Shown here piece by piece: positions 1 to 64,000 of a DNA stretch of 64,000 bases. The notes below the pieces were generated by a model. The model had not been told where the DNA came from and did no database searches. It saw nothing but the letters and a program-made list of their open reading frames with translations. The DNA is from a virus. Where the stretch lies: positions 1 through 64,000 of IMG/VR virus record IMGVR_UViG_3300017963_000273; one strand, given 5' to 3'. Positions within the stretch are counted from its first letter, which is position 1, and every line of letters begins with the position of its first letter. Both the position numbers and the translations under genes were made by a program.

Positions 1-46
1 CGCGATACCAGACTTCGCTAATGGCTGATGTAGAATTCAATCACCT

Positions 47-124
47 TGGTCGGCGTGGCAGGATTCGAACCTGCGATCCTCTGGTCCCAAACCAGATGCT
101 CTAACCAGACTGAGCCACACGCCG
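47..124 (-). tRNA. tRNA-Pro(TGG), CCA encoded
   Basis: Read on the minus strand, a 7-bp acceptor stem CGGCGTG/CACGCCG closes a full cloverleaf. The T-arm is GCAGG-TTCGAAT-CCTGC and the anticodon loop TTTGGGA gives anticodon TGG. The 3' CCA is encoded. It is the last tRNA of the first cluster visible in the window. Confidence 0.9.
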
Positions 125-154
125 GTATTAAAAGGAAATTACAAACCCAAAATA

Positions 155-241
155 CGTCGCTCTACCCCTGAGCTACACCGGTGTTTTTATATTGGCACCG
201 GCGACGAGGATTCGAACCTCGCATCCTACGGCTTAACAGGC
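155..241 (-). tRNA. Candidate circularly permuted tRNA-Asn(GTT): 3' half upstream of 5' half
   Basis: On the minus strand the 3' half comes first (241 down to 193): half the anticodon stem, loop CTGTTAA (anticodon GTT), GCCGT, T-arm CGAGG-TTCGAAT-CCTCG, acceptor CGCCGGT, G, CCA. Ten bases later (182 down to 155) comes a 5' half: acceptor ACCGGTG, TA, D-arm GCTC-AGGGGTA-GAGC, G, ACG. Joined as 5' half plus 3' half they give a complete tRNA with acceptor ACCGGTG/CGCCGGT and anticodon stem ACGGC/GCCGT. The halves meet between positions 29 and 30 with no missing or duplicated base. One extra base lies between T-arm and acceptor. It could instead be two recombination remnants. An ordinary tRNA-Asn(GTT) lies about 1 kb away. 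Confidence 0.6.
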
Positions 242-276
242 AATATAGAAGGATGGATATTGTATAGCCTTTTAAA

Positions 277-354
277 TGGTCCGCCCGGCAGGATTCGAAC
301 CTGCGACCCACTGATTAAAAGTCAGTTGCTGCTACCAGACTGAGCTACGAGCGG
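277..354 (-). tRNA. tRNA-Lys(TTT)
   Basis: Acceptor CCGCTCG/CGGGCGG, D-arm starting TAGCTCAG, anticodon stem ACTGA/TCAGT around loop CTTTTAA (anticodon TTT), T-arm GCAGG-TTCGAAT-CCTGC, CCA encoded. Confidence 0.92.
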
Positions 355-437
355 ATTTAAATGACCCGGTATTCTACTTTATTACTATTGACGTTAATGC
401 CGCCAAGGTGTTCGTTACGCACCATCTCCGGGTTATC

Positions 438-513
438 TGGTGGGACCTCTCGGTATCGAACCGAGTTCTACCGGGCTTCAACCGGTCGCATTGACCTCAA
501 TTGCTTAGGACCC
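438..513 (-). tRNA. tRNA-Phe(GAA), copy 1
   Basis: Anticodon stem ACCGG/CCGGT with loop TTGAAGC (anticodon GAA), T-arm CTCGG-TTCGATA-CCGAG and encoded CCA. The acceptor GGGTCCT/AGGTCCC has a T-T clash at 4-69. The body is identical to the copy at 1039-1114; only acceptor bases differ. Confidence 0.85.
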
Positions 514-615
514 ATTAAACCGACATGAATTTGGACTTTTACCACTAATAATAAACCATGCTCCTGCCTAACATGGATCAGTGTTCTCGTAAGTGATATC
601 TTGTCTTACGATATT

Positions 616-691
616 TGGTACGCCGTCTTGGATTCGAGCCAAGGTAATCCCGGGTAAGAGCCGGGTGCTTTTCCAACTAAGCTAACGACGT
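616..691 (-). tRNA. tRNA-Lys(CTT)
   Basis: Acceptor ACGTCGT/ACGGCGT, anticodon stem CCCGG/CCGGG with loop CTCTTAC (anticodon CTT), T-arm CTTGG-CTCGAAT-CCAAG (C instead of T at position 54), CCA encoded. Its 5' end overlaps the last codons of the small gene at 677-853. Confidence 0.85.
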
Positions 692-853
692 ATCTTTAAA
701 TTTTAGTTTTAAGACAATCATTTCATCTTCTACTGAAATATTGGAAATGCCAATAAATTCATCACCAACTTTTACTACAACTTCCGAATATTCATATGAA
801 TCATCTTCATGACATATAGCCCATAATTCTCGAACTAATTCATCGGTATCCAT
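677..853 (-). CDS. Hypothetical small acidic protein (58 aa)
   Basis: An ATG at 853 follows TAGGAAAG about 4 bases upstream and opens a 58-codon frame beginning MDTDELVRELWAICHEDD and ending at a TAG inside the 5' end of the adjacent tRNA-Lys. The product is acidic and beta-rich (VVVKVGDEFIGISN) with no family I recognise. It starts one base after the stop of the gene at 855-1037, so the two are probably co-translated. The ending inside a tRNA suggests the stop was supplied by tRNA-cluster rearrangement. Confidence 0.55.
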   Translation of the reverse strand: MDTDELVRELWAICHEDDSYEYSEVVVKVGDEFIGISNISVEDEMIVLKLKFKDTSLA

Positions 854-854
854 T

Positions 855-1037
855 TTACTTTCCTAGTTTATCAAGTGTACCTTTAGTGTAACAAATTCGC
901 CAAGTACCATCATTTAATTGATCCAAATAAATGAATTCGTTTCCTGATGAAAGATTAACTTGAGTAATCTTTGTTATTTCAATCTCTTTGTTTAGATCAC
1001 CTAAACTGAGTTCTCTTTGTATTTGTTTCTTTTTCAT
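855..1037 (-). CDS. Hypothetical small protein (60 aa)
   Basis: The chosen start MKKKQIQREL lies just after the CCA end of the second tRNA-Phe; a longer frame would run back through that tRNA. The protein is short and mixed-charge with a likely beta-hairpin near its C-terminus (FIYLDQLNDGTWRICYT). I do not recognise a family. It abuts the gene at 677-853 and probably shares its transcript and that of the tRNAs. Confidence 0.5.
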   Translation of the reverse strand: MKKKQIQRELSLGDLNKEIEITKITQVNLSSGNEFIYLDQLNDGTWRICYTKGTLDKLGK

Positions 1038-1038
1038 A

Positions 1039-1114
1039 TGGTGGAACCTCTCGGTATCGAACCGAGTTCTACCGGGCTTCAACCGGTCGCATTGACCTCA
1101 ATTGCTTAGGAACC
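1039..1114 (-). tRNA. tRNA-Phe(GAA), copy 2
   Basis: Same D-arm, anticodon arm and T-arm as the copy at 438-513, with anticodon GAA. The acceptor GGTTCCT/AGGTTCC has T-T clashes at 3-70 and 4-69, so this duplicate is one step further from a normal helix than copy 1. Confidence 0.8.
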
Positions 1115-1207
1115 AAATGAGAAGCTTTTCTTCTGTTCACAACCAGACTAACAGAACTAGGCCTGTCTGGCTTCGCCTTATCCACAGCTTCTCTGATAAG
1201 GGTTTGC

Positions 1208-1283
1208 TGGCTCCTATGGGAGGGAACGATCCTCCAACCATTCGGTTAACAGCCGAGCGCTCTGCCAATTGAGCTACATAGGA
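1208..1283 (-). tRNA. tRNA-Asn(GTT), conventional order
   Basis: Acceptor TCCTATG/CATAGGA, D-arm GCTCAATTGGCAGAGC, anticodon loop CTGTTAA (GTT), encoded CCA. The T-arm GGAGG/CCTCC carries an atypical loop ATCGTTC in place of TTCGAAT. Confidence 0.85.
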
Positions 1284-1293
1284 ATCTAAAATT

Positions 1294-2088
1294 TTAATTA
1301 TATCTTTTATCCCACTTTTCAATTTTTTCTAAAAGTTCTTCTAAAGTTATATCACATTTATTACTCTTTGATGCATTATCACTTTGTTTCATTAATCTAC
1401 AATTAGCTGGATGTGAAATAATCTTTGGATCAATTTCATTTTCATATCCATATTTAACAGATATTATATGATCTCGCGATACTCCATTTGGATTATCTCC
1501 ATGATTCTTTGCTTTATACCAACCATTTTCTCTAATTAAATCAAAATCAAATTCATCTGGATAATCAGCTAAATTAAATTGAAAAATACATCGTTGTCTA
1601 TAATAATGTAATGTTGTTTTATCAATATGTTTATATCTATTTTTAGCTGCACATGATATAGAACAACATTTTTGATCTTTTCTAAAAGTTTCAAAATTAT
1701 TTTTACAAAATGGACAAACTTTTGAAAATTTAATAATATCTTCAGATTTCTTTTGAAGATTTTTTCTAATTTTTTCTTTAGTTTCTTTAGAATGTTTTCT
1801 TGAATTTGCACAGCTTCTTGAACAAAAATATTTTTCCTTCATTGGAAATTTCTTTTCTCGTTCTTTAACTGTAAACTTTTTGTTACATTTATGACAAATT
1901 ACTTCAAAATCTTTAAAATCACCAATTCTATTAATTGTCCTGTTTTTAAGACTTTCAGATATATTTTTTCCGCCTTTATCATTATTGGTTGTATTTTTAT
2001 CACACCACCTAACATGATTAGAAAAAACTCTGCCATCAATATTTTCAAAAATTTGTTTACAATACTTACATTCACGATCCTTTTTCAT
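1294..2088 (-). CDS. HNH homing endonuclease-like protein with Zn ribbons
   Basis: 264 aa. The N-terminal part carries repeated Zn-binding pairs (CKYCKQ about residue 7, CHKC about 60, CSRSC about 90, CPFC and CSISC about 125-145). The C-terminal third holds an HNH core: GVSRDHIISVKYG about residue 200, then HPANCRLM and a closing N/K-rich segment. Such free-standing HNH proteins make double-strand breaks that move their own gene. It sits between tRNA genes, a typical landing place. A near-perfect inverted repeat containing opposed TATAAATA promoters lies just upstream of its start. It is more AT-rich than its neighbours, consistent with recent arrival. Confidence 0.85.
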   Translation of the reverse strand: MKKDRECKYCKQIFENIDGRVFSNHVRWCDKNTTNNDKGGKNISESLKNRTINRIGDFKDFEVICHKCNKKFTVKEREKKFPMKEKYFCSRSCANSRKHSKETKEKIRKNLQKKSEDIIKFSKVCPFCKNNFETFRKDQKCCSISCAAKNRYKHIDKTTLHYYRQRCIFQFNLADYPDEFDFDLIRENGWYKAKNHGDNPNGVSRDHIISVKYGYENEIDPKIISHPANCRLMKQSDNASKSNKCDITLEELLEKIEKWDKRYN

Positions 2089-2097
2089 ATTAACTCC

Positions 2098-2126
2098 TAT
2101 AAATAGATTTCTTATATCTATTTATA
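2098..2126. promoter_or_regulatory. Palindromic pair of T4-type late promoters
   Basis: TATAAATAGAT and its exact reverse complement ATCTATTTATA are separated by 7 bases. The minus-strand copy is placed to transcribe the HNH gene; the plus-strand copy points toward the next tRNA in antisense. Confidence 0.5.
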
Positions 2127-2157
2127 ATGGAGCCAATAAAAATCGGACTAAACTACA

Positions 2158-2233
2158 TGGTGGAATGTGCGGGAGTCGAACCCGCATCCCCGCAGTGCAA
2201 ATGCGGAATAATTGGCCATTATACTAACACCCC
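2158..2233 (-). tRNA. tRNA-Ala(TGC)
   Basis: Acceptor GGGGTGT/ACATTCC includes the G3-U70 pair that identifies alanine tRNAs. Anticodon stem CCGCA/TGCGG, loop TTTGCAC (TGC), T-arm GCGGG-TTCGACT-CCCGC, CCA encoded. Confidence 0.88.
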
Positions 2234-2338
2234 ACGTTATAGTGAGAATTTTATATCAAATTATCAAAGATCTCTCAGTAACATTATATTTGATTGGTAA
2301 CATATGGAATGTTACTATTCAGTTTTAATGTTACTGAT

Positions 2339-2426
2339 TGGTGGACCAAAAGGGAGTTGAACCCTTGAAACGATTGCTCCATTTGTCGGTTTACAATCGT
2401 AACCTGCCCAGCAGGCCCATTATCCC
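2339..2426 (-). tRNA. tRNA-like gene with abnormal anticodon arm
   Basis: The T-arm AAGGG-TTCAACT-CCCTT, discriminator A and CCA are clear and an acceptor of 6 of 7 pairs (GGGATAA/TTGGTCC) can form. The anticodon region instead folds as a 7-bp stem ACGATTG/CAATCGT around a 17-base loop, so no anticodon can be assigned. It may be a degenerate tRNA or one carrying a short insertion (a loop starting TTGTAAA would give Tyr GTA). Confidence 0.45.
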
Positions 2427-2488
2427 GGCTTATTTTATTATTTGTCTTCGAGAGAAGAACGGGGTTCACTCGAATATCACGTGAATTC

Positions 2489-2564
2489 TGGAGCGGCATA
2501 TCGGATTCGAACCGATACGAAGAGGTTGGAAACCTCACATGCTACCATTGAACATCAATGCCGC
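2489..2564 (-). tRNA. tRNA-Gly(TCC)
   Basis: Acceptor GCGGCAT/ATGCCGC, anticodon stem TGAGG/CCTCT with loop TTTCCAA (TCC), T-arm ATCGG-TTCGAAT-CCGAT, CCA encoded. Confidence 0.92.
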
Positions 2565-2573
2565 AATTTAATT

Positions 2574-2650
2574 TGGAGCGAATAGCGGGATTTGAACCCG
2601 CGACAATTTGATTGGCAACCAAATACTCTACCGAACTGAGTTATATTCGC
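2574..2650 (-). tRNA. tRNA-Gly(GCC)
   Basis: Acceptor GCGAATA/TATTCGC, anticodon loop TTGCCAA (GCC), T-arm GCGGG-TTCAAAT-CCCGC, CCA encoded. First tRNA downstream of the terminator at 2662-2698. Confidence 0.92.
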
Positions 2651-2661
2651 AAAATTTCTAT

Positions 2662-2698
2662 AAAAGAAAAGGCGATCCGAATTTCTTCGAACCGCCTT
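2662..2698 (-). terminator. Rho-independent terminator of microgene 1
   Basis: On the minus strand the stem AAGGCGGTTCG/CGGATCGCCTT is followed by TTTTCTTTT. It closes the short transcript that begins at the 72-bp cassette at 2831-2902. Confidence 0.8.
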
Positions 2699-2718
2699 GA
2701 AATTATTTAACTATTATT

Positions 2719-2805
2719 TCACAGACACGGTCGAAGAAAGAAGCATCGAGGTTTCGCTGGATTAAATCCAGGTTTCATACCTCGTCTATTATTGATAGTA
2801 AACAT
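2719..2805 (-). CDS. Microgene 1: 28-aa basic peptide behind the 72-bp cassette
   Basis: An ATG at 2805 preceded by GGAG opens 28 codons (starts MFTINNRRGMKPGFNPAKP, ends with two Cys). The frame lies wholly between the 72-bp promoter cassette and a strong terminator, the same position as the microgenes at 8767 and 48325. The three peptides do not resemble one another. It could equally be a small RNA with a fortuitous frame. Confidence 0.4.
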   Translation of the reverse strand: MFTINNRRGMKPGFNPAKPRCFFLRPCL

Positions 2806-2830
2806 TCTTTCTTAAACTCCGTTGTTTAAT

Positions 2831-2902
2831 TTAAGTTTATTTATAACTTTTCAATTATTTTTTCGTTGTTATAATATAACCTAAAAACTATAAAAGTATA
2901 GT
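2831..2902 (-). repeat. 72-bp promoter cassette, copy 1
   Basis: Identical over all 72 bases to the copies at 8886-8957 and 48424-48495. On the minus strand it ends with the late-promoter box TATAAATA, preceded by an AT-rich block with TTATATTATAAC and the palindrome CTATACTTTTATAG. It follows a gene with a capsid-targeting N-terminus and precedes microgene 1 and tRNA genes. Confidence 0.85.
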
Positions 2903-2927
2903 CGCTTTAATAAAAATATTTAAATTT

Positions 2928-3278
2928 TTATTCACTATCGGTTTCAGACATTAAAAATTGATATAACTCTTTTCTAGCAACTTCAATTAATTTTGGTCTT
3001 AATTGGTTATAAAGAAAACCATTATAAGTATCTATCTTATCTCGTTCCTCTTCTGGGGAAGAAGTATTGTAATCGTTTACCACAAGTTCTAAAGTTTCAC
3101 TCTGAAAATCATCATGACCAGGATTTCCACCAATTAAATTGTCAATCTGGCTTTCAAACTCTCTCATAATTTCTTCAAAATTTTCTTCGCTTACTTTAAC
3201 ACCAAGTGATTCTGTAATAATTAAAGTATCTTCAATACCTTCCATTAGTTTATTATATTTTTGTTTGAATTTAGACAT
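2928..3278 (-). CDS. Putative internal head protein (capsid-targeting N-terminus), 116 aa
   Basis: The first residues MSKFKQKYNKLMEGIED match the shared leader seen across this window, with a gp21-like cleavage site LME|G after residue 13. The mature part is acidic and predicted helical (long E/D-rich stretch about residues 20-60, RPKLIEVARKELYQF near the end). No enzymatic family is recognisable. By analogy with T4 internal proteins the leader would direct it into the prohead and be clipped. A diverged copy of the 72-bp cassette, with a TATAAATA box, lies upstream. Confidence 0.6.
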   Translation of the reverse strand: MSKFKQKYNKLMEGIEDTLIITESLGVKVSEENFEEIMREFESQIDNLIGGNPGHDDFQSETLELVVNDYNTSSPEEERDKIDTYNGFLYNQLRPKLIEVARKELYQFLMSETDSE

Positions 3279-3308
3279 TAATTGTCTCCTTTTTTAAATT
3301 CTTTAGAT

Positions 3309-3316
3309 TATTTATA
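3309..3316 (-). promoter_or_regulatory. T4-type late promoter (diverged relative of the 72-bp cassette)
   Basis: TATAAATA on the minus strand, 30 bases before the gene at 2928-3278. The upstream 65 bases keep the cassette pattern (TATACTTTG...GTTATATTATAA) but have diverged from the three identical copies. Confidence 0.6.
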
Positions 3317-3395
3317 AAATCATTCAAAAAAAAATTTTCCTTTTATAATATAACTTCAAAATAATCAAAGTATAATATCTTTTAATAAAAAAATT

Positions 3396-4082
3396 TTAGG
3401 TTAAACCTTTAATTTTCTTAAGACGTTCAATTTCAGCTTCCATTTCTTTAATCTTACTTTGCATGCTACTAACAGTATTATCAATACAATCTAGATTAAC
3501 ATCAAGTCCACGCTCAATTGCGCTTTGAAGATCTTCAGTTTCAGTTTCAATAGACTCAATTATAATATCAGTATCTGTAGAAGTATAATTTAGAATACCC
3601 CAAGTAAGTTTAATACTACCTGTTGAATTTAACATTTTTGAAAAATCAACTTCAGCTTTTGCTTGATCATATGTTCCAGCAAAATTTTCCCAACAATCAG
3701 ATACAGATTTTTTAGATACTACAAATGCCAAAACATATTTTCGAAGTTCATCATAAGTCTGACCAGACTGTGTAGTTAATTTTAGTAAATATACATTATC
3801 TTTTTTAGTTGCATACCATTCATTATCAAGTATACAATCTTCAATAACATCAACTTCCGCACCATAAATAAGATCTTCAACCTTACATCTAAAACGTGCT
3901 ATCGTAAGCATAGCAATTTCTAAAAGATCATCTGTTTCATTTGTAATTTCACGAAGTTGTTCAGCAGTCATATTTGTATTAACTGGAAGAATAGATTCAG
4001 TTGCATATGAAGCTGGTTTATCTTTTAGTAGGGCAATTTTTCTCTCTTTTACATCAAAGACGATATATTTCTCATCACTCAT
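3396..4082 (-). CDS. Hypothetical protein with C-terminal coiled coil (228 aa)
   Basis: The start MSDEKYIVFDVKERKIALL is preceded by an AAAGAGAAA ribosome site. The N-terminal 190 residues look globular and mixed alpha/beta. The last 25 residues (MQSKIKEMEAEIERLKKIK) form a clear heptad coiled coil suited to oligomerisation. No family recognised. It lies in the minus-strand accessory operon with NADAR and small Zn proteins, so a host-takeover or defence-related role is possible but only inferred from position. Confidence 0.7.
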   Translation of the reverse strand: MSDEKYIVFDVKERKIALLKDKPASYATESILPVNTNMTAEQLREITNETDDLLEIAMLTIARFRCKVEDLIYGAEVDVIEDCILDNEWYATKKDNVYLLKLTTQSGQTYDELRKYVLAFVVSKKSVSDCWENFAGTYDQAKAEVDFSKMLNSTGSIKLTWGILNYTSTDTDIIIESIETETEDLQSAIERGLDVNLDCIDNTVSSMQSKIKEMEAEIERLKKIKGLT

Positions 4083-4098
4083 TTCTCTTTTTCCTTAA

Positions 4099-4293
4099 TT
4101 ATTTAATTGTGATATCGTTTCGAGCAGCGTATTTTCTAGCACATGGAATAGAACAAAATAGTGTTCCATGGAATGTAGATTGTCCATATGTAGTTATTCC
4201 AAACATCCATGCAGAAGCTTTGCTACACCAAACGATACCAATGTTATGGTCTCTTGCAAATTTCTTTTGACAAACGTCACAAAATCCTTTCAT
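4099..4293 (-). CDS. Small zinc-finger protein (64 aa)
   Basis: MKGFCDVCQKKF carries a CxxC pair near the start and FCSIPCARKYA a CxxxC pair near the end, the layout of a treble-clef or knuckle Zn site. A late promoter box lies about 20 bases upstream. Function unknown; small Zn proteins of this size are common in T4-like accessory operons. Confidence 0.7.
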   Translation of the reverse strand: MKGFCDVCQKKFARDHNIGIVWCSKASAWMFGITTYGQSTFHGTLFCSIPCARKYAARNDITIK

Positions 4294-4313
4294 GGGAAAC
4301 CTCCGCTTTGTGT

Positions 4314-4321
4314 TATTTATA
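4314..4321 (-). promoter_or_regulatory. T4-type late promoter
   Basis: TATAAATA on the minus strand within a small palindrome (TGTTATTTATAACA), overlapping the stop of the NADAR gene and about 20 bases before the Zn-finger gene. Confidence 0.55.
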
Positions 4322-4793
4322 ACACAGCTTTAACGGAAGTAATCGCCTTTCCTAAGAGGTTCTGACCTGGCCATTTATCTGGATCAACTTGTTGTGCATT
4401 AGCTTCATCTAAACCAATTCCCCATACTGCATCGTATGGACTAGCTTCAACAAGAATTCTATCTTCTGTCGCCATTAATGCTTCTTTAGCATCTTCATTC
4501 TGAGTAAATTTAAGCATATTAGCAGTAAATACAATTTCGTATTTAACCGCGTCCCATACTTTATCATCAAAATTCTTTACTTGACGTCCAAGTTTCTTTT
4601 GATCACGTGGATTAAGAGTTGTTAAAACTTTCGCAGCAGTTTCTTCATCTTTAAAAACCATTGCTTTCTTATACATCATGTATTGTTCACAACAATTAAA
4701 ACGTATACCATGATCATCTACCATTGGAAATTTAGCCCATTGTGAAAATGGTCCATTCCAGAAAAACTCATAATTAGAGTAATTCGGATTCAT
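4317..4793 (-). CDS. NADAR/YbiA-family N-glycosidase
   Basis: 158 aa, the usual full length of the YbiA/NADAR fold. Conserved blocks are visible in order: FSQWAKFPMVDD (about 17), FNCCEQYMMYKKAMVF (about 33, with the catalytic-region Glu), PRDQKKLGRQVKNFD (about 62), LKFTQNED (about 94), EASPYDAVWGIGL (about 114) and WPGQNLLGKA near the end. The family cleaves N-glycosidic bonds of riboflavin intermediates, and members have been shown to remove ADP-ribose from guanine in DNA, countering DarT-type toxins. In a phage this suggests protection against ADP-ribosylation defence (inference). Confidence 0.88.
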   Translation of the reverse strand: MNPNYSNYEFFWNGPFSQWAKFPMVDDHGIRFNCCEQYMMYKKAMVFKDEETAAKVLTTLNPRDQKKLGRQVKNFDDKVWDAVKYEIVFTANMLKFTQNEDAKEALMATEDRILVEASPYDAVWGIGLDEANAQQVDPDKWPGQNLLGKAITSVKAVL

Positions 4794-5157
4794 AATTTTC
4801 TCCTTTAAATACTTCTTTCACTATATCCCAAAAATCCCCATCTTGCATAAGTGCGCCGACGGGGAAACGGGTTTCTTGATCATCATCAGGTCCAACTGAT
4901 ATAAAGTCTAAATCCTTTATATGATAATCAAATTTCTCAAAATCTTCTATTGTCTCTATAATACCATCAAATAAATTATTTGGTACTAAATCAACAACTG
5001 CTATTGAAAATTCAGACAATTTGAGACGGTCTTTATAAACTCCTTCAGCTATTGGAATACCAACGCCTAATTCACATTCGTAATTTTCATCCAATAACCA
5101 TAAGACAACGTAATCGCTATCTTCTTCCATTCTTGTTACAATTGCTAATTGTTTCAT
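4774..5157 (-). CDS. Hypothetical acidic protein (127 aa)
   Basis: Starts MKQLAIVTRMEEDSDYVVL and overlaps the start of the NADAR gene by 20 bases, so translation is probably coupled. It is strongly acidic with alternating beta segments. No family recognised. Confidence 0.65.
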   Translation of the reverse strand: MKQLAIVTRMEEDSDYVVLWLLDENYECELGVGIPIAEGVYKDRLKLSEFSIAVVDLVPNNLFDGIIETIEDFEKFDYHIKDLDFISVGPDDDQETRFPVGALMQDGDFWDIVKEVFKGENYESELL

Positions 5158-5172
5158 ACTTTCCTTAAAAGT

Positions 5173-5248
5173 TGGAGCCCAAGGACGGCATCGAACCGAC
5201 GACCTTCCCCTTACGAGGGGGTGACTCTGCCAACTGAGCTACTCGGGC
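5173..5248 (-). tRNA. tRNA-Thr(CGT)
   Basis: Acceptor GCCCGAG/CTTGGGC, D-arm GCTCAGTTGGCAGAG, anticodon loop CTCGTAA (CGT) on a CCCC/GGGG stem, T-arm with one mismatch (GTCGG/CCGTC), CCA encoded. Its 5' end overlaps the stop region of the gene at 5239-5445. Confidence 0.82.
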
Positions 5249-5445
5249 TTTGCAAATATCCAATTAAATAATCTTTTATACCAAGGCTTTCTTAATTTAA
5301 CCAAGTCTTTTTCAACTGATTCAGTTAAACAAGTTAAAATTCCTTTTTGAATAAACTTAGTCATAGCTTCATTATCTAATTCAACAGTCATAGTTGCTGA
5401 ACCATCATCATTTTCTTCAATTTTACCAACTATATCAATTTTCAT
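5239..5445 (-). CDS. Hypothetical protein (68 aa)
   Basis: Start taken at MKIDIVGKIEENDDGSATM, four bases after the stop of the upstream gene; a longer frame beginning MENISN would overlap that gene. The N-terminal half is beta-like, the C-terminal half basic and aromatic (KPWYKRLFNWIF). It ends inside the tRNA-Thr. No family recognised. Confidence 0.55.
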   Translation of the reverse strand: MKIDIVGKIEENDDGSATMTVELDNEAMTKFIQKGILTCLTESVEKDLVKLRKPWYKRLFNWIFAKPE

Positions 5446-5449
5446 AATA

Positions 5450-5857
5450 TTAGTCCCATAGATGTTGGAAATATTCTCCAAAGAGTTTAAGACCTTCTTC
5501 TATTTTTAATTGTTTTTCTTTATCAATAGTTGCACAATCATCGATAATGTATTCAAATGCTAGTAACATTTTATCAATGATTTTATTCCATTTCTTAGGT
5601 GTAAGATTTGATGGATAACCATGTTTAATTTTTTTAAGACGTTTTAAACGAGGATATACAAAAATTGCAATGGACATATCTAGATTCCACAATTCAGAAT
5701 CAGAAAATCCTCGTTCTTCTAATTGTTCTTTGTTTCTCTTATAATTCTTACGAATTAATTTACTATCACCATTTGGATCAACATCTTCATCAAAACAAGC
5801 AACCTTAGTAGCACGATATTCATAATATGGTTCGTACTTAAATTTCTCTTTTGCCAT
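5450..5857 (-). CDS. Conserved-looking phage hypothetical protein (135 aa)
   Basis: Contains RGFSDSELWNLDMSIAIF followed by PRLKRLKKIKHGYP and a helical C-terminus (DKMLLAFEYIIDDCATID). This WNLD...I..F..PRL pattern recalls a hypothetical protein common in large phages, but I cannot name a function. Overlaps the next upstream gene by 20 bases. Confidence 0.7.
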   Translation of the reverse strand: MAKEKFKYEPYYEYRATKVACFDEDVDPNGDSKLIRKNYKRNKEQLEERGFSDSELWNLDMSIAIFVYPRLKRLKKIKHGYPSNLTPKKWNKIIDKMLLAFEYIIDDCATIDKEKQLKIEEGLKLFGEYFQHLWD

Positions 5858-6191
5858 TTACTATACCTAATTTTTTTTTCATATCTTTCCAAGAAATTTG
5901 TTTTGGAAAGTCAATTAATTCAGGTTTCTTTGGAAACATACTTTCAACTTGTCTCTTTGTTGGTATATATCCAAAATCTCTTATAAGATGAATTTTAGCA
6001 GCTTCAACTGCTTCATCACCCCACATTTCTCTAATTTCTTCTAAAGCTTCATCGTGATGACGCCAACGACGATGATTTATATTAAGCTGACCATCAATAC
6101 ATGAAAGACCATCAAGCCAGGCATGAACTTCATTCCAATCCTTGCCTAGCTTTTCCATACAATCTTCACAATGTATTTTACGAGTTGCCAT
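5838..6191 (-). CDS. Hypothetical protein, DUF6915-like (117 aa)
   Basis: Start chosen at MATRKIHCEDCMEKLGKDW; the frame remains open further upstream, but that stretch overlaps a better-supported gene with its own ribosome site. Features: CxxC at residues 8-11, VHAWLDGL about 22, HRRWRHHDEALEEI about 39, then RDFGYIPTKRQVESM. The W-D...H-R-RHH..E pattern resembles DUF6915-type proteins (tentative). Function unknown. Confidence 0.6.
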   Translation of the reverse strand: MATRKIHCEDCMEKLGKDWNEVHAWLDGLSCIDGQLNINHRRWRHHDEALEEIREMWGDEAVEAAKIHLIRDFGYIPTKRQVESMFPKKPELIDFPKQISWKDMKKKLGIVNGKREI

Positions 6192-6378
6192 TTCTATATT
6201 GTGTTTTTCGATGTAATTTCCAACTAAAATGATTTTTCCATCTACTAGCTTTACTATTACATCCTCTATTAGGTCTACATCTTGAACAAAAACCGTGAAT
6301 ATTACCAAGATAATTATATCTGATTTTTGTATAAACAGAACTATTAGTTGTTGTTTCTAATTCTTTCTTTAGTTTCAT
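6178..6378 (-). CDS. Small basic Cys-rich protein (66 aa)
   Basis: A strong ribosome site AAAGGAG stands 8 bases before the start MKLKKELETTTNSS. The core GFCSRCRPNRGCN followed by RWKNHFSWKLHRKTQYR resembles small phage and bacterial proteins with a CxxCxPxxGxN signature and a basic tail. Its stop overlaps the next gene's start by 14 bases. Function unknown. Confidence 0.6.
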   Translation of the reverse strand: MKLKKELETTTNSSVYTKIRYNYLGNIHGFCSRCRPNRGCNSKASRWKNHFSWKLHRKTQYRNGNS

Positions 6379-6430
6379 GATTAGGCTCCTTTATTAACCT
6401 AATCATGACCCTCCTTAATAAGAATATAGT

Positions 6431-6679
6431 TCATGCTATATCCTCCAATTGAGATTGAAATGATACATCAGCTTTACGTTCTTGCATAGTTTTTTCATTA
6501 AACCATTTACGTGCGTTTCCACACATAGCACAAGAACATCGCTTTCTTGTATGTGTCATTAGATGTAATTGAGATTCGTATGTCTCTTTATCGTAGTGTT
6601 CATCCATACATTGTTCTTGAATTTTAAGAACACGTCTGGCTTTAATGCGACCTTTATAAAGTCTTTGCGGTCTACTCAT
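6431..6679 (-). CDS. Conserved phage CSCxMCGN protein (82 aa)
   Basis: Basic N-terminus (RPQRLYKGRIKARRVLK) followed by RKRCSCAMCGNARKWFNE, a signature I recognise from small conserved proteins of many large phages. The CxCxxC cluster probably binds Zn. Role unknown. Confidence 0.7.
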   Translation of the reverse strand: MSRPQRLYKGRIKARRVLKIQEQCMDEHYDKETYESQLHLMTHTRKRCSCAMCGNARKWFNEKTMQERKADVSFQSQLEDIA

Positions 6680-6747
6680 AATAATTACCTCTACTTAATA
6701 ATAAATAAACTAGATTTTTTCAAAGTAAACTCAGAAGATTAAAAAAA

Positions 6748-6823
6748 TGGAGCCCAAGATCGGATTTGAACCGACATCCTCTATCTTACCAAGATAGCGC
6801 TCAGCCAATTGAGCTACATGGGC
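6748..6823 (-). tRNA. tRNA-Thr(GGT)
   Basis: Acceptor GCCCATG/CTTGGGC with one T-T clash, anticodon stem CTATC/GATAG and loop TTGGTAA (GGT), T-arm GTCGG-TTCAAAT-CCGAT, CCA encoded. Confidence 0.88.
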
Positions 6824-6826
6824 ATT

Positions 6827-6915
6827 TGGTACACCTGGTAGGATTTGAACCTACGAATTCCTTTCGGCCCTCTCGGTGTAAACGAGACGCTCTAACCAGA
6901 CTGAGCTACAGGTGC
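6827..6915 (-). tRNA. tRNA-Val(TAC) with long variable arm
   Basis: Acceptor GCACCTG/CAGGTGT, anticodon stem TCTCG/CGAGA, loop TTTACAC (TAC), T-arm GTAGG-TTCAAAT-CCTAC, CCA encoded. The variable region is about 16 bases (GGGCCGAAAGGAATTC), a class II arm, where valine tRNAs normally have 5. Confidence 0.88.
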
Positions 6916-6958
6916 AACTAAGTGAAAGTTTTTAATTTAGGATATACTTTCAAACCTC

Positions 6959-7033
6959 TGGTACATCGAGTGGGATTCGAACCCACAATCTTCTGCGTGT
7001 CGAGCAGACGTCTAGCCGTTAGACTTTCGATGC
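6959..7033 (-). tRNA. tRNA-Val(GAC)
   Basis: Acceptor GCATCGA/TCGATGT, anticodon stem TCTGC/GCAGA, loop TCGACAC giving anticodon GAC with C instead of the near-universal U at position 33, T-arm GTGGG-TTCGAAT-CCCAC, CCA encoded. Confidence 0.82.
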
Positions 7034-7035
7034 AA

Positions 7036-7281
7036 TTATAAATCTTTAATTTCTCTTCTAAGCAATTCTTTTTGTTTTGCTCTAAAACTTTTCTTATAAG
7101 GTCTATCAACTTTCTTACGTTGATAATTTTTATTACCAATCATTTCATCAGGACTCCAAGTCCCGATAGAACCTTTAGATTTTTTATACTTATTACGATG
7201 TTTTGAACAAGCATTTCCACGCCAATTCTTACGAAGTGATTCTTCGTCATTACATTCACCGGTTTTAGTAAAAGGTTTCAT
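7036..7281 (-). CDS. Small basic protein (81 aa)
   Basis: AAGGAAAC about 5 bases before MKPFTKTGECNDEE supports the start. The product is Lys/Arg-rich throughout (WRGNACSKHRNKYKKSKG, KKSFRAKQKELLRREI), consistent with RNA or DNA binding. No family recognised. It lies between tRNA genes and its stop is 3 bases before the tRNA-Val. Confidence 0.6.
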   Translation of the reverse strand: MKPFTKTGECNDEESLRKNWRGNACSKHRNKYKKSKGSIGTWSPDEMIGNKNYQRKKVDRPYKKSFRAKQKELLRREIKDL

Positions 7282-7298
7282 TATGTTTCCTTAAATTT

Positions 7299-7385
7299 TG
7301 GAAGCGCGAACGGGGGTCGAACCCGCAAGCCCCTAGAGGCACCTGAGTGAAAGTCAGATTGCTTTACCATTTCGCATACCGCGCC
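7299..7385 (-). tRNA. tRNA-Glu(TTC) with long variable arm
   Basis: Acceptor GGCGCGG/TCGCGCT, anticodon stem TCTGA/TCAGG, loop CTTTCAC (TTC), T-arm GCGGG-TTCGACC-CCCGT, CCA encoded. The variable region is 15 bases and can form a small hairpin (GCC-TCTA-GGGGC), unusual for glutamate. Confidence 0.82.
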
Positions 7386-7397
7386 AGTTAAAATTAT

Positions 7398-7474
7398 TGG
7401 CGAGCCTGAACGGATTCGAACCGTCAATCGCCCGGGAGACAGCCGGGTGCATTAGCCAATTATGCTACAAGCCC
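7398..7474 (-). tRNA. tRNA-Asp(GTC), copy 1
   Basis: Acceptor GGGCTTG/CAGGCTC, anticodon stem CCCGG/CCGGG, loop CTGTCTC (GTC), T-arm GACGG-TTCGAAT-CCGTT, discriminator G, CCA encoded. Confidence 0.9.
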
Positions 7475-7479
7475 ATATT

Positions 7480-7556
7480 TGGCGGAACTGACGGGACTCG
7501 AACCCGCGACCTCTGCAGTGACAGTGCAGCGTTCTTGCCAGCTGAACTACAGCTCC
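7480..7556 (-). tRNA. tRNA-Asp(GTC), copy 2
   Basis: Acceptor GGAGCTG/CAGTTCC, anticodon stem CTGCA/TGCAG, loop CTGTCAC (GTC), T-arm GCGGG-TTCGAGT-CCCGT, discriminator G, CCA encoded. Not a recent duplicate of copy 1. Confidence 0.9.
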
Positions 7557-7564
7557 ACTAAAAT

Positions 7565-7639
7565 TGGTGACCCGACGGAGGATCGAACTCCGATTGCATG
7601 GATGAAAACCATGTGTCCTAGCCATTAGACGACCGGGCC
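7565..7639 (-). tRNA. tRNA-Glu(TTC), standard variable arm
   Basis: Acceptor GGCCCGG/TCGGGTC, anticodon stem CATGG/CCATG, loop TTTTCAT (TTC), T-arm CGGAG-TTCGATC-CTCCG, CCA encoded. Confidence 0.92.
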
Positions 7640-7695
7640 ATTACATCACGTTTCTTTTAGAGTTGTCACGTGATCAACCAATCTCAAATTCTTAT

Positions 7696-7995
7696 TTAGA
7701 TTTTAGTATAGAAATAACGTTCCTCGAAAATTCCATACCGACGATCTAAATGATTGATGATACTCTCCTTGTCGTCCTCGTCCAAGAAAGACTCACCAAT
7801 ATCGCTCCTCTCAATTTCATTTTCCTTTCCGCACCAAACTCTCCATCGTTTCCCACGCCCGGAGATTGGCCAGATTTCTTCATGCACATATTCAAGCGGG
7901 TTGTCATTAATATGAATGACTTTACTAGAAACCACGCCATACGAATCAACAATACCGAGTATACACTCGATGCTTGGATCCATGTTGTTTTTCAT
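7696..7995 (-). CDS. Hypothetical protein (99 aa)
   Basis: Starts MKNNMDPSIECILGIVDSYG and has a central SGRGKRWRVWCGKENEIE segment that suggests a compact beta fold, then an acidic helix (DEDDKESIINHLDRRYG). Family unknown. It sits between tRNA genes in the accessory operon; an overlapping plus-strand frame is a shadow. Confidence 0.55.
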   Translation of the reverse strand: MKNNMDPSIECILGIVDSYGVVSSKVIHINDNPLEYVHEEIWPISGRGKRWRVWCGKENEIERSDIGESFLDEDDKESIINHLDRRYGIFEERYFYTKI

Positions 7996-8022
7996 TCCTT
8001 CTATTTAGGGTTAAAGGTAAAT

Positions 8023-8098
8023 TGGAGCCCATAAACGGAGTCGAACCGATATTCCTGGATTACAAAACCAGTGCCTTAAGCCATTAGACGATACGGGC
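8023..8098 (-). tRNA. tRNA-Thr(TGT)
   Basis: Acceptor GCCCGTA/TATGGGC, anticodon loop TTTGTAA (TGT) on stem CTGGT/TCCAG with one mismatch, T-arm ATCGG-TTCGACT-CCGTT, CCA encoded. Confidence 0.88.
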
Positions 8099-8125
8099 TA
8101 ATAAAAATTATATTTTCAAAGATCT

Positions 8126-8509
8126 TTACAAAAGTTTTAAGTCTTTTGTAATTTTATCAATCTTTTCAGATTGAGCAGGACCAATAGCTACACATGTTGC
8201 TGTTGGTACTCCATTAAATTCTGTTTTACCAGAATCTACAATTAAAGCAAATGGTAAATCTGCTTTATGAGCTTTAGTTCTAATATGATATAGTTCAGAT
8301 TCGCTATCAACTGAAACACATATTTTAGTAAAAGCACCTTCTTTCCATTCCCTCATTTCTTTTGAGAGCCAGATTAAATAAAGTCCTTTGAAAAAACTTT
8401 TCTTAAATCTGTCGAAGAAAACTTTTAAAGATGCATGTGCTACTTGAGCTGCAATCTTACCTTTTCTCATCTTTAGATCCTTACGGACCACAATAACCTG
8501 TTTTACCAT
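8126..8509 (-). CDS. pth2: Peptidyl-tRNA hydrolase, Pth2 type
   Basis: 127 aa, close to the about 115-120 aa core of the archaeal/eukaryotic Pth2 family. Diagnostic blocks: KQVIVVRKDLKMRKGKIAAQ at the start, VAHASLK with the catalytic-region His about residue 25, then PFALIVDSGKTEF and GVPTATCVAIGPA with the end sequence IDKITKDLKLL. The family frees tRNAs from stalled peptidyl-tRNA. Placement inside a tRNA cluster fits a role in keeping phage and host tRNAs recyclable late in infection. The Pth2 form is rare in bacteria, so a phage copy is informative. Confidence 0.9.
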   Translation of the reverse strand: MVKQVIVVRKDLKMRKGKIAAQVAHASLKVFFDRFKKSFFKGLYLIWLSKEMREWKEGAFTKICVSVDSESELYHIRTKAHKADLPFALIVDSGKTEFNGVPTATCVAIGPAQSEKIDKITKDLKLL

Positions 8510-8530
8510 TCCTCAATTTCCGTTTTAATT

Positions 8531-8606
8531 TGGTCTCTAAGGCCGGAATTGAACCGCGCACCTCCTGGGTCACAACCAGATATGCATCCTTTACACCACC
8601 TAGAGC
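8531..8606 (-). tRNA. tRNA-His(GTG)
   Basis: Acceptor CTCTAGG/CTTAGAG with a G available at position -1, anticodon stem TCTGG/CCAGG, loop TTGTGAC (GTG), CCA encoded. The T-stem CGCGG/CCGGC has two mismatches. It directly abuts the following tRNA-Ile. Confidence 0.82.
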
Positions 8607-8684
8607 TGGTTGGCCGGGTGGGATTTGAACCCACGTAAACTTGTTTATCAGACAAGCTTCAGGACCAGACTCGAATACCGACCA
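8607..8684 (-). tRNA. tRNA-Ile(GAT)
   Basis: Acceptor TGGTCGG/CCGGCCA, anticodon stem CTTGT/ACAAG, loop CTGATAA (GAT), T-arm GTGGG-TTCAAAT-CCCAC, CCA encoded. First tRNA downstream of microgene 2 and its terminator. Confidence 0.9.
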
Positions 8685-8704
8685 ATCTTGAAAATTAATG
8701 CAAT

Positions 8705-8735
8705 AAAAAAGGTGACCGTCTTTATGATGATCACC
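8705..8735 (-). terminator. Rho-independent terminator of microgene 2
   Basis: On the minus strand GGTGATCATC pairs with GACGGTCACC and is followed by TTTTTTATTG. Same position relative to the 72-bp cassette as the terminators at 2662 and 48267. Confidence 0.8.
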
Positions 8736-8766
8736 TCTAAAAAATTTATATCTTTAAAATCTATTT

Positions 8767-8862
8767 CTATAGAAGTGATCGATGCATGGAATCAGTATCC
8801 ACGATATCATGATCGTGTTCTACTGTTTCAATAATTGTAGTGGTTGTATTAACTACTAGCAT
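8767..8862 (-). CDS. Microgene 2: 31-aa peptide behind the 72-bp cassette
   Basis: AGGAG stands 7 bases before the ATG at 8862. The 31-codon frame starts MLVVNTTTTIIETVEHDHD and contains a His/Asp cluster (EHDHDIVDTDSMH) that could bind metal. It lies between cassette copy 2 and a terminator. No family recognised. Confidence 0.5.
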   Translation of the reverse strand: MLVVNTTTTIIETVEHDHDIVDTDSMHRSLL

Positions 8863-8885
8863 CTTTCGCTCCTATTTGTATTTTC

Positions 8886-8957
8886 TTAAGTTTATTTATA
8901 ACTTTTCAATTATTTTTTCGTTGTTATAATATAACCTAAAAACTATAAAAGTATAGT
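8886..8957 (-). repeat. 72-bp promoter cassette, copy 2
   Basis: Base-for-base identical to copies at 2831 and 48424; the minus-strand TATAAATA box lies 8-15 bases from its downstream edge. It follows the stop of a gene with a capsid-targeting N-terminus. Confidence 0.85.
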
Positions 8958-8978
8958 TGTTTGATTAAAATTTTTAAA

Positions 8979-9329
8979 TTAATTATTTTCAGCTTTTGCC
9001 TTCATAATATTATAAAAATTTTCAAACTCATATAATAAACGTACTAAATCTGTTTGATGTTCTTCTATCGGTCGTAATGCTTCATCAAAAGTATCAGTAC
9101 CATGATAGAAAAAATCACCATCTTGATCATATTCTATAATTCTTTTAATCTTACTTTCGTTTTCTTTAATAAAATCTAATAATTCAGTTACTGCTGTATC
9201 AAAATTAGAATTTAATCTTGTTAGTTCAGCAATATCTAAATCATCTGTTATTTTTTTAACTATTTGGTTACGTGAAGGTCTTTTAAAAGCTTCACGTATT
9301 GTTTTTAGTTGTTTTTCAAAATTACTCAT
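8979..9329 (-). CDS. Putative internal head protein (capsid-targeting N-terminus), 116 aa
   Basis: Start taken at MSNFEKQLKTIREAFKRPS, overlapping the lysozyme stop by 8 bases (coupled). The leader ends in IRE|A followed by the FK(x)P signature shared with at least five other proteins here. The mature part is helical and charged (ELLDFIKENESKIKRIIEYD, then LLYEFENFYNIMKAKAE). No enzymatic motif. Probable prohead-targeted protein co-translated with the lysozyme. Confidence 0.6.
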   Translation of the reverse strand: MSNFEKQLKTIREAFKRPSRNQIVKKITDDLDIAELTRLNSNFDTAVTELLDFIKENESKIKRIIEYDQDGDFFYHGTDTFDEALRPIEEHQTDLVRLLYEFENFYNIMKAKAENN

Positions 9330-10059
9330 CTTTATTATCCTTTCGAGCAGTAGCTTCTTTATACCATTGTGCGTATGTTTTCGCGCGATCTTTAGCTGGA
9401 CCATCATCCTTTTTTAAATCAGCACGAATAGTATCATTATTTCTAAATTCTTTCCAAAGTGTTTTAAGATCAGTATGATCTTTTCTAACTAATTTCCTAA
9501 AATTTGGCATTGCATTAACACCATATCTGTAACTTGCATCTAATAACCATTTTTGAACAGTTGGATGCATTTCTTCATATTCTGGATAACGAGCTTCAAG
9601 TTCTTTAACTTTCTTAGCAACCATAATTCTAAGAAGAACTCCTGCTAATTTTTCATCAACAGTTGCTCTTCCAGTTTTTAATTGTTCCCAATTAGTACCA
9701 TAAGCTTTTAAGATAGGATCCATCCAAGATGAATAATGTGTACCATGACCAATTGCAAAACCAGTACGATCATGTCTTGGAGATTTATCTATACCTTCCC
9801 ATTCTTTTAGCTTAAGAATATATTCTCCAAGCCAATTATAAGTTTGTTGTACAGCTTTCTTTTTAGGTTCTTCTTTAGGTGCTTCAATTGTTTGAATTTT
9901 CTGATTAGGAGTTTTAGTTTGTATACAATCTTTATCTCCTTTTTTACAACTAGCTCCACTTATTGTTAATCCAGTTGCTAACGCTCCAGCAGCTAATTTT
10001 TTAGCAATTCCAGCTTCATCAATAAGATGTAATTTTTCATATAATTTTTGATATTTCAT
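9322..10059 (-). CDS. GH24-like phage lysozyme with capsid-targeting-like leader and hydrophobic segment
   Basis: 245 aa. Residues 1-17 (MKYQKLYEKLHLIDEAG) carry the leader with site IDE|A. Residues about 18-38 (KKLAAGALATGLTISGASC) are a short hydrophobic segment, possibly a membrane anchor or weak lipobox. The lysozyme domain starts about residue 75: YILKLKEWEG holds the probable catalytic Glu, TGFAIGHGTHY matches the GH24 TIGYGH region, and DASYRYGVNAMPNFRKLVRK matches the C-terminal lobe. The gp5 homologue downstream in the baseplate operon has no lysozyme domain, so this separate enzyme may provide entry lysis. It adjoins gp25. Confidence 0.75.
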   Translation of the reverse strand: MKYQKLYEKLHLIDEAGIAKKLAAGALATGLTISGASCKKGDKDCIQTKTPNQKIQTIEAPKEEPKKKAVQQTYNWLGEYILKLKEWEGIDKSPRHDRTGFAIGHGTHYSSWMDPILKAYGTNWEQLKTGRATVDEKLAGVLLRIMVAKKVKELEARYPEYEEMHPTVQKWLLDASYRYGVNAMPNFRKLVRKDHTDLKTLWKEFRNNDTIRADLKKDDGPAKDRAKTYAQWYKEATARKDNKDE

Positions 10060-10061
10060 TA

Positions 10062-10496
10062 TTAGGCCGATGGTAGTATATAATTATAAGTTATTGAGTT
10101 AATATTAAGTGTTGGAACATTAACTTCTATTTCTACGTAATATTCATTAGAATCTTCATCAGGAAAAACATTAACAGAAACAATTCTAACACGTGGTTCC
10201 CATGTGTTAATTGCATTTTTAATTGATGCACCAATTGAACGAGCAGTTTCATCTGTTATTGGTTCATACATATAATCATTGAGTGGATTACCAAATTCAG
10301 GATTAAGTATTCGTTCACCTTTTCTCCAGTTAAAAATATTTCTTAAGCTATTTCTTATAGCATCAAGATCAAAGTTAGCTTGAAGATCAAAGTTAGCTGA
10401 ATCTTTAACAATTGGAATATCAATATCTTTAAAGCGCCAATTCTTTGATTTACTTTCTTCTTGTGCAAATGCTGCATTAAACGTTATTGAGCCCAT
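10062..10496 (-). CDS. 25: Baseplate wedge protein gp25-like
   Basis: 144 aa, close to T4 gp25 (132 aa). Signature blocks: DIDIPIVKDSA, ANFDLDAIRNSLRNIF, then WRKGERILNPEFGNPLNDYM (the core of the gp25/GPW family) and INTWEPRVRIVSVNV. This protein joins the baseplate wedge and starts sheath assembly. The N-terminal region contains a short tandem duplication (FDLQAN then FDLDAI, with 15 or more identical bases). A TATAAATA box lies 20 bases upstream. Confidence 0.93.
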   Translation of the reverse strand: MGSITFNAAFAQEESKSKNWRFKDIDIPIVKDSANFDLQANFDLDAIRNSLRNIFNWRKGERILNPEFGNPLNDYMYEPITDETARSIGASIKNAINTWEPRVRIVSVNVFPDEDSNEYYVEIEVNVPTLNINSITYNYILPSA

Positions 10497-10514
10497 ATTA
10501 ACCTCTTTTCCTTA

Positions 10515-10522
10515 TATTTATA
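10515..10522 (-). promoter_or_regulatory. T4-type late promoter before gp25
   Basis: TATAAATA on the minus strand, overlapping the stop of the upstream gene and about 20 bases before the gp25 start. Confidence 0.65.
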
Positions 10523-11579
10523 AAGAACTGATATCAGGTGGGAAACCTGGTAAAACAAATTGTAAAAATTCACAAAATGTTAATTGTCCTGTTTCAGAAT
10601 TAAGTGGTGCTGGCCAGCCAGGCCATCCTGGTAAATCACTAAAAAATTCTGCCGCATAAGCTATCCAATCCAGTAATTCTTTAAACGGTGCAAATATAGC
10701 TGCCATAAACGCAACAGCTAAACGCCTTGCTAAATCAGCAGTTCTAATTAATAAACCAACTGCTCTATCGGGAACTGTATCAATATCTTTAATTTTAACA
10801 TTAAGAATTGGAATTGTAATTTCACCAATCGCAGTATAAATAGCTTCTATATTATCTCCTAAAGTATCAAAAATTCCATCAATTGTATTACTAATACTTG
10901 TCCAAATATCTTGTAATGTAGGAGGATCGTCAAGTCCTAAAGCATCCCAGATATCTTCAAACGTAGATATTAATGTACCCATTATATCAAAAATCGGTTG
11001 TAAAAGAGTATTAGCAGTTTGAGTCATTAAACTAGTAAACCACTCAACTACCTTAACATCTTTCATAATTGGTCCAAATGGTGGTTTAAACATCTTATCT
11101 AATGGAGACGGTAAATCAAAATCTAAATCTATTAAATCGGATAATTCTTGTTTCATTTCTCCACGTTTAGTTTCATCAAATAAATCTCCAACTGTAAAAT
11201 CATCTAATGGCCAAGGTAATGGGATAGCTAGAATATCAAATGGAATAAGTAAATTAATAATTTCAGCTAATTTCACTATAAAGAAAATTTGCATTTCATT
11301 CATTATAGCTTTCATCTTTTGTTCGATTTTAATATCAAAAGAATCTAATGAACCAAACAGTGGATCATTTGCAGATAATGGCCAAAGTCCTCCAAAAATT
11401 TCATCAAAAGTATCGATAATTGCTTGTGCTTCTTCACCAAGCCCGTTCAATACATATAATGTTTTCTTATATGCCATATCTTTAAATGATACAACAATAT
11501 CACCAATCATTGGAAAAGGATTAGCTGGACATGGAGGATTTTCTAAAATAACACCACTTGGAGGAGGAAAATCTGACAT
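10518..11579 (-). CDS. Hypothetical baseplate-operon protein, hydrophobic helices (353 aa)
   Basis: Proline-rich start (MSDFPPPSGVILENPPCPA) then a series of long amphipathic or hydrophobic helices: FFIVKLAEIINLLIPFDILA about residue 100, LLQPIFDIMGTLISTFEDIW about 190, RRLAVAFMAAIFAPFKELLD about 290, ending LPGWPGWPAPLN. It lies between gp5 and gp25 and so is almost certainly virion- or assembly-related. I do not recognise a T4 counterpart. The repeated hydrophobic helices suggest membrane contact during DNA entry or packing inside the hub (inference). Confidence 0.65.
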   Translation of the reverse strand: MSDFPPPSGVILENPPCPANPFPMIGDIVVSFKDMAYKKTLYVLNGLGEEAQAIIDTFDEIFGGLWPLSANDPLFGSLDSFDIKIEQKMKAIMNEMQIFFIVKLAEIINLLIPFDILAIPLPWPLDDFTVGDLFDETKRGEMKQELSDLIDLDFDLPSPLDKMFKPPFGPIMKDVKVVEWFTSLMTQTANTLLQPIFDIMGTLISTFEDIWDALGLDDPPTLQDIWTSISNTIDGIFDTLGDNIEAIYTAIGEITIPILNVKIKDIDTVPDRAVGLLIRTADLARRLAVAFMAAIFAPFKELLDWIAYAAEFFSDLPGWPGWPAPLNSETGQLTFCEFLQFVLPGFPPDISSL

Positions 11580-11590
11580 TATAAATCTCC

Positions 11591-12502
11591 TTAATTAACA
11601 GTAGTTGCAGGGCTTGAGATCAAGATTGAAGTTGTACCAGTCATAGAATGTGTTCCAGCTTGTTGTGTTTTTGCACCAGTAATAGTTTCAGCTTTACTAG
11701 CAGCATTTTCAGTAACAGCGCCTGTAACATTTTCAGTAACGTTTCCACCAATTGTTTCTTGAACATTAGTAGTAACGTTTGTAGTTAAATTTTGATTAAA
11801 AGTTTCTTGAACATCTTTGGCAACCTCAATTGTAAAAGTATCATTATATTTTTCATCTACTTTACCTTGAACTTGTTCATATTTATCGCCTTCAACTTTT
11901 CTATAAAGATTACCTTTGATAGTTTCATGAACATTACCATCATATTGTGCATAACCATTTCCAGTAACTTTAATATTCGCATTACCAACAATAGTTAAAT
12001 CAAAGTTTCCAGATAATTCAACTGTAGTACGTAATGGCATATTTGATTCTACAACACTTGCAGCTGCTGCATTATCAATTGTGCAATCAGCATTATAAGA
12101 GTTACGTTGTGCTGTAGATTTTTCGTTAGATGGATCTTCATCAATTCTAATCATTACACTTTTTGTTTGTAATGTATATTGTTGATTATGTTCAGCTATC
12201 CAACCATCACCGCCTTGACAAGCGGCAAAATAAACAGGAAACATATGATCACCTTGATTAAAGAAAACCCAAACTTCTGCACCAACAATTGGCCAACCAG
12301 CCCAGCCTGTTTCTTCATTTCCACCATTTACACTTGCGTTACCACCAAATAATGGCATTGCAGGTTCTGCAGGTGGTAGTGCATTTGGTGTTTTTTCAAA
12401 TTCTGATGGATAAACACCAGGAACAAAAATTCTACATTGTCCCCTTTTATCAGCTGTACCAACAACTCTTCCTCTAAACATTCCATTAAAATTACTAGAC
12501 AT
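11591..12502 (-). CDS. 5: Baseplate central spike, gp5-like without lysozyme domain
   Basis: 303 aa. The N-terminal OB-fold (FRGRVVGTADKRGQCRIFVPG, then WPIVGAEVWVFFNQGDHMFP) is typical of gp5/VgrG/gpV spikes. From about residue 165 a repetitive beta-helix follows with xVxGNxxxxVxGNxxxxI spacing (for example NVQETIGGNVTENVTGAVTE), forming the trimeric needle. T4 gp5 has a lysozyme between these parts; here it is absent. Starts 8 bases inside the gp27-like gene, matching the T4 27-5 functional pair. Confidence 0.88.
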   Translation of the reverse strand: MSSNFNGMFRGRVVGTADKRGQCRIFVPGVYPSEFEKTPNALPPAEPAMPLFGGNASVNGGNEETGWAGWPIVGAEVWVFFNQGDHMFPVYFAACQGGDGWIAEHNQQYTLQTKSVMIRIDEDPSNEKSTAQRNSYNADCTIDNAAAASVVESNMPLRTTVELSGNFDLTIVGNANIKVTGNGYAQYDGNVHETIKGNLYRKVEGDKYEQVQGKVDEKYNDTFTIEVAKDVQETFNQNLTTNVTTNVQETIGGNVTENVTGAVTENAASKAETITGAKTQQAGTHSMTGTTSILISSPATTVN

Positions 12503-13769
12503 TTTTCCCTCTATTGGTTGACTCTTCTTTTCCTATTTGACCATAATGATCTGATCTACCTATTTGTAATACATTCTTATAAGTATTTTTTGAAAAATTG
12601 TGATAGATACGAGTTATAAACCATACACCTAAAAATCTTTCAACTAAACGATTTTTAGGATCTACAAATAAGAAACATAAATCGCCCGCAGTTCTTTCTA
12701 ATACTCCATCAGTTTCACCTTGAACAGTTTCTGAACTAACTAATAATTCTCTATATTGATCAGAATTAATAAAATTTAAACCAAGAGTTTCATATTCAAT
12801 TTTTCGGCTCTCAGCAGGTACAAAGTTTGGAACAGTTTTATATTTCATTACAAAACTTTTTTCAATAGGTTTATAGAACATATCATCAACTTTTTTCCTA
12901 GTCCATTTAACATCAGTCCATTTTCTATCTTCATAAGAAAATGTTTTTAATGTTTGCGGGGCTGCAGCATTTACCATTCTCTGAAATCCAATATCATTAG
13001 TAAGTTTTGTATCAAGTAACATACGTCTATTATCACCAGTTGTTTTCTTAGTTGGAAAAATCAACTTATTATTAGTTTTAATTACGTGATTTTTGAAAAC
13101 TTCTTTAACCGAAATTATTTCATACATATTATCAAGCGGATTATATTTAAGAAAGATAATTCCATTATCTTTATCTACCAACTTAATTACATCATTAAAT
13201 GATTGCATTAAACTATAATTAACAGGAGTTGTATAACTAGTTTTTAATGTAGTTTGAACTGTTGGTTTCTTAATATTAATATTACTCTTTTTCATCATCT
13301 CATAGATAATTTCTGTATATGATTTTTTAGCATTTGGTTCTTTATTATTAGTTGTAGAATACACTAAAAGATTATTAAAATTAAACCAATAATGACTAAC
13401 TAAATCAAGTTCAAAAGTATTAGTTTCTTTACTTAAAAGTCTAAGATCTCTTACTATAAATAAGTGTTCAAACTGAAATTCAACTTCGTGTCTATTTACT
13501 TTTTGTATAAAAATACGACAAAAGCATCTACTATCAGGAATAATTTTATGAATAAATTTGTTATCAGTATCAGTAAATTTAACAGTAGCAGTTAATAATG
13601 GAAACATTATATCAGAAATTATTTGAATATGATTAATATTATCATTTAATAATCCTTGATCATATTCTCTGTTTTTTGGTGAAGGATCTTCAGACTTTAA
13701 TCTAAAAACACTTACTTGCTGAATATAATTTTCGTTATTATATTGTTTTACAAATTCTTTATCTTTCAT
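12495..13769 (-). CDS. 27: Baseplate hub, gp27-like
   Basis: 424 aa against 391 in T4 gp27. Identification rests on position directly before the gp5 spike and on architecture: two beta-rich tube-like domains (FMFPLLTATVKFTDTD-type strands about residue 55, FLFVDPKNRLVERFLGVWFI about 365) with a helical insertion between. It would form the trimeric hub that holds the spike and starts the tube. No catalytic motif. Overlaps gp5 by 8 bases. Confidence 0.75.
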   Translation of the reverse strand: MKDKEFVKQYNNENYIQQVSVFRLKSEDPSPKNREYDQGLLNDNINHIQIISDIMFPLLTATVKFTDTDNKFIHKIIPDSRCFCRIFIQKVNRHEVEFQFEHLFIVRDLRLLSKETNTFELDLVSHYWFNFNNLLVYSTTNNKEPNAKKSYTEIIYEMMKKSNINIKKPTVQTTLKTSYTTPVNYSLMQSFNDVIKLVDKDNGIIFLKYNPLDNMYEIISVKEVFKNHVIKTNNKLIFPTKKTTGDNRRMLLDTKLTNDIGFQRMVNAAAPQTLKTFSYEDRKWTDVKWTRKKVDDMFYKPIEKSFVMKYKTVPNFVPAESRKIEYETLGLNFINSDQYRELLVSSETVQGETDGVLERTAGDLCFLFVDPKNRLVERFLGVWFITRIYHNFSKNTYKNVLQIGRSDHYGQIGKEESTNRGKNV

Positions 13770-13772
13770 ATT

Positions 13773-14141
13773 TTAACTCAATTTAAGTTGTTCAAGTAAA
13801 TTCGGTATAAAACTTTCTCTTAATAGTAGGATATTTTCACCAACTGTTGGTTCAACTGTTGGATCAGCTATTCCATTTGATTTACATACTAGCCACCATA
13901 ATCTAGTATTTCCATAATATTCATGTGCTATAGTTGTCCAAGTATCACCAAATCTAACTCTATATGTAGCAAATTGTGCTTTTGAATGATTATCAAGACC
14001 AACAAAGTTAACGGTTCTATTAATGTTATGTGTTAAATATGAACTGCCTAATTTTGGTTCATCATAAATATAAAACAAATTTGCTAAATCAGTAGAAGCA
14101 AGTTTTTCTCTTAATTCTTCATATTCAAAATGTTTTTTCAT
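13773..14141 (-). CDS. 53: Baseplate wedge gp53-like, LysM domain
   Basis: 122 aa, shorter than T4 gp53 (196 aa). Residues about 65-110 form a LysM domain: YRVRFGDTWTTIAHEYYGN, RLWWLVCKSNGIADP, then VGENILLL. LysM-bearing gp53 proteins clamp wedges around the hub. Abuts the gp48-like gene and precedes the gp27-like gene, consistent with an ordered baseplate operon. Confidence 0.82.
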   Translation of the reverse strand: MKKHFEYEELREKLASTDLANLFYIYDEPKLGSSYLTHNINRTVNFVGLDNHSKAQFATYRVRFGDTWTTIAHEYYGNTRLWWLVCKSNGIADPTVEPTVGENILLLRESFIPNLLEQLKLS

Positions 14142-15373
14142 TATTTTCCCTTACCTGCTGAATCTGATGTTCTTTTTACATTAAGTGCTGTTGCAGTATT
14201 AAAATTACGTTCTTGTCGCTTTCTTCCTGGGTAATTTCTAGATACATTAATTTGCTGATCTTGATTTAATAAAAAATCAATTTGTGTATTAAAGTTATTT
14301 GGTACTAACGAATTAAAACTTATAACAACTTTATAAGCATCAGGATACATTGTATTCGAATCTAAATCAATTTTTGATCCTGGAATAGTTGTAGTTCCTT
14401 CAAGTATTTTTCTTCTATTTCCAACATGTTCAACAGTAATATGCATTGACGCATACATAATTGTTGCAACCCCAGGTATAAATACTCTATATAAGTTTGG
14501 TGGTTGTTGTTTCCACCCAACTTGAATCCAGTATGCACCACCGGCTAAATCATATAAATATCTTAAATTTTTTAATAAGTTTGTTTTAGTGTCATTATAT
14601 AAATGAAATGTTGTTGAAAGTTCAATTCTTGCATCATTTTTATTTTCCCATTCAGGAATTATAGGAACTTCTGATGGGAATGATTGGTCAATAATTTTCT
14701 TTAATGTCGATAAAATATCAATTGATGTTTTAAATTCACCCTTTTGACTCCATCCACTATGTCCATCAGCATTAATAAACCATTCATCAGTTAAAGGCAT
14801 TTCATAAGATGATAAATATAAACCTTCAAAAAATTCTCTATAAAGACGAAGAGGAGCATTTAAAATTGCTTCTTGTTGTTCTTTATCATCTTGTGGAACA
14901 AATAATTCATTTCCTATACTGCTAACTGATAAATCACTACCATCACCTTCAACAAAAATATCTAAAAGTTTTTGTGCTGCTGATTTTACAAATTTTGAAC
15001 TTCCAGCAACATTTTTAACAACACGAGCTGTATTATTATATGCGCCTTGAGCAGATAATTTAAAAGATTTTAGCTTTTGTTGCCATTTAAATAAAAGATC
15101 AGGTTGAAATTCATAAATAATCATTTTTGGAACAGTGGTACGATTATTTATTGATCCTTCACTATATCTTGGTTGAGCATTACTAAAATTAATATCTGAT
15201 AATTTATAATGTTGTTTAGTTCTATTATCTAACCCACCAGTTGCTTTAAATTTATCATTTTCTTGTTGACCATATTGTCCAACACTACGAAGATCTCGAT
15301 AATTTAATTTAGTATCATTATTATTATCAGCAGTGTTGGTATTTGGTGCAGTTGATTTTTCAGGCGATCCCAT
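14141..15373 (-). CDS. 48: Baseplate tube-cap, gp48-like
   Basis: 410 aa. A disordered Asn/Thr-rich N-terminus (about residues 1-60) precedes a tube-like beta domain in the last third (GGAYWIQVGWKQQPPNLYRV, MHITVEHVGNRRKILEGTT, DAYKVVISFNSLVP). Size and position between the tape measure and gp53 fit T4 gp48, which caps the baseplate under the tube. Overlaps both neighbours by one base, so translation is coupled. It could instead be a gp54-like paralogue. Confidence 0.6.
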   Translation of the reverse strand: MGSPEKSTAPNTNTADNNNDTKLNYRDLRSVGQYGQQENDKFKATGGLDNRTKQHYKLSDINFSNAQPRYSEGSINNRTTVPKMIIYEFQPDLLFKWQQKLKSFKLSAQGAYNNTARVVKNVAGSSKFVKSAAQKLLDIFVEGDGSDLSVSSIGNELFVPQDDKEQQEAILNAPLRLYREFFEGLYLSSYEMPLTDEWFINADGHSGWSQKGEFKTSIDILSTLKKIIDQSFPSEVPIIPEWENKNDARIELSTTFHLYNDTKTNLLKNLRYLYDLAGGAYWIQVGWKQQPPNLYRVFIPGVATIMYASMHITVEHVGNRRKILEGTTTIPGSKIDLDSNTMYPDAYKVVISFNSLVPNNFNTQIDFLLNQDQQINVSRNYPGRKRQERNFNTATALNVKRTSDSAGKGK

Positions 15374-17388
15374 TATTTAACCTCCGTCATAATTGAATTC
15401 ATAAATGGACGTTCATTAGTTTTTGCATAAACAACTTGTTTAACAATTGCTTGCGGTGTTTGATTTTTAGCAACAGCATTACCAATTAGATTTGCAAATG
15501 TATACATATCTGCCGATTGCCAAGGACCAAAAGATTGACCTTCAGAGCGTGCTTTAAGCTCTTTTAAGAATGTAGATGTCAAGTTTGCTTCAAAGTATTT
15601 CATAGTATCGTCATCGGATAAACCAGATAATAAACTTTGATTCCATTCCATTTGTTCAGCTTCATTCATCAACCTTTCAGCATCGACTCTAGCTTTATCT
15701 ATTCCCTGTTGTATTTTTGCATGAGATTTAGCTCTTTTTGCTTGTTTTTCTTGTTTTTCTTTATCAAGTATACGTTGTAAATTTTCAGCAAACATTTTAT
15801 CTTCAGCTGATTGCATTGATTGATCACGTCGTCGATCTTTTAAACGTACATACATTTGAGAAGCTTTTTGCATCTCAATAAGAGCTAATCTAGCAGAAGT
15901 ACTTCTTGCATCACCTATATCTTCATTACCAATATAATCAGCATCAGGAAATATCATTATTCCATCTTTACTTACAGCACGTATTCCTTCTGACGTTATT
16001 GCAACACCCTTAGATGTATCTGCCATAGCTGATATAAATTCTTTATAAGCTTTACCAGCGGGTAATTTTGCATATTTAGCTGCTAATTCTGATTGTTTAT
16101 TTGGATCATGAGAAGCTTCAGCTTTAGCACGTGTTTCTGCTAATTGACTTACAAAATCTTTTTCTAATCTTTCAAGTTCAGTTTTTCTTCTTTCAGCAAT
16201 TGATAAATTTTTATTTTTTAGCTTATCTTCTATTTTTTTAATTCCAGTTTCAGCTCTAGCACTTTGACGACCAGCTCTAGCAGCGTTTGCTGCTAGTTCA
16301 TCTCTATCTTCCATATATTCAACAATTTTATTACCAAGAAATTCACCAGCTTTAAATGCTAAAACAGCTGTTCCAACAACTGCTGCAACTTTTAAAAGTA
16401 ATGGACTTAATGCAGTAAGAACTTTTAATAATTGCGGTGCAAATCCCTTCATAACACCACCAATAATTGTTCCAACACTACCTAATATTGTATTTACTAA
16501 ACCAGAAAAAATATTATGATTACCTTTTTTAAATTCTTTTCTCCAACCGTCAAATATTCCACCAGGACTAAATGTTAAACCAAGAATTTTCGAAATTTCT
16601 GTTAACGCATCAGTATTTTGTACTTCACGTTCTTCCTGTTCTTCTTGTTCTCTTTCAGCTTCTGTTGCTTGACGTTCTTCTTCATCAGCAGATGTTGTTG
16701 AAGAATAAGGTACTAAACCACGTTGTTTTATACGCTGTCTTCTACCACGCTTTCCTTCACGATGTCGCGCTGCTGCTTTTGCAGCCATATCTTTATCACG
16801 TTTTTCTTTTTCTTCTGATTTTTCATGTTCTGCTTTTTCTTTTGCTTCTTCAGCTTCTTGTTCTCGCCACTTTTTTTCAGCATATTCATATAAATCAGAT
16901 TTAAATTTTCTACGAACTTTAGGATCTTTATTTTCACGTAAAAATCTAAGCATTTCAGCCAGACCTTTTTCATCAGCAATTTGCTGAGCACGATCTTTAA
17001 GTTCTGCATCTTTAAGTTTATTTAAATCTTCTGAAATACGTTGAAGTGGACCAAGTTTTTTAAGTTGATTTTCGTAATGTTTATCAAGTAATGCACCAAC
17101 TTTATCACCAAAAACTTTACCAAGTGCCATTCCCGCAGCTTGAAGTTCTTTATCCTGATTACGACTAAATTTAGTTGATCTAGATTCACCAACACCGAAT
17201 AATTTTTTAGATGCTTGAGAGAAAAATGAGTCGGACGATTTACCACCTAGAGTTTCATTAAGTTCAAAAATAGTATGTTCTAATTTTTCAACAGCTTCAG
17301 ACATTTTCTGAGCTTCTTCAAACCACTCTTGGCCACGACGATCATTTAATCCATCATTGCTTTTTCTAAAATTTGAATTATCAGCCAT
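15373..17388 (-). CDS. 29: Tail tape measure protein (gp29-like)
   Basis: 671 aa against 590 in T4 gp29. Mostly alpha-helical with long Glu/Lys/Ala/Arg coiled-coil stretches (about residues 170-260 and 380-440) and one hydrophobic block about 290-345 (GSVGTIIGGVMKGFAPQLLK, LLLKVAAVVGTAVLAFKAGE) typical of tape measures. It would span the tube lumen, set tail length and lead DNA out. Preceded by a chaperone-like gene pair with a slippery site and followed by gp48-like, matching tail-operon logic. Confidence 0.85.
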   Translation of the reverse strand: MADNSNFRKSNDGLNDRRGQEWFEEAQKMSEAVEKLEHTIFELNETLGGKSSDSFFSQASKKLFGVGESRSTKFSRNQDKELQAAGMALGKVFGDKVGALLDKHYENQLKKLGPLQRISEDLNKLKDAELKDRAQQIADEKGLAEMLRFLRENKDPKVRRKFKSDLYEYAEKKWREQEAEEAKEKAEHEKSEEKEKRDKDMAAKAAARHREGKRGRRQRIKQRGLVPYSSTTSADEEERQATEAEREQEEQEEREVQNTDALTEISKILGLTFSPGGIFDGWRKEFKKGNHNIFSGLVNTILGSVGTIIGGVMKGFAPQLLKVLTALSPLLLKVAAVVGTAVLAFKAGEFLGNKIVEYMEDRDELAANAARAGRQSARAETGIKKIEDKLKNKNLSIAERRKTELERLEKDFVSQLAETRAKAEASHDPNKQSELAAKYAKLPAGKAYKEFISAMADTSKGVAITSEGIRAVSKDGIMIFPDADYIGNEDIGDARSTSARLALIEMQKASQMYVRLKDRRRDQSMQSAEDKMFAENLQRILDKEKQEKQAKRAKSHAKIQQGIDKARVDAERLMNEAEQMEWNQSLLSGLSDDDTMKYFEANLTSTFLKELKARSEGQSFGPWQSADMYTFANLIGNAVAKNQTPQAIVKQVVYAKTNERPFMNSIMTEVK

Positions 17389-17563
17389 TTTCTATTCCAT
17401 AAAATTTTTCATAAGAAACAGCAGGTAGTTCTGGTGTTTCTTGCTTTGGCGTTTCTTTCGGTGTTAATTTATCTTGAATACGTAATGTCATTACAGTTAA
17501 TTCAGAATAATCCATTTGTAAAATATCTATAAACGAGTTACTTGTTTTTACTGTGAGAAACAT
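17381..17563 (-). CDS. Short frame before tape measure; probable -1 frameshift extension of the hub/chaperone gene
   Basis: As a free protein it would start MFLTVKTSNSFIDILQ (60 aa, GGAG 6 bases before). The frame stays open upstream through the stop of the preceding gene and lies in exactly the -1 frame of that gene's T-TTT-TTC heptamer. A slip would give a 348-aa fusion (270 plus 78 residues). This arrangement, a short frame between a chaperone-like gene and the tape measure, is that of lambda G/GT. The C-terminal part is Pro/Glu/Thr-rich (TPKETPKQETPELPA). Overlaps the tape measure start by 8 bases. Confidence 0.6.
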   Translation of the reverse strand: MFLTVKTSNSFIDILQMDYSELTVMTLRIQDKLTPKETPKQETPELPAVSYEKFYGIENG

Positions 17564-17607
17564 TTCATACTCCATTATTTGTTGGAGCAACTCAATGAAC
17601 ATGCTCC

Positions 17608-18426
17608 TCAGATCACGAAAAAATCTTCGATGCTCGGATCATATGTATTTTCAATATTACAACCAGGACAATTGGTTGAATTTCGCATTTTTCTAGTTAT
17701 ATCTAGATCTTTATTTTTAACGATAGTATTAGTTATTTTTTCAAATAATGCAGCAGGTAGTTCATTTAAAAATATATCACGATCAGAAATACTTAATTGA
17801 TTAAATCCTTCAATTTCTTGATCATTAATCTTAATATTCTTAACAAATAACATTGGAGAATAGCTAGCAAAATAAAGTTCAACTTTTAATTTTTCTTCAT
17901 CAGATGCATCTTTTTGTTCTAATTCTTTATTTGTATTTGCAATATATTGTCTAAATTTACAAAGTATATCAATTGAAGGTAAATTAAGTTCAATTTCATA
18001 ATTAACATCATCATCAGTAAATTTAAGAAATTCTGATTTTGGTGATATACTTAATTTTTTAATCATATTTTCATAATCTAAATTAACACTGTATTGTGAT
18101 CCACATTCCCTGCATGTAATTTTATAAACATCATCAGACATTTGATTATTAACTTTAATATCTAGAATCAATTTAATTCGATCTAAATCAGTTAAAATTT
18201 TTGGATCTAAATCTTCAGTACAAACATCTAAAATTAAAGCTGTTGCTGCCATCATAAAATTTTCATCATTTTCATCAATAGCAATTTTTGATACTGATTT
18301 AAGTTCTGCTACTGTAACTGGTTTGAACATACATTCTCTATCTAAACTTGGTACATAGCATGAATATCTATGTGATCCTTTTTTCTCTCTAAGCATTTCT
18401 AATGCTTGGTTTACATTCATACTCAT
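17608..18426 (-). CDS. 26: Baseplate hub assembly / tail-assembly-chaperone-like protein, gp26-like with Zn ribbon
   Basis: 272 aa. Two Cys pairs, CRECG about residue 103 and CPGC about 257, form a probable Zn ribbon flanking a helical middle; the start MNVNQALEMLREKKGSHRYS and VTVAELKSVSKIA fit the T4_baseplate (gp26/gp51) family as I know it. It ends with T-TTT-TTC five codons (counting the stop) from the gene end, in frame for a -1 shift into the next frame. Position directly before the tape measure supports a role in loading or chaperoning it. Confidence 0.68.
   Translation of the reverse strand: MSMNVNQALEMLREKKGSHRYSCYVPSLDRECMFKPVTVAELKSVSKIAIDENDENFMMAATALILDVCTEDLDPKILTDLDRIKLILDIKVNNQMSDDVYKITCRECGSQYSVNLDYENMIKKLSISPKSEFLKFTDDDVNYEIELNLPSIDILCKFRQYIANTNKELEQKDASDEEKLKVELYFASYSPMLFVKNIKINDQEIEGFNQLSISDRDIFLNELPAALFEKITNTIVKNKDLDITRKMRNSTNCPGCNIENTYDPSIEDFFVI
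17617..17623 (-). promoter_or_regulatory. Slippery heptamer T-TTT-TTC, candidate -1 frameshift site
   Basis: On the minus strand the codons read GAT TTT TTC GTG ATC TGA. Slippage by one base re-pairs both tRNAs on TTT TTT and continues as CGT GAT CTG AGG AGC ATG, in frame with the downstream short ORF to its stop at 17381. Confidence 0.6.
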
Positions 18427-18436
18427 AAATTATCTC

Positions 18437-19630
18437 CTAAGATAACATTGTTTGTTGTGGTCCAAATTCACTGAAATTTGGATTTATATCTATACTTTGA
18501 AGACCACTATTATTACTAGCATTATCTGGAGTAGTAATAGGATCATTACGTCTAATAATTTTCATATAATTAAAATTAAATCTAACATCTCTAGCGTTAA
18601 CATTAATATCGTCATAACTAGCATCAAGTAAAGCTATATTTTGAGGAAAACAATCAACAAAACGATATGTTAAAATATTACTTCTAAAACCTTGATCAAA
18701 AAAGTCTATATCTATTTCAGCTTTCATAAAAGGTTTTTCAGTATAACAATATGTATCATGTGCAGTTTGTTTAATCCATTCTAACATTAAAGATTCATGA
18801 ACTGAATATTCTGATGATAAAAATCCAATAATCAATGCATTATCTGATGGTATAACTGTTGTTCCTGGTAATGACATATGACCAAATTCATTTTTAAGCG
18901 AACTTGTTTCAGTTTGTATTTGCGGAATTTCAGCTCTTCTTGATAGCATCTGAATTGTTTTTTGTCCAGGTAACGCAAAAGTTTTAATTAAGTTATTAAG
19001 CTCACCATTTTCATAACTATAAACGTGAGATGTGTCTGCTAATAATTTATCGTCAAACTTAATTGTGACCATAAAATAATACTTATGCATTAATTTAAAA
19101 ACAGGATTATTTGATGCGATTGCTCTATAAAAATTGATTAATTTAGGAAAATCAGCAGCACCGGGTGGTGTAGAAATAATTGTACCTAATTTAGGTACAG
19201 GAATTGTTGGTGATTTTCTTATATCATCACGTTCTTTAAGAAATTTTGATACAGTCGCTTGATTTTTTGCATAATCGGTCGTCTTAAAACCATTTTGAAT
19301 TGAATCATATGATCCTTTTTCAAGTAAATTATCTACAGTGCTACTAATATATTGCTCAAAATTTAAATTTCTTTGAGCAAATGCTTTTGCATCACTAGAT
19401 GCATCTCTACCTAAATTAACTAAGGTGTTAATAGCATCTTGTTTGATTTTATTACCGAAGTTTTTTGCGTAATCTTTGGCCGCATCAACAATCCTTGTTT
19501 TTAAGCCACCTAACATCTCTTGGCGAGCCTCATATTCAAGAGTTCCATCATCTTGTCTCTCTAGAATATCAGTAGCTTTATTAATAAGGGTAGCTGATGC
19601 ACCATCAACAATGAGATCAGCTAAAGCCAT
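18437..19630 (-). CDS. 54: Baseplate-tail tube initiator, gp54-like
   Basis: 397 aa (T4 gp54 is 320). A helical N-terminus (about residues 1-130) leads into a tube-fold domain: HKYYFMVTIKFDDKLL about 180, LIKTFALPGQKTIQMLSRRA about 215, and the end NILTYRFVDCFPQNIALLDA with RDVRFNFNYMKI, matching the tube-protein C-terminal strands. gp54 and gp48 are tube paralogues that nucleate the tail tube. It lies directly between gp19 and the gp26-like gene. Confidence 0.72.
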   Translation of the reverse strand: MALADLIVDGASATLINKATDILERQDDGTLEYEARQEMLGGLKTRIVDAAKDYAKNFGNKIKQDAINTLVNLGRDASSDAKAFAQRNLNFEQYISSTVDNLLEKGSYDSIQNGFKTTDYAKNQATVSKFLKERDDIRKSPTIPVPKLGTIISTPPGAADFPKLINFYRAIASNNPVFKLMHKYYFMVTIKFDDKLLADTSHVYSYENGELNNLIKTFALPGQKTIQMLSRRAEIPQIQTETSSLKNEFGHMSLPGTTVIPSDNALIIGFLSSEYSVHESLMLEWIKQTAHDTYCYTEKPFMKAEIDIDFFDQGFRSNILTYRFVDCFPQNIALLDASYDDINVNARDVRFNFNYMKIIRRNDPITTPDNASNNSGLQSIDINPNFSEFGPQQTMLS

Positions 19631-19645
19631 AATTACTTCCCCTTA

Positions 19646-20206
19646 TTAAAGTTCAACAGCAGTTTCGTTGGTTTTCCAATATTGGAATTTAAATGTTACA
19701 GGAAGTGTTGCAATTCCTGGAGCTGCATTAGTAAATGCAACATTACCAACATCAAGTGGATAAAGACCAATTAATTCGTATGAATGTGTTCTTGTATCCA
19801 TTCTATCGTTGAAAAGATCAAGAATAGCTTTTGCTTCAGTAGGTGTTTTAATACCACCACCAGCTGAACCAGCTTCAATAGCAGGATCACTAATAACACC
19901 TTTCCAGAAGAGAAGAGCTTCTCTGATAGACATGTCAGCATCACAGTTAATTGTGAGTGCCATCTGATTAGTCATTGTAAAATTAGTAGGAACATTGAAC
20001 GGATAACCAAGATATGGAATATCCTGGAAATTTTGTTGACGACCAGGAAGTTCTGTACCTTGTGCCCACATTGTAATATTCTCTAATATTTCATCAACTT
20101 TTGCAATACCAGTACCAAGGATTTGAAGTTGGTATTGGTGCTGAAGTTTTACGCCTTTTTGTTTTAATTCAGCATAAAATTCATTAAGATTTTTTGGATA
20201 AGCCAT
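19646..20206 (-). CDS. 19: Tail tube protein gp19-like
   Basis: 186 aa (T4 gp19 is 163). Characteristic strands: QYQLQILGTGIAKVDEI, QGTELPGRQQNFQDIPYLG, FTMTNQMALTINCDADMSIR, SYELIGLYPLDVGNVAF, and LPVTFKFQYWKTN at the end. It polymerises into hexameric rings forming the inner tube. A TATAAATA promoter lies about 32 bases before the start and a good AAGGAG site precedes ATG. Confidence 0.9.
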   Translation of the reverse strand: MAYPKNLNEFYAELKQKGVKLQHQYQLQILGTGIAKVDEILENITMWAQGTELPGRQQNFQDIPYLGYPFNVPTNFTMTNQMALTINCDADMSIREALLFWKGVISDPAIEAGSAGGGIKTPTEAKAILDLFNDRMDTRTHSYELIGLYPLDVGNVAFTNAAPGIATLPVTFKFQYWKTNETAVEL

Positions 20207-20237
20207 AATGTTACTCCTTAAAAATATTCATCATCAT

Positions 20238-20245
20238 TATTTATA
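20238..20245 (-). promoter_or_regulatory. T4-type late promoter before tail tube
   Basis: TATAAATA on the minus strand, 32 bases before the gp19-like start, in the gap after the replication-gene block. Confidence 0.65.
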
Positions 20246-20279
20246 GTTCTGAGAATATTTTTAGAATTTACAGCTTATT

Positions 20280-20630
20280 TCAAAATTTAGACCTTATAAG
20301 AAAGTCTTTGGAAGATACTCTATCATCTTTAATAACATTAATAGAAGTGCTTTTAACAATACCTTGATAAATTGGAGAATATTCTTCAGAGAATTCTAGA
20401 ATACCTTGTTCTAAAAGTTCTTCAGCCAACTTAATTATCGTTTCTCGTTCAAGATAACTATCAGCTTCTTGTTTATAATGATCGTTACCATACTTATAAG
20501 AAAAATCATTATCAGTACAAAGTACTTCACATTTAATTGTACAAAGATGTTCACGTATTACAGACATAGCTGTATCAACCATGATAGGATCACCAAGATA
20601 TTTCAATAAATCATTTTTTAATTTTTGCAT
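20280..20630 (-). CDS. Hypothetical protein in replication block (116 aa)
   Basis: Start taken at MQKLKNDLLKYLGDPIMVD, overlapping the previous gene by 20 bases. Helical, acidic, with AEELLEQGILEFSEEYSPIY in the middle. No recognised family. Last gene of the replication block before the late tail operon. Confidence 0.6.
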   Translation of the reverse strand: MQKLKNDLLKYLGDPIMVDTAMSVIREHLCTIKCEVLCTDNDFSYKYGNDHYKQEADSYLERETIIKLAEELLEQGILEFSEEYSPIYQGIVKSTSINVIKDDRVSSKDFLIRSKF

Positions 20631-20931
20631 TTTTCTTAGTTTTAGGTTTTGTGATATATTTGATATAAGTATTATTATCTTGAGGTATAGAAACTGTGGC
20701 AAGTTTATACATTTCTTCAGCAGATAATGTACATTGGTATCTATTGAGCTTGGACGCAGTATTTACATACTCTTCCATTGCCTGATTTTTAGTTTTTCCT
20801 TTACGAGAATCTTTCATACTAATCCATCTAATTAACATAAAAGTATCCCACTGGGAACGAAACGCGGGGTCCTCATCAAGGACCCCTGATTTGAAGCGTA
20901 TGACATCTTTAAGATAGTCAAAAATTGTCAT
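20611..20931 (-). CDS. 62: Clamp-loader small subunit, gp62-like (tentative)
   Basis: 106 aa. MTIFDYLKDVIRFKSGVLDED followed by WDTFMLIRWISMKD resembles the start of phage clamp-loader A subunits (FDYLN..., F.VNR.LS), and KLATVSIPQDNNTYIKYI resembles the conserved P...RY.KW segment. It is shorter than T4 gp62 (187 aa). It would combine with a gp44-type ATPase, not in this window, to load the sliding clamp. The neighbours (RNase H, nuclease) support a replication role. Confidence 0.5.
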   Translation of the reverse strand: MTIFDYLKDVIRFKSGVLDEDPAFRSQWDTFMLIRWISMKDSRKGKTKNQAMEEYVNTASKLNRYQCTLSAEEMYKLATVSIPQDNNTYIKYITKPKTKKNAKIKK

Positions 20932-21380
20932 CTAATAAGTATTCCGTTGCAAAAATAGTTATTGTTGTATACGGGAAACACCTTATGAACTATATCGTCA
21001 TCAGCAATTGTTACTGGAGTAACAGAAACTAGTTTATTAAGACGATCATCTTCATCAATTAAAAGGTGATTCTTTTTAAGTTTATTTGGAGAAACGAATC
21101 CACTCCAATTAGTTGTAGTTGCAAAAATCTGAGTACTTGTAGAACAAATAATTTTTCGTTCCTGTTCAAGATGATTTCTAACAACAACTTCATAAAAAGA
21201 TTCGTCAGAGTTAGCGGTTAATTTGATTTCATCAATCAATGAGAAACTATAATTCTCATGACCATGATGATTCATTGAAAGGATTTGATAGGTTTTCATT
21301 TTATCGACAGCATCACTAATTTTCATTGTTTTGATGTTGCCCTTGCGATCTTTTACCATGATTTTTCCATTCAAAACCAT
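20928..21380 (-). CDS. Hint (Hedgehog/intein)-like domain protein, splicing residues absent
   Basis: 150 aa. The pattern is intein-like: N-terminal strand GKIMVKDRKGNIKTMKISDA, block B-like region YEVVVRNHLEQERKIICSTS followed by TQIFATT, and the end VHKVFPVYNNNYFCNGILIR, matching the intein motif NHNFFANGILVHN. The first residue is not Cys/Ser and the terminal His-Asn is replaced by Ile-Arg, so canonical splicing is not expected. It is a free-standing reading frame with its own start, sharing a 4-base overlap with the gp62-like gene. Confidence 0.55.
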   Translation of the reverse strand: MVLNGKIMVKDRKGNIKTMKISDAVDKMKTYQILSMNHHGHENYSFSLIDEIKLTANSDESFYEVVVRNHLEQERKIICSTSTQIFATTTNWSGFVSPNKLKKNHLLIDEDDRLNKLVSVTPVTIADDDIVHKVFPVYNNNYFCNGILIR

Positions 21381-21395
21381 TGTATACCTCTTGTG

Positions 21396-21959
21396 TTATG
21401 TAATTCCATGGGTCCTGAGTTGAATTTTCATCTCATTATTAAGATAATCAGGAATCTCAAAAAGTAAACTATCATGGTAAATTTTATTTCCATCACAAAG
21501 TATCTTAAAACTTTGATCATTAGACGATAAAAAAGAACTTCCAATTATATGAGTAGCCGATTCTTCAATATCTAATGTATCCATAACATTACTACCAATA
21601 GTCTTGTAATTCTTATTTTTAAGAACCATATTCCATTGATTGTCGATCATTGCATCAAGTTTTGTTTGATGTACAAGAACTGTTTCATCATTAACAAAAT
21701 ACTTTGGAGGTAAAATATTAGAAGATTTTCTCCAATTAAGTGCGGGGCGACATGTATTATAGAAAATTACAACTTGACCACTATGTTTATAAGAATAAAC
21801 TTCTTCATTAATATAGTGATTAAACATCTGAGTTATTTTTCTAGTAATGTTAACCGTTAGATTTCCTTTACGATCAATATGGTCAACAGATTCATCTAAA
21901 ATATATAGAAAAGCATTTGAGCAAACGTCAATAAAATTAACTAATCTAATATATTGCAT
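21396..21959 (-). CDS. Hypothetical protein in replication block (187 aa)
   Basis: Starts MQYIRLVNFIDVCSNAFLYI. Mixed alpha/beta with VVIFYNTCRPALNWRKSSN about residue 65 and a C-terminal segment FEIPDYLNNEMKIQLRTHG. No family recognised. It overlaps the nuclease gene upstream by 19 bases and directly precedes the Hint-like gene, so a functional link with either is possible. Confidence 0.6.
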   Translation of the reverse strand: MQYIRLVNFIDVCSNAFLYILDESVDHIDRKGNLTVNITRKITQMFNHYINEEVYSYKHSGQVVIFYNTCRPALNWRKSSNILPPKYFVNDETVLVHQTKLDAMIDNQWNMVLKNKNYKTIGSNVMDTLDIEESATHIIGSSFLSSNDQSFKILCDGNKIYHDSLLFEIPDYLNNEMKIQLRTHGIT

Positions 21960-22483
21960 GTTTCCTCCTTCAAAATTTCAGGTGTTATAATTTTTAAGAA
22001 GGTATCCAGATCATATGTGTATAAATCTGGTAAATTTTCATATCTTAAATGAATCATTGGTTCTGCTGATAGATATTTTTCAAGTTTATGATGTAACGCA
22101 AAGGATGTACCAATCCAGGCTTTGGTTCTATCTTTTTTAAATACAAGAATTGGAATTTTGGAATGTTTTGTTGCATCTTCAGTACATTGTTTCCAAAAGT
22201 CACGGATACAATTACCTTTAACACCGGTAAGATGTTTATCAAAAGATGCACCGCCATAACCACATTTAGCTTCAAATGAAAATATCTTCATCCACGAAAC
22301 ATCTTCATTAAGTGGCATAATATCTCCAGAAAGATCGGGATTTCCACCTGACATAGTAGGAATTCCACCGCTTGCCGCAGTTCTATAGAACCAATAGTCC
22401 TTATCTTGACCAGATGCCCATTTAGTTAGAATTTTTGAAAGTGCTCTTTCATATCCTGAGCCTTTACGTTTTCCATTTGTCAT
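21941..22483 (-). CDS. PD-(D/E)XK-type nuclease, resolvase-like
   Basis: 180 aa. RKGSGYERALSKILTKW at the start, GGNPDLSGDIMPL about residue 52 with the Asp of the first motif, FSFEAKCGYGG about 72 supplying the E-x-K, then IRDFWKQCTEDA and IPILVFKKD. This is the order of Hjc-like and other PD-(D/E)XK endonucleases. Likely role: trimming or resolving branched DNA in replication or packaging. Overlaps the RNase H gene by 4 bases. Confidence 0.65.
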   Translation of the reverse strand: MTNGKRKGSGYERALSKILTKWASGQDKDYWFYRTAASGGIPTMSGGNPDLSGDIMPLNEDVSWMKIFSFEAKCGYGGASFDKHLTGVKGNCIRDFWKQCTEDATKHSKIPILVFKKDRTKAWIGTSFALHHKLEKYLSAEPMIHLRYENLPDLYTYDLDTFLKIITPEILKEETCNILD

Positions 22484-23451
22484 AAACTATGAATGCCTGT
22501 TTCAACTATTTCAACGTGTTGACTTATTGAAGTTTCATCAACTTCAATAACCACAATTTTTTCGTTAAGAATTTCCTCAACGTCATGTCGTATTGATTCA
22601 GGTATTAATCTAAAATCAATAATCTGTTTGTTAATTTCAAATTGTTGACGAGCTTCTGGATATTCATTAAATTTCTTTTCAAGTAATCCAGGTTCATCCA
22701 TAAATCGTAAACATGTTTTTTGACCAAATCCACGACCCAAATCTTTATCTCCACGTGTTTTAACAAAACAGCTTGGAATTTCATCAGATCCGTCGCCAAT
22801 AAGAATCTTAAATTGAAGATCTCTTTCAGGAGATCCCAAAGATTTATCTTTCAAAATATTTTCTTGGATTGTACTGATAATACAATTATCATCAATAAGT
22901 TGCAAGAAGTCATGATCACATGTTATTATAACAATTTTAATAGTTGGATTCTTATCTCTAATATACTGTTTTGAAATAGCAATAATATCATCACCTTCAG
23001 CGATTGGATACTCAACCATGACTCCCATACCATCACTTATAAGCTTAGGTAATAGAACTTCTTTTACATATTCAAAGAGTGGACCACGATTAAGCCCTTC
23101 AGGTTCTGCAGGACCTTGAATACGATTCAATTTATAAGAATCGAAAAATGATCTTCTCCAAATATCAATTTTTCTACAATCCATAGCAAATACCACATTT
23201 TCTTTATGAAGACGATATTTCTTCAGGAATTTGTTAATTGTGCTTATGAAGTTTCTATTGAAGATTGCCATGAAGTCTTCATCTTCAGAAAAATTAATCT
23301 TCCAGACGTCTTTTGGATCGTCTGGAAGATCGAAGTGGTCTGAATAAATCTTAATTGTTCTAAACGCAATTGTGTGAACAAGATAAGACGTATCCATTAA
23401 TAGATAACCGTCATCGGTAAATGACTTTACAAGACCTTTCATTAGTCCCAT
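22480..23451 (-). CDS. rnh: RNase H / FEN-type 5'-3' exonuclease (T4 Rnh-like)
   Basis: 323 aa against 305 in T4 RNase H. Acidic metal-binding residues appear in family order: LLMDTSYLVHTIAF (about 17), VFAMDCRKIDIWRRSFFDSY (about 88), YPIAEGDDIIAISK (about 150), ITCDHDFLQLI (about 177) and ILIGDGSDEIPS (about 215) with a helix-hairpin-helix GRGFGQKT. It removes RNA primers from Okazaki fragments. Confidence 0.9.
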   Translation of the reverse strand: MGLMKGLVKSFTDDGYLLMDTSYLVHTIAFRTIKIYSDHFDLPDDPKDVWKINFSEDEDFMAIFNRNFISTINKFLKKYRLHKENVVFAMDCRKIDIWRRSFFDSYKLNRIQGPAEPEGLNRGPLFEYVKEVLLPKLISDGMGVMVEYPIAEGDDIIAISKQYIRDKNPTIKIVIITCDHDFLQLIDDNCIISTIQENILKDKSLGSPERDLQFKILIGDGSDEIPSCFVKTRGDKDLGRGFGQKTCLRFMDEPGLLEKKFNEYPEARQQFEINKQIIDFRLIPESIRHDVEEILNEKIVVIEVDETSISQHVEIVETGIHSL

Positions 23452-23538
23452 TTGATTTTTCTCTCTTTTTGATTGTTTTGAAGTTATAACTCTTCCACAA
23501 TTAAAGATAAATCAAATTTTTACAATGTAAACTGTCAA

Positions 23539-23742
23539 CTAAAAAATATTTTCAGTATATTCACCACACCAATCCGATTCAGGAAATGCAGGAACGGCAT
23601 ATTTAGAAACAACAATGTTCTTTTTCTTATTACCGTCGGTCTTGTCCTCTATTGTTATAGTGATCGGAGTTGGTGGATACCGTCTGCAAAAGCCTGTACG
23701 AGGCTCAAAAAATTTGCAGTTTTTACAAACTTTATCGTTCAT
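23539..23742 (-). CDS. Small Cys-rich protein (67 aa)
   Basis: MNDKVCKNCKFFEPRTGFC and a late Cys in SDWCGEY make a CxxC-x9-C...C set, typical of small Zn-ribbon proteins annotated in phages and bacteria. Lies between RNase H and an internal-head-protein candidate. Function unknown. Confidence 0.65.
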   Translation of the reverse strand: MNDKVCKNCKFFEPRTGFCRRYPPTPITITIEDKTDGNKKKNIVVSKYAVPAFPESDWCGEYTENIF

Positions 23743-23763
23743 TATTCTCTATCTTTTTAGTTA

Positions 23764-24507
23764 CTAAAGTTCTGGGAACTCATCTTTAATGGTCTGTTCA
23801 AGATCATCGCCTTTAAGTTCAAGTGCCCAACTTACTACGTTCTTAAGATTTTCTTTTGGACCAGTTACGGTAAATTCAATCTCACGACCAAAGTTAGTTT
23901 TGGTAAAGTTGTTAGCTTCAACTTTATATTTCTTAGCAATTGCTTCAATATCACCAATTTCAGTTTTGAAAACAGAAAGACTAATTGTAGGTTTATCGCT
24001 ATTGGATGCTTCTACTTCTTCGTCTTCTACTTCTTCGTCTTCTACAGGTTCTTCTGCTGGTGGTTCTTCTACTGGGGGTTCTTCAAGAGCAGGTGGTTCT
24101 TCTACAGGACCTTCTACTTCTTCTTCTTCAGCTTCAGTAATAACAGACATATAAGCAGAAACAATACTATTATCTACTTCGTTATGTTCGTTAAGTGGTT
24201 CTTCTCTCTGTTGAATAAGGAATACACCTTCATCACCATAAGTGAATACACCAGTTCTGCCCCATGCATCTTTAACTGCAACCCACGTGAAACCTTCCAT
24301 ATTGTGGTTTTCATTAATAGTTGTTGCTAATTTACTAGTATCGAATTTGCTAACATCTTCGAACTTCTTAGAAAAAGCTAGTACTTCAAAACGCTCGCCG
24401 TTTTTATTTTCTACTAACTTACCATTTTCAAGCTGATCTACTTCTTTAGATCTTTCGCTGATAATTTCATTATAAGCTTCAAGAATAGCTGCTTTTGTGC
24501 TTTTCAT
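23764..24507 (-). CDS. Putative internal head protein with acidic Pro/Glu repeat (247 aa)
   Basis: Starts MKSTKAAILEAYNEIISER, giving an ILE|A cleavage site after residue 10; GGAG lies 10 bases upstream. A globular region is followed by a low-complexity block (about residues 128-170) of VEEPP/AEEP repeats and paired VEDEE units, then a C-terminal domain with KYKVEANNFTKTNFGREIEF. The acidic repeat could mimic DNA or space domains. No enzymatic motif. Confidence 0.6.
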   Translation of the reverse strand: MKSTKAAILEAYNEIISERSKEVDQLENGKLVENKNGERFEVLAFSKKFEDVSKFDTSKLATTINENHNMEGFTWVAVKDAWGRTGVFTYGDEGVFLIQQREEPLNEHNEVDNSIVSAYMSVITEAEEEEVEGPVEEPPALEEPPVEEPPAEEPVEDEEVEDEEVEASNSDKPTISLSVFKTEIGDIEAIAKKYKVEANNFTKTNFGREIEFTVTGPKENLKNVVSWALELKGDDLEQTIKDEFPEL

Positions 24508-24553
24508 TGCATATGCTCCTTGTTATTTAAAAGATATCTTCTTGTTTTATTTA

Positions 24554-25066
24554 TTATTGTAGGCCGGTAAAACTCATCAAACCGTATCTAAATCTAAAAT
24601 CATGTTCAATTTCACGTTGTCCACGTTGATAACTAAGTGCAAGTCTTCCAACATTTGAAAGCCAACATCCTTCGAAATCAACAGAAAACATAGGTTGTCT
24701 ATATTCACTTAAGATATAAACAGACATATTAACTAACACACTGCTTAGTTCTTCTTCATAACCGTGACAATCATTAGCTAACATTGAATACCATTTATCT
24801 AGAAAACGATATTGATGCCAATCACTCGACAGCATATATTTAACTGTTACAATTTTATCATCTTCTCTAACACCAGTAGGGAGAGGAAAAGTTCTACCTC
24901 TTATAGGCATACTTGCTGAAAGAATCTCTCTTTCTGGTATATCAATCGATGTAAGATTGAAAGTTAAATTGTCAATACCGGCTGACGGATCAATTTGTTT
25001 AAATGGAATAACTAGAATCCATTTATTACCAGTACTGAGATTATATGCTGACGAAATTAGTGGCAT
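24554..25066 (-). CDS. Second tail-tube-fold protein
   Basis: 170 aa, tube-protein size. LTFNLTSIDIPEREILSASM, KIVTVKYMLSSDWHQYRFLD and the end VGRLALSYQRGQREIEHDF resemble gp19-type strands. It might be a baseplate tube initiator or a tube-end protein (gp3/gp48/gp54 class) rather than the main tube, which is at 19.6 kb. Adjacent to neck genes. Confidence 0.6.
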   Translation of the reverse strand: MPLISSAYNLSTGNKWILVIPFKQIDPSAGIDNLTFNLTSIDIPEREILSASMPIRGRTFPLPTGVREDDKIVTVKYMLSSDWHQYRFLDKWYSMLANDCHGYEEELSSVLVNMSVYILSEYRQPMFSVDFEGCWLSNVGRLALSYQRGQREIEHDFRFRYGLMSFTGLQ

Positions 25067-25324
25067 TTATTGTACCTTAAGTACCTTGAAAGCTATACCT
25101 TTAAGTCCAAGAACAAGCATATCTTCTGAAGTACTAATCACTTCTCCACCAGCAGCTTTAATAGCTTCAATAATTACATCAGCTTCTTGCTGATTAAATG
25201 GTGGTAGAAAATTCTGCTGTGTTCCAACAGTCGTAAATCCTGCAGTGCCAAGTGCTTCTGCGAACTGTCCCTTACCAAACGGGGACGACATTGCGCCTTT
25301 TGGAGGCAAATTACCATTGCTCAT
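25067..25324 (-). CDS. Hypothetical protein (85 aa)
   Basis: Gly/Pro-rich N-terminus (MSNGNLPPKGAMSSPFGKG) then ADVIIEAIKAAGGEVISTS and a strand-forming end. It directly abuts the tube-like gene and lies in the neck/tube operon, so probably structural or assembly-related. No family recognised. TATAAATA box about 40 bases upstream. Confidence 0.6.
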   Translation of the reverse strand: MSNGNLPPKGAMSSPFGKGQFAEALGTAGFTTVGTQQNFLPPFNQQEADVIIEAIKAAGGEVISTSEDMLVLGLKGIAFKVLKVQ

Positions 25325-25364
25325 TTCTCAATCTCCTTTGTTTTAATTAAAAAATGTTCTATTA

Positions 25365-25372
25365 TATTTATA
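25365..25372 (-). promoter_or_regulatory. T4-type late promoter
   Basis: TATAAATA on the minus strand between the neck gp14-like gene and the 85-aa gene. Confidence 0.65.
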
Positions 25373-25385
25373 AGGAAAAGCGATA

Positions 25386-26483
25386 TTAATCAATATCGTA
25401 TCCACCATAGACGTCATCGCTATTGATACCATCATAATCATCAATAGCATCTTCACTATAATCAAAAATATCGTTAGATGAATCTTCAATCCATTCATTA
25501 TTTTCATATTTTTCATTAGTGAATTCTTCTTCTTTGCGACCATCAGTTCCGTCAAGTGAAGAATCAATATTATTCGATGCTCCAATAACATCTTCATAAG
25601 ATGGATCTCTTCTAACGCATGTCATTTGCCATACATATTTACTTAAAAGAGGATTTAAACCATCTATTTGTAGATTTCTATCAATAACCTTTGTTATTTC
25701 ATATTCTTCATGGTTTTCATCATGAAAATCTAATCTAAAGAAGTCACCAGCTTTTGGTGCAATATTCCAATTTGGTCCACCACCATCAACAGTTGATGTT
25801 TCAATATGATAACCAAGAATACCTTCTGCTGAACCAGATACTTCTCCATTTAATGTATTATCTAATGTAGTTGACCAAGATCCACTAAGTGTTCCATAAG
25901 TATTTCGATCATCGTAAGATTCAGTTTTATAAACATAATCGTTATAAAGTCTTGGATTTCTTACAAATGGTTGATCAAATGTTCCACTTAAATAGCCGCT
26001 AGTATTACCAGAAATTGTATCAATAACCCAACCATCAAGTATTGAATTTGATACAGATCCACTAACATAACCAGTTCCAGAAGTCATCGCTCCAATAAGA
26101 GATGTTACAAAGTTTGCTGATGTTGTAGTACCAACAAGATCTCTAAATTGCTCAGTAAAATCATCAATTAAAATAAATGCTTCCATGTCTCCATCAGTTT
26201 CAAAACCAAACTTATTAAGAAGTTCGATATCACCTTTGGATTCCATGTAAATAACTACATGAGCTGAAAGCCAGAATGATTTTGCAGGTTGTTCTCCGTA
26301 AATATAATCAAAATCAGTACCTGAAAGCTGATAGGCGTCAACGTTATGTCTAAAATAAGACGCGTCAACACCATACGAATGTATCAATTCCCTAAAATAA
26401 TTACGTTGTAATTGTTGTTCAGGTTCAAGAATTCTTCGATTAGCATATCGGAGACTAGTTATTGTTCCTGGATGTTTTGCCAT
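25386..26483 (-). CDS. 14: Neck protein gp14-like
   Basis: 365 aa (T4 gp14 is 256). The N-terminal segment matches gp14 in order: RNYFRELIHSYGVDASYFRH, then DYIYGEQPAKSFWLSAHVVI and LLNKFGFETDGDMEAFI. Later Ser/Gly/Tyr-rich strands (SGTGYVSGSVSN) form an enlarged insertion, and the C-terminus is very acidic. It caps the DNA-filled head and joins it to the tail with gp13. Confidence 0.8.
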   Translation of the reverse strand: MAKHPGTITSLRYANRRILEPEQQLQRNYFRELIHSYGVDASYFRHNVDAYQLSGTDFDYIYGEQPAKSFWLSAHVVIYMESKGDIELLNKFGFETDGDMEAFILIDDFTEQFRDLVGTTTSANFVTSLIGAMTSGTGYVSGSVSNSILDGWVIDTISGNTSGYLSGTFDQPFVRNPRLYNDYVYKTESYDDRNTYGTLSGSWSTTLDNTLNGEVSGSAEGILGYHIETSTVDGGGPNWNIAPKAGDFFRLDFHDENHEEYEITKVIDRNLQIDGLNPLLSKYVWQMTCVRRDPSYEDVIGASNNIDSSLDGTDGRKEEEFTNEKYENNEWIEDSSNDIFDYSEDAIDDYDGINSDDVYGGYDID

Positions 26484-26989
26484 TTTTCTTGTAAGTATCT
26501 TTGATAAATTTTATTTGCACAAATAATAGGTCTAATATTATACTTTTGACATCTTTCTAAAATTATTTCTCCATAATCAGAATTAAGCATTTTATATGCG
26601 TCTATTAATGATTCTTCAAAATAACTAAAAAATTCTTTAAGGTAATCAAGACGATTAATATCACAAGTAATTTTTTCAAGTTCTGTTAAAACTCTACCTT
26701 CATAAGTATCAACATAACGTTCTTTAATTTCAGAATTATCTACAGCGTTTTCATCTTCAGGTTCTGGTTCATTAATTTTCTTAATATTATCAGCACGTTC
26801 TTTTTCAGTATCACGTTCTTTCTTTTCATCGTCTTTTTCATCTCGATCATCATCTAATTGATCTTCAACTGCATCATTTCTTCTCATTGCTCTTCCGACA
26901 GCAAGTTTACCAGTAAATCCATAAGGATCATTTTTTTCAGAACCAGCATTGAAAGGATATATTCCTTCTTTTAGTCTATCGTATTTCAT
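26459..26989 (-). CDS. Putative neck-operon protein with capsid-targeting-like start (176 aa)
   Basis: MKYDRLKEGIYPFNAGSEKN has an LKE|G site at residues 6-8. A highly charged middle (about residues 45-80, DRDEKDDEKKERDTEKERAD) precedes a folded helical C-terminus. It lies between gp14-like and gp13-like genes and overlaps gp14 by 25 bases. No recognised T4 counterpart. The leader match is shorter than in other members and could be chance. Confidence 0.5.
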   Translation of the reverse strand: MKYDRLKEGIYPFNAGSEKNDPYGFTGKLAVGRAMRRNDAVEDQLDDDRDEKDDEKKERDTEKERADNIKKINEPEPEDENAVDNSEIKERYVDTYEGRVLTELEKITCDINRLDYLKEFFSYFEESLIDAYKMLNSDYGEIILERCQKYNIRPIICANKIYQRYLQEKWQNIQEQ

Positions 26990-26992
26990 ATT

Positions 26993-27745
26993 TTACCCCA
27001 TAAAGAATTTTGTAAATGTGTAAGTAGACTTGAGTTCATCAAGTAATGCTTGCTTTTCGGCAAGACCTTCTTCCTTAACTGTTGCATTAATAAGACCACC
27101 GCCAAGTAATTGAGTGCTATTATATTTTGCTCTCACATAACCGATGACTTCTTTTGCACATGCTAACGCGTATCGTTTAACCCAGCTTTCTCCATATTGT
27201 TGATCATCTGGACGAATAGTGTTAACACCAACACAAATATAACCTTTCATATTTGTTTCAGTTGGATCAGGAATTAATGTTAGTAGTTGTTCACGTTCAT
27301 TGAATTCAAAGTAGAATTTAGCAGCAGTTAGTCGATTAATCATATCTACATATGACATTGCAGCTTCAAAATCAACCCAGCTTCCCATACTGCTTGACCA
27401 TGGAACTGGAAACATACCAGCGTTCCACATAGTATTTTTTACACTAAATAATACATTAATACCACCAGTAACATCCCCATAAATTGTACTTTCTTCAAGC
27501 GCAAAAACGGAAGTAACATTACCATCAAGCGTAAATCCACTTGTTGAATATTCTTCAAGATCGAGACCGATATATCCAACTTCTTGAGTTACATATTTTG
27601 TAAACTCTTCAACTGCATCGTTAATACAGTCAGTTAAAGTATCTTCGGTAATCTCAACTTGAACAAGTGGATATCCCAATTTTCTCATGATCCAGTCTTT
27701 AATATCATCTTCAGACTGTACGCTAAAATTTAGATAATTACTCAT
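26993..27745 (-). CDS. 13: Neck protein gp13-like
   Basis: 250 aa (T4 gp13 is 309). Begins MSNYLNFSVQSEDDIKDWIM followed by GYPLVQVEITEDTLTDCI and DAVEEFTKYV, a helical start characteristic of gp13/head-closure proteins. Central VDFEAAMSYVDMINRLTAA and C-terminal ALACAKEVIGYVRAKY also fit. A late promoter box lies about 22 bases upstream. Confidence 0.8.
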   Translation of the reverse strand: MSNYLNFSVQSEDDIKDWIMRKLGYPLVQVEITEDTLTDCINDAVEEFTKYVTQEVGYIGLDLEEYSTSGFTLDGNVTSVFALEESTIYGDVTGGINVLFSVKNTMWNAGMFPVPWSSSMGSWVDFEAAMSYVDMINRLTAAKFYFEFNEREQLLTLIPDPTETNMKGYICVGVNTIRPDDQQYGESWVKRYALACAKEVIGYVRAKYNSTQLLGGGLINATVKEEGLAEKQALLDELKSTYTFTKFFMG

Positions 27746-27766
27746 TGTCTTTTTTACCTTTTTAAA

Positions 27767-27774
27767 TATTTATA
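27767..27774 (-). promoter_or_regulatory. T4-type late promoter before gp13
   Basis: TATAAATA on the minus strand, just after the stop of the internal-protein candidate at 27778 and 22 bases before the gp13-like start. Confidence 0.65.
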
Positions 27775-27777
27775 ATA

Positions 27778-28257
27778 CTAAAGAGCATTAGGCAGACTTA
27801 TTAGAGGCTCATCATAATATGAATTAATTAGTTTTTCAAGATCGGAATTAATTAATTCGTTAGTAAGAGTTTCACCAATTCCAATTAATCTTTTAGTCCA
27901 ACGACTTGTTTCTCCTCCAATTTCTATTATATATACAAGACTTTTCTCAGGTGAATTATAATCAAAACTAATTACTATACTTATTGGAATAGATTTTTTA
28001 ATGGGATGTGTAGGAATCATGATTTCAATTGAATTATAATCTTTCTTTTCATACATTTTCATATATTCTGGAACGTTTAATTTGGTTCCAACTAATTTAA
28101 ATGCACCATATGCATCACGATAATTATCTTCAGTTATGTCTAATTCGAATTCATCTACATGAAGTTTTTTAAGTTTATTCAACCATGAACCAAACATTTT
28201 ATCTATCTCTGCTTTTTTATTAATTTTAAAAGCTTCCATCAATTTTTTAAATTTCAT
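27778..28257 (-). CDS. Putative internal head protein (capsid-targeting N-terminus), 159 aa
   Basis: MKFKKLMEAFKINKKAEID is one of the clearest leaders: LME|A after residue 8, then FK. The mature part has a helical start (KMFGSWLNKLKKLHVDEFEL) and a beta-rich second half (SIPISIVISFDYN, SLVYIIEIGGETSRWTKRLI). No enzymatic family recognised. It is first in the minus-strand late neck transcript, back-to-back with the plus-strand thymidylate synthase cassette. Confidence 0.65.
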   Translation of the reverse strand: MKFKKLMEAFKINKKAEIDKMFGSWLNKLKKLHVDEFELDITEDNYRDAYGAFKLVGTKLNVPEYMKMYEKKDYNSIEIMIPTHPIKKSIPISIVISFDYNSPEKSLVYIIEIGGETSRWTKRLIGIGETLTNELINSDLEKLINSYYDEPLISLPNAL

Positions 28258-28328
28258 AAACTTCTCCTAAAAAGTTAGTTTACTTTTTCCTTTTCATGAT
28301 TATTTATTTCAAACGAAGGAGTTTTTAA

Positions 28329-28451
28329 ATGGGAAAAGGCAGTAAGCCAAGACCTGTAGATAAGAAGAGATTTGATAGTAATTATGATAAGATCTTTGGA
28401 AAGAAACAGGTTGATAAGAAAAACAAAGAAAAACGAGAGGAAAAACGGTAA
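28329..28451 (+). CDS. Conserved small phage protein (40 aa, MGKGSxPRP type)
   Basis: GAAGGAG stands 8 bases before ATG. The 40-aa product starts MGKGSKPRPVDKKRFDSNYD and continues KIFGKK with a basic end, a pattern common to tiny phage proteins (MGKGS.xRP....F..NyDxIFGKK). Function unknown. Its TAA overlaps the ATG of thymidylate synthase by one base, so the two are co-translated. Confidence 0.75.
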   Translation: MGKGSKPRPVDKKRFDSNYDKIFGKKQVDKKNKEKREEKR

Positions 28452-29356
28452 TGTCTCATGATATTCCTGTACTTAATGTTCGTGGTAAAAGTTTAGCAGA
28501 AGCATATGAAAATGCTCTTATTGAACTTAATGAAAATGGCCGCAGAATCAGCACACAATATGATAAACCTGGAGATCCACTAAGTGTTGATGCAACAATG
28601 AATCTTACAATTGAAGATCCATTGGCAGAACCAATGATTCATAAAGCATTTCCTGGCGGTATTGAAGATTTACGTGAATATGTATACGAACTTCAAGGTG
28701 CTAAAGATAATTGGGTTAAAAACATAAATGATCCTAATGATACTCGCTGGGAATATACCTATCATGGTCGTTTGAAGAATTATGGTACTTGGAAAGAAAT
28801 TTGTGGTGGTCTAATGCCACAATCATCTACTTGTGGTGATTTTGAGGTTGATCAAATTGAAGCTGTTATTCAGAAACTTTGTGATCAACCATATACTCGT
28901 CAAGCTCAAATGATTACTTGGATGCCAAATCTTGATATGGATTGTTATGATCCTCCATGTCTTCAGTCGCTTTGGTATCGTATTACCGAAGATGAGGATG
29001 GTGTTCAATATCTAAATTGTAATGTACGTTTTCGAAGTAACGATGCATGGGGTGCAAACTTCATGAATATGTTTGGCTTCATTATGTTTAACAAAGAAGT
29101 TATTGCAGATGAAGTTGCGAAACGAACTGGTAAAGAAGTTCGTCTTGGACGTCTAAATTGGCAAGCTGATTCATATCATATTTATGGTAAAGATGTTACA
29201 AACGCACAAGCATTGCTTTTTAACCGTCTTGATAAAACTACTTTTGAACAACGTGTATTTGAATTTACTGATGAAATGATTCAAGATATGTATAATGAAG
29301 CAGAATCAATGATTTTACAAAAAATTGCAGATCAAAATGCTAAAATGGAGAATTAA
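28451..29356 (+). CDS. thyA: Thymidylate synthase family protein (ThyA-like)
   Basis: 301 aa. Family motifs: RWEYTYHGRLKNYG, RQAQMITWMPNLDMDCYDPP followed by the nucleophile Cys (PPCLQSL), RSNDAWGANFMNMFGF (phosphate-binding R-S-x-D and the Asn that selects dUMP), and QADSYHIYGKD. The Asn in NMFGF position favours uracil rather than cytosine nucleotides, so dUMP methylation to dTMP is the best guess; dUMP hydroxymethylation is the main alternative. The residue after the active Cys is Leu rather than the His of E. coli ThyA. Confidence 0.85.
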   Translation: MSHDIPVLNVRGKSLAEAYENALIELNENGRRISTQYDKPGDPLSVDATMNLTIEDPLAEPMIHKAFPGGIEDLREYVYELQGAKDNWVKNINDPNDTRWEYTYHGRLKNYGTWKEICGGLMPQSSTCGDFEVDQIEAVIQKLCDQPYTRQAQMITWMPNLDMDCYDPPCLQSLWYRITEDEDGVQYLNCNVRFRSNDAWGANFMNMFGFIMFNKEVIADEVAKRTGKEVRLGRLNWQADSYHIYGKDVTNAQALLFNRLDKTTFEQRVFEFTDEMIQDMYNEAESMILQKIADQNAKMEN

Positions 29357-29358
29357 TA

Positions 29359-29610
29359 ATGGCTAAGAAAAACGAACGAAAAGAAGAGATGGTTGACCAT
29401 CCTAAACATTATAATTCTCATCCGGCTAATATTGAATGTATTGATGTTGTCGAACCTATGTCATTCAACATTGGAAATGCGATTAAGTATCTATGGCGCA
29501 ACGGCCTCAAAAAGGAAGAAGGGCTTGAAGATACTTCTAAACAAATCGAAGATTTAAATAAAGCGATTTGGTATGTTAATCGTGAAATAGAACGTCTCTC
29601 AAAGAAGTAA
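29359..29610 (+). CDS. DUF3310 protein (83 aa)
   Basis: VDHPKHYNSHPANIECIDVV, IGNAIKYLWRNGLKKEEG and DLNKAIWYVNREIERL are the standard DUF3310 blocks found in many phages, often near nucleotide metabolism genes. Starts 3 bases after thyA and is followed by a terminator, closing a three-gene plus-strand operon. Confidence 0.9.
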   Translation: MAKKNERKEEMVDHPKHYNSHPANIECIDVVEPMSFNIGNAIKYLWRNGLKKEEGLEDTSKQIEDLNKAIWYVNREIERLSKK

Positions 29611-29632
29611 AAACTTCTCCTCTCGCATATTA

Positions 29633-29657
29633 GGCAGCCTTTATGGCTGCCTTTTTT
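29633..29657 (+). terminator. Rho-independent terminator after the thyA operon
   Basis: GGCAGCC-TTTAT-GGCTGCC followed by TTTTTT on the plus strand. Confidence 0.9.
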
Positions 29658-29662
29658 ATTGC

Positions 29663-30499
29663 TTAATCTTCGTTATCATCGATCCAATAACCTTCAGGAT
29701 CATGGGTTGTTGGTTCAATACCTTGATTTATAGCTGATGATATTCTTAATAACATAAAACCTGCAGGAATTTTTGAATAATTTTTATAATAAGTATTTAA
29801 CATATTAACAAGTTTTTCAAATTCGTCAGGAATTTTTTTCCATGATGTATCACCTTGAGATAAATCATCTATGATATTTACTAAAAAATTATTAAGTTTT
29901 TTTCCAAAATCTTTTCTTTCATCTTTCGGTTGATCTGCAACAAGCTTAGTTATATAATCTGTAATTAAATCTATTTCAACAGCAGCTTGAACTGGTTTTT
30001 CAGTTTTTCTGCCAGTCCGTTTATTAATAGCATCAGTAAGTTTTGATGTAATATTTTCAGGTGTTACAAGACTTCCACCAGCTTTTTTTCCATTAATAGA
30101 ATATGATATTTTTGAATGTTTTGAATTTACTATAAGTTCAACAACAATTTTATCACCTTCATATTCAAAACTAATTATAGTTTTTATACCGTCAGTTGTG
30201 GTATCTATATCAGATTGTTTAACATCGGAAAAATCGCGCTTTAATATCTGAATAAATGAATTTATCAATTGATCATTTTCTTTGTCTTTAATTTTATTAG
30301 ATATTTTGTAAATATCTTCAATACGAAGATCATCTATTAAAGAATTAACAATAGATCTTGCATTTTGGATAGTTATATCACCACCTAAAATATCAACTAA
30401 ATCTTGAGGATCAACTTTTGATAAATTTTTCTTAACATTAGCTCTAATTTGGTCTTCTTTAGCTTCTATAAGAAGATTGAAAAATTTCTTAAATTTCAT
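29663..30499 (-). CDS. Putative internal head protein with duplicated LGG-helical domain (278 aa)
   Basis: Start taken at MKFKKFFNLLIEAKEDQIR, with LIE|A after residue 12. Residues about 20-75 (VDPQDLVDILGGDITIQNAR, IVNSLIDDLRIEDIY) closely match the start of the protein at 45415 (LDADVVAQTLGGEATSENAY, IVNDFIEDLPEEVID), so the two are paralogues with different C-termini. The longer frame upstream of this start overlaps the terminase and is rejected. No enzymatic motif. Confidence 0.65.
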   Translation of the reverse strand: MKFKKFFNLLIEAKEDQIRANVKKNLSKVDPQDLVDILGGDITIQNARSIVNSLIDDLRIEDIYKISNKIKDKENDQLINSFIQILKRDFSDVKQSDIDTTTDGIKTIISFEYEGDKIVVELIVNSKHSKISYSINGKKAGGSLVTPENITSKLTDAINKRTGRKTEKPVQAAVEIDLITDYITKLVADQPKDERKDFGKKLNNFLVNIIDDLSQGDTSWKKIPDEFEKLVNMLNTYYKNYSKIPAGFMLLRISSAINQGIEPTTHDPEGYWIDDNED

Positions 30500-30509
30500 T
30501 TTATTTCCT

Positions 30510-32354
30510 TTAATTAACAACAAATCCAAGAGTTGTAATTTCTTCATCAGCATCATAACGATCGTTACTTTCTTGTGCTTCAAAAGCTTCACCAATAGTT
30601 TCTGGATTAGTTTTATGAATTTCGCTATATACTTTATTAAGGAATTCATCCATTTGTGATTGTTCTTGTTCAAAAGACATATCAAATTGATTAAGATGTA
30701 TTGGGAATTGTTGAACACCAACAACAGTAAATTCAGCGTCATAGAAGAATTCAACATTTTGCTGTTTAAGAATATAAAGTGCCCATACAGCTGCCATTAC
30801 ATGGTCATCATGTCTTCCTTTAGTAGCTCTATATGTAAATGTAGCACCAGTTTCAGCTTTTTCAAAATACTCTAGTTCAGTAAATAATTGTTTATTTCTA
30901 ATAAGAATATTTAATTTAGGATGATCGAAATAATCTCTAAATGTTTGACAAGCATCAATTTTTAGTTTATTGTTACTTAAAATACCGAGTTTTCTATGAC
31001 CAATAGATGCAACATTTTCATATTCATAAATTAAATGTAAGAATTCTACAACAGTATTTCCCATATTATTAGCTTCCACCATAATTGGAGCTTTATTATA
31101 AAGTAATCCAAGTTTAGCTAATAGATATGCTAGTTTTGCAGGAATAATTTTATTGTCACTAAAATAACATACTTCTGCAACTCTCTCAGTTGGATTAGTA
31201 ATATCAAAAATTGAAATAACACTAAAGTCATTACCAGTACCATCAGCAGGATCACAGCCAATTACATAACATTTGTCACGATCTGGTTTTTCATACATTT
31301 CAATTTTAAATTCATGAATACTTAAATTAGTAGTATCTGGAGGATTTTCCGATAAAAACTTTCTTTTACGTGGTAATCCTTCAAGATTAACAAGTGTATA
31401 TGTTGATCCCAAGAATTGATTTCCAAACTCTTGATTAAATTTCTTCATATCATAGTTAAATGATACTAATTGAGTTTCTTTCCATTCTTCATCTCGACCA
31501 GGTACATCCCACCAATCGATTTTAAAATCAGTCCAACGAACTTTATCTGTTCCTTTTCCAGTAACAGCACCGTTATATGTATCATAAAATAAGTTACCAG
31601 TACCATTAGGTGTTGAAACCATCACACATTTTGTATTTTTAGATGAAGAGATAATTGGATAAACAGATTCCCAAAGTTTATTCATAATATTAACTGGAAT
31701 AAACGCAGCTTCATCAATAAGTAGGACGTTACAGGATTTTGAACGAGCTGAGTCAGCGGTTGTAGATGAACCTTGAATAATACAACCATTTGAAAGTTTA
31801 ATTTTTCCTTTATTCCATTCAACAACACTAGGTTTTAACCATTTCGGTAATAACTCAAATGCTAAAGCTATACGTGACATAATCTCAAGTGCTGTTTCTT
31901 GTTTATTGGCAATGATAAGAATTCGTTTATCCTTATTAAAACACATTAACCAAGTAGCAAAAATACAATATGAAGTCGTTTTACCAGTTTGTCGAGCAGC
32001 TAATACAACTACACGATCATCATTAATCATTGTGTTAATTAATTCAGCCTGTTTTGGATAAGTCTTAATAATATGCTGACCTTTATCCAAACTAACAATT
32101 GTGTAATAATTTTCTGCGAAATAAATTGGATCCATCATACACTTTAAATATTCTTGAGATTTGAATAAATGAGTGTCATAAGGAAGAGGTACGGAACTAT
32201 TCTCTGTTAGTCCATACATGTTTCTGTAGTTTAGTTGCTCGTAAGCGTCTTCTAAAAGTTGAAGGTGTTCTTCTCTGGTTTTCTCGCGATGTTCGTAAAT
32301 TTCTTCAAAGTGAAGTTCTTCACGAGCCATTGGTTTAACCATGTCTATTTGCAT
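30510..32354 (-). CDS. 17: Terminase large subunit gp17
   Basis: 614 aa, matching T4 gp17 (610). Start taken at the ATG with AGGAG 8 bases upstream. ATPase: VVVLAARQTGKTT Walker A about residue 120, CNVLLIDEAAF Walker B about 210. Nuclease: YVIGCDPADGTGNDFSVISI about 365 (first catalytic Asp), VEANNMGNTVVEF about 440, and KGRHDDHVMAAVWAL about 545. It packages DNA into proheads. No gp16-like small subunit is evident in the window. Confidence 0.96.
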   Translation of the reverse strand: MQIDMVKPMAREELHFEEIYEHREKTREEHLQLLEDAYEQLNYRNMYGLTENSSVPLPYDTHLFKSQEYLKCMMDPIYFAENYYTIVSLDKGQHIIKTYPKQAELINTMINDDRVVVLAARQTGKTTSYCIFATWLMCFNKDKRILIIANKQETALEIMSRIALAFELLPKWLKPSVVEWNKGKIKLSNGCIIQGSSTTADSARSKSCNVLLIDEAAFIPVNIMNKLWESVYPIISSSKNTKCVMVSTPNGTGNLFYDTYNGAVTGKGTDKVRWTDFKIDWWDVPGRDEEWKETQLVSFNYDMKKFNQEFGNQFLGSTYTLVNLEGLPRKRKFLSENPPDTTNLSIHEFKIEMYEKPDRDKCYVIGCDPADGTGNDFSVISIFDITNPTERVAEVCYFSDNKIIPAKLAYLLAKLGLLYNKAPIMVEANNMGNTVVEFLHLIYEYENVASIGHRKLGILSNNKLKIDACQTFRDYFDHPKLNILIRNKQLFTELEYFEKAETGATFTYRATKGRHDDHVMAAVWALYILKQQNVEFFYDAEFTVVGVQQFPIHLNQFDMSFEQEQSQMDEFLNKVYSEIHKTNPETIGEAFEAQESNDRYDADEEITTLGFVVN

Positions 32355-32381
32355 CGTTAAATCTCCTATTTTTACCAAAAA

Positions 32382-33023
32382 TTAAAATAGAGATAATTGA
32401 TCATCCTCATTTGTTTGAGCTTGGTGGACTGATCGTTTTATCTCGTCAATGTCCGCGTCAGTTTCAATAGAAACAATTCGATTTCTATCTCCCTGACTTA
32501 TATAATCAACAGAGACTTCATCATAATCATCAATAAAATTGTCTAATTGACCAAAATTTAGATGACCGACATGCTCATTGTTGAATTTCACGGTATATGA
32601 ATTAATACTATTTTTAGTAATATTGATGTAATTTTTGTTTTTATGAGGAGGAACTTTAATTCCAAGTATATTTGCAGTAATACTTTTAATGATAGACCAG
32701 TTATTGGTATAACCGTCTCTATTAGCAATTAATTTTGCAGTTTTTAATGCTTTAACAACCTCGTTCTCATCATATATATCCAGTTCTTTTGCAAATTTCT
32801 TTGTAATATTTTCTGAAGTTATATTTTCCCATTCTTCTCTATCAAAAGATTCTGTTACAGGAACTTTAAAAGCTTCCATAATTTGATCGAATTTCTCGTT
32901 AAATTTTCCGCCTTTCATTTTCTTATAAATTCCCATAATGTATGCATAGTTTTTTCCCTTACCTGATTTTTTAGCTAATTTCTTAGCTTTTGACCATTTC
33001 TTTTCGTCAACACCTTTAGGCAT
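32382..33023 (-). CDS. Putative internal head protein with KNYAYIMGIYKKM module and internal capsid-targeting site (213 aa)
   Basis: Residues 1-39 (MPKGVDEKKWSKAKKLAKKS, then KNYAYIMGIYKKMKGGK) form a basic module I know from other phage proteins. It is followed directly by NEKFDQIMEAFKVPV, the full leader with IME|A, here at residues about 42-53 instead of the N-terminus. The rest is alpha/beta (GHLNFGQLDNFIDDYDEVSV). Overlaps its neighbour by 8 bases. The placement implies either a longer propeptide or a fusion. Confidence 0.6.
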   Translation of the reverse strand: MPKGVDEKKWSKAKKLAKKSGKGKNYAYIMGIYKKMKGGKFNEKFDQIMEAFKVPVTESFDREEWENITSENITKKFAKELDIYDENEVVKALKTAKLIANRDGYTNNWSIIKSITANILGIKVPPHKNKNYINITKNSINSYTVKFNNEHVGHLNFGQLDNFIDDYDEVSVDYISQGDRNRIVSIETDADIDEIKRSVHQAQTNEDDQLSLF

Positions 33024-33486
33024 TTTCTTGTTTATCCTTTAAAAACTTAAGCACATCTAATAAAATTTTATTCCACATATCATTTAGAATATTTGATGTT
33101 ATTTTTTCACCGATATTAAATTGTTTATAAACACTAACATTATTAATAATATTATATCTACTAATATCAACGACAAATATATCGTCATCTAACATATATG
33201 TAGCAATTTGAAAAGAAATATTACTTTGATTAAAACGTAAATACAATACTTTTTCATCAAAATTTTCTCTTTTAATTGATATATCGTTTGGTTCTATAGC
33301 AACCAAATTATCTATAATTAAATTTTGAAGATCATTTACTAGAGTATCAGTTTTTTGTACTTCAATCGAAAAATCATCAAAATAAATTTTAAGATTTGTA
33401 ACATCTCTATCAAGATTTTTAATGATATTATCAATTAATCCAGATTTTGTTAATTTAAAAGCTTCTTGTAATTCATGAAATTTCAT
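33016..33486 (-). CDS. Putative internal head protein (capsid-targeting N-terminus), 156 aa
   Basis: MKFHELQEAFKLTKSGLID gives LQE|A after residue 8, followed by FK. The mature part has repeated short beta strands (LKIYFDDFSIEVQKT, NISFQIATYMLDDDIFVVD) and a helical end. One of four consecutive genes with this leader between 32.4 and 34.6 kb. No enzymatic family recognised. Confidence 0.65.
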   Translation of the reverse strand: MKFHELQEAFKLTKSGLIDNIIKNLDRDVTNLKIYFDDFSIEVQKTDTLVNDLQNLIIDNLVAIEPNDISIKRENFDEKVLYLRFNQSNISFQIATYMLDDDIFVVDISRYNIINNVSVYKQFNIGEKITSNILNDMWNKILLDVLKFLKDKQENA

Positions 33487-33515
33487 TAAAATTTACTTCT
33501 TTTTGTTATTGGCTT

Positions 33516-33830
33516 TTAAAAATTTTTAATTTTGAATGTTGGAGCTTCATTAGCAGTAAAAGATAATTCTTCGATTTCATCTTTAGAAAACCAAAAACCT
33601 TGTGTTTCTTTACTACCTTTAAAATCAATTGGATTTTCCCATGTTCTTATATGACAATCTTCATCTTGAATTGTTAAAATTCCAACTAATAACATTCTAT
33701 CGTTATAAACTAGAGCTTCAACTTCTTCGTTTTGTTCCAAAAAATGATTAAGACGTTTCCAATAATCATTCAAAGTTGGAAGTTTAAAAGCTTCTGAAAG
33801 TTCTTGTACTTTATTTAAAAATTTAGACAT
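33516..33830 (-). CDS. Putative internal head protein (capsid-targeting N-terminus), 104 aa
   Basis: MSKFLNKVQELSEAFKLPT has LSE|A after residue 13 then FKLPT. The mature part contains a beta-rich segment (EALVYNDRMLLVGILTIQDE) and GFWFSKDEIEELSF, loosely Nudix-like in pattern but lacking a Nudix box. Late promoter about 18 bases upstream. Confidence 0.65.
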   Translation of the reverse strand: MSKFLNKVQELSEAFKLPTLNDYWKRLNHFLEQNEEVEALVYNDRMLLVGILTIQDEDCHIRTWENPIDFKGSKETQGFWFSKDEIEELSFTANEAPTFKIKNF

Positions 33831-33847
33831 GTTAATCCTCTTTTGAT

Positions 33848-33855
33848 TATTTATA
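33848..33855 (-). promoter_or_regulatory. T4-type late promoter
   Basis: TATAAATA on the minus strand, 18 bases before the 104-aa internal-protein gene and at the edge of the GC-richer noncoding block. Confidence 0.6.
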
Positions 33856-33864
33856 TATAAAGAT

Positions 33865-34060
33865 CAAAAGTCTACACCAAATGTGGTGCTAGTGTCACTA
33901 CGCTGTCGCTCCGTTGTCTACACCACAAGAGAATATTTCATCGAGCGAATGCAACTATAAGAAGAAGAGAGAAGAAGTGTCTCCAGACACCATACCCAAC
34001 TAGCCAAACAACCATCCCTTATCGGGAGACCCAGGTCTAAATAATCCATTTTTCGTTAAA
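33865..34060 (-). other. GC-richer noncoding block, candidate structured RNA
   Basis: About 190 bases with visibly higher GC than the flanking genes. On the minus strand it contains a tight hairpin GTGTCT-GG-AGACAC and two direct repeats of GGTGTAGAC. A 43-codon frame exists but lacks a ribosome site and has atypical codons. It lies between two genes with capsid-targeting leaders. Confidence 0.35.
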
Positions 34061-34112
34061 GTAAACTGGTTCTAGATCTTTTTTAAAATTTTATGAAAAA
34101 AAGTTATTTTTC

Positions 34113-34622
34113 TTAATCTAGAATAGCAATATTAATATCTTCATTATTTTTTCCAATCGTGAATACAGAATCGTTAACGTGTCCGATATGCTGCCACTTA
34201 GAAAACTTAATTTTTGAACGAAGATCATTTCCCTTAAATAAAATATCAAACTGATCAGCTATAAGATTTTCAATTTCTTCAACTGAATTAAAATCTTTAT
34301 CACTTATTTCCCAAATATCATCAGATAACGCAAATAGACGATAAACAGTTTGGATTTCATCATCATATTCAGTATCTTTCATATCTTGACGAACAACAAC
34401 GAATCCCCAATAGTTTTGTGGTGAAGCTTCTATTGAAGAGATAGATGTAATAATATCAATCTCATTTGTAAGTATATCGATTTTCCAGCGACCTAATGAA
34501 ATATTTACAAATCTTTCTGGTGCATTTATATCAGTCATTTCAGCAATAAATCTTCCAAGTTTAGAAATTTTTGGATATTTAAATGCTTCCATTATTTCAT
34601 TAAATTTTTCATTAAAGCTCAT
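34113..34622 (-). CDS. Putative internal head protein (capsid-targeting N-terminus), 169 aa
   Basis: MSFNEKFNEIMEAFKYPKI has IME|A after residue 12 followed by FKYP; it nearly repeats the internal leader of the protein at 32382 (NEKFDQIMEAFKVP). The mature domain is mixed alpha/beta with WGFVVVRQDMKDTEYDDEI in the middle. Divergent from the helicase operon across a 100-base gap. Confidence 0.65.
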   Translation of the reverse strand: MSFNEKFNEIMEAFKYPKISKLGRFIAEMTDINAPERFVNISLGRWKIDILTNEIDIITSISSIEASPQNYWGFVVVRQDMKDTEYDDEIQTVYRLFALSDDIWEISDKDFNSVEEIENLIADQFDILFKGNDLRSKIKFSKWQHIGHVNDSVFTIGKNNEDINIAILD

Positions 34623-34653
34623 ATATAATCCTTTAAAAGTTTTATTCTATTTA

Positions 34654-34683
34654 TTTACTTTTACGAAAATTAGATTATATAAT
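34654..34683 (+). promoter_or_regulatory. Sigma70-like promoter for the recombination operon
   Basis: TTTACT and TATAAT separated by 18 bases, about 40 bases before the helicase ATG. There is no TATAAATA here, fitting early or middle expression of recombination genes. Confidence 0.45.
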
Positions 34684-34722
34684 AAGGACGCGATAATTAA
34701 CTAAATAGAGAGATGTATTAAT

Positions 34723-36315
34723 ATGGATGAATTGTCCAAAACCTTTCCAATGGATGATACCGAGTTTAATCGGTACTTTCCCTTTCCAAGCGCTCGTGAT
34801 GGGCAAAGAGAAATTGTAGAAGAAATTCTTAATCATTACCGTGAAGGTAAACGAGCTGTAGTTTTATGTGCACCAACTGCTGTAGGTAAATCTGGTATTG
34901 CAACATTTTTTGCTCGTTACTTTGGTTCAGCATATATTTTAACTGGTCAAAAGACGCTTCAAAATCAATATATGAGCGATTTTAAAAAGATCGGTATGCG
35001 TATGATTAAAGGAAAATACAATTATAAATGTAAAATGAATCCCAAGCTTAAATGCGATATGGGAGTATGTGCATCAAGTAATGTCGATTGTTCAGATTGT
35101 ACTTATACTGTTGCACGTGAAAATGCTTATTCATCACCGCTTACTGTATTTAACTATACGTATTTTTTAAATATGGTTCGTACTAGTTATAAACATCATT
35201 CATCAAGAGAATTTTTAGTTTTAGATGAATGTCATGGAGTTGAAGGTCAACTTATTGATTTCATGACAGTAAAACTTTCTGTCGATGACTTTAAAGAATT
35301 TGAAGTTAGAGGCATGGTTAAATTTCCAAAAGATTATCTTTCCGAAGATGAAAAATTTGAATGGCTATTTGGTCCAGCAAGATCATCGATTAAAACAACA
35401 TTAGCATATGAACAATCTGAACTTGAAGATATGCATTTAGATGATCCAAATTATTATGATCAATCTAGGAAAGTTTCTTATTTAGATACATTAGTCTGCA
35501 TGATAAACAGACTTGAAGAACAGATGCTTGGTAGTGGTTGTGATGGTGTATGTATTCAAAATAAAACATATGATATTACGTTCAAACCATTAAAAGCATC
35601 ATCTTATGGTGATCATTTTCTACATTCTTACGGAGATAGAATATTAGCAATGTCAGCTACTGTTTTTGATAAAGATCAATTCTGTAGAGATGTAGGATTA
35701 GATCCTGAAGTAACTGCATTTGTATCATGTGATTCACCAATACCAACCGAGCGTCGTCTAGTATATGATTTGAACGCTGTAAGTTTATCTTATAAGAATA
35801 AGGAGAAGAATAAACCCTTACTCGCTGAGTTGGTATCGGATATCATGGAAATGCATGAAGGTCAACGTGGAATTATTCATACAGTTAGTTATGATATAGC
35901 TAAATACTTGATGGAAACTATTAATACTGATAGATTTGTAATGCCACGTGGAGAAACACGAGAAGATGAACTAGAAAAATTCATTAAAAGTGATAGAGAA
36001 GATTTAGTATTAATTTCTCCTTCACTAACTGAAGGTATATCTTTAGACGACGATCTAAGTAGATTTACGATCGTTTGTAAACTACCATATGGTAATATTG
36101 GTGACCCCTGGATCAAGAAAAGAATGAATTTGTCTCAGAGATGGTACAATAACGAAACTATTCAATCTTTAGTACAGATGACTGGTCGTAGTGTTAGAAG
36201 TGCTGATGATCATGCTGTTTCATATATTCTTGATAATAGCTTCCAATGGTTTTATAAGAATAACGGGTCCAGATTTCCAGATTGGTGGAAAAATTCACTT
36301 AGGAAAATGACATAA
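34723..36315 (+). CDS. DinG/Rad3-like superfamily 2 helicase with Fe-S cysteines
   Basis: 530 aa. Walker A APTAVGKSG about residue 48, an Fe-S cluster set of Cys about 103-127 (CKMNPKLKCDMGVC, then CSDCTY), DEAH-type box VLDECHGVEG about 168, and the C-terminal helicase motifs LISPSLTEGISL and MTGRSVRSADDHA. XPD/DinG helicases unwind 5'-3' and clear R-loops or damaged DNA. First gene of an operon with UvsY and UvsW homologues, so a recombination or replication-restart role is likely. Confidence 0.88.
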   Translation: MDELSKTFPMDDTEFNRYFPFPSARDGQREIVEEILNHYREGKRAVVLCAPTAVGKSGIATFFARYFGSAYILTGQKTLQNQYMSDFKKIGMRMIKGKYNYKCKMNPKLKCDMGVCASSNVDCSDCTYTVARENAYSSPLTVFNYTYFLNMVRTSYKHHSSREFLVLDECHGVEGQLIDFMTVKLSVDDFKEFEVRGMVKFPKDYLSEDEKFEWLFGPARSSIKTTLAYEQSELEDMHLDDPNYYDQSRKVSYLDTLVCMINRLEEQMLGSGCDGVCIQNKTYDITFKPLKASSYGDHFLHSYGDRILAMSATVFDKDQFCRDVGLDPEVTAFVSCDSPIPTERRLVYDLNAVSLSYKNKEKNKPLLAELVSDIMEMHEGQRGIIHTVSYDIAKYLMETINTDRFVMPRGETREDELEKFIKSDREDLVLISPSLTEGISLDDDLSRFTIVCKLPYGNIGDPWIKKRMNLSQRWYNNETIQSLVQMTGRSVRSADDHAVSYILDNSFQWFYKNNGSRFPDWWKNSLRKMT

Positions 36316-36824
36316 TGGATGAATATGATATTGATAAAGAACTTGATTCTTTAATGGAAATTGGTGGTGCAGGAAATGCTGAATTTCCAAGCCATGTATC
36401 AGATGATACTAAAGATCTTTTTGATTCAGCAGAAAGTGTTTTAAGTGTTAGACTTAAAAAGTATAGTAATTCTGTTAGAGAATCTCTACTTCTTAATGAT
36501 ATGAATATCCATGAAAAAGCAATGGTTTCACCAGCAATTCATCATGGATTTGTTAATTGTTTGTTTGCTGAAAAACGTAAACTTAAACAACTTGAGAAGC
36601 TTGTTGAAGAAAAGGAAACAGAATATATTGAAAAATTCGGTCGTCCTGATATTCCAAGATATAAAACAGAACAACAAGCTAAAATGTGTGATGCTGTTGT
36701 AAAAATTAGAGATACAATTGAAGAACAAAAAGAAATTATTAGATACCTTGAAAGTATCTGTAATATGATGTCAAAATTTGGTTTCGATATTAAAAACTGT
36801 GTCGAAATGATGAAAATGATGTAA
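36315..36824 (+). CDS. uvsY: Recombination mediator UvsY-like
   Basis: 169 aa (T4 UvsY is 137). The C-terminal half aligns by pattern with UvsY: a coiled helix KRKLKQLEKLVEEKETEYIE, then TEQQAKMCDAVVKIRDTIEE and the end FGFDIKNCVEMMKM, matching T4 FAIKHIQDM. It would load UvsX recombinase onto gp32-covered DNA. Location two genes before UvsW supports the call. Overlaps the helicase stop. Confidence 0.7.
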   Translation: MDEYDIDKELDSLMEIGGAGNAEFPSHVSDDTKDLFDSAESVLSVRLKKYSNSVRESLLLNDMNIHEKAMVSPAIHHGFVNCLFAEKRKLKQLEKLVEEKETEYIEKFGRPDIPRYKTEQQAKMCDAVVKIRDTIEEQKEIIRYLESICNMMSKFGFDIKNCVEMMKMM

Positions 36825-36839
36825 AGGAAAGAAAGAGAT

Positions 36840-37172
36840 ATGTTTAAAGTAATCTTGAAAAATATTATTGAAAAGACTATTCTTAGTGTAGATACTGGTA
36901 AATTGCCATCTAATAAAGCGGAAGAAATGACACATAGAATCGCTAAAACACAAGATGGTAAGAATGATTTTACTGTAGTTGCTGCTCGTCCTGATGGTAG
37001 TGTTGGTACTCATATTGAAACAACTGGTGGATTTGGCGTACTTAAAATTGATGCTGATAAAACCGTAACTGAAGCTACTGAATTTGGATCTTATCAAGTT
37101 TTTACTAAAGGTGAAAAGGTAGTTGCTTCTATTGATATTTGTTATATTGTTGGAATTATTGAAGAAAAATGA
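36840..37172 (+). CDS. Hypothetical protein between UvsY and UvsW (110 aa)
   Basis: Starts MFKVILKNIIEKTILSVDTG after GAAAGAAAGAGA. Beta-rich with FTVVAARPDGSVGTHIETTG and YQVFTKGEKVVASI. No family recognised. Overlaps the UvsW start by 4 bases, so is part of the recombination operon. Confidence 0.65.
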   Translation: MFKVILKNIIEKTILSVDTGKLPSNKAEEMTHRIAKTQDGKNDFTVVAARPDGSVGTHIETTGGFGVLKIDADKTVTEATEFGSYQVFTKGEKVVASIDICYIVGIIEEK

Positions 37173-38710
37173 TTTTATCCGTCAAGAAGACCAAAAATAG
37201 GCTGAAGATATCGTCGTCTAATTTGGAATTACTGAATTTCATACGGAGACGTCTTACAGTAAAAAATCCAAATTATCGCTTCACGCCTTATGGACAAGAA
37301 GAAGTTTCGTGCATCTCTCCGAGCTTCACTTTCATGAATGGTCTTCTATTCGATGTTCTCAAGGAGGCTAGACTCTATGATCCAGATGTTAAAATTGATC
37401 TTGGAGAAGCAAAAACATCTGCTATTCCTTTTTCAATTGATGTGGATGAGCTAGAACCTCCTGAGAACACCGTTTTTAAATATCGTGATTATCAACGTGA
37501 ATCGATTGTACAGGGTTTAAAATTTGGAAGAGGAATATTTGAACTTGCAACCGGTGCAGGTAAGTCATTAGTAATTTATGGGCTCATTAAGAATATTTGG
37601 AAACATACTAGTAAGAAAAATGTTCTTGTATTAGTTCCAAATGTTCAGTTAGTAGCTCAAATGGCTTCCGATTTTATTGAATATGGCTGTGATCCATCAA
37701 TAATTTGTAAATTTACTGCAACTATTGAAAGAAAGATTAGTCCAGTAGCCAATATAATTATATCTAATCGTAGTTGGTTAACAAAACATGCTGATGAGCT
37801 TCCAGATATTGATATTATGATCATTGATGAAGTTCATATGATGTCTGATTCTGGAAGCAAGACTTTTAAAATGGCAAATAAGATTAAAACTGAAGTTAGA
37901 TTTGGTTTTACTGGTACGATGCCAGAATGGGCAATGTCAAAGTGGAATGTTATAGGTGTAACTGGTCAAATTCTTAAAATTAAGAGAGCTAGAGAATTAC
38001 AAGATACTGGTTATGTAGCAAAAACAAAAATTGTTTCAGTTCGTTTTAAACATGAACGAAAACCTCAAACAGATCCTGAACTTACTGCTTTATTAAAAGA
38101 AGCACGTGCTGCTGAAGATGAAGATGCTGTTGGATTAATTAAATTAGAAATAGCAAAAGCTCGTTTTCCAACAGAATGGCGTTTCATTGAAGATTGTATG
38201 TTTACAAATCAATTTATGTTAAGAATGATGGCAAAATTTGATGGTAATACTATTATGTTATACGATCATGTTGAGCATGGAAATAAATTAAGAGAATATC
38301 TTGAGAAAATAGCTCCAGAAAAACAAATTTTTCTTATTGATGGTAGTACATCTGTCGATTATCGTGAAAATGTTAGAGTAGCTATGGAAGCTAGTGATAA
38401 CTGTTTTTTACTTGGTAATAGTAAATGTGTAGCTGTGGGTATGAATGTAAAGAATATTAAAAATGTTGCATTTGGATTTTCTTCTGGATTAGCAGCATCC
38501 AAAATTATTCAGTCTATTGGCCGTGGATTACGTCTAAAAGATGGCAAGACACATGTCAGAATAATTGATTTTTATCATGAATTAAGATATTCTCAAGCAC
38601 ATTATACCGAAAGATTAAAACTATACGGTAAACATTACGGAATCAATTCTTCTGACATTGTTCAAAAATTTATTGATGTACAATACGGTAATGAATTATC
38701 TAATTTCTAG
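37169..38710 (+). CDS. uvsW: UvsW-like SF2 helicase
   Basis: 513 aa against 503 in T4 UvsW. FKYRDYQRESIVQGLKFGRG precedes Walker A ELATGAGKS about residue 128, IMIIDEVHMMS (DEVH) about 222, GFTGTMPE about 250, and IIQSIGRGLRLKDGKTHVRI with motif VI about 448. UvsW unwinds recombination intermediates and R-loops, driving the switch from origin- to recombination-dependent replication. Confidence 0.93.
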   Translation: MILSVKKTKNRLKISSSNLELLNFIRRRLTVKNPNYRFTPYGQEEVSCISPSFTFMNGLLFDVLKEARLYDPDVKIDLGEAKTSAIPFSIDVDELEPPENTVFKYRDYQRESIVQGLKFGRGIFELATGAGKSLVIYGLIKNIWKHTSKKNVLVLVPNVQLVAQMASDFIEYGCDPSIICKFTATIERKISPVANIIISNRSWLTKHADELPDIDIMIIDEVHMMSDSGSKTFKMANKIKTEVRFGFTGTMPEWAMSKWNVIGVTGQILKIKRARELQDTGYVAKTKIVSVRFKHERKPQTDPELTALLKEARAAEDEDAVGLIKLEIAKARFPTEWRFIEDCMFTNQFMLRMMAKFDGNTIMLYDHVEHGNKLREYLEKIAPEKQIFLIDGSTSVDYRENVRVAMEASDNCFLLGNSKCVAVGMNVKNIKNVAFGFSSGLAASKIIQSIGRGLRLKDGKTHVRIIDFYHELRYSQAHYTERLKLYGKHYGINSSDIVQKFIDVQYGNELSNF

Positions 38711-38930
38711 ATTTACTCATTAATCCTTCAAGCTCTTCGTCACTAAATAATTCGAATCCTTTAATACCAAAATCATTTTTAATTTGGTCTTTAAATTCTT
38801 TAATAGAACCGTCGAAATCCATTTGTCCAATCAAGAATGTAATGGAATTTTTAAGATTCTTCAGATAGTATTCTGAGGCACCCATAGCTTCTGTTAAAGC
38901 TTGCTCATAGCTTTGTGTAAATTTACTCAT
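38700..38930 (-). CDS. Putative internal head protein (capsid-targeting N-terminus), 76 aa
   Basis: Start taken at MSKFTQSYEQALTEAMGAS, with LTE|A after residue 14; it overlaps the upstream gene stop by 8 bases. The remaining about 62 residues are helical (YYLKNLKNSITFLIGQMDFD). It converges on uvsW, overlapping its stop by 11 bases. Confidence 0.6.
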   Translation of the reverse strand: MSKFTQSYEQALTEAMGASEYYLKNLKNSITFLIGQMDFDGSIKEFKDQIKNDFGIKGFELFSDEELEGLMSKSRN

Positions 38931-39345
38931 CTTCAGTTCCTTCAAGCAATGACCCTTGATCATCAAAAAATTTGAATGTAATCAAACCATTTTTGACTTC
39001 CATCTCTATAAAGTACGGTGAAGCCGAAATTCTTCTTATATCTTCTTTATTGATTTTTGAATGTTGGTGTTGAGTAACCAATGAATGGTGATCACCATCT
39101 TCAAGAAACCAAAAAACAACTCTATCAAGTCTAGGATCATATTTCTTTATTCGATTTCTAATATCCTTGACAAGTTCAGTACCTTCTAGTCTTCGCCAGG
39201 TTGGCTTTTCGCGTACAGGTTCCTCTTTATCTTTATCATCTGCTTCTTCCTCAATAGAGGTATGTTCCTTAGCTTTCATTTCCCAAGGCATATCCTCATT
39301 AAGCATTTTTCTATATGCATTTAGATATTTTCTATCACTATTCAT
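38923..39345 (-). CDS. Putative virion-associated protein (140 aa), weak capsid-targeting start
   Basis: MNSDRKYLNAYRKMLNEDMP resembles the leaders (LNE|D, an imper­fect site). A charged linker (about residues 30-50) leads to a domain with ELVKDIRNRIKKYDPRLDRV, VVFWFLEDGDHHSLV and ISASPYFIEMEVKNGLITF. Family unknown. Shares a divergent late-promoter pair with the gene at 39412. Confidence 0.55.
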   Translation of the reverse strand: MNSDRKYLNAYRKMLNEDMPWEMKAKEHTSIEEEADDKDKEEPVREKPTWRRLEGTELVKDIRNRIKKYDPRLDRVVFWFLEDGDHHSLVTQHQHSKINKEDIRRISASPYFIEMEVKNGLITFKFFDDQGSLLEGTEDE

Positions 39346-39375
39346 ATCAAAAATTTCTCCATAAAGTATCGGTAG

Positions 39376-39387
39376 TATTTATAAATA
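39376..39387. promoter_or_regulatory. Overlapping divergent late promoters
   Basis: The palindrome TATTTATAAATA contains TATAAATA on both strands, 4 bases offset, and lies between divergent genes starting at 39345 (minus) and 39412 (plus). Confidence 0.65.
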
Positions 39388-39411
39388 TCTAAAAGTAAAT
39401 TCAGGATTAAT

Positions 39412-39714
39412 ATGACCATGAAAAAGTTTCTTGAATCATATAATAAAGCTCTAGATGATCTAGAAAATTTAGATGAAGCAATTAAGAAGACTGTTTCCAG
39501 AACAAAAGATGGGAAAGTTAATGTTTCATACAAATCTACTAGATCAGGTTATAGAGTAAAGAAAATTAAAGGTAGACCTGTCGAAGTTCGTATGTCACCA
39601 ATTGAAAGACGACATCGTTCAGAAGCTGCTAAGAAAGCTGCTAAGAAACGTAAAAATAAGACTAAAGTTAAGAAAAGTCAAACACGCGTTAAGAAAAAGA
39701 AGTTACGTAAATAA
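39412..39714 (+). CDS. Small very basic protein (100 aa), capsid-targeting-like start
   Basis: MTMKKFLESYNKALDDLENL with LDE|A about residues 20-23 (and FLE|S at 6-8). The C-terminal 45 residues are Lys/Arg-rich (SEAAKKAAKKRKNKTKVKKS), suited to binding DNA. A basic internal protein would resemble T4 IP-type proteins packed with the genome. The RRHRSEAAKKAAKKRK part also occurs in other small phage proteins. Confidence 0.6.
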   Translation: MTMKKFLESYNKALDDLENLDEAIKKTVSRTKDGKVNVSYKSTRSGYRVKKIKGRPVEVRMSPIERRHRSEAAKKAAKKRKNKTKVKKSQTRVKKKKLRK

Positions 39715-39715
39715 A

Positions 39716-40006
39716 ATGAAATTCGAAAATCTTAAACTTTTCCTAGAAACTAATGTTGCTGACGAAGAATTACTTAGATTATTTACTTCTAATGTTATTG
39801 ATGCAGCTAATCAGCATGAAGCAAGACAAATTGCAGCTCAATATAAAGCTGTTTTAGAAGAGCCAGATTCAGATTATCATTATCTTGCCAAACCATATGA
39901 AGTTGTTATGAGACAAGCTGTGGGTTATTGGAAAGTTAATAAAAAGGCGCCAACTAAAGAGTGGCTTTTAGATAAGATGGAAGTAGCAAAGCAAAAATTT
40001 CTGTAA
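39716..40006 (+). CDS. Hypothetical protein (96 aa)
   Basis: Start taken at MKFENLKLFLETNVADEEL, one base after the previous stop; the longer frame would overlap that gene. The start recalls the shared leader but the site (FLE|T) is imperfect. Helical, with VIDAANQHEARQIAAQYKAV and a conserved-looking AVGYWKVNKKAPTKEWLLDK. Precedes the tail sheath. Confidence 0.6.
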   Translation: MKFENLKLFLETNVADEELLRLFTSNVIDAANQHEARQIAAQYKAVLEEPDSDYHYLAKPYEVVMRQAVGYWKVNKKAPTKEWLLDKMEVAKQKFL

Positions 40007-40045
40007 GACAATATTTATATTTTCAAAATAGAAAATCAAATTATT

Positions 40046-40053
40046 TATAAATA
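40046..40053 (+). promoter_or_regulatory. T4-type late promoter before tail sheath
   Basis: TATAAATA 30 bases before the sheath ATG, with GAGGAG in between as ribosome site. Confidence 0.75.
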
Positions 40054-40082
40054 AATATGAAAACTAAAGAGGAGATTTCATA

Positions 40083-42230
40083 ATGCCAATTAGACAAATT
40101 AATAGTCCTGGTGTTGAGATTCGTGAAATCGATAAAAGTCAGGCAACTCCTACTATTGTTGGAACTGGCGTACTCGTCATGGGTTATGCTAACAAAGGTG
40201 AAGCATATAATCCTGTTGATGTAATTTCGATCTCAGATCTGGAAACAAATTTCGGTAAACCAACCAATGAAGCCGAGAGATATTTTTATTATACCTGTAG
40301 CGAAGTTCTTAATGAGAACGGTAGTCTTGTTGCAGCTAAATTGCCATATAGTAATGACATGGATACTAAGTATAAGTACGTTTCTGTGAATGTAGATGGT
40401 GGTACTACACCTAATCAAGTAGATATTGCTACTGTATCTGCCGATCTTCCTGAGATCAGCGGTGCTGTTATTGAACTTGAAAGTACTTCTGCTACTCTTG
40501 CTAACTTTGTAAAAGTTACTGCTTCTACTGTTAGTGAAATTGATAGAGATGATTATGATGTTCTTGCTGCTGGTGGAACATTTGCTGATCCTGGTGGTGG
40601 CGAATTTGTAATTGTTAACGAACTTAAAGATACTCGTACTGGAGCAAAATTTGACGAAGGTTTATTCGTTACAGTTGTGGATCCAATTCACGGTATGCTT
40701 GCTCAACGTGCAATTGCAGATCCATCTACTCCTGATGCTGATATTATGAAAATTATAGCTGAGGGTGAACTTAGTGGTAGTACCTTTATTGATAATCTTT
40801 CTGCTACATACGCAGGATCTTCAATATCTGAAAATATGATGAATTATTTCCCTGCTATTGAGTTTGTTGACAATGGTACAAATATCTCTAATGAATTCAG
40901 TGATTATGTAACTGTTATTGTTTCAAAAACAGTTTCTAATCCTAATAGTAATGGAGATCTTAACGTTGTTATTCAAGAAGCATGGTCTGGTTCACTTAAA
41001 AATACTGCTATTGATACATCAACTGGTCAATCAACATATATCGGTGACGTAATTAATCGTAATTCAGTTTATATTAAATGGTATGCAACAAATCCATCTA
41101 ATGCAACTACACTTGCTGGTAATATTGCTGATACTGATTGTTTCTATACTATTCCGCAAGATATTAGTCTTGCAACATTTACAGCAGCTGAAGCCGTTAA
41201 AACTATTGTTGGTCAAAGCGTTGTTCCTGATATGGAAATTGTAATGGAAAAAGTTGCTAATATTGATGATCGTCAGATTGATATTGTTGTTGATGGTGGA
41301 CTTTCCACTATTTCACAGTTTGTTACTTCTGGTGTATTTGATCCAATTAATAAAGCTATTAGTCCTGGTGCATCATATCCAATTACAAGTTCTACTGATA
41401 CATCTAAATGGCGTGCCGTTGCAACAGCAATTGATAATTTCTGTAAGAATGTTCGTAAAGATTGTATGGGTATTGTCGATGTTCCTCGTAACCTCGTACT
41501 TGATGCAGATAAAAAGTATATTAGAAAGACTGCTCCTACTCAGACTTTCTCTAATACCATTGCACCAAAACTTAAATTCTGTACTGGTCTAAACAGTAGC
41601 TATCTTGCAGCTTATTCAGATTGGACACGTGTTTTTGATACTCATAGTGGACTTGATGTCTGGCTTCCAGAATCTATTAAAGCAGCTGGAGTTTATATTC
41701 GTACCGATAGAGTTGGTAATATTTGGGATGCACCTGCAGGTGTTAATCGTGGTATTATGAATGGTGTTAATGACCTCGCCTTTAATCCACGTGAAAAAGA
41801 AGCATCGCAGTTGTATACTAAATCATTCAACTATGCTAAACAGTATCCGTTAGATGGTTTTGTACTTGAAGGTCAGAAAACCACACAAGTTAAACCATCT
41901 GCATTTGATCGCGTTAATGTTCGCCGTCTATTCCTTAGACTTGAACGTTTCGTATATCAAATTTCCAGATACTTTGTTATGGAACCAAATAATGTGTTCA
42001 CACGTCGCCGCCTCGTTGCAGCAATTGAACCATTGTTCCAGACAATTAAGGCTGAAGGTGGATTATATGATTTCAGAATCGTATGTGATGAAACTAATAA
42101 CACACCAACAGTTATTGATAATAATGAATTGAAAGTTGCAATCTTATTGAAACCTGTGCGTACAGCAGAGTTCATTTTAGTAGACTTTATTGCTACTAGA
42201 ACAGATGCGAATTTCGATGAGTTTCTATAA
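40083..42230 (+). CDS. 18: Tail sheath protein gp18
   Basis: 715 aa (T4 gp18 is 659). The start INSPGVEIREIDKSQATPTI is the sheath signature; the C-terminal core with SGLDVWLPESIKAAGVYIRT, RVGNIWDAPAGVNRGIMNGV, AFDRVNVRRLFLRLERFVYQ and RRLVAAIEPLFQTIKA is strongly conserved. It forms the contractile sheath. Has its own late promoter and a downstream terminator, allowing high monocistronic expression. Confidence 0.97.
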   Translation: MPIRQINSPGVEIREIDKSQATPTIVGTGVLVMGYANKGEAYNPVDVISISDLETNFGKPTNEAERYFYYTCSEVLNENGSLVAAKLPYSNDMDTKYKYVSVNVDGGTTPNQVDIATVSADLPEISGAVIELESTSATLANFVKVTASTVSEIDRDDYDVLAAGGTFADPGGGEFVIVNELKDTRTGAKFDEGLFVTVVDPIHGMLAQRAIADPSTPDADIMKIIAEGELSGSTFIDNLSATYAGSSISENMMNYFPAIEFVDNGTNISNEFSDYVTVIVSKTVSNPNSNGDLNVVIQEAWSGSLKNTAIDTSTGQSTYIGDVINRNSVYIKWYATNPSNATTLAGNIADTDCFYTIPQDISLATFTAAEAVKTIVGQSVVPDMEIVMEKVANIDDRQIDIVVDGGLSTISQFVTSGVFDPINKAISPGASYPITSSTDTSKWRAVATAIDNFCKNVRKDCMGIVDVPRNLVLDADKKYIRKTAPTQTFSNTIAPKLKFCTGLNSSYLAAYSDWTRVFDTHSGLDVWLPESIKAAGVYIRTDRVGNIWDAPAGVNRGIMNGVNDLAFNPREKEASQLYTKSFNYAKQYPLDGFVLEGQKTTQVKPSAFDRVNVRRLFLRLERFVYQISRYFVMEPNNVFTRRRLVAAIEPLFQTIKAEGGLYDFRIVCDETNNTPTVIDNNELKVAILLKPVRTAEFILVDFIATRTDANFDEFL

Positions 42231-42245
42231 AAACTAATAATTATA

Positions 42246-42272
42246 GGGGGTAGTTAGACTACCCCCGTTTTT
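42246..42272 (+). terminator. Rho-independent terminator after tail sheath
   Basis: GGGGGTAG-TTAGA-CTACCCCC followed by GTTTTT. Confidence 0.9.
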
Positions 42273-42282
42273 GGAGAAAATA

Positions 42283-42813
42283 ATGAGTAAATTTAAAACA
42301 ATGTACAAAAAAACTATGACTGATCTTAAGAAACTTAAAGAAAGTTATGGTTATGAAATTGATGAAGATGAAGAATTAGATAGTGGTGGTATAGTTAGTA
42401 CTAATGATGAAAATTTTCATAAAACACCAGTATTTAAAAAGGTAGTTAATGTAATTCAATCAATTGTAGGAAGTGAAGAACAAGAATCAGCTTGGTCTGG
42501 TCAGTTTGAAATTGAAGATTTACCTGAAGATATTGATTGGGCTACTGTTTTTGTAACTGATGAAGGTATACTTAATTGGGTCGTTAAAAAAGGTCCTGAT
42601 GGTTATGCTGAATTAGAAGTAGAAGGTAATATTATTAAATGTGAAGATCCAGATGAATCATTCGAAATTTTCCAAGGATATTCTGATGTTGATGTTGACG
42701 GAGCATTAGCAACAAAACCTACTGAAGAAGTTAAAGAAAAATTTAAACTACCTTCAAAGAAAGTTATTGCTGCTAAGAAAAAAGAGTTCGAAGCATCAAA
42801 GAAAAACAAATAA
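42283..42813 (+). CDS. Putative internal head protein (capsid-targeting-like start), 176 aa
   Basis: Start MSKFKTMYKKTMTDLKKLKE with GGAG 6 bases upstream; LKE|S about residue 20. Acidic segment (EIDEDEELDSGG), then a small domain (KKVVNVIQSIVGSEEQESAW, IDWATVFVTDEGILNWVVKK) and a basic C-terminal tail (KLPSKKVIAAKKKEF). Function unknown. Confidence 0.55.
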   Translation: MSKFKTMYKKTMTDLKKLKESYGYEIDEDEELDSGGIVSTNDENFHKTPVFKKVVNVIQSIVGSEEQESAWSGQFEIEDLPEDIDWATVFVTDEGILNWVVKKGPDGYAELEVEGNIIKCEDPDESFEIFQGYSDVDVDGALATKPTEEVKEKFKLPSKKVIAAKKKEFEASKKNK

Positions 42814-42840
42814 AATTTAAATACATTGGTCATGTGTTTC

Positions 42841-42877
42841 GGGCGGCAAATTAATTTTTGCCGCCCGTTTACTTTTA
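42841..42877 (+). terminator. Rho-independent terminator
   Basis: GGGCGGCAAA-TTAATT-TTTGCCGCCC followed by GTTTACTTTT, between the 176-aa gene and GroES. Confidence 0.9.
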
Positions 42878-42922
42878 AAAAATCATGATTATATATTACC
42901 AAACCTAAAAGGAATTTTTGAA

Positions 42923-43210
42923 ATGGAAATTAAGCCGGTAGGTAGAAATATTTTAGTTGAAAAAGAAAAAGTAGAATCTAATATGGAAGGTGGAATTTAT
43001 CTTCCAGATTCAGCAAATGATAATCAATCATTTGAGGCAGTTATTAAAGCTGTTGGAAGCGAAGGCCTTAGAGATGAAGATGGTCTTATTGAATTTAATG
43101 TTAAAGTAGGAGATAAAGTTCTCCTTTCTAAATATGAAGGTAACGAAGTTAAAGTTGGCGAAGAAGAATTAATGTTTGTAACAGAGAATGATATCTTAGC
43201 TATAATTTGA
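42923..43210 (+). CDS. groES: GroES-type co-chaperonin
   Basis: 95 aa, the normal GroES length. IKPVGRNILVEKEKVESNME, mobile-loop region GGIYLPDSANDN, then VKVGDKVLLSKYEGNEVKVG and EELMFVTENDILAI. It would pair with host GroEL to fold phage proteins, replacing host GroES as T4 gp31 does for capsid gp23. Unlike gp31 it keeps clear sequence similarity to bacterial GroES. Confidence 0.93.
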   Translation: MEIKPVGRNILVEKEKVESNMEGGIYLPDSANDNQSFEAVIKAVGSEGLRDEDGLIEFNVKVGDKVLLSKYEGNEVKVGEEELMFVTENDILAII

Positions 43211-43218
43211 GGTAAAAA

Positions 43219-43368
43219 ATGACTATCCTATATTTAACCACATTAATAGTCTGTCTATTAATTGGTGCTACAGTAATTGCAGTTGGCGCAAAATATATTA
43301 TAGATGGAATCAAAATGGATAAACCAGAACCAACAGGATATAATGGAGAAGATTTAAATGAATCATGA
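43219..43368 (+). CDS. Small single-pass membrane protein (49 aa)
   Basis: ATG follows GAGGT 6 bases upstream and opens 49 codons: MTILYLTTLIVCLLIGATVI then AVGAKYIIDG, an uninterrupted hydrophobic helix of about 22 residues, with a short polar C-terminal tail (KMDKPEPTGYNGEDL). The stop overlaps the next start by 11 bases. A small holin-like or envelope-interacting role is possible, not shown. Confidence 0.65.
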   Translation: MTILYLTTLIVCLLIGATVIAVGAKYIIDGIKMDKPEPTGYNGEDLNES

Positions 43369-43648
43369 AGGTTTTATAAAAGAATTACAAGATGTACCAA
43401 TGGGTCAGGAAAATGAATGGGTTGAAGTTGATACAGTAGATATGACTGAAGAACAATTTGAAAGATTTGAAGGTGATGATCAACCAGTTGTTCAACCAGA
43501 TGATAGTCAACTTGGACAAATGTTGCAAATGTTGCAAAAGAAACGTCGTTTTACTGAAATGAAAGAAGCTAAAGCGTTAGTTAAGAAAACTAAAAATCGT
43601 GTAAAAAATAAGCAGGCAAGAAAAGCTCGTAAGAAAAATCGAAAGTAA
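43358..43648 (+). CDS. Hypothetical protein, acidic N-terminus and basic tail (96 aa)
   Basis: MNHEGFIKELQDVPMGQENE followed by an acidic middle, a Gln/Met repeat (LGQMLQMLQKK) and a Lys/Arg-rich C-terminal 30 residues (KKTKNRVKNKQARKARKKNR). The basic tail resembles that of the protein at 39412, hinting at DNA contact within the virion. Family unknown. Confidence 0.6.
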   Translation: MNHEGFIKELQDVPMGQENEWVEVDTVDMTEEQFERFEGDDQPVVQPDDSQLGQMLQMLQKKRRFTEMKEAKALVKKTKNRVKNKQARKARKKNRK

Positions 43649-43683
43649 ATAAATAGTATTAATGACTATTTAGGAGTTTAATA

Positions 43684-44211
43684 ATGTCTAACAAAGTTTA
43701 TAAACAAGCATATAGAGAAATGCTTTTAGAAAATGAACAAGGTGCAGTTACACCAGAAAAACCAGCTGCTCCAGTTCAAAAAACTACAAATTCTGAACTT
43801 ACAACTTCAAATGAAACTTCATGGGAAAAAGTTCCAGAAAACGCTGAAGAAATTAAAGCTGAAATTATTACTTCTGTTTCTAGTATTACAGGAAACGAAA
43901 ATTCTCAGGCTTATAAATCAAAAAATCGTTCTGGTAATGATCAGATAATGTTTGAAATGGATATTGAAGTGCTACGCACAGAAGATATTCAAGAACTTAT
44001 TAAAAATGGTATGGCTGCTGTTTATTTTAAAGATGGTATTGTATGGCCTGTTTTTGTTGGTGAAGTACTTTCTCAGCAAGAAATGGAAGATACTAAACCT
44101 GATAAACCGCTTCCTGATACTGATAATGATTTTAATAAACCAAGTCCATCTCCTGAACAAAAATCAGTAGAACCAGAAAAGAACGAAGAAGCACCTAAAA
44201 CGAGCGAATAA
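43684..44211 (+). CDS. Hypothetical virion-type protein (175 aa), weak capsid-targeting start
   Basis: MSNKVYKQAYREMLLENEQG (LLE|N at residues 14-16) resembles the leader of the 140-aa protein at 38923. A Pro/Ala/Thr-rich linker follows, then a domain (EEIKAEIITSVSSITGNENS, IQELIKNGMAAVYFKDGIVW) and an acidic Pro-rich end. Family unknown. Confidence 0.55.
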   Translation: MSNKVYKQAYREMLLENEQGAVTPEKPAAPVQKTTNSELTTSNETSWEKVPENAEEIKAEIITSVSSITGNENSQAYKSKNRSGNDQIMFEMDIEVLRTEDIQELIKNGMAAVYFKDGIVWPVFVGEVLSQQEMEDTKPDKPLPDTDNDFNKPSPSPEQKSVEPEKNEEAPKTSE

Positions 44212-44214
44212 AGA

Positions 44215-44937
44215 ATGAAGTTTTCTAGAGAATTGAGAAAAATTGCTGAAGTAATTGACGAAGCAATATGTGAAGATTTTGTATCTTTCCAAATGGTTGG
44301 AAATACAGGTGATGTTTATTTTCTCCGTAATGTAGAAACAGGAAAAGAACCAAAAGTTATTGATAATTTTTCCAATAATGATTATTGGGATGCTTTTGCT
44401 GGTAATGATGAACATGTTATAGAAAATGATTTTGATTGGAAAAAAATTGGTGATGAAATGCCAATGATATCTTTCCGTTTAGAAAAGATGTCAGTTAGAG
44501 ATCAAAAATTACATGTTATTACAGGTCCATCTATTTCAAATCTTGCGATTCAAATGGATAATATTATCTTCGATATTTTTGAAGAACATGGTGAAAAAGT
44601 TAATGTTGGTAATTTTTATGATCAAGATTTTTATACAAAAGTTTTGATGGAATCACAAAAAATTGCAATTAATTCAAAACGTGGTCCATGTACTGCAATT
44701 TTGACACCATTCAAATTTGAACCAGATTATAAAATTATGAAAGATCGTTATGTCGATTGTGGTAGAAAAAATATTGTAATGACTTTTAAAGGTATAACAT
44801 GTTATGATGCTGCAATTGTGGTTGTTCCAACATCATTAACTGAAAAAAGTGACTTCGGGAGAGTTACAGAAGTCTCTATGTCATTTTATGCAATTCCAGT
44901 AAATGTTGATAAATACGCAAGAATTTTAATTACTTAG
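44215..44937 (+). CDS. Hypothetical structural protein (240 aa), possible capsid-targeting start
   Basis: MKFSRELRKIAEVIDEAICE has candidate sites IAE|V and IDE|A. The rest is a folded alpha/beta protein (FVSFQMVGNTGDVYFLRN, MISFRLEKMSVRDQKLHVIT, IVMTFKGITCYDAAIVVVPT) too large and regular for a typical internal peptide. Could be a head or tail completion protein; no T4 counterpart identified. Starts 3 bases after the previous gene. Confidence 0.55.
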   Translation: MKFSRELRKIAEVIDEAICEDFVSFQMVGNTGDVYFLRNVETGKEPKVIDNFSNNDYWDAFAGNDEHVIENDFDWKKIGDEMPMISFRLEKMSVRDQKLHVITGPSISNLAIQMDNIIFDIFEEHGEKVNVGNFYDQDFYTKVLMESQKIAINSKRGPCTAILTPFKFEPDYKIMKDRYVDCGRKNIVMTFKGITCYDAAIVVVPTSLTEKSDFGRVTEVSMSFYAIPVNVDKYARILIT

Positions 44938-45355
44938 GTGCTTGTTGTTGCTGTTGTTGAGGTGGCATCATTGAATGTTTCTTAAAATCTTCAAAAGACA
45001 TTGATTTATGAACTTCAACTTTATCAATAGTATGTTTTGGAAGTGATTTTTCATTAATTTTCTTTGAGTATACAATAATGTTATACAGGCGTTTCGACGT
45101 CTGTATTTCTATTGTATTCTTGATTTGAATATCATTAAAATGATATAATCTTCGCCACTGAGCTTCTCTAACAACTTCATAATTTTCCATTTTTGTACGA
45201 AGTTCAATATTTTGATCTTTTAAATTATCAATAGTAGTAAAAATCCATGTTCCAGCGCCAACCACAATAGTTCCAATTGCTCCAGTTAAGCCCCACTTTT
45301 TGAGAAACGCCCAAATTTTTGATGTTGGTTTTGTTTCAGTTTTATCGTTCGACAT
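44930..45355 (-). CDS. Membrane-anchored coiled-coil protein (141 aa), spanin- or holin-like possibility
   Basis: Start taken at MSNDKTETKPTSKIWAFLKK with AGGAG 8 bases upstream. A hydrophobic segment about residues 22-42 (GLTGAIGTIVVGAGTWIFTT) is followed by a coiled coil (IDNLKDQNIELRTKMENYEV) and a basic region ending in a Gln-run (PPQQQQQQAPK). The topology, one N-terminal TM helix and a periplasmic coiled coil, fits an inner-membrane spanin, but this is inference. Confidence 0.55.
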   Translation of the reverse strand: MSNDKTETKPTSKIWAFLKKWGLTGAIGTIVVGAGTWIFTTIDNLKDQNIELRTKMENYEVVREAQWRRLYHFNDIQIKNTIEIQTSKRLYNIIVYSKKINEKSLPKHTIDKVEVHKSMSFEDFKKHSMMPPQQQQQQAPK

Positions 45356-45372
45356 AATGGTTCTCCTTTTCA

Positions 45373-45384
45373 TATTTATAAATA
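45373..45384. promoter_or_regulatory. Overlapping divergent late promoters
   Basis: TATTTATAAATA again supplies TATAAATA on both strands between the divergent genes at 45355 (minus) and 45415 (plus), exactly the arrangement at 39376. Confidence 0.65.
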
Positions 45385-45414
45385 AATCTATTATGATAAA
45401 AAGAGGTAATCGTA

Positions 45415-46014
45415 ATGAGTAAATTTAATAAAAGATATAAAGAGATTTTAGAAAGTCTTATAAATGAAGAACTAACAGATCAACAAGAATTTGTTAGAAA
45501 TAATGTTACTACTCTTGATGCAGATGTAGTTGCCCAAACATTGGGTGGAGAAGCAACATCTGAAAACGCATATAAAATTGTTAATGATTTTATTGAAGAT
45601 CTTCCAGAAGAAGTTATAGATAGATTAGCTATTTTAATTAGAACTGATGAAACATCAAGTGATGATGAACAAGTTTTTAATAATCTATTGAATAAATTTG
45701 ACGAAAGTCCTAACTTTAATGTTATGGAAATGAGTCCTGCTGCTTATGCGGATCCTGATGTTCCTGCTGGTGAAGCTGCAAAGAAATATATGATAGTTAC
45801 TTGGTCTGAAGATAGAATTAAAGATTGGCTTGGACCTGCTGCTGACGACGAAGATGAAGTAGCTGAAGCACAAGCTCATCATTATGAAATTACTATTTCT
45901 GATGGAATGGTAAGACTTGAAAGAGCAGATATTCCTGTTGGAATTAACGAGCTTGAAATTGAAATTATGGATTTCATCCAGGATGCTGGATATGAAATTA
46001 TAAATGTTGAGTAG
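45415..46014 (+). CDS. Putative internal head protein with LGG-helical domain (199 aa)
   Basis: MSKFNKRYKEILESLINEEL gives ILE|S after residue 13. Residues about 25-80 are paralogous to the domain in the 278-aa protein at 29663 (shared DxxDxVxxLGGxxTxxNAxxIVNxxIxDL). The second half is acidic (PAADDEDEVAEAQAHHYEIT). The two proteins therefore share leader plus first domain but carry different C-termini, as expected for modular injected proteins. Confidence 0.65.
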   Translation: MSKFNKRYKEILESLINEELTDQQEFVRNNVTTLDADVVAQTLGGEATSENAYKIVNDFIEDLPEEVIDRLAILIRTDETSSDDEQVFNNLLNKFDESPNFNVMEMSPAAYADPDVPAGEAAKKYMIVTWSEDRIKDWLGPAADDEDEVAEAQAHHYEITISDGMVRLERADIPVGINELEIEIMDFIQDAGYEIINVE

Positions 46015-46015
46015 T

Positions 46016-46102
46016 TGGCGGAAGTGGTGGGACTCAAACCCACAAACCCTTATGGATTTACTTGTTTTCGAAACAAGCTCCTCATTCAGCCGGATCACTT
46101 CC
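46016..46102 (-). tRNA. tRNA-Ser(CGA)
   Basis: Acceptor GGAAGTG/CACTTCC, anticodon stem CTTGT/ACAAG, loop TTCGAAA (CGA), class II variable arm as expected for Ser, T-arm GTGGG-TTTGAGT-CCCAC, discriminator G, CCA encoded. Confidence 0.9.
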
Positions 46103-46322
46103 GTTTAACAAATAACTTACAATGACACTGTCCCTTTTTGTTGATGTCATCTAAATGATTATCACAGGGACAGCGGTTTTCTTCACACCTTATTGCACAG
46201 CAAGGACAATGTCCTTCGTTACGATTAATTGCATCAATAATTTTGATTGCATTTGGTGACATGTCAATTCCATTGTTTTCACAATGTTTTAACGCTTTTT
46301 CATAAGTAATATATTGTTTCAT
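46095..46322 (-). CDS. Ferredoxin-thioredoxin reductase catalytic-like protein (75 aa)
   Basis: Start taken at MKQYITYEKALKHCENNGID. The second half has the FTR beta-chain pattern of three CxC pairs: HCPCCAIRCEENRCPC, then GQCHCKLFV, with NAIKIIDAINRNEG before it. FTR beta binds a 4Fe-4S cluster beside a redox disulfide and transfers electrons from ferredoxin to thioredoxin. At 75 aa it is shorter than plant or cyanobacterial FTR beta but fits compact bacterial and archaeal forms. A phage copy could act on thioredoxin-dependent enzymes such as ribonucleotide reductase. Confidence 0.65.
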   Translation of the reverse strand: MKQYITYEKALKHCENNGIDMSPNAIKIIDAINRNEGHCPCCAIRCEENRCPCDNHLDDINKKGQCHCKLFVKRK

Positions 46323-46331
46323 AAGAAAAAT

Positions 46332-46405
46332 TGGCAGTCCCAGACAGAGTCGAACTGTCACCAACCGGACCAGAACCGGTCGCACTACCATTATGCTATG
46401 GGACA
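46332..46405 (-). tRNA. tRNA-Gln(CTG)
   Basis: Acceptor with weak 1-72 pair (TGTCCCA/TGGGACT), typical for Gln. Anticodon stem ACCGG/CCGGT, loop TTCTGGT (CTG), T-arm GACAG-TTCGACT-CTGTC, discriminator G, CCA encoded. Confidence 0.88.
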
Positions 46406-46412
46406 ATGTTAT

Positions 46413-46499
46413 TGGCGGAAGTAGGAGGTGTCGATCCCCAATGACAATGCATCCAACTGTTTTCAAGACAGTGCTTACGGCCGCGTAAGATCTACTTCC
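46413..46499 (-). tRNA. tRNA-Ser(TGA)
   Basis: Acceptor GGAAGTA/TACTTCC, anticodon stem ACTGT/ACAGT, loop CTTGAAA (TGA), class II variable arm, discriminator G, CCA encoded. The T-loop is atypical (ATCGACA). Confidence 0.86.
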
Positions 46500-46501
46500 A
46501 T

Positions 46502-46693
46502 TTATTTTTTACTTCTAATGGTTTTATTCCATTCAATAATTAGTAGATAGATATTTTTATGATAAATAATATCTTTTCCACATTTAGGACATACCGCCAT
46601 TAAATTTCCATCAGATGTTCTAGCGATTGTTGGACTACTACCACAAGAACAAATATCCATTAACATTAATGTTTCTAAATATTCTAAACTCAT
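46502..46693 (-). CDS. Lar-like zinc-ribbon protein (63 aa)
   Basis: Two Cys pairs (DICSCGSSP and AVCPKCGKD) with the trailing IIEWNKTIR match the small Zn-ribbon architecture of Lar/restriction-alleviation proteins and related phage ribbons (CxxCG...V.C..CG......A...WN). Anti-restriction function is plausible for a phage but not demonstrated by sequence alone. Confidence 0.6.
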   Translation of the reverse strand: MSLEYLETLMLMDICSCGSSPTIARTSDGNLMAVCPKCGKDIIYHKNIYLLIIEWNKTIRSKK

Positions 46694-46716
46694 ATGACTT
46701 CTCCCTTTTCATATGA

Positions 46717-46724
46717 TATTTATA
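46717..46724 (-). promoter_or_regulatory. T4-type late promoter
   Basis: TATAAATA on the minus strand between tRNA-Ser(GGA) and the Lar-like gene, 24 bases before its ATG. Confidence 0.55.
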
Positions 46725-46727
46725 ATT

Positions 46728-46815
46728 TGGCGGAGAGTAAGGGATCTGCCCCCTTGAGACAATAAAGCCTTACCCGCTTTCCAGGCGAGCTCCTCGTGCT
46801 ATCCGGACACTCTCC
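46728..46815 (-). tRNA. tRNA-Ser(GGA)
   Basis: Acceptor GGAGAGT/ACTCTCC, anticodon stem CTCGC/GCGGG, loop CTGGAAA (GGA), class II variable arm, CCA encoded. The T-stem AAGGG/CCCTT holds loop GGCAGAT, lacking the TTC motif, so elongation-factor or processing interactions may be altered. Confidence 0.82.
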
Positions 46816-46818
46816 AAA

Positions 46819-46932
46819 TTAAAGATATCTATCTACAATATAATCAACAAACTTACAGTACATTCCATATATCCAAATTATAGTATATAAAATACCACCG
46901 CCAGCAATTACAGCAAATATTGTTTCAATCAT
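46819..46932 (-). CDS. Very small membrane protein (37 aa)
   Basis: ATG follows a weak GAGAAA. The 37 residues MIETIFAVIAGGGILYTIIW, then IYGMYCKFVDYIVDRYL, form one hydrophobic helix with a short basic/aromatic end. It occupies the gap between two tRNAs exactly. Function unknown. Confidence 0.5.
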   Translation of the reverse strand: MIETIFAVIAGGGILYTIIWIYGMYCKFVDYIVDRYL

Positions 46933-46971
46933 TTTAATTTCTCAATTTATATTATTTTAAGTTTTCATCTT

Positions 46972-47048
46972 TGGTAGCCCACCTCGGGGTCGAACCGAGA
47001 AACCCTGGATTTTAAGTCCAGTCCATATGCCAATTCTGGTAGTAGGCC
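46972..47048 (-). tRNA. tRNA-Leu(TAA) with short variable arm
   Basis: Acceptor GGCCTAC/GTGGGCT, anticodon stem CTGGA/TCCAG, loop CTTAAAA (TAA), T-arm CTCGG-TTCGACC-CCGAG, CCA encoded. The variable region is only GGTTT (5 bases), whereas leucine tRNAs are class II. A normal tRNA-Leu(TAA) follows at 47053. Confidence 0.85.
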
Positions 47049-47052
47049 AATT

Positions 47053-47137
47053 TGGTACTTCCGGAGGGATTCGAACCCTCAAACCGATCGGTGCGGCATT
47101 TTAAGTGCCGTGTGTATGCCAATTCCACCACGGAAGC
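47053..47137 (-). tRNA. tRNA-Leu(TAA), class II
   Basis: Acceptor GCTTCCG/CGGAAGT, D-arm TGGTGGAATTGGCA typical for Leu, anticodon stem CGGCA/TGCCG, loop CTTAAAA (TAA), 13-base variable arm, T-arm GAGGG-TTCGAAT-CCCTC, CCA encoded. Confidence 0.92.
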
Positions 47138-47199
47138 ATTTAAAAGATCGTTTTGACCAGGCTGGGACGATCAACCCTTGATAGACTCTTTCGAGCTCT

Positions 47200-47286
47200 T
47201 GGCGGAAAGAGGAGGAATCAAACCCCAATGCTTGCGCATCCAACCGGGTAGCAACCGGTGTCCATCATCATCAGGAATCACTTTCC
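47200..47286 (-). tRNA. tRNA-Ser(GCT)
   Basis: Acceptor GGAAAGT/TCTTTCC (7-66 mismatch), anticodon stem ACCGG/CCGGT, loop TTGCTAC (GCT), class II variable arm TGGATGCGCAAGCATT, discriminator G, CCA encoded. The 198 bases on its upstream side (47287-47484) hold only degenerate tRNA-like stretches. Confidence 0.88.
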
Positions 47287-47484
47287 AAAATATGCGAACC
47301 TTCATACAAATCTTGCAATAACCGAGCGGTGGCGAAATTATTCTCAAATCATCTTCAGTCCGACTCATTGATTGAACATAACTAGTATTTATTCTGAATT
47401 AAATCCACCTTCAGCCAGGAGCAACCCTCGCTATCAGCATTTCCACGGCTCTCTAACCGGGCGCTACTCGTTAATCCAGTTCGC

Positions 47485-47571
47485 TGGTGCACCAAGAGAG
47501 ATTCGAACTCTCATGACCTTTCGGCCACTACCTCCTCAAGGTAGCGTGTCTGCCAATTCCACCATTGGTGC
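47485..47571 (-). tRNA. tRNA-Leu(GAG), class II
   Basis: Acceptor GCACCAA/TTGGTGC, anticodon stem CTACC/GGTAG, loop TTGAGGA (GAG), 15-base variable arm, T-arm GAGAG-TTCGAAT-CTCTC, CCA encoded. Confidence 0.92.
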
Positions 47572-47575
47572 AACT

Positions 47576-47650
47576 TGGTACTCCGACTCGGATTCGAACC
47601 GAGAAATACACGCGTTTGAAACGTGGTGCTTTGCCGTTTACTACCGGAGC
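47576..47650 (-). tRNA. tRNA-Leu(CAA) with short variable arm
   Basis: Acceptor GCTCCGG/TCGGAGT, anticodon stem CACGT/GCGTG, loop TTCAAAC (CAA), variable region TATTT (5 bases), T-arm CTCGG-TTCGAAT-CCGAG, CCA encoded. Confidence 0.85.
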
Positions 47651-47661
47651 AATTAAAAGTT

Positions 47662-47785
47662 TGGTGCACACCGGTTGGATTTTAACCAACAAAGTTCAGT
47701 CAGAACGACTAATTTACGGACTATAGTTGACTAACCTATAATCAGGATCCTTTAGTCTGGCTTTTACAATTACCACTACGGCTGC
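47662..47785 (-). tRNA. Degenerate or insertion-bearing tRNA-like gene
   Basis: CCA, acceptor 3' strand and a clear T-arm TTGGT-TAAAATC-CAACC-like hairpin are present. The 5' part has acceptor- and D-like sequence (GCAGCCGTAGTGGTAATTG) but only 4 of 7 acceptor pairs. The anticodon region is a 6-bp stem GACTAA/TTAGTC around a 17-base loop, followed by about 40 extra bases. No anticodon can be called. Confidence 0.35.
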
Positions 47786-47786
47786 T

Positions 47787-47865
47787 TGGTACCTCGAGAG
47801 GGGGTCGAACCCTCAAAATCTTCCGGGCCTAAACCGGACGGCTTTGCCAAATTGCCCACCGAGGT
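47787..47865 (-). tRNA. tRNA-Leu(TAG) with short variable arm
   Basis: Acceptor ACCTCGG/TCGAGGT, anticodon stem TCCGG/CCGGA, loop TTTAGGC (TAG), variable region AGATTTT (7 bases), T-arm GAGGG-TTCGACC-CCCTC, CCA encoded. Third leucine tRNA here lacking the class II arm. Confidence 0.86.
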
Positions 47866-47874
47866 ATTTAAATT

Positions 47875-47948
47875 TGGAAACGGTACCCGGACTCGAACCG
47901 GGAATAACAGGATCAAAGCCTGTTGTGTTACCATTACACTATACCGTC
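47875..47948 (-). tRNA. tRNA-Gln(TTG)
   Basis: Acceptor GACGGTA/TACCGTT, anticodon stem ACAGG/CCTGT, loop CTTTGAT (TTG), T-arm CCCGG-TTCGAGT-CCGGG, CCA encoded. Confidence 0.9.
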
Positions 47949-47952
47949 ATAT

Positions 47953-48042
47953 ATTGGCATGTCAGGTAGGATTCGAACCTACAGTGAAGAATTACCTTCG
48001 CCGGTTTTGGAGACCGGGGCCATACCATTTGACGACTGACAT
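47953..48042 (-). tRNA. tRNA-Trp(CCA) with long variable arm
   Basis: Acceptor ATGTCAG/CTGACAT, anticodon stem CCGGT/ACCGG, loop CTCCAAA (CCA), T-arm GTAGG-TTCGAAT-CCTAC, discriminator G, 3' CCA encoded. The variable region is about 18 bases and folds as GAAGG-TAAT-TCTTC, unlike any standard tRNA-Trp. Confidence 0.87.
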
Positions 48043-48073
48043 GTTTTAATTTCTAATTTTCAAAGATCACTTT

Positions 48074-48156
48074 TGGTGGCTAGGGACGGATTCGAACCGC
48101 CACAGCATATGCGGGACTTTTACAGAGTCTTGAACTCACCAATGTTCAGCCTAGCC
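48074..48156 (-). tRNA. tRNA-Tyr(GTA), copy 1
   Basis: Acceptor GGCTAGG/CCTAGCC, anticodon loop CTGTAAA (GTA) on a GACT/AGTC stem, class II variable arm as in bacterial Tyr, T-stem GGCGG/CCGTC, discriminator A, CCA encoded. Confidence 0.87.
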
Positions 48157-48159
48157 ATT

Positions 48160-48245
48160 TGGTGGTGCGGGTAGGAATCGAACCTACGATGTTTCTAATG
48201 TAACTGTTTTACAGACAGCGTCCTTCGCCGCTTGGATACCACACC
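48160..48245 (-). tRNA. tRNA-Tyr(GTA), copy 2
   Basis: Acceptor GGTGTGG/CCGCACC, anticodon loop CTGTAAA (GTA) on a CTGT/ACAG stem, 16-base variable arm, T-arm GTAGG-TTCGATT-CCTAC, CCA encoded. First tRNA after microgene 3. Confidence 0.9.
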
Positions 48246-48266
48246 ATATTTAAGAATTTGCCCAAT

Positions 48267-48292
48267 AAAAAAGGCGAGCTTTGTAGCTCGCC
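48267..48292 (-). terminator. Rho-independent terminator of microgene 3
   Basis: On the minus strand GGCGAGC-TACAAA-GCTCGCC is followed by TTTTTTATTG. Confidence 0.9.
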
Positions 48293-48324
48293 AGTAACCG
48301 GGGGGAGATTATTTAATATCCATT

Positions 48325-48405
48325 TTAGTCACAGCGAGCTTGCATTAGCGAATAGCTCCAAGATTGGAGTTGACTAAGTAAATATTGCTGTGATAAAATG
48401 TTCAT
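48325..48405 (-). CDS. Microgene 3: 26-aa peptide behind the 72-bp cassette
   Basis: AGGAAA stands 6 bases before the ATG at 48405. The 26 codons (MNILSQQYLLSQLQSWSYSL, ending MQARCD) make an amphipathic Gln/Leu/Ser-rich helix. Lies between cassette copy 3 and a terminator. Between the stop and the terminator is a CCCCCC run, so an RNA function remains possible. Confidence 0.45.
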   Translation of the reverse strand: MNILSQQYLLSQLQSWSYSLMQARCD

Positions 48406-48423
48406 ATTAGTTTCCTAAAATTC

Positions 48424-48495
48424 TTAAGTTTATTTATAACTTTTCAATTATTTTTTCGTTGTTATAATATAACCTAAAAACTATAAAAGTATAGT
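48424..48495 (-). repeat. 72-bp promoter cassette, copy 3
   Basis: Identical over 72 bases to the copies at 2831 and 8886, about 40-46 kb away, again between the stop of a capsid-targeting-leader gene and a microgene-terminator-tRNA series. Confidence 0.85.
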
Positions 48496-48519
48496 AGCTT
48501 TAAATAAATTTTTAACTCC

Positions 48520-48975
48520 TTACATTTTATTTAAATATGCGTTAGCTATTCGAGGTTTAAGTTTATTTAATGCTTTATTAAGATCTGAACCTCTAATAAT
48601 TCCTGGTCTTTCATAGACTATAGTTTCATTACCAGCTTTAATACTGGAAAATCTAACTTTTACTAAATCTTCAGTAACAATAACTTCTAAAAATATAATA
48701 ATTGGCGTTTTGATAAAATTATCTGCTTTATCCCTATAAGATACTGTAGTTACAATTTGTGGTAGGCCCCCACCACGATTAACTAATTCATTTGGTTTAA
48801 TTTTATCTTTTATTTTAGCTAAAATCAACTGTTTAATTTCAGTAGGTAATAATTCATCTTCAGTTGACATAACAAAATCATCAACTTGAATTTCATCAAA
48901 TTCACTAAAAAACTTATCATATAACTTATTAAAAGTTGGAACTTTAAAAGCTTCTGTTAATTTACAAAATTTCAT
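48520..48975 (-). CDS. Putative internal head protein (capsid-targeting N-terminus), 151 aa
   Basis: MKFCKLTEAFKVPTFNKLYD has LTE|A after residue 8 followed by FKVPT, nearly the consensus of the family. The mature part is mixed alpha/beta (IIFLEVIVTEDLVKVRFSSI) with a helical C-terminus. No enzymatic motif. Divergent from the 453-aa gene. Confidence 0.65.
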   Translation of the reverse strand: MKFCKLTEAFKVPTFNKLYDKFFSEFDEIQVDDFVMSTEDELLPTEIKQLILAKIKDKIKPNELVNRGGGLPQIVTTVSYRDKADNFIKTPIIIFLEVIVTEDLVKVRFSSIKAGNETIVYERPGIIRGSDLNKALNKLKPRIANAYLNKM

Positions 48976-49008
48976 TATATTTTGTTCCTTTTGTGTTTAT
49001 TTATTATA

Positions 49009-50370
49009 ATGGATAAGAAAACTCTACTTGCTGATTTTTATATGTATGAATTCATTTGTCAATATGGAAAAACAGATGATGAAATACTTGAATTTGATCT
49101 TCGTGAAGAAGTTATTGAATTTTTAGATGATTTTAAATATGAGTTAAAAACCATTTTAGAATATTCAATAGTTCATGAATTATCACACATATGGTGGGAA
49201 ACATGTGATTATAATGGACTTCAATTACCATCTTTAGGTGGTGATCGTTATTATGTAGAACAACATATTTCTGATGAAAGTGCTATTATTTTACAAGATT
49301 TCTTAGATGAATATAAACGTTTTCTTCCTAAATATGAATTTGATAAAGAATTAGAAGGTGTAGATAGAGCATGGGCTTATAAGCGTGTTTTAGATGCTCC
49401 AGAAAATGTTTGTACATTTATTAGAGATACTAAAACATTGTTTTCAAGACTTGAATGGAGACATAATTTTGGTGGTAAAAAATGGAAAGATATAGCAGAA
49501 GCATATTTAAGACTTTTAGATGCAGAAGATTATCTTCTTGATAATCAACTTAATATTTTTACTGAGATAGATAGAATTTTAGATCTACAGCATAATACTA
49601 ATACAATATTTAATAAGATTCCAAGCTATAAAGATGAAAATTCTTATAATTGGTTAACTGAATTTCTTAACTTCAAAAGAGATCTAAAAGATCCATGGGA
49701 ACTCTATAAATACTGTGGGAAATCTAAAAAGTTAGCAGCTAAAAAGTTAAAAAAATTAGGATTTGGTACAAAAGAGGAAAAAGAAGAAATGTCACTACCA
49801 CCAAAAGTACAAGAACAATTAGATCGTTTAGACCAACAAGATTGGTCATTGGCAAAAGGTGTTATAACTAATGTTGTAGATGTTGATGCAAGTCATTTAA
49901 AAGAAATGTTAGATGAAAAATTTGATTTTTCAGATATTGTCGAAAAATTGAAAAATTCATTAGATAAATTTACAGAACTTCAAGAAAAGGTTGGAAATAC
50001 TAGTGATGAATTTTCTGAAACGATTAACTATGTTGGAGATAATTTTGATGATTTAAGTTCTGGAATAGCAGATTCTATAGAAACTTTAGAATCTAATTTA
50101 AAAGAAGTTAATGATACAATAACTGAACATCTTATACGTCATACTGAAATAATTGATAATATTGAGAATCAAATTAAAATCAATACTAACAAAATTGAAT
50201 CTTATTTAGAAGAACAAAAATCTGAACTTCGTGAATATATTAAAGAACAAATTGCAACTGTAGATCCAGCTTTTAGAACTACATATGAATTACTTGATGA
50301 AATTTACGAAGCTATTACCACACCTTGGTATAAAAAACTTATAAATATGATAAAGAAGATATTTGTATGA
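49009..50370 (+). CDS. Hypothetical protein with long coiled coil and HELSH motif (453 aa)
   Basis: Start taken at MDKKTLLADFYMYEFICQYG; no good ribosome site is visible. Residues about 50-70 contain SIVHELSHIWWETCDY, an HExxH match in a helix that may be a metallopeptidase site or chance. From about residue 285 to 430 the protein is a long coiled coil (KLKNSLDKFTELQEKVGNTS, TITEHLIRHTEIIDNIENQI), ending in an amphipathic basic helix (PWYKKLINMIKKIFV). Possibly a fibre or membrane-binding structural protein. Confidence 0.6.
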   Translation: MDKKTLLADFYMYEFICQYGKTDDEILEFDLREEVIEFLDDFKYELKTILEYSIVHELSHIWWETCDYNGLQLPSLGGDRYYVEQHISDESAIILQDFLDEYKRFLPKYEFDKELEGVDRAWAYKRVLDAPENVCTFIRDTKTLFSRLEWRHNFGGKKWKDIAEAYLRLLDAEDYLLDNQLNIFTEIDRILDLQHNTNTIFNKIPSYKDENSYNWLTEFLNFKRDLKDPWELYKYCGKSKKLAAKKLKKLGFGTKEEKEEMSLPPKVQEQLDRLDQQDWSLAKGVITNVVDVDASHLKEMLDEKFDFSDIVEKLKNSLDKFTELQEKVGNTSDEFSETINYVGDNFDDLSSGIADSIETLESNLKEVNDTITEHLIRHTEIIDNIENQIKINTNKIESYLEEQKSELREYIKEQIATVDPAFRTTYELLDEIYEAITTPWYKKLINMIKKIFV

Positions 50371-50681
50371 GTAATTTTAAAACACAAGTAATGCGTAATG
50401 CCGTTAAGATTCAGACGAAATTTAATCGTGATATAACTGAAGGCTGGAATCTTCTCTTATCCGGAAAAGATAATGATGAAGTTAGTTTTATTGTGTTAAT
50501 TGATGATGGAACAAAACTTACCGGAACAATGTCTCTTACTGGTAAAGATATTATGATTGAATGGGAATCTGATGTTAAATTTTCACTTGAAGGTCTTACA
50601 TTTGGTGAAGATCTTGAAGAAGCTCTTACAGAAATGGTTACACTAATTAGGATTGAAAAATACAATGAAGAAATTTTATAA
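50367..50681 (+). CDS. Hypothetical protein (104 aa), possible capsid-targeting start
   Basis: MSNFKTQVMRNAVKIQTKFN then RDITEGWNLLLSGKD, giving a candidate ITE|G about residue 25. The remaining domain is a small beta sheet (VSFIVLIDDGTKLTGTMSLT, DIMIEWESDVKFSLEGLTF). Overlaps the upstream gene by 4 bases. Confidence 0.55.
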   Translation: MSNFKTQVMRNAVKIQTKFNRDITEGWNLLLSGKDNDEVSFIVLIDDGTKLTGTMSLTGKDIMIEWESDVKFSLEGLTFGEDLEEALTEMVTLIRIEKYNEEIL

Positions 50682-50937
50682 AGTTTTTGAAAAAGTTTCA
50701 ACAAGCTTAAGAGCTGAACAATCACCTAAAGATTCAGTTTTAGACGATGTACAAATTGGAGATAAATATTTTTGGCTTGTTAAAAGCGGAAATACTTATA
50801 AAGTAGAACAAAGACAAGCTCCTTCTGCAAATGATCCAAAATTTGAAAAATCTAAGAAGGAACTTTATAGTGGTGATGAAAAAACAGCAAAAGAAAAATT
50901 CAGCGAATTTTCATACAAAGCTATTCAGGATTTATAA
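50665..50937 (+). CDS. Hypothetical protein (90 aa)
   Basis: Start taken at MKKFYKVFEKVSTSLRAEQS, 17 bases before the previous stop; a TTG 12 bases upstream is an alternative. A GDKYFWLVKSGNTYKVEQR beta segment and a Lys-rich helical end. No family recognised. Confidence 0.6.
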   Translation: MKKFYKVFEKVSTSLRAEQSPKDSVLDDVQIGDKYFWLVKSGNTYKVEQRQAPSANDPKFEKSKKELYSGDEKTAKEKFSEFSYKAIQDL

Positions 50938-51287
50938 GATCCTCGTCCAAACCATTTTACTGCGTAGTACATTACAGTTCTTCGCCAAGGTTTTACACCA
51001 TCAATTTTCATAATATCTAAGAAAATTAAGTCCGCTTTTTCTTTAGTTAGTTTGTGACTTACATAAAGATAATCATGTACTAATGCTGCTCTAGCATAAT
51101 TTCCCATATAAGGATGTCCAACAAATGGCCAGAAAATTTTGGGAATACTAGCTCCATCCATAATAAAACCCTTTGGTACAAGTACTGTATCTCCGTCGTC
51201 AGAAGTATAAGTAACTTCAGAATTTGTTTTCCATTTACGTTTATTAGATGTAGGTGAAATGTCTAATTCGCCGTTAATGTGTCCCAT
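50925..51287 (-). CDS. DUF1353 protein (120 aa)
   Basis: VLVPKGFIMDGASIPKIFWP, YARAALVHDYLYVSHKLTK and the KADLIFLDIMKIDGVKPWRR stretch are the DUF1353 signature (F.xDGASIP...H D x L Y). Family function is unknown though its members are common in phages. Ends convergent with the 90-aa gene (13-base overlap) and has a late promoter upstream. Confidence 0.9.
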   Translation of the reverse strand: MGHINGELDISPTSNKRKWKTNSEVTYTSDDGDTVLVPKGFIMDGASIPKIFWPFVGHPYMGNYARAALVHDYLYVSHKLTKEKADLIFLDIMKIDGVKPWRRTVMYYAVKWFGRGSYKS

Positions 51288-51310
51288 GATATAATCTCCT
51301 CTAATAATGA

Positions 51311-51318
51311 TATTTATA
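51311..51318 (-). promoter_or_regulatory. T4-type late promoter
   Basis: TATAAATA on the minus strand, about 24 bases before the DUF1353 start. Confidence 0.6.
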
Positions 51319-51361
51319 AGTTTACATGTTTAAAAACGTGATTATAAATTAATATAGATTT

Positions 51362-51369
51362 TATAAATA
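51362..51369 (+). promoter_or_regulatory. T4-type late promoter before the toroid gene
   Basis: TATAAATA followed 12 bases later by AAAGGGAG and then ATG of the 510-aa gene. Confidence 0.7.
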
Positions 51370-51393
51370 ATTTATAAAAGGGAGTAAATTATA

Positions 51394-52926
51394 ATGAACG
51401 ATGAAAACTACATTTCTGATGAACAATTAAATCAAATTCTTGTCGATTATCAAAAACAACAAACAATTGAGACTATGACGGGTCCAGCAATTTCATTTGT
51501 AATGCATATTGTAATGTTAATATTATGTATTACATTTATTCTAACTAATACAAAATCTCCAGAACCTCCAATAGTAGCTAAAACAATTGTTCTTGAAGAA
51601 ATTGTTCTTGATAAAGAAATAGAAGATGAAGTAATTGAAATTGAACAAGAAATAACTGAAGATGATCTATTTTCAGAAACTTTAGAAGCACCTAAAGAAG
51701 AAATTGTTTCAGAAGATTCAAGTCCTGAAGATATTAATGATGCCCCAGCTGAAACTGCAGATGATTCAGATATGCAAGATGTTTTAGATATTGTAAATAA
51801 CAATAGCATTTGTCATTTTCCTAGTACAATGGGTGGACGTAATCCAAATGGAAGAAAACGTGGTGTTAGAGATGGCGGTGGATCAATTCGAGGTCAAGCA
51901 TCTGTAGTTGGTGCATTACGTTGGTTAGCAAGTGTTCAAAATCAAAATGGTTCATGGGGAGAAGGAAAAGGATTTTCTGTTGATAGTGGACATCCTGGTC
52001 ACACTGGTTTAGCTCTTTTAGTTTTTCTTGCACATGGTGAAACTCCGCTTTCAGAAAAATATGGAACTCATGTTCAGAAAGCAATGAGATGGCTTTCTAA
52101 TTATGGAAATCAAAGCGATTTAAATGTTAAACGCCGTCCAATGGGATATGCTCATGGAATCGCTACTTATGCTATTTCAGAAGCATATGCTATGACTAAA
52201 ATTCCATTTATGCAAACAGCTATGGAAAACTGTATAGATAAAATTATTGAAGGTCAAATGGGAAATGGAGGATTTGGCTATGGATATACTAGTGGATCAC
52301 GTTGGGATATTTCTGTTGCTGGTTGGAATATTCAAGCTTTAAAAGCGGCTCGTATGGCTGGATGTCATAATGAAAAACTTTCATCATCAATTAAAAAATC
52401 AGTAAGTTTTCTCAAAACTACTAGCTATAATGGATCTGGTAATTTTGCATATGCTGGAGATAAAAAACAATCTCGTCCTAATATGGGTGGAATTGGAACA
52501 CTTTGTTTACAATTATTAGGTGAAGGTAATTCTAAACAAGTTCAAGAAGGTTATCAAAGAATTATCAAAACACGTTTAGAAGAATATCAAAAAGTTATGA
52601 AAGATCCATCTAAATGGAAAAGTATTGGAAGTCATTCTCTATACGGTTGGTATTATGATACACAAGTTGTTTACAATATGAAAAATAAAAATCGTAAACA
52701 ATGGAAAGAATGGAGAAAAGCTTTTGAAACTGTTTTGATTAAATCACAACATAATGAGGGATATTGGGAAACAACTGGACATGGAACAGGTGCTAATACT
52801 TCGGGAAGAGTTCTTTCAACTTGCTGGGCAGCACTTCAATTAGAAGTTTATTATCGATATCTTCCATCGTTTGATTCATCTAAATTTGAAACAATCACTG
52901 AAGATGATTTAATAATTGAATTATAA
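51394..52926 (+). CDS. TonB-like membrane protein with prenyltransferase/squalene-cyclase-type toroid domain (510 aa)
   Basis: Residues about 33-52 (ISFVMHIVMLILCITFILTN) form a single TM helix followed by a Pro- and Glu/Asp/Ile/Val-rich extension, the layout of TonB-like transducers. From about residue 170 repeats of an alpha/alpha toroid appear: VVGALRWLASVQNQNGSWGE, HTGLALLVFLAHGETP, VQKAMRWLSNYGN, GNGGFGYGYTSGSRWDISV, and a final QHNEGYWETTGHGTGANTSG. These QW-like repeats match squalene-cyclase-like and related toroid proteins that I know mainly from Planctomycetes, Verrucomicrobia and Lentisphaerae. The polar-cyclase catalytic DxDD is not visible. Under a late promoter, so made during virion assembly or lysis. 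Confidence 0.75.
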   Translation: MNDENYISDEQLNQILVDYQKQQTIETMTGPAISFVMHIVMLILCITFILTNTKSPEPPIVAKTIVLEEIVLDKEIEDEVIEIEQEITEDDLFSETLEAPKEEIVSEDSSPEDINDAPAETADDSDMQDVLDIVNNNSICHFPSTMGGRNPNGRKRGVRDGGGSIRGQASVVGALRWLASVQNQNGSWGEGKGFSVDSGHPGHTGLALLVFLAHGETPLSEKYGTHVQKAMRWLSNYGNQSDLNVKRRPMGYAHGIATYAISEAYAMTKIPFMQTAMENCIDKIIEGQMGNGGFGYGYTSGSRWDISVAGWNIQALKAARMAGCHNEKLSSSIKKSVSFLKTTSYNGSGNFAYAGDKKQSRPNMGGIGTLCLQLLGEGNSKQVQEGYQRIIKTRLEEYQKVMKDPSKWKSIGSHSLYGWYYDTQVVYNMKNKNRKQWKEWRKAFETVLIKSQHNEGYWETTGHGTGANTSGRVLSTCWAALQLEVYYRYLPSFDSSKFETITEDDLIIEL

Positions 52927-52949
52927 TTCTTCTTCTATTTACTTAAAGT

Positions 52950-52957
52950 TATAAATA
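52950..52957 (+). promoter_or_regulatory. T4-type late promoter before the fibre operon
   Basis: TATAAATA about 100 bases before the 159-aa gene. The resulting leader contains a hairpin GGGTAT/ATACCC and an AGGC-TTCG-GCCT tetraloop stem (52980-53008). Confidence 0.6.
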
Positions 52958-53050
52958 ATTCTGATCCAAAAAATATAAAGGGTATACATACCCTTAAGGC
53001 TTCGGCCTAAGCGAGAGCTAAGATTAATTCTAATATGATGGAGAAGAAAA

Positions 53051-53530
53051 ATGCCTTATCACTCTACTAAACACGGCAGAGCTGAATATAATCGTTTTAT
53101 GCAACTAACTTCTGGAGCATATTTAAATATACGTTCTGAAGAAGGTGGAGATGAAGTTCCTTTAGTTGATCAACGTTATGCACAGCTTGTCTACCAAGTT
53201 AATAGTACAACAATTTCTGGTAACGTTGGAATTGATGGCGTTACTATTACAAGCGGCGCACTTAATGTGTATGACGAAAATGTCTTAAATGAAATAAGTG
53301 CAATTAATTCAAAAATTGATCCGCAAGTTCAATCACTTATTCGCTATGATGGTGACTATACTTATATTATGAACTCTCTTCCTGGTACTGCAACATCTGG
53401 TGAAACATCATGGCGTATTAAACGTGTCTATGATGGTACAGAAACAACTATAATGTATGCAGAAGGTAGTGATGCGTTTGATAAAGCTGCATCTGGTTAT
53501 CTATCTTATAACTATACTTTTAAAGTTTAA
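53051..53530 (+). CDS. Fibre-associated structural protein (159 aa)
   Basis: Starts MPYHSTKHGRAEYNRFMQLT; contains EVPLVDQRYAQLVYQVNSTT, which resembles LRNYAQLVYTVNASASG near the start of the 547-aa protein at 58246, and GNVGIDGVTITSGALNVYDE versus GLNGTGDVALSGDQLKVYDG. The two therefore share an N-terminal module. Likely a fibre connector or head decoration. Confidence 0.65.
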   Translation: MPYHSTKHGRAEYNRFMQLTSGAYLNIRSEEGGDEVPLVDQRYAQLVYQVNSTTISGNVGIDGVTITSGALNVYDENVLNEISAINSKIDPQVQSLIRYDGDYTYIMNSLPGTATSGETSWRIKRVYDGTETTIMYAEGSDAFDKAASGYLSYNYTFKV

Positions 53531-53541
53531 GGAGGTTTTTG

Positions 53542-56130
53542 ATGGATAAATTAAGACCTGTTGTAAATATTACATTAGACGAAAACGTTGAACTACATAC
53601 TCACTCAGAAGTTATTAATAACTGGCAAGATATTCAAATATTATCTGGTGGAACAGCTAGTGAAGTAAGATATATTTCAGGTGTTGTAGATGATAATACA
53701 GCCGATATCGCACAAATTATTGATGGCGATATTGTAATGACTGGGAATAAGAATATATATGGTAATGTTACTGTATATGGTTCTTTTTATGCGCTTTCTG
53801 CTGTCATTATTACTACTGAAGAATTTGCTTTAAGTTCTAATTTTATTGATCTTAATAATAATTGGACATCAGGTATTCCATTAGAAGATGCAGGTATTCG
53901 TGTTATTCGTGGAGATGAACCTTCTTCAGAACTTCGTTGGAACGAATCTGGCGATTATTGGGAGGCTGGAGAAGCAGGTTCTTTAGAACGACTTGTCACT
54001 TCAGGAGATATTGATGAAATTTCTCATAGTAATCTTAATGATTTAGAATGGTCTAATGCTGGTCATACAATTGATGAAGATGTTTACTTTGGTAGTAATG
54101 ATCTTTCTGGTGTAGGTGGAGTATTCTTCGATATTACGGATATACATGAACATGAGGGTGAAGGACTTGTACACTGGAATCCAGACGAACAAACATTAGA
54201 TGTTCATACTGGGTTAGGGCCTATTCTTCAAGTTGGTCAAGAAATTCATACCCTCGTTTATAATAATACTCAAAGTATTATTCCAAATGGTACTGTAATT
54301 TATCCAACTGGTATTATCAATAATAAGCCAGCTGTTTCACCAGCAACTGCTGAAACACATGAAGGATTTACTTTAGGTGTTGCTGTAGCTACTATGGATA
54401 TTCCTCTTAGTGGAGATGGAATTGGTATTGTTGCTCGTGCAGGTGCTGTTCGTGATTTAGATACTACTTCTTTGACTCCAGGTGCTCCAGTTTATTTATC
54501 ACCTCTAAGCGGTGGTGTTCTTACTAGCACTAGACCAGAATTCCCTAATTATGTAGTTCAGATTGGTGGTTGCTTTGAATCACATCCAACTTCAGGTGCT
54601 ATTGAGTTAGAAATTGATGCTGACCAAGAAGATACATTTGCAAATGCGTTTAATGGAAGTTTCAGGGAAAGTATCGATTTCTTAGTAGATTCTGATGGAA
54701 CTAATGTATCAGGTTTCTTAACGCCGTCTAATGGCAATGTAGACATGACAATGTGTTTCTCTGATGGTTTTAGTCTTTTAGATACTTCCCCATTTGCATA
54801 TGTTGCGCTTACTCCAGGTACAGATACTAACCCACAACGCAACTATGTGTATATTACTAAAGATAATAAGTATCTTGAAGTTAGTACGTCGTCATGGCCC
54901 GATTCTTCAACTGAACATATTAAAGTTGCAGATATCATTCTTATGAGTGCTGCAACAACTCAGACTGATGATGCGCTTAAGAATCAAAACTGGAATGATC
55001 ACGTTCGTGGCGTTGACGGTAATGGACATATTGTTCATATTGCTGAAGCGCTTCGTAGAAAAGTTGGAGCAACTTGGTTAAACGGTACAGCTGGCTCTGC
55101 CACAGTTAGTGGTACACCTTCTGATGTTCTAATTAGTGTTACGGGTGGTAATATAATGCAGATGCATCAACAAACATTTCCTGCATTATCAAATCCTTCA
55201 GATGACTTGCATATCGTTAATAACTTTACGACACCGTATGCACGAGTATCTAATTTAAATACTCAGACTTCTGATGCTCTTGGTAATACTCTAGCAAATA
55301 GCTCGTTCTCAGTAGTTTTATGGGGAATTGCTAACAAGACTGGCGAAACATCTCATATGATGATTAACTTACCTACTGATTCATATGCTAAAAACGATCC
55401 AGATTCTGCAGTATCAGATGCTTTGAATTATTCTGTATACTCAATTCCAAATGAATTCCAAAGCGTTGGATTTCTTATTGCAAGATTTACATTTATTCTT
55501 GAAGCTAATGGCACTACTTGGACTCTCTATGATACTGAAGATCTTCGTGGTAAGATTCCAAATAGTACTGCCGGTGGTGGAGCAGGTGGAACTGGTGTAA
55601 CAGATTTTACTGGCCTCACAGATACTCCAACTTCTTATAGTGGAGCTGGTGGATATTTAGTTCAAGTTAACGATGCTGAAAATGCAACGGAGTTTACAAC
55701 AGATCCTACAGTTAATACTTTAGGAGTTGGTACTGCAACACAACTAAGCGGTGCATTACTAACTGTAGACGGTAGCGGTTATTTTGAAAATAATCTTATA
55801 GTTCAAGGCCAATCTTGGTCTGAAACAAGTACTCTTACAGATGCCGCATCTATTGCAACAGATTGTGATGATGGTAATGTTCATACAGTTACTTTGACTG
55901 CTAACCGAGCACTAGCAAATCCAACTAATCTTAAAGATGGTGCAACATATATTTGGATCATCAAACAGGATGGAACTGGTAGTAGAACTCTTACATATGG
56001 TTCAGCATTTAAGTTCCCAGGCGGATCAATACCAACTCTTACAACTGGTACTCCAAATGCCGTTGATATTTTGACGGGTGTTTCAGACGGAACTAATGTT
56101 TATTGTTCCATGCAATTCGATTTTAGTTAA
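53542..56130 (+). CDS. Large tail-fibre/adhesin protein (862 aa)
   Basis: Start at ATG with GGAGG 9 bases upstream. N-terminal region (LNNNWTSGIPLEDAGIRVIR, GDEPSSELRWNESGDYWEAG) is common in phage fibre proteins; about residues 235-370 hold LVYNNTQSIIPNGTVIYPTG and APVYLSPLSGGVLTSTRP, typical of a shaft domain; the C-terminal about 80 residues (ANRALANPTNLKDGATYIWI, GSAFKFPGGSIPTLT) recur in receptor-binding tips. No enzymatic site seen. Confidence 0.82.
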   Translation: MDKLRPVVNITLDENVELHTHSEVINNWQDIQILSGGTASEVRYISGVVDDNTADIAQIIDGDIVMTGNKNIYGNVTVYGSFYALSAVIITTEEFALSSNFIDLNNNWTSGIPLEDAGIRVIRGDEPSSELRWNESGDYWEAGEAGSLERLVTSGDIDEISHSNLNDLEWSNAGHTIDEDVYFGSNDLSGVGGVFFDITDIHEHEGEGLVHWNPDEQTLDVHTGLGPILQVGQEIHTLVYNNTQSIIPNGTVIYPTGIINNKPAVSPATAETHEGFTLGVAVATMDIPLSGDGIGIVARAGAVRDLDTTSLTPGAPVYLSPLSGGVLTSTRPEFPNYVVQIGGCFESHPTSGAIELEIDADQEDTFANAFNGSFRESIDFLVDSDGTNVSGFLTPSNGNVDMTMCFSDGFSLLDTSPFAYVALTPGTDTNPQRNYVYITKDNKYLEVSTSSWPDSSTEHIKVADIILMSAATTQTDDALKNQNWNDHVRGVDGNGHIVHIAEALRRKVGATWLNGTAGSATVSGTPSDVLISVTGGNIMQMHQQTFPALSNPSDDLHIVNNFTTPYARVSNLNTQTSDALGNTLANSSFSVVLWGIANKTGETSHMMINLPTDSYAKNDPDSAVSDALNYSVYSIPNEFQSVGFLIARFTFILEANGTTWTLYDTEDLRGKIPNSTAGGGAGGTGVTDFTGLTDTPTSYSGAGGYLVQVNDAENATEFTTDPTVNTLGVGTATQLSGALLTVDGSGYFENNLIVQGQSWSETSTLTDAASIATDCDDGNVHTVTLTANRALANPTNLKDGATYIWIIKQDGTGSRTLTYGSAFKFPGGSIPTLTTGTPNAVDILTGVSDGTNVYCSMQFDFS

Positions 56131-56140
56131 GGAGTAGTTT

Positions 56141-57475
56141 ATGTTTACGTTTCCCTTTACATTATTTACTATAGCGACACCTTGGACACCTGCCTCGTTA
56201 GCTACTACATTGTGGGTCGATCCTTCTGATGAAAGTTCTATCACAACGAACGCTTCAACTGATTCTTATGGTTGGGTTGCCGCTGAGATGGACGAGACCA
56301 ATACATACAGAATGTTCGGTTTGAATTATGGCCCTAACGGTGGATCGAACGTTGGAGAAATTGATTATGCGATATACCCGTTTAACAATGGTAATGTTCT
56401 CGTATATGAGAGCGGCGTCAACAAAGGTATAAAGTCCACGTATGTGACAGGTGATGTTCTAATGGTACGAAAAAATGGTACTACAGTTGAATATCTTAAG
56501 AATGGTACTGTCATTTATACGTCATTAACATCGGCTACTGCCGGTGCTGATATGTATTTTGATTGTGCATTATACAGTAATGGTTGTACCTTGAAAGATG
56601 TTAAGTCCTCTTATGGTGATGTCATATTCACTGATGTTGTAGGGTGTTCTGTAACTGGTAATGACCTAACGAAGACTGCTAGTCAGAGTTGGGGTAATGC
56701 TGGTGCTTACTCTACTAACCCTGCATGTACATCTGGTAACTTTGTTAGTCAGATAGATGACAAAAGTGGTAACGATTATCACCTTACTAAGTCAGTCATT
56801 GAATCTGAACCTATGACAGGTATAAAGACTATTAATGGTCTTAATGCTTTATCATTTGATGGTGAAAGTAATATTCTAAGCAAGGCAAGTTTGAGCATAG
56901 ACTGTGACGTGGTTGAGGCGTATGTCATATTTAGGAGCAGTAATTTATCTCTTGAAGACTCTGTAGGGCATATCTTCAACACAAGACCCGAAAACGCTAC
57001 ACAGGGCCGAAATAGGATTTCAGCGGATGGCACTGAACTATTCTCTAGGTTAGGTGGTACACTAAATACTAACGCTTCCGATGCAGACGCATTAACTGTT
57101 GATACTGAGTATCTAATCTCTAATTGGGGTGATACATCGGGCAATATATTATACGTCAATGGTTCTGAAGCCGCAAGTGCTGGAGCATATGATCAAGATG
57201 CTAATCATACTAGACTACAAGTTGGTGGCACGAACACTGCTGGTTTTGTCAGAGGTGTAATTGGAGAGTTGGTGTTCATAACGGGAACAAATCTGTCCAC
57301 TGCTGACCGTCAAAAGCTCGAAGGCTATTTAGCTTGGAAGTGGGGATTACGATTCCAGTTACCAGACGATCACCCATACAGATATGATGGATCATTATTT
57401 GGTTATCCATATGATCTTAGCGATAGTGGTGAAGAACTTGCCGCTATATTCTTAACATTAAATAAAGGAATTTAA
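56141..57475 (+). CDS. LamG/concanavalin-like adhesin with nested domain (444 aa)
   Basis: The outer frame is a LamG-like fold: WTPASLATTLWVDPSDESSI at the start, VSQIDDKSGNDYHLTKSVI, LNALSFDGESNILSKASLSI, and the end ADRQKLEGYLAWKWGLRFQL with PDDHPYRYDG. Inserted after about residue 40 is a separate SPRY-like domain of about 110 residues (SYGWVAAEMDETNTYRMFGL, VLMVRKNGTTVEYLKNGTVI), so the lectin fold is split by another binding domain. Less AT-rich than neighbouring genes, suggesting transfer. Confidence 0.75.
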   Translation: MFTFPFTLFTIATPWTPASLATTLWVDPSDESSITTNASTDSYGWVAAEMDETNTYRMFGLNYGPNGGSNVGEIDYAIYPFNNGNVLVYESGVNKGIKSTYVTGDVLMVRKNGTTVEYLKNGTVIYTSLTSATAGADMYFDCALYSNGCTLKDVKSSYGDVIFTDVVGCSVTGNDLTKTASQSWGNAGAYSTNPACTSGNFVSQIDDKSGNDYHLTKSVIESEPMTGIKTINGLNALSFDGESNILSKASLSIDCDVVEAYVIFRSSNLSLEDSVGHIFNTRPENATQGRNRISADGTELFSRLGGTLNTNASDADALTVDTEYLISNWGDTSGNILYVNGSEAASAGAYDQDANHTRLQVGGTNTAGFVRGVIGELVFITGTNLSTADRQKLEGYLAWKWGLRFQLPDDHPYRYDGSLFGYPYDLSDSGEELAAIFLTLNKGI

Positions 57476-57478
57476 ATT

Positions 57479-58087
57479 ATGGCACAATTATACGTACTTG
57501 TAGAAGATGCAACAATAGACATTACAAATTGGAACACCCTTGGTTGGGAAGGAACTGCTGCTGGTGGTGGTGGTGGTCACTCTACTGGAAGTACTAACAC
57601 AGGTTCCGGTGGAGGAGCAGGTGAATATGGAGCAGGATTCATTGATGTTTCTAGTGATACATCACTTTCAGGAGTTCTTGGTGCCGCAGGAACAGGAGGA
57701 ATAAATGGAGGTGCCGTAGCAACTGCAGCCGCAGACACTACACTTGCAGGTGACGTTAGTAATAATCTACTCACCCTCACTGGTGGTGGTGGAGGGAATC
57801 TTAATGGCGCGGGTGGAACTGGTGGAACAGGTGGCAGTGGTGATGGTCGTCTTGCAGGTGGAACTGGACAAAATGCCTATTCTGGAGGAGCATCTAATGG
57901 TTGCGGAGGTGGAGGATACTCTCCGGGCAATCAATCTGGTCTTTCTAATGCTGGTTCTAATAGTGGAACAACCGACACCGATGCCGCTGAATACGCCGCA
58001 TGGGGAGCAGGTGGTTCTGGTGGCGGTAACGAGGGTAACGGGTCAAAAGGTGGAGCCGCTAAACTCATAATTTGGAAAATAGATTAA
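57479..58087 (+). CDS. Glycine-rich adhesin tip protein (202 aa)
   Basis: A short N-terminal region (LYVLVEDATIDITNWNTLGW) precedes about 150 residues dominated by Gly-rich segments (TAAGGGGGHSTGS, GGSGGGNEGNGSKGG), ending in a strand AKLIIWKID. This resembles the polyglycine loops of gp38-type adhesins of T-even relatives, which sit at the fibre tip and fix receptor choice. Starts 4 bases after the LamG gene. Confidence 0.7.
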   Translation: MAQLYVLVEDATIDITNWNTLGWEGTAAGGGGGHSTGSTNTGSGGGAGEYGAGFIDVSSDTSLSGVLGAAGTGGINGGAVATAAADTTLAGDVSNNLLTLTGGGGGNLNGAGGTGGTGGSGDGRLAGGTGQNAYSGGASNGCGGGGYSPGNQSGLSNAGSNSGTTDTDAAEYAAWGAGGSGGGNEGNGSKGGAAKLIIWKID

Positions 58088-58115
58088 GGACATTACATAG
58101 CTATTCATAGTTACT

Positions 58116-58211
58116 CGCCAAAAGATCGAAGGTTACCTCGCATGGAAGTGGGGTCTTGAAAATGACTTGCCGAGCGATCATCCGCACAAGAGTGCACCGC
58201 CAACAGTATAA
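58116..58211 (+). pseudogene. Remnant of a LamG-type adhesin C-terminus
   Basis: An in-frame stretch reads RQKIEGYLAWKWGLENDLPS then DHPHKSAPPTV and a stop, matching the end of the LamG gene at 56141 (RQKLEGYLAWKWGLRFQLPD). No start or upstream domain remains; only the last about 31 codons survive. It marks an adhesin gene lost or replaced by the Gly-rich protein. Its stop forms part of the next late promoter. Confidence 0.8.
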
Positions 58212-58214
58212 ATA
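58207..58214 (+). promoter_or_regulatory. T4-type late promoter
   Basis: TATAAATA 32 bases before the 547-aa gene, overlapping the last codons of the LamG remnant. Confidence 0.7.
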
Positions 58215-58245
58215 TCTAAAAGAAATACTTTAAAGGAAAACTATA

Positions 58246-59889
58246 ATGACATATAATGTATCAAATGATGTTGGAATGGCTGAACGTAAACATTTCATAC
58301 ATATTCCATCAGCAGATTTTGCTGCAATTTCTCAGGGTTCTGATCAAGAAAATTTAGATTTAAGAAACTATGCGCAATTAGTATATACAGTAAATGCTAG
58401 TGCAAGCGGTGGTGGAGGCGGTGCTAGTATTGTTGGTCTTAATGGAACCGGTGATGTTGCGCTTTCCGGTGATCAATTGAAAGTTTACGATGGAGAATCT
58501 ATTGCTCTTCTAACTCAAATCTCAAATGGAATTACTATTACTGACACTGTTCAAGTAAGTGCTGTTGGCATAAATGGAAATGGTGATGTTGCCCTTTCTG
58601 GCGATCAATTGAAAGTTTACGATGGAGAAGCGATTACAGAACTTCAATCAGTAAACACTGCCCTTGACACAATCAATTCAGGTATTAAATTCGGTGATTC
58701 ACCATCTATCGATGCATTTGGTAGACTTCGTGTATCAGATCAATTAACCATATTTGATTCTAAACTTCTTTATGATAAACAACCTTTGTTTTGGGATGAA
58801 GAATTAAGTGGAACAGGAACTAGTACACATTCCGTCTCTGGTGCAAATGTGACCATGGGCGTTTCCGCTAATAACGATTATGTAATTAGACAGTCACGCC
58901 AACGTATGAATTATCAACCTGGAAAATCCCAACTAGTTCTAATGACTGGTGTTATGGGTGGTCCTACAGCTAATATTACTAAGAAAATTGGATATTTTTC
59001 AACATCAGTTTCCGGAGATTTCACTGAAAACATTGATGGAATTTGGTTTGAGTGCGACGGCGGTAATATGTATGTTAGAGCTGCCCAAAGCGGTGTAGAT
59101 ACAGTAAATGTTGCGCAAGCAAGTTGGAACATTGATCCAATGGACGGAAGTGGTCCTAGTGCGCATACTATTGACTGGACAAAATCTCAAATCTTCGTAA
59201 TGGATTTCGAATGGTTAGGTGTTGGTCGTGTAAGATATGGATTAGTTAAAGACGGATTGGTTTATTACGTTCATCAGAACACTCAAGTTAATAATCATAC
59301 TAATGTCTATATGTCATCTCCAAATCAGCCTCTACGATATGAAATTAGATCAACCGGTGGTACGGATGAATTGGTACATATTTGTGGATCAGTTGCATCA
59401 GAAGGTGGACAAACACAAAATGGATTTTTAAGATCTGTGAACACAGCTTCAGCAATTACAGTTGGTAGTGGAGCAACAGAAGGTCTCATAGGTATCAGAC
59501 TTAAATCTGATAGACTAGGTGCATTTGTTACACCTTTACGTGTAGAGGTACTTAATCAATCTAATGCCGATGCTCGTTGGATATTAACTTTAGATCCAAC
59601 TTTAGGTGGTACTGCACTAAGTTGGACATCACTTACTAATAGTTCAATTGAATATGCAGATGCAACAGATTCCGGTGATAATATCACAGTTTCTGATAAT
59701 GGTACAATCATTGACCAAGGTTTCATTGAAAATAACAATAGTGGAACAATAACTGTTGCGTTAGAAACCTTCTTACACTTAGGATCAGCAATTGATGGTA
59801 CACCAACTGAACTTTGGTTAATTGTAGAAGATTTTGGAGCTGGCGGTGACGCATACCGCGGTTCTATTACATTTAGAGATCAGGTTTAA
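58246..59889 (+). CDS. Large virion surface protein (547 aa)
   Basis: After a variable start, two repeats of GDVALSGDQLKVYDGE appear (about residues 68 and 112). The core PSIDAFGRLRVSDQLTIFDS, YDKQPLFWDEELSGTGTSTH, YVIRQSRQRMNYQPGKSQLV and GYFSTSVSGDFTENIDGIWF is a family I recognise from large phages and giant viruses as a surface or fibre protein of unknown fold. The N-terminal module is shared with the protein at 53051. Confidence 0.72.
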   Translation: MTYNVSNDVGMAERKHFIHIPSADFAAISQGSDQENLDLRNYAQLVYTVNASASGGGGGASIVGLNGTGDVALSGDQLKVYDGESIALLTQISNGITITDTVQVSAVGINGNGDVALSGDQLKVYDGEAITELQSVNTALDTINSGIKFGDSPSIDAFGRLRVSDQLTIFDSKLLYDKQPLFWDEELSGTGTSTHSVSGANVTMGVSANNDYVIRQSRQRMNYQPGKSQLVLMTGVMGGPTANITKKIGYFSTSVSGDFTENIDGIWFECDGGNMYVRAAQSGVDTVNVAQASWNIDPMDGSGPSAHTIDWTKSQIFVMDFEWLGVGRVRYGLVKDGLVYYVHQNTQVNNHTNVYMSSPNQPLRYEIRSTGGTDELVHICGSVASEGGQTQNGFLRSVNTASAITVGSGATEGLIGIRLKSDRLGAFVTPLRVEVLNQSNADARWILTLDPTLGGTALSWTSLTNSSIEYADATDSGDNITVSDNGTIIDQGFIENNNSGTITVALETFLHLGSAIDGTPTELWLIVEDFGAGGDAYRGSITFRDQV

Positions 59890-59905
59890 ATAAAGGAAAT
59901 TAATA

Positions 59906-60184
59906 ATGTCAGCAAATCAAACAACATTTTCAAACGATAGTGGAGTAGTTGATACAATTTCAACCGAATCTGTAGTAATTACTCGTCCTGGAACACATAG
60001 AGTTAAATATATTGTTATTTCAAATACTAGTGCTAATACTGGATGGTTTAAATTTGATGATTCAAATAGTTGGATATTACTTCCTGCTAGTACAACAATT
60101 ACAATGAATAGAATTACAATGACAGCTGATTTAAAAGTTAAACCTGGATCTGGTGATCCAGATGTTTATGCAACTGTCTATTAA
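59906..60184 (+). CDS. Small beta-rich structural protein (92 aa)
   Basis: MSANQTTFSNDSGVVDTIST followed by RVKYIVISNTSANTGWFKFD and ILLPASTTITMNRITMTADL; an all-beta domain typical of phage decoration or fibre-tip proteins. Starts 16 bases after the 547-aa gene and is followed by a bidirectional terminator. Confidence 0.65.
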   Translation: MSANQTTFSNDSGVVDTISTESVVITRPGTHRVKYIVISNTSANTGWFKFDDSNSWILLPASTTITMNRITMTADLKVKPGSGDPDVYATVY

Positions 60185-60194
60185 AAATTAAATC

Positions 60195-60226
60195 AAAAAA
60201 GCGGCTTTTCAAAAAGCCGCTTTTTT
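60195..60226. terminator. Bidirectional rho-independent terminator
   Basis: AAAAAAGCGGCTTTT-C-AAAAAGCCGCTTTTTT serves both the plus-strand fibre operon and the converging minus-strand fibre array. Confidence 0.92.
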
Positions 60227-60243
60227 GTGTAAATATTTCAAAT

Positions 60244-60945
60244 TTATGGAATATCAATCGGATCTCCAACACCATCAACTAATGTAAAGTTATCTACATT
60301 AACCTCATATGCATTTCCAATTATGTTGTTAATTCTAATAATGAATTTAGCAACTGAACTAGAAGTTGAAGCTGTAGTAATTACATTACTATCGTTACCT
60401 ACACAGAAAGAGAAGTTATTACCAACCCTTTTCACAATCAGCGTATTAGCAGTATCACTTGTTGCTTGTGAGATTCCACTATCTCCTTCACCATAGTAAT
60501 TTCCACCAAAATTGAAATGTATTCTATTCATAAAATGATAATTATTACTACTATCAATTATACCAACACCAATACCTGCACTACCTGGAAAATCATCACC
60601 TATCATTTGAACGACTTCGTAGTCCATGCTAACGGTAAAATCACCAGTAAGGAAACTAAAATCTATAAATAATTCTCCATTAGTTGAAACCGCCCCTGTA
60701 GAGATATTAAGCTTACTACCAGTTATTGTAAAGGTAGGTTCTGTACCATAGGATGTATATGCATTTTCCTGCCATGCCCATCGCCTATTCCAATTGGCAT
60801 CTCCAACTACACCAGAATTATCACCTAATCCACTAAAGTCATCGTTTGCTGGAAATCCTGGTGGAGGTGGGGCCTCATAATATGCGATCCCACTATTACC
60901 AACTCGTAAAATGTTTCCACCACTTTTTAATAATTGTTTTGTCAT
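60244..60945 (-). CDS. Modular fibre protein, array member 5 (233 aa)
   Basis: N-terminal anchor MTKQLLKSGGNILRVGNSGI is nearly the same as member 4. After a Pro-rich linker (EAPPPPGFP) comes a lectin-like beta-sandwich with NSGVVGDANWNRRWAWQENA, matching member 2 (HNSSVVGDDNWNRRWTAQGT). So the anchor is shared with one neighbour and the binding domain with another. Abuts member 4 with one shared base. Confidence 0.72.
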   Translation of the reverse strand: MTKQLLKSGGNILRVGNSGIAYYEAPPPPGFPANDDFSGLGDNSGVVGDANWNRRWAWQENAYTSYGTEPTFTITGSKLNISTGAVSTNGELFIDFSFLTGDFTVSMDYEVVQMIGDDFPGSAGIGVGIIDSSNNYHFMNRIHFNFGGNYYGEGDSGISQATSDTANTLIVKRVGNNFSFCVGNDSNVITTASTSSSVAKFIIRINNIIGNAYEVNVDNFTLVDGVGDPIDIP

Positions 60946-61646
60946 TATGCTTCAATATCCTCGTTAGTTATAATTTCAATATAGTCTATATACTCTTCGT
61001 ATGTTGAAGGTACAGGTAGACCTACTGCGTAACCATAAATATAAAATTTCCACGGTACTGGAGGATAGTAATTGTTTGTAGACAATGCGGTGTAATTGAT
61101 ACCGTCTGTGCTGTAAAGACACTCGGTATAGGTTCCTACACGAGTTATCCTTAAATAGTAGGACGTTGCAGTGAAAGGTAAAACTGGAGATGGATATGAA
61201 TGTAGTGAGTCGCCGACACCTGATTTGTTTTCTCTACTAATAAACGGACCAGTCTCTGGGTCATCTACAGAAGGAGTCCATCCGATACTAAGGAAAATTC
61301 CTTCGCCACTTGGGAAACTAGCATTTTCATGCCGAGCCTTCACAGTGAACGTGAAATCTCCATCATAAGCATTTCCAATGTTATAACCATAATGACCTCC
61401 GAAATCGACAAAATTTGTTGCTAATTTTAATTCATCACTAACTACTAAAGTATCGTAATCATTATTATTTACACTTGGTGTATATCTAGCCAGTGAAACT
61501 GCATCTCCCCACGTAGTGGTACTACCAGGGCTTCCGTCAAAATTATCTCTTAACGTAAATGTTGGAGTTGGAGCTTCATAAAATACAAATCCATTAGAAC
61601 CAGTTCTTAATATGTTTCCACCGCTTTTTAATAATTGTTTTGCCAT
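60945..61646 (-). CDS. Modular fibre protein, array member 4 (233 aa)
   Basis: Anchor MAKQLLKSGGNILRTGSNGF as in member 5, but the binding domain (TPTFTLRDNFDGSPGSTTTW, GDAVSLARYTPSVN) and the end YIEIITNEDIEA match member 3. It starts on the stop of member 3. Jelly-roll/lectin-like fold predicted from strand pattern; probable receptor recognition. Confidence 0.72.
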   Translation of the reverse strand: MAKQLLKSGGNILRTGSNGFVFYEAPTPTFTLRDNFDGSPGSTTTWGDAVSLARYTPSVNNNDYDTLVVSDELKLATNFVDFGGHYGYNIGNAYDGDFTFTVKARHENASFPSGEGIFLSIGWTPSVDDPETGPFISRENKSGVGDSLHSYPSPVLPFTATSYYLRITRVGTYTECLYSTDGINYTALSTNNYYPPVPWKFYIYGYAVGLPVPSTYEEYIDYIEIITNEDIEA

Positions 61647-62326
61647 TATGCTTCAATATCCTCGTTAGTTACAATTTCAATCCAATCATAGAATGACGTT
61701 GCCTCAAATCCAAAATAGCTACCAAAGAGTCCAAGGTAGTATGTTCCAGCAAAAGAAGCTGTGTACGTAGATAATTCGTTATACGTTACGTTATCTGTGC
61801 TATATTCCATCCAAGTATTGATCCCTTCTCTTCTTATTCTAAGATAGAAAGATGTAGGAGCAAATGCGATGCTACCGCCTTGACTTCGCAACTCCCTTGT
61901 AGCTCCATTACCATACATTGAAATATAGGTATTTTGTGGACCATCTATTGCATTATAGGCGAGCTGTATTCCACAGAATGAAGATTCTCCGCCAGTTCCA
62001 TTAACCGTATATCGACATTTAGCTGTCATAGTGAAGTCTCCGTTAAAACCATTACCAATACCGATATTATACTGACCTACAAAAGTATTATATGCTACTG
62101 AAAGTTCTTCTCCGCCAACTACTGAAATTGAATAACCACTGTTGCTTCCAGCTTCAGTGTATCTAGCTAACCATACTGCATCTCCATAAGACGTGGTACT
62201 TCCAGCAGTCCCATCAAAATCATCTCTTAATGTAAATGTTGGTAATGGTGGAGGTGGAATTATTAGATCAAAAGGCGATCCACCTAAATTCAATGATCTT
62301 CCGTTTTTGTCGTATAATAAACCCAT
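61646..62326 (-). CDS. Modular fibre protein, array member 3 (226 aa)
   Basis: A different anchor (MGLLYDKNGRSLNLGGSPFD), a Pro run (IIPPPPLPTF), then TLRDDFDGTAGSTTSYGDAV and a C-terminus DWIEIVTNEDIEA shared with member 4. GNGFNGDFTMTAKCRYTVNG gives the sandwich core. Likely a paralogue by tandem duplication with anchor exchange. Confidence 0.72.
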   Translation of the reverse strand: MGLLYDKNGRSLNLGGSPFDLIIPPPPLPTFTLRDDFDGTAGSTTSYGDAVWLARYTEAGSNSGYSISVVGGEELSVAYNTFVGQYNIGIGNGFNGDFTMTAKCRYTVNGTGGESSFCGIQLAYNAIDGPQNTYISMYGNGATRELRSQGGSIAFAPTSFYLRIRREGINTWMEYSTDNVTYNELSTYTASFAGTYYLGLFGSYFGFEATSFYDWIEIVTNEDIEA

Positions 62327-62335
62327 GTTAATTCC

Positions 62336-62998
62336 TTATGTACGAGGTATATATTTAGGATTACCATTCCCATCAAGAACAGTAATACTATCAATAGTCA
62401 TTTCTTTAGTAGAACCAGATTGATTTGCCAAATGAATGAAGATAGTTTCATTAATAGGAGTTAATTCCCCGTCTATTAAATTACCAAGATGTGTCCAACC
62501 AGATCCTTCATCATATTCAGCTACCCAAATGGTACCATTATGTCTAACGCGAAGTGAACAATTTGTACCATTAAATGCTGTAGGAACACCATCAAGAGCA
62601 ATGTTCTGACCACCGGCAACTCTGCCTGCACTAATTCGATATTCTGTAACTCCAATTTCTAATTCCCACGTGAAATAAATATCATTAGATCCATCATTCG
62701 GAATAGTAATATTATTTATTTGAAATGTTCCTATGGGCGTATCGTCCATATTAGCTTCAATTCTACCTTTATTGGTATTCCCACCATTACTTCTCAAAAC
62801 TAGTTTATCATTTTCAATTAAAACATTCGACACGGTGCCTTGTGCAGTCCAACGTCTATTCCAATTATCATCTCCAACAACACTTGAATTATGTCCAACA
62901 CCATTAAAAAAATCACTAAGAGGAAAATATCTTTGGAACGAAAGTATTCCACTTCCCAAATTAATTGGCTTTCCAGCCTTTGTTCTAAAAATTGCCAT
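62336..62998 (-). CDS. Modular fibre protein, array member 2 (220 aa)
   Basis: Anchor MAIFRTKAGKPINLGSGILS resembles member 3 (GKPINLG versus GRSLNLG); binding domain with SDFFNGVGHNSSVVGDDNWN resembles member 5. All-beta, no catalytic motif. Starts about 20 bases after member 1. Confidence 0.72.
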   Translation of the reverse strand: MAIFRTKAGKPINLGSGILSFQRYFPLSDFFNGVGHNSSVVGDDNWNRRWTAQGTVSNVLIENDKLVLRSNGGNTNKGRIEANMDDTPIGTFQINNITIPNDGSNDIYFTWELEIGVTEYRISAGRVAGGQNIALDGVPTAFNGTNCSLRVRHNGTIWVAEYDEGSGWTHLGNLIDGELTPINETIFIHLANQSGSTKEMTIDSITVLDGNGNPKYIPRT

Positions 62999-63018
62999 GT
63001 TAAATCCTTTTAGTCTAT

Positions 63019-64000
63019 TTATGATATTCCGTATTTATTCATAAGAATAGATTCAATAGTTTCCATACTATCTAAAGTATCTCTAATAAGAATTCCACCA
63101 ATATTATCACTCCAATAATTACCCTCAATTCCAGGATCGCTTCCATCTCCCATTTCTAAATCAAATGTATTGGTAACATCAAGTACTGATGTTGGATTTT
63201 GTGATGAACTAAATACTTCTTCAGTACCATTGATGCGAAGTCTGAGTCCGGTAGAACCATCTCGGATAGCAGTAATAAGTTTTATATTACCATCATCAAT
63301 CTCATTAGTAGAAGCCGCATAACTTCTAGTTCCAGATCCATCTGAACATTCAAAAAATACTAATCCAGTTGCACTCATATTAAGTAAGAATCCGTCTTCA
63401 TTTCCTCCAGTGAGATCATATTTTTCAATAATAGTTTCTGTTCTTGAAGTAACCGTTCTTCGCACAATTGCAAATATTACAAATGTGTCAGTTCCAAAAT
63501 CCATATTAGTAAGATTCGCATTTGCTACACTCATAGAATCATTTATGCCATCAAAACTTTCTACGGCCAAAGTCGTAATTTCGTTACTAGGTTTGTATAA
63601 TGGTTGTTTAGAACTATCTGTTTGAGTAATATCATTTTCGTTAGTGCTAATATCTGGAATAATTGGAGTTTCACCAGTATCCGTATTAACGTAAAGTGTT
63701 TCATTACTACCATTAAGAATAGCCTCTTCAAAATGTGCATTAAATGTCGGAGAACCATCATCATTATATGTTTTAAGAGTTATTCCAGTATAGTCTGATG
63801 AATTAGTTCCAGACGCCATTGTTATCCATGCAGAGCCATTCCATCTTTCTGCATATAAAGTCGTTCCAGTTCTGCGCCAGCGTACTTTATCGGTTGTTAA
63901 ATCAGCTACGTCTGTATTGTAAATAGTTTGTGAACTATTTACTCGAATAACATATTGTGTAGTAGAACTAGTCTTTTGATAGAAAATATCACAAGCTCCA
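63019..64000 (-). CDS. LamG-containing fibre protein, array member 1 (5' end outside window)
   Basis: The frame is open from the window edge through LYAERWNGSAWITMASGTNS, so the ATG at 63819 is internal and the true start lies beyond 64000. At least 326 codons are visible. The C-terminal about 170 residues form a LamG/concanavalin-like sandwich (TLAVESFDGINDSMSVANAN, DTFVIFAIVRRTVTSRTETI, GIEGNYWSDNIGGILIRDTL). The upstream KVRWRRTGTTLYAERWNG part is a shaft-like repeat. First gene of the minus-strand adhesin array. Confidence 0.78.
   Translation of the reverse strand, partial: GACDIFYQKTSSTTQYVIRVNSSQTIYNTDVADLTTDKVRWRRTGTTLYAERWNGSAWITMASGTNSSDYTGITLKTYNDDGSPTFNAHFEEAILNGSNETLYVNTDTGETPIIPDISTNENDITQTDSSKQPLYKPSNEITTLAVESFDGINDSMSVANANLTNMDFGTDTFVIFAIVRRTVTSRTETIIEKYDLTGGNEDGFLLNMSATGLVFFECSDGSGTRSYAASTNEIDDGNIKLITAIRDGSTGLRLRINGTEEVFSSSQNPTSVLDVTNTFDLEMGDGSDPGIEGNYWSDNIGGILIRDTLDSMETIESILMNKYGIS

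Follow-up and report, generated by a model that had tools for sequence, protein, structure and literature searches.

A permuted tRNA-Asn-like RNA in the tRNA cluster of a T4-superfamily phage as a candidate YrlA-type Y RNA

The window analysed here is a 64,000-nucleotide stretch, positions 1-64000 of a 67,986-base IMG/VR record (a contig of about 68 kb). The genes for the terminase large subunit, tail sheath, gp25, helicases and a UvsY-like protein identified the contig as a fragment of a T4-superfamily myovirus genome, the bulk of which is presumably missing from it. ARAGORN detected 30 tRNAs on the contig. Within this tRNA cluster, at the contig end and 155 bases from the contig start, lies a tRNA-Asn(GUU)-like sequence in which the 3' half precedes the 5' half. 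In the direction of the RNA, its parts are as follows.

242-276, minus strand: 5' leader, in which 275-268 (UUAAAAGG), 264-260 (UACAA), the bulged U259 and 258-254 (AUCCA) form one strand of a predicted terminal stem.
193-241, minus strand: 3' half of tRNA-Asn(GUU), 49 nt (GCCUGUUAAGCCGU...GCCA), tRNA positions 30-76, with an encoded CCA at 195-193 and a 6-bp T stem.
183-192, minus strand: spacer AUAUAAAAAC, 10 nt, which together with the CCA closes the acceptor stem as a loop.
155-182, minus strand: 5' half of tRNA-Asn, 28 nt, tRNA positions 1-29.
126-154, minus strand: 3' trailer, in which 149-145 (UGGGU), 144-140 (UUGUA) and 135-128 (CCUUUUAA) form the opposite strand of the predicted terminal stem.
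152-230, minus strand: sub-threshold match to the Rfam YrlA model RF02553 (23.8 bits against a cut-off of 69; model positions 23-88 of 114).

An initial annotation of the sequence had placed the 3' half with its CCA 10 bases ahead of the 5' half on the same strand, in agreement with the positions found here (241-193, 192-183 and 182-155). ARAGORN found no tRNA with the halves in genomic order, and a standard tRNA search misses the gene; the joined 77-mer was recognized as tRNA-Asn(gtt), with a minimum free energy of -30.3 kcal/mol. The complete cloverleaf proposed earlier was thereby recovered, with a 7-bp acceptor stem (one pair being G-U) and a 5-bp anticodon stem, and the halves do meet exactly between positions 29 and 30. 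This break splits the five Watson-Crick pairs of the anticodon stem 3+2, with three pairs crossing the junction. The Asn anticodon loop is perfect and the CCA is kept. Three features had been overlooked: the pairing of leader and trailer, the 6-bp T stem, which gives a 13-bp acceptor/T stack, and an intact tRNA-Asn(GUU) of unlike sequence at 1208-1283. The annotation had also held that two random truncations would not be expected to be complementary to the base. By an arithmetic estimate, a five-pair Watson-Crick stem split anywhere across two random flanks has a chance of about 0.6%, so the exactness of the junction alone is modest evidence. The permuted order does recur in other phages, twice on one further contig and again in Enterococcus phages (see below), which makes two chance truncations unlikely. 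Because of this recurrence an assembly artefact, which the position near the contig start might suggest, is likewise unlikely.

The locus could also consist of dead remnants of a tandem tRNA-Asn duplication, the first copy having lost its 5' half and the second its 3' half. Duplicates are common in the cluster: two tRNA-Phe copies (435-514 and 1036-1115) are 96% identical along 80 nt but differ in their flanks, and tRNAs for Asp, Glu and Tyr are also duplicated. Decay is represented by a degenerate tRNA-like sequence at about 2339-2440 (minus strand), which has an intact T arm and CCA, an unmatched acceptor and a weak tmRNA match; the 6-bp T stem could be decay as well, and 10 nt is a usual tRNA spacing within the cluster. 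Against remnants stand the exact complementarity at 29/30, the leader-trailer stem and the return of the permuted layout in other phages, twice with the same break, and we consider this explanation improbable. A probable 5' half of another tRNA, cut by the contig start, was noted at 1-32 (minus strand), and the minus strand of the tRNA region also encodes a NADAR-domain protein (4317-4793) and a PTH2 peptidyl-tRNA hydrolase (8126-8509).

The leader (276-242) and trailer (154-126), which are whole intergenic stretches, are complementary in the predicted fold over 18 bp with one bulged U (UUAAAAGG/CCUUUUAA, UACAA/UUGUA and AUCCA/UGGGU; -15.3 kcal/mol). This stability was matched by 16 of 5000 dinucleotide shuffles, and by one of 2000 in a second run. 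It was also reached by 2% of real segment pairs from the window and by two of the 30 flank pairs taken from ordinary tRNAs of the window, so the stem is supportive rather than decisive. Inspection of the predicted fold by eye revealed no apparent strict BHB motif at the junction.

A search pattern describing a tRNA-Asn with an interruption ahead of position 30, which selected for the interruption only and for neither permutation nor a neighbouring gene, led to a second contig of 146,532 bases (G007) with two tandem permuted tRNA-like genes. One is a tRNA-Asn broken at 29/30 with five of seven acceptor pairs formed, and the other is broken in the anticodon loop. Their leaders have CCAAUGCUUAUUUCUU in common and their trailers AGCUUGG. 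The leader motif occurs six times in G007 at up to two mismatches, on a single strand, with no reverse or control match. Six elements have the stem form GNNNN-U-RCU-UAUUUC, whose 8 bp covary perfectly and which contains a single bulged U; the second permuted gene, with GAACC in its leader, supplies a seventh. All seven lie on the same strand and have the bulged terminal stem; two of them enclose the permuted tRNAs and five enclose inserts of about 30 nt. For the leader-trailer duplexes of the permuted genes the advantage over shuffled sequences was slight (126 and 166 of 2000), and the support for the G007 terminal stems therefore comes from covariation. The bulged stem of the window RNA, UACAA-u-AUCCA/UGGGU-UUGUA, follows the same plan. 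The five short elements (L145:5494-5555 and L146:5903-6181) share the bulged covarying stem and UAUUUCUU around their inserts and are probably Y RNAs without a tRNA domain; the four in L146 gave no convincing Rfam match. A tRNA-Leu(UAA) interrupted by an apparent group I intron (L138:10721-11042) adjoins the permuted tRNAs of G007, and more interrupted tRNAs seem to follow it.

The G007 sequence matched Enterococcus schiekviruses in two pieces with their order kept. The Enterococcus RNA also has the order 3' half, loop, 5' half, with a break at 29/30 and a 7-bp acceptor stem. It aligned with the full RF02553 YrlA model (positions 1-114) at 47.8 bits, below the cut-off of 69, with an E value of 2e-8 (1.1e-9 in a second search). 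A DUF2828 gene starts downstream, about 0.26-0.6 kb from the RNA; its product is annotated as an RNA-binding protein in one phage, and mycobacteriophage relatives are annotated as "Ro-like RNA binding protein". Ro60/Rsr has Y RNAs as its partners in bacteria, among them YrlA, which contains a tRNA-like domain (PMC7790460, PMC4726728). YrlA is a known tRNA mimic in which the acceptor end is looped and the RNA ends pair in a Ro-binding terminal stem at the anticodon position. Since the Enterococcus homologue matches YrlA and adjoins a Ro-like gene, the layout described in the initial annotation is that of a known tRNA mimic. A Listeria phage study cites earlier reports of Y RNAs in phages and itself puts forward a phage homologue of Rsr that lies no more than 2 kb from abundant putative Y RNAs (PMC12282133).

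By tblastn, DUF2828 was found in 669 of 50,697 phage records, and the phage family has an invariant, MIDAS-like DxSGS motif. It was present in all ten complete records with a YrlA RNA or with the arm-bearing tRNAs described below, versus none of 14 cellular controls; the phages are partly related, and these ten records are therefore not independent. Gene and RNA are at most about 1 kb apart in BUCT-ZZ01, B23 and the two Enterococcus phages, but far from each other in a 735-kb phage. A search of the DUF2828 profile against PDB sequences gave no Ro60 match. Neither a TROVE nor a DUF2828 gene was found on the 68-kb window contig or on the 146 kb of G007, both of which are fragments.

The window RNA resembles YrlA in three respects: its tRNA-like body, which has D and T arms, is permuted, its acceptor stem is closed by a loop, and its 5' and 3' ends pair at the anticodon position (18 bp in the predicted fold of the single sequence). 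YrlA is also its best Rfam match, yet ordinary tandem tRNAs in the window gave comparable weak hits (25.2 bits at 7447-7513 and 20.0 bits at 6799-6856), so this match does not discriminate. The parallels in layout, in the place of the break and in the terminal stem make a YrlA-type phage Y RNA, a tRNA mimic rather than a working tRNA gene, the most likely identity of the window RNA in our view, which we hold with moderate confidence. In such a mimic the acceptor stem would stay closed by its loop, and the terminal stem formed by the real 5' and 3' ends would join the anticodon stem at the 29/30 break. The RNA would work as transcribed, with no need of splicing. A Ro60-like protein, which in phages is probably of the DUF2828 type, would bind its terminal stem, and the tRNA-like body would be left to engage another factor; candidates are nucleases, modification enzymes and anticodon nucleases that act on tRNA. 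We infer that the window RNA is of the same kind as its Enterococcus homologue, and with this its expression, its Ro-like partner and its function. The 13-bp acceptor/T stack is more in keeping with a mimic than with an elongator tRNA. The central claim of the initial annotation, a circularly permuted tRNA gene, thus holds for the order, which is real and recurrent, but the product is not necessarily a tRNA matured via a circular intermediate, given the YrlA match of the Enterococcus RNA.

Several observations count against a Y RNA. YrlA is unlike the window RNA in that its consensus has no anticodon hairpin, whereas the window RNA keeps the full hairpin with a perfect Asn anticodon loop and the CCA, which a mimic could dispense with. 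The RNA is located in a tRNA cluster, its YrlA score is far under the family cut-off, and no Ro-like gene was found on its partial contig, in contrast to the Enterococcus locus. The failure of the DUF2828 profile to match Ro60 in the PDB also counts against it, as does the failure of a profile of tRNA arms (below) to score the window terminal stem and the absence of a covariation-grade relative. Direct tests on the window RNA itself lend the YrlA type weak support. If it is a Y RNA, it is a form that still bears a complete tRNA-Asn with anticodon and CCA, and it would help to explain the tRNA mimicry of Y RNAs and their use by phages.

The intact anticodon loop and the CCA favour a rival reading, a true circularly permuted tRNA-Asn gene. 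In this case the leader and trailer would pair, the flanks would be cut at 29/30, a T4-type RNA ligase would circularize the RNA, and RNase P and 3' trimming would open the acceptor loop. The halves do join into a complete tRNA recognized by ARAGORN, although its T stem has 6 bp, and the exact junction and the location among 30 tRNAs agree with this route. The terminase places the phage in the T4 superfamily, and an Rnl1-type ligase and a PF09414 match were both present in all ten complete arm-tRNA phages tested. However, none of three types of RNA ligase (PF09511, PF09414 and RtcB) was found on the contig, itself a genome fragment, and the tRNA-splicing endonuclease family (PF01974) was absent from all 12 records searched, the window contig included. 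The contig already has an intact tRNA-Asn, the 13-bp stack is unfavourable, and the Enterococcus homologue of the same layout matches YrlA. We give this route a low probability. The 34 permuted tRNA genes known from algae, nucleomorphs and Thermofilum likewise have the 3' half first, a break in the anticodon arm and a short intervening sequence of 1-74 nt, compared with 10 nt in the window; theirs rely on BHB motifs and on the tRNA-splicing endonuclease, the latter being absent from the 12 phage records searched. The review that describes them lists no permuted tRNA from phages or bacteria (PMC3978253). Bacteria also have a two-piece tmRNA (Rfam RF04321) whose gene is likewise permuted, with the opening at the acceptor end, but it has an mRNA-like part that the window RNA does not. 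To our knowledge no permuted tRNA has been known from a virus before, and the window RNA, if spliced, would be the first.

A BLAST search with the flanked window sequence revealed a 114-nt 'tRNA-Pseudo' in Aeromonas phage Ahp1, which is a tRNA-Asn in ordinary order that carries a 40-nt insert precisely at the 29/30 boundary and has a 6-bp T stem like that of the window RNA. Further searches and a scanner that allowed an insert anywhere in 26-38 brought the number of phage tRNA genes that share a conserved insert of 38-68 nt to about 20, the insert lying mostly at 28/29 to 29/30 and in some cases in the anticodon loop, with several anticodons. The carriers are Aeromonas, Vibrio and Synechococcus phages (including Straboviridae and Kyanoviridae), the IMG/VR contig G004 and the 735-kb phage.

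Arm-bearing tRNA loci: L042:2436-2549; L043:1864-1976 and 1994-2107; L044:1997-2106; L046/L048:1986-2098; L053:1501-1618; L007:6824-6946; and further loci in L054, L055, L056 and L057.

In an alignment of fourteen of these tRNAs, 92.7% of the cells are paired, five of the six pairs of the insert hairpin show changes on both sides, and none of 500 shuffles reached any of five measures. The insert has an A-rich start, a hairpin with a G-N-N-A-type loop and then GCA(A). In public records these tRNAs are often unannotated or labelled tRNA-OTHER or tRNA-Pseudo, and published annotations call some tRNAs of such phages pseudo-forms; the open-licence papers searched gave no description of the inserts as introns or arms. 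Whichever reading of the window RNA holds, many arm-bearing phage tRNAs have been overlooked or mislabelled publicly. The inserts may be introns joined by a ligase, which would favour a spliced window RNA. All eight arm-tRNA phages tested for both DUF2828 and the Rnl1-type ligase have the ligase too, so an intron may be ligated. Because of the co-occurrence with DUF2828, however, protein-binding arms are at least as likely as introns removed by T4-type ligases.

These observations suggest a tentative model, one we would not yet bet on, of a single phage RNA system in two circular arrangements, namely arm-tRNAs in ordinary order and permuted tRNAs with their ends in the arm (window, G007 and Enterococcus YrlA). 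In either arrangement the arm would be recognized by the Ro-like DUF2828 protein. Bacterial Y RNAs would have arisen from tRNAs that first acquired an arm for Ro binding and later became permuted, and the window RNA, which still has its anticodon and CCA, would represent an intermediate stage. A profile of the arm inserts left the terminal stems of the window and G007 unscored and matched one of two Enterococcus versions weakly (2.0 bits), so the profile does not establish homology of arm and stem by sequence, and the unified model remains conjectural.

Comparison with related phages, which the initial annotation had proposed, gave a mixed outcome: the permuted layout recurs in G007 and the Enterococcus schiekviruses, but a close relative of the window RNA was not among the matches. 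DNA pattern searches of IMG/VR returned one protein-coding sequence and one ordinary Phe-Trp tRNA pair, with no relative close enough for covariation. Searches via the terminase, NADAR, capsid and a 228-aa protein gave distant or tiny contigs only, and an intron-core pattern in IMG/VR gave two known genomes and one false positive. Scans for permuted tRNAs with breaks allowed at 26-38, covering 1.59 Mb (both strands) and 3.19 Mb, revealed no further break at 27-31; in the 3.19 Mb, k=26 and k=33 each gave one hit that looks like ordinary tandem tRNAs. Other unusual tRNA sequences are also present. In a Chitinophagaceae MAG (L153, minus strand near 6364) an insert of 128 nt interrupts a tRNA-Asn at 29/30, and at a contig end in L155 (near 3332) a tRNA-Asn 3' half may follow a 14-nt insert. 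An Aeromonas phage tRNA-like gene (L046:1851-1968) has two T arms, as if it carried a second insert in the variable region.

Follow-up and report, generated by a model that had tools for sequence, protein, structure and literature searches.

A short N-terminal leader of T4-like design on many, mostly different proteins of an uncultured T4-superfamily phage

Introduction

Among the capsid-loaded proteins of phage T4, the best understood are IPI, an inhibitor of the GmrSD restriction enzyme, and Alt, a modifier of the host RNA polymerase. For the T4 internal proteins (IPs), which are described as basic, packaging needs no more than the first 10 residues, of which 4 and 7 steer the targeting and 8 and 10 the processing (PMC9026906). 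The ejection proteins of the giant phages SPN3US and phiKZ are cleaved by a prohead protease; the internal proteins are many, and some of the propeptides are cut after glutamate (PMC5694885). For DarB of phage P1, a short N-terminal stretch is enough for capsid entry (PMC9024508).

The window analyzed here (64 kb) is part of a 68-kb fragment (IMGVR_UViG_3300017963_000273) of an uncultured virus of bacteria. Its leaders carry, near position 3-4, a residue that is aromatic or hydrophobic; a further hydrophobic one follows 3-4 residues on, and then (L/I)xE. T4 IPI, IPII, and IPIII (MKTYQEFIAE/A, the slash marking the cut) and Alt likewise have a short leader in which an early aromatic and a later hydrophobic residue precede (L/I)xE and A; the T4 IPs, as in the window, have different mature parts, belong to a T4-superfamily phage, and are accompanied by late-type promoter boxes. 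The likeness to T4 that a preliminary description had drawn from the sequence holds for the design (start, aromatic, hydrophobic, (L/I)xE/A), but without detectable sequence homology; against a leader profile built independently of the window, T4 IPI, IPII, and IPIII scored 0.0 to -0.4 bits. While T4 has three IPs and Alt as carriers, the window has 15-18 in 64 kb; unlike in the T4 IPs, its main class conserves AFKxP beyond the cut, and the mature parts are mostly acidic, some of them paralogous.

T4 gp22, gp67, and gp68 resemble the window proteins by site, having near-N-terminal (L/I)xE[AGS]. In other phages, leader-like starts are found on core-position genes beside gp21, whereas the window leader genes are scattered and not in a head cassette. 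Predicted propeptides of the window are mostly 8-25 residues (50 in gene 32382), whereas several of those of SPN3US and phiKZ exceed 100. P1 is an unrelated phage with no consensus among the Dar N-termini, and is likened to the window by description.

Source and Placement of the Fragment

Two genes were used as markers:

30510..32378, minus strand: T4-type large terminase (Pfam Terminase_6N/6C and PHROG terminase).
40083..42230, plus strand: tail sheath (PHROG 23, 6.7e-68).

The terminase, on which the placement of the phage in the T4 superfamily is based, is less than 40% identical to the best-listed phages in culture, and no relatives came up when viral contigs were searched with the tail sheath. 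Judged from its sequence, the source is a deeply divergent T4-superfamily myovirus. Codon use is so strongly AT-biased that a synonymous-codon test of the leaders is uninformative.

The box TATAAATA occurs 31 times in the window against 12.4 expected, and of the 19 leader genes, 10 have a late-type box upstream, compared with 13 of 70 other genes and 1.4% of random 60-mers. Boxes of this type are predicted to be T4-type late promoter boxes.

Detection of Leader Genes

The preliminary description had proposed a family of about 17 proteins, and all 18 of its listed genes exist, each with (L/I)xE followed by A, G, or S near the N-terminus. Several of its starts were corrected: MSNFEKQLKTIREAFKRP belongs to the gene at 8979-9329, the gene at 9322-10059 instead begins with MKYQKLYEKLHLIDEA, gene 29663 starts at 30499 with MKFKKFFNLLIEA, and the leader of gene 32382 is not terminal but internal, behind a 36-residue module (KKWxKAKKxAxxxGxxxNYAYIxGIxKKM).

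A leader rule, composed after the window had been seen, matched 15 of the 89 genes in a greedy gene set for the window; with internal positions of these proteins as the control, 0.46 matches were expected. Applied to 49 kb of T4, the same rule picked exactly IPI, IPII, and IPIII. An independent profile was then made solely from leaders found on other contigs, with none from the window; it found nine window genes cleanly and four more marginally. With 45 residues, genes 27778, 34113, 48520, 32382, 33516, and 33016 scored 16-26 bits, while shuffled controls averaged none at 11 bits and above and 0.25 at 7 bits and above. With 26 residues, genes 29663, 2928, and 8979 scored 9-10 bits, and 42283, 9322, 45415, and 26459 about 7-8 bits, the noise floor being about 7. 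For 23764, 38700, 39412, 44215, and 50367, the support is mainly the cut-site motif, with orthologues in addition for 23764. By the independent profile, up to nine of the listed members score at or close to noise, and the possible extra members 38923, 43684, and 50665 have no canonical site. The genes are as follows, with the predicted cut as a slash:

27778..28257, minus: leader gene MKFKKLME/AFKINK, shared-domain subset; leader profile 25.6-27.4 bits, mature-domain profile 11.2 bits.
33016..33486, minus: leader gene MKFHELQE/AFKLTK, shared-domain subset; leader 16-18 bits, mature-domain 18.7 bits (shuffles all lower).
48520..48975, minus: leader gene MKFCKLTE/AFKVPT, shared-domain subset; leader 19-21 bits, mature-domain 14.0 bits.
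34113..34622, minus: leader gene MSFNEKFNEIME/AFKYPK; leader 22-24 bits.
33516..33830, minus: leader gene MSKFLNKVQELSE/AFKLPT; leader 16-18 bits; upstream TATAAATA promoter box (predicted) at 33848-33855.
32382..33023, minus: leader gene, internal leader FNEKFDQIME/AFKVPV; leader 19-20 bits.
8979..9329, minus: leader gene MSNFEKQLKTIRE/AFKRPS; leader 7.4-9.1 bits.
29663..30499, minus: leader gene MKFKKFFNLLIE/AKEDQI, adjoining the terminase; leader 8.6-10.1 bits.
2928..3278, minus: leader gene MSKFKQKYNKLME/GIEDTL; leader 9.2-9.4 bits; upstream TATAAATA at 3309-3316.
45415..46014, plus: leader gene MSKFNKRYKEILE/SLINEE; leader 6.1-7.7 bits; upstream TATAAATA at 45377-45384.
42283..42813, plus: probable leader gene MSKFKTMYKKTMTDLKKLKE/SYGYEI; leader 6.1-8.1 bits.
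9322..10059, minus: probable leader gene MKYQKLYEKLHLIDE/AGIAKK, basic mature part; leader 6.5-7.9 bits.
26459..26989, minus: probable leader gene MKYDRLKE/GIYPFN, flanked by Ad2-like and Hc2-like connector genes; leader 5.8-7.3 bits.
23764..24507, minus: probable leader gene MKSTKAAILE/AYNEII, acidic, adjoining the tail tube; motif and orthologues.
38700..38930, minus: possible leader gene MSKFTQSYEQALTE/AMGASE; motif only.
39412..39714, plus: possible leader gene M(TM)KKFLESYNKALDDLENLDE/AIKKTV; motif; TATAAATA at 39380-39387; mature pI 11.8.
44215..44937, plus: possible leader gene MKFSRELRKIAEVIDE/AICEDF; motif; leader 3.6-5.0 bits (noise).
50367..50681, plus: possible leader gene MSNFKTQVMRNAVKIQTKFNRDITE/GWNLLL; motif; TATAAATA at 50340-50347.
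38923..39345, minus: possible extra member MNSDRKYLNAYRKMLNEDMPW, non-canonical site; TATAAATA at 39376-39383.
43684..44211, plus: possible extra member MSNKVYKQAYREMLLENEQG, non-canonical site.
50665..50937, plus: possible extra member MKKFYKVFEKVSTSLRAEQS, non-canonical site; leader 4.7-6.1 bits (noise).

At the sequence level, the shared leaders are confirmed as real. Chance resemblance in an AT-rich proteome rich in lysine and glutamate, with which the noise-level profile scores of 44215, 50367, and 38700 would agree, is refuted for the six strongest members, since shuffles, internal positions, and reversed patterns yield almost no leaders, and for the family its probability is negligible.

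Leaders in Other Phages

Leader-pattern scans of the whole collection returned few contigs, the clade of the window included. The sister fragment G003 (82.7 kb) has eight strong leaders and one weaker, and its comparison with the window proteins gave a single trivial match. L002, whose terminase is 82% identical to that of the window, has four strong leaders and an orthologue of 32382 (L002:6636-7313, 1e-41) in which the module is kept. The mature part of 34113 is homologous to L002:3955-4812 (L002_3952; blastp 1e-10), where an extra domain is placed after its own leader, and that of 23764 is homologous to L004:6266 (2e-23), which starts with MKSNRSIVLEAYN. In the related fragment G006, T4-like versions of the leader (MKTFKQFVSEN and MKTFKQFFEDE) were found, and its protein L059:7586 begins with MKYEKKAIMEAYN. 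The same leader is attached to different proteins among related phages.

In the marine T4-like contigs L025, L037, and L038, MKFLRLIEAFK opens the protein encoded directly after gp23; L025 and L038 also have portal, gp21-like, and gp22-like genes, and G013 carries leader, portal, and gp23 together. At other loci, proteins adjoining gp21 have similar starts (MKLKKLLEG and MDxKYExLIESY).

The strict rule gave no clear excess in the T4-superfamily relatives G004, G007, G008, G012, and G014, and a strict leader pattern had no match in bacterial genome contigs. The only pattern match of Melnitz lies inside the DNA polymerase and was rejected as chance, and matches in L006, L008, L013, L020, L022, L026, L032, L033, and L035 start within longer open frames.

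Protease and Head Genes

The preliminary description had suggested looking for a gp21-type protease elsewhere in the genome; the 68-kb fragment has none, and it also lacks portal and capsid genes. In Pfam searches of fragments G000, G003, G004, and G006, neither a gp21-family protease (S77) nor portal and gp23 were found, and since portal and capsid genes are missing as well, the absence of gp21 on the fragment is uninformative. When the record itself and 16 others were searched, S77 was present in G007, G008, G017, G019, G020, and G021, and Melnitz, which by terminase is one of the nearest phages in culture, has a gp21-family (S77) prohead protease. Searches of the clade's fragments by tblastn with marine gp20-23 and by Pfam gp23/portal found none except a weak gp23 match in L049, probably by chance; marine gp22 had no match in the window; and neither the leader-pattern scans nor a gp21-alignment scan of viral contigs reached the head cassette of the clade.

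Properties of the Mature Parts

The mature parts had been described as otherwise unrelated, which applies to most pairs but not to a subset whose members are homologs of each other. Acidic mature parts (pI 4-5.5) predominate, the basic ones being 39412, 9322, and 48520. Searches of Pfam, PHROGs, and NCBIfam with several leader proteins found nothing convincing. For 48520, a fold was predicted by AlphaFold2 (mean pLDDT 77.6), and the search with this model against viral and PDB libraries gave no hit below E 0.03. Gene 9322 looked lysozyme-like by eye, but it was unmatched in Pfam (best 0.012, a DUF), PDB sequences, and NCBIfam, and its single-sequence model was poor, so we assign it no function.

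Interpretation and Alternatives

For the clear members, the shared N-terminus is probably a T4-type capsid-targeting propeptide. This analogy is drawn because of the T4 design, the presence of the leader on different proteins, its recurrence at the gp20-gp21-gp22-gp23 cassette of other T4-superfamily phages, and the late-type boxes. By the same analogy, 15-18 mostly different tagged genes suggest a large cargo of delivered proteins, and the best reading is that the leader would address an unusually large cargo; that most mature parts are delivered into the host is, in our view, slightly favored. Weighing against the targeting reading are the profile scores of zero or below for the T4 IP leaders, the mostly acidic mature parts, the persistence of AFKxP beyond the cut, the noise-level scores of up to nine members, and the relatives in which the strict rule gave no clear excess.

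Most carriers could instead be core, scaffold, or head-structural proteins like T4 gp22, gp67, and gp68, the leader being a prohead-core signal and not a mark of delivered effectors. The marine protein after gp23 and the proteins flanking gp21 occupy core-protein positions, 23764 and 26459 have tail-tube and connector genes as neighbours, and the mature part is strongly basic in 39412 and strongly acidic in 23764, as this reading would have it; the carriers, however, are numerous, diverge fast, and turn over between L002 and the window, which resembles an arms-race set more than conserved structure, and we consider this account possible but doubtful.

It is unlikely that the N-terminus stays uncut and docks to a target other than the core, such as the tail, the baseplate, or a host factor. 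The location of leader genes among tail and connector genes and the conservation of EAFKxP in the main class, which extends beyond the predicted cut site, would suit such docking, but the (L/I)xE[AGS] ending fits a gp21 site and the independent occurrence is in the head cassette and not in tail modules.

Mere common descent of a duplicated family, with no targeting function, has a basis in one domain that, by a mature-domain profile, is common to 27778, 33016, 48520, perhaps 29663, and eight G003 leader proteins, and in 65 residues common to 29663 and 45415 (4.6e-6). We regard it as quite improbable, since 34113, 33516, 32382, 23764, 9322, and 45415 have the leader without detectable relation to the shared domain, the leader is also found in unrelated marine phages, and in alignment A2 it is nearly invariant despite a mean column identity of about 20%.

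Under the capsid-targeting reading, we infer core binding, cutting, packaging, ejection, and a host-directed function. Leader-bearing proteins would be made late in infection from T4-type late promoters, and the short amphipathic leader would bind the prohead scaffold core, around which the shell would close with the bound proteins inside. A gp21-family protease would then cut after the glutamate and free the mature protein inside the head, and at infection the mature proteins would exit with the DNA to act in the host at an early stage, or they might help to shape the head.

The conservation of AFKxP past the predicted cut is unexplained by a simple removable leader. A rather speculative extension is a two-part address: the removable leader, together with an AFKxP kept at the new N-terminus, would load each virion with perhaps over 20 fast-evolving proteins, a paralogous domain family among them, and these would act mainly as pre-formed counter-defence.

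Significance

If the capsid-targeting reading is true, a leader on at least 15 mostly uncharacterized proteins would provide a sequence-based listing of candidate delivered effectors from uncultured genomes, many of them probably directed against host defences. It could then be asked how large a variety of proteins fits into a T4-like head, and how targeting signals diverge while their design is retained.

Leader Sequences in the Window

The preliminary description had listed 18 genes (named here by left coordinate), two of them as possible members, with a common leader, and the motif (L/I)xE[AGS] was found near the N-terminus in all 18. Because the rule used for counting (start, at most three K/S/N/T, F or Y, then (L/I)xE[AGS] within 28 residues) was devised after seeing the window, two independent checks were made, one on T4 sequence and one with a profile trained on outside sequences. 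The rule is matched by 15 of 89 window genes (greedy gene set), where 0.46 would be expected judging by internal positions in those proteins, and on 49 kb of T4 it returned three genes, which are those of the internal proteins (IPs) IPI, IPII and IPIII. The profile, run on the window after training solely on leaders from other contigs, selected six genes at 16-26 bits, while shuffle controls gave on average none at ≥11 bits and 0.25 at ≥7 bits. With scoring limited to the first 26 residues, three further genes were obtained at 9-10 bits and four at 7-8 bits, the level where unrelated matches start appearing. For the remaining five genes the support is the cut-site motif, except for 23764, where orthologues retain the leader.

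The sequence TATAAATA, the T4 late promoter core, occurs 31 times (12.4 expected; none of 100 shuffles as high). When the extra candidates are counted as leader genes, 10 of 19 have a late-type box at a distance of 15-75 bases upstream of their start; the figures are 13 of 70 for the other genes and 1.4% for random 60-mers.

The mature parts had been thought otherwise unrelated, which is wrong for a subset. A mature-domain profile built from eight leader proteins of G003, an 82.7-kb virus record, selects 33016, 48520, 27778 and, weakly, 29663; 65 residues are common to 29663 and 45415, and 34113 matches L002_3952, a protein of contig stretch L002 with an extra domain after its own leader. A structural search with the AlphaFold2 model of 48520, which is fair (mean pLDDT 77.6), gave no convincing match.

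Gene Content of the Phage

The 64,000 bases, out of a 67,986-base IMG/VR virus record, belong to the partial genome of a myovirus that is a deeply divergent member of the T4 superfamily. The terminase is <40% identical to those of the best-listed cultured phages, and two helicases are encoded in addition to the following genes.

30510-32378, T4-type large terminase
40083, tail sheath
24554, tail tube
26993 and 25386, connector proteins
42923, GroES-like protein
28451-29356, opposite strand, thymidylate synthase-like gene between leader genes 27778 and 29663
1-8700 and 46300-48300, two clusters with 30 tRNA genes in total
39418-39714 and 43358-43648, two small proteins with lysine-/arginine-rich C-terminal tails in common
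60244-63819, together with stretch L001, related-looking fibre/adhesin-like proteins with similar starts

The window terminase gene is uninterrupted, whereas those of the relatives L003 (496-2337) and L004 (4157-5674) have intein-like insertions ending HN before T or C, placed in the Walker A region (ARQTGK/TT) and before AAFIP, respectively.

Leaders in Related Phages

L002, whose terminase is 82% identical to that of the window, has the leaders MKKFNKRYQEIVEAFKVG, MKYRELKEAFTGP, MKYRELKEAFSGP and MKFKKLLEAFSGI. The module KKWxKAKKxAxxxGxxxNYAYIxGIxKKM precedes the leader in window 32382-33023 and again in the L002 orthologue (6636-7313), and is also found in a short separate ORF (L004:2058-2279). 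G003, which surfaced in a leader-pattern scan of 2.9 million viral contigs, has eight strong leaders and one weaker; its single protein match to the window is trivial, and it possibly represents another part of a sister genome. When the pattern was tightened for the final scan, five stretches remained across the whole collection, namely G003, L002 and three others. In record G006 (terminase 45% identical), the starts MKTFKQFVSEN and MKTFKQFFEDE resemble the T4 IPI start MKTFKEF, and the latter begins a cytidyltransferase-domain protein (L059:5367-6968). A run of adjoining genes in another phage (L028:6519-10526, record G011), one encoding a cytidyltransferase, has the leader-like starts MIEFNEFITEAKN, MVINSFKNYLVEEE, MIGLREFIVEK, MKSFKELRG and MKFKSFVEAFS.

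Link to Head Genes

The leader MKFLRLIEAFK opens a 121-residue protein directly after the capsid protein gene gp23 in three marine T4-like contigs (L025, L037, L038). A cassette of portal, gp21-like protease, gp22-like scaffold and gp23 was seen in L025 and L038; the protease was confirmed in G017, the record of L025, and the related record G013 has the same leader protein, portal and gp23. When 80 loci collected around gp21 were screened with the leader profile, the better matches included genes adjoining gp21, e.g., MKLKKLLEG and MDxKYExLIESY.

Searches of the window record and of G003, G004 and G006, the fragments of its clade, turned up no S77 protease, portal or gp23. Since portal and capsid protein are, as far as is known, indispensable to tailed phages, these fragments either are without the head cassette or have one so divergent that the models miss it, and the absence of a protease hit is therefore uninformative. 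An S77 protease is present in Melnitz, whose terminase places it among the closest cultured phages.

Comparison with T4

For packaging of T4 IPIII, its first ten residues suffice; residues 4 and 7 matter most for targeting, 8 and 10 for processing (PMC9026906). A similar layout is seen in the window leaders. Most mature parts in the window are acidic, whereas T4 IPs are basic (PMC9026906), and conservation in the main leader class extends beyond the predicted cut as AFKxP, which is absent from the three T4 IPs. Because the tests found neither homology to the T4 leader sequence nor generally basic mature parts, the window leaders are not classed in the T4 IP family. For its clear members, the leader is probably a T4-type capsid-targeting propeptide, and it is best read as one that would work like the T4 capsid-targeting sequence; injection of most carriers is plausible, with a slight lean in its favor. 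What is new is how many proteins carry the leader, together with a distinct leader class in which AFKxP is retained past the predicted cut, and a domain family associated with the leader.
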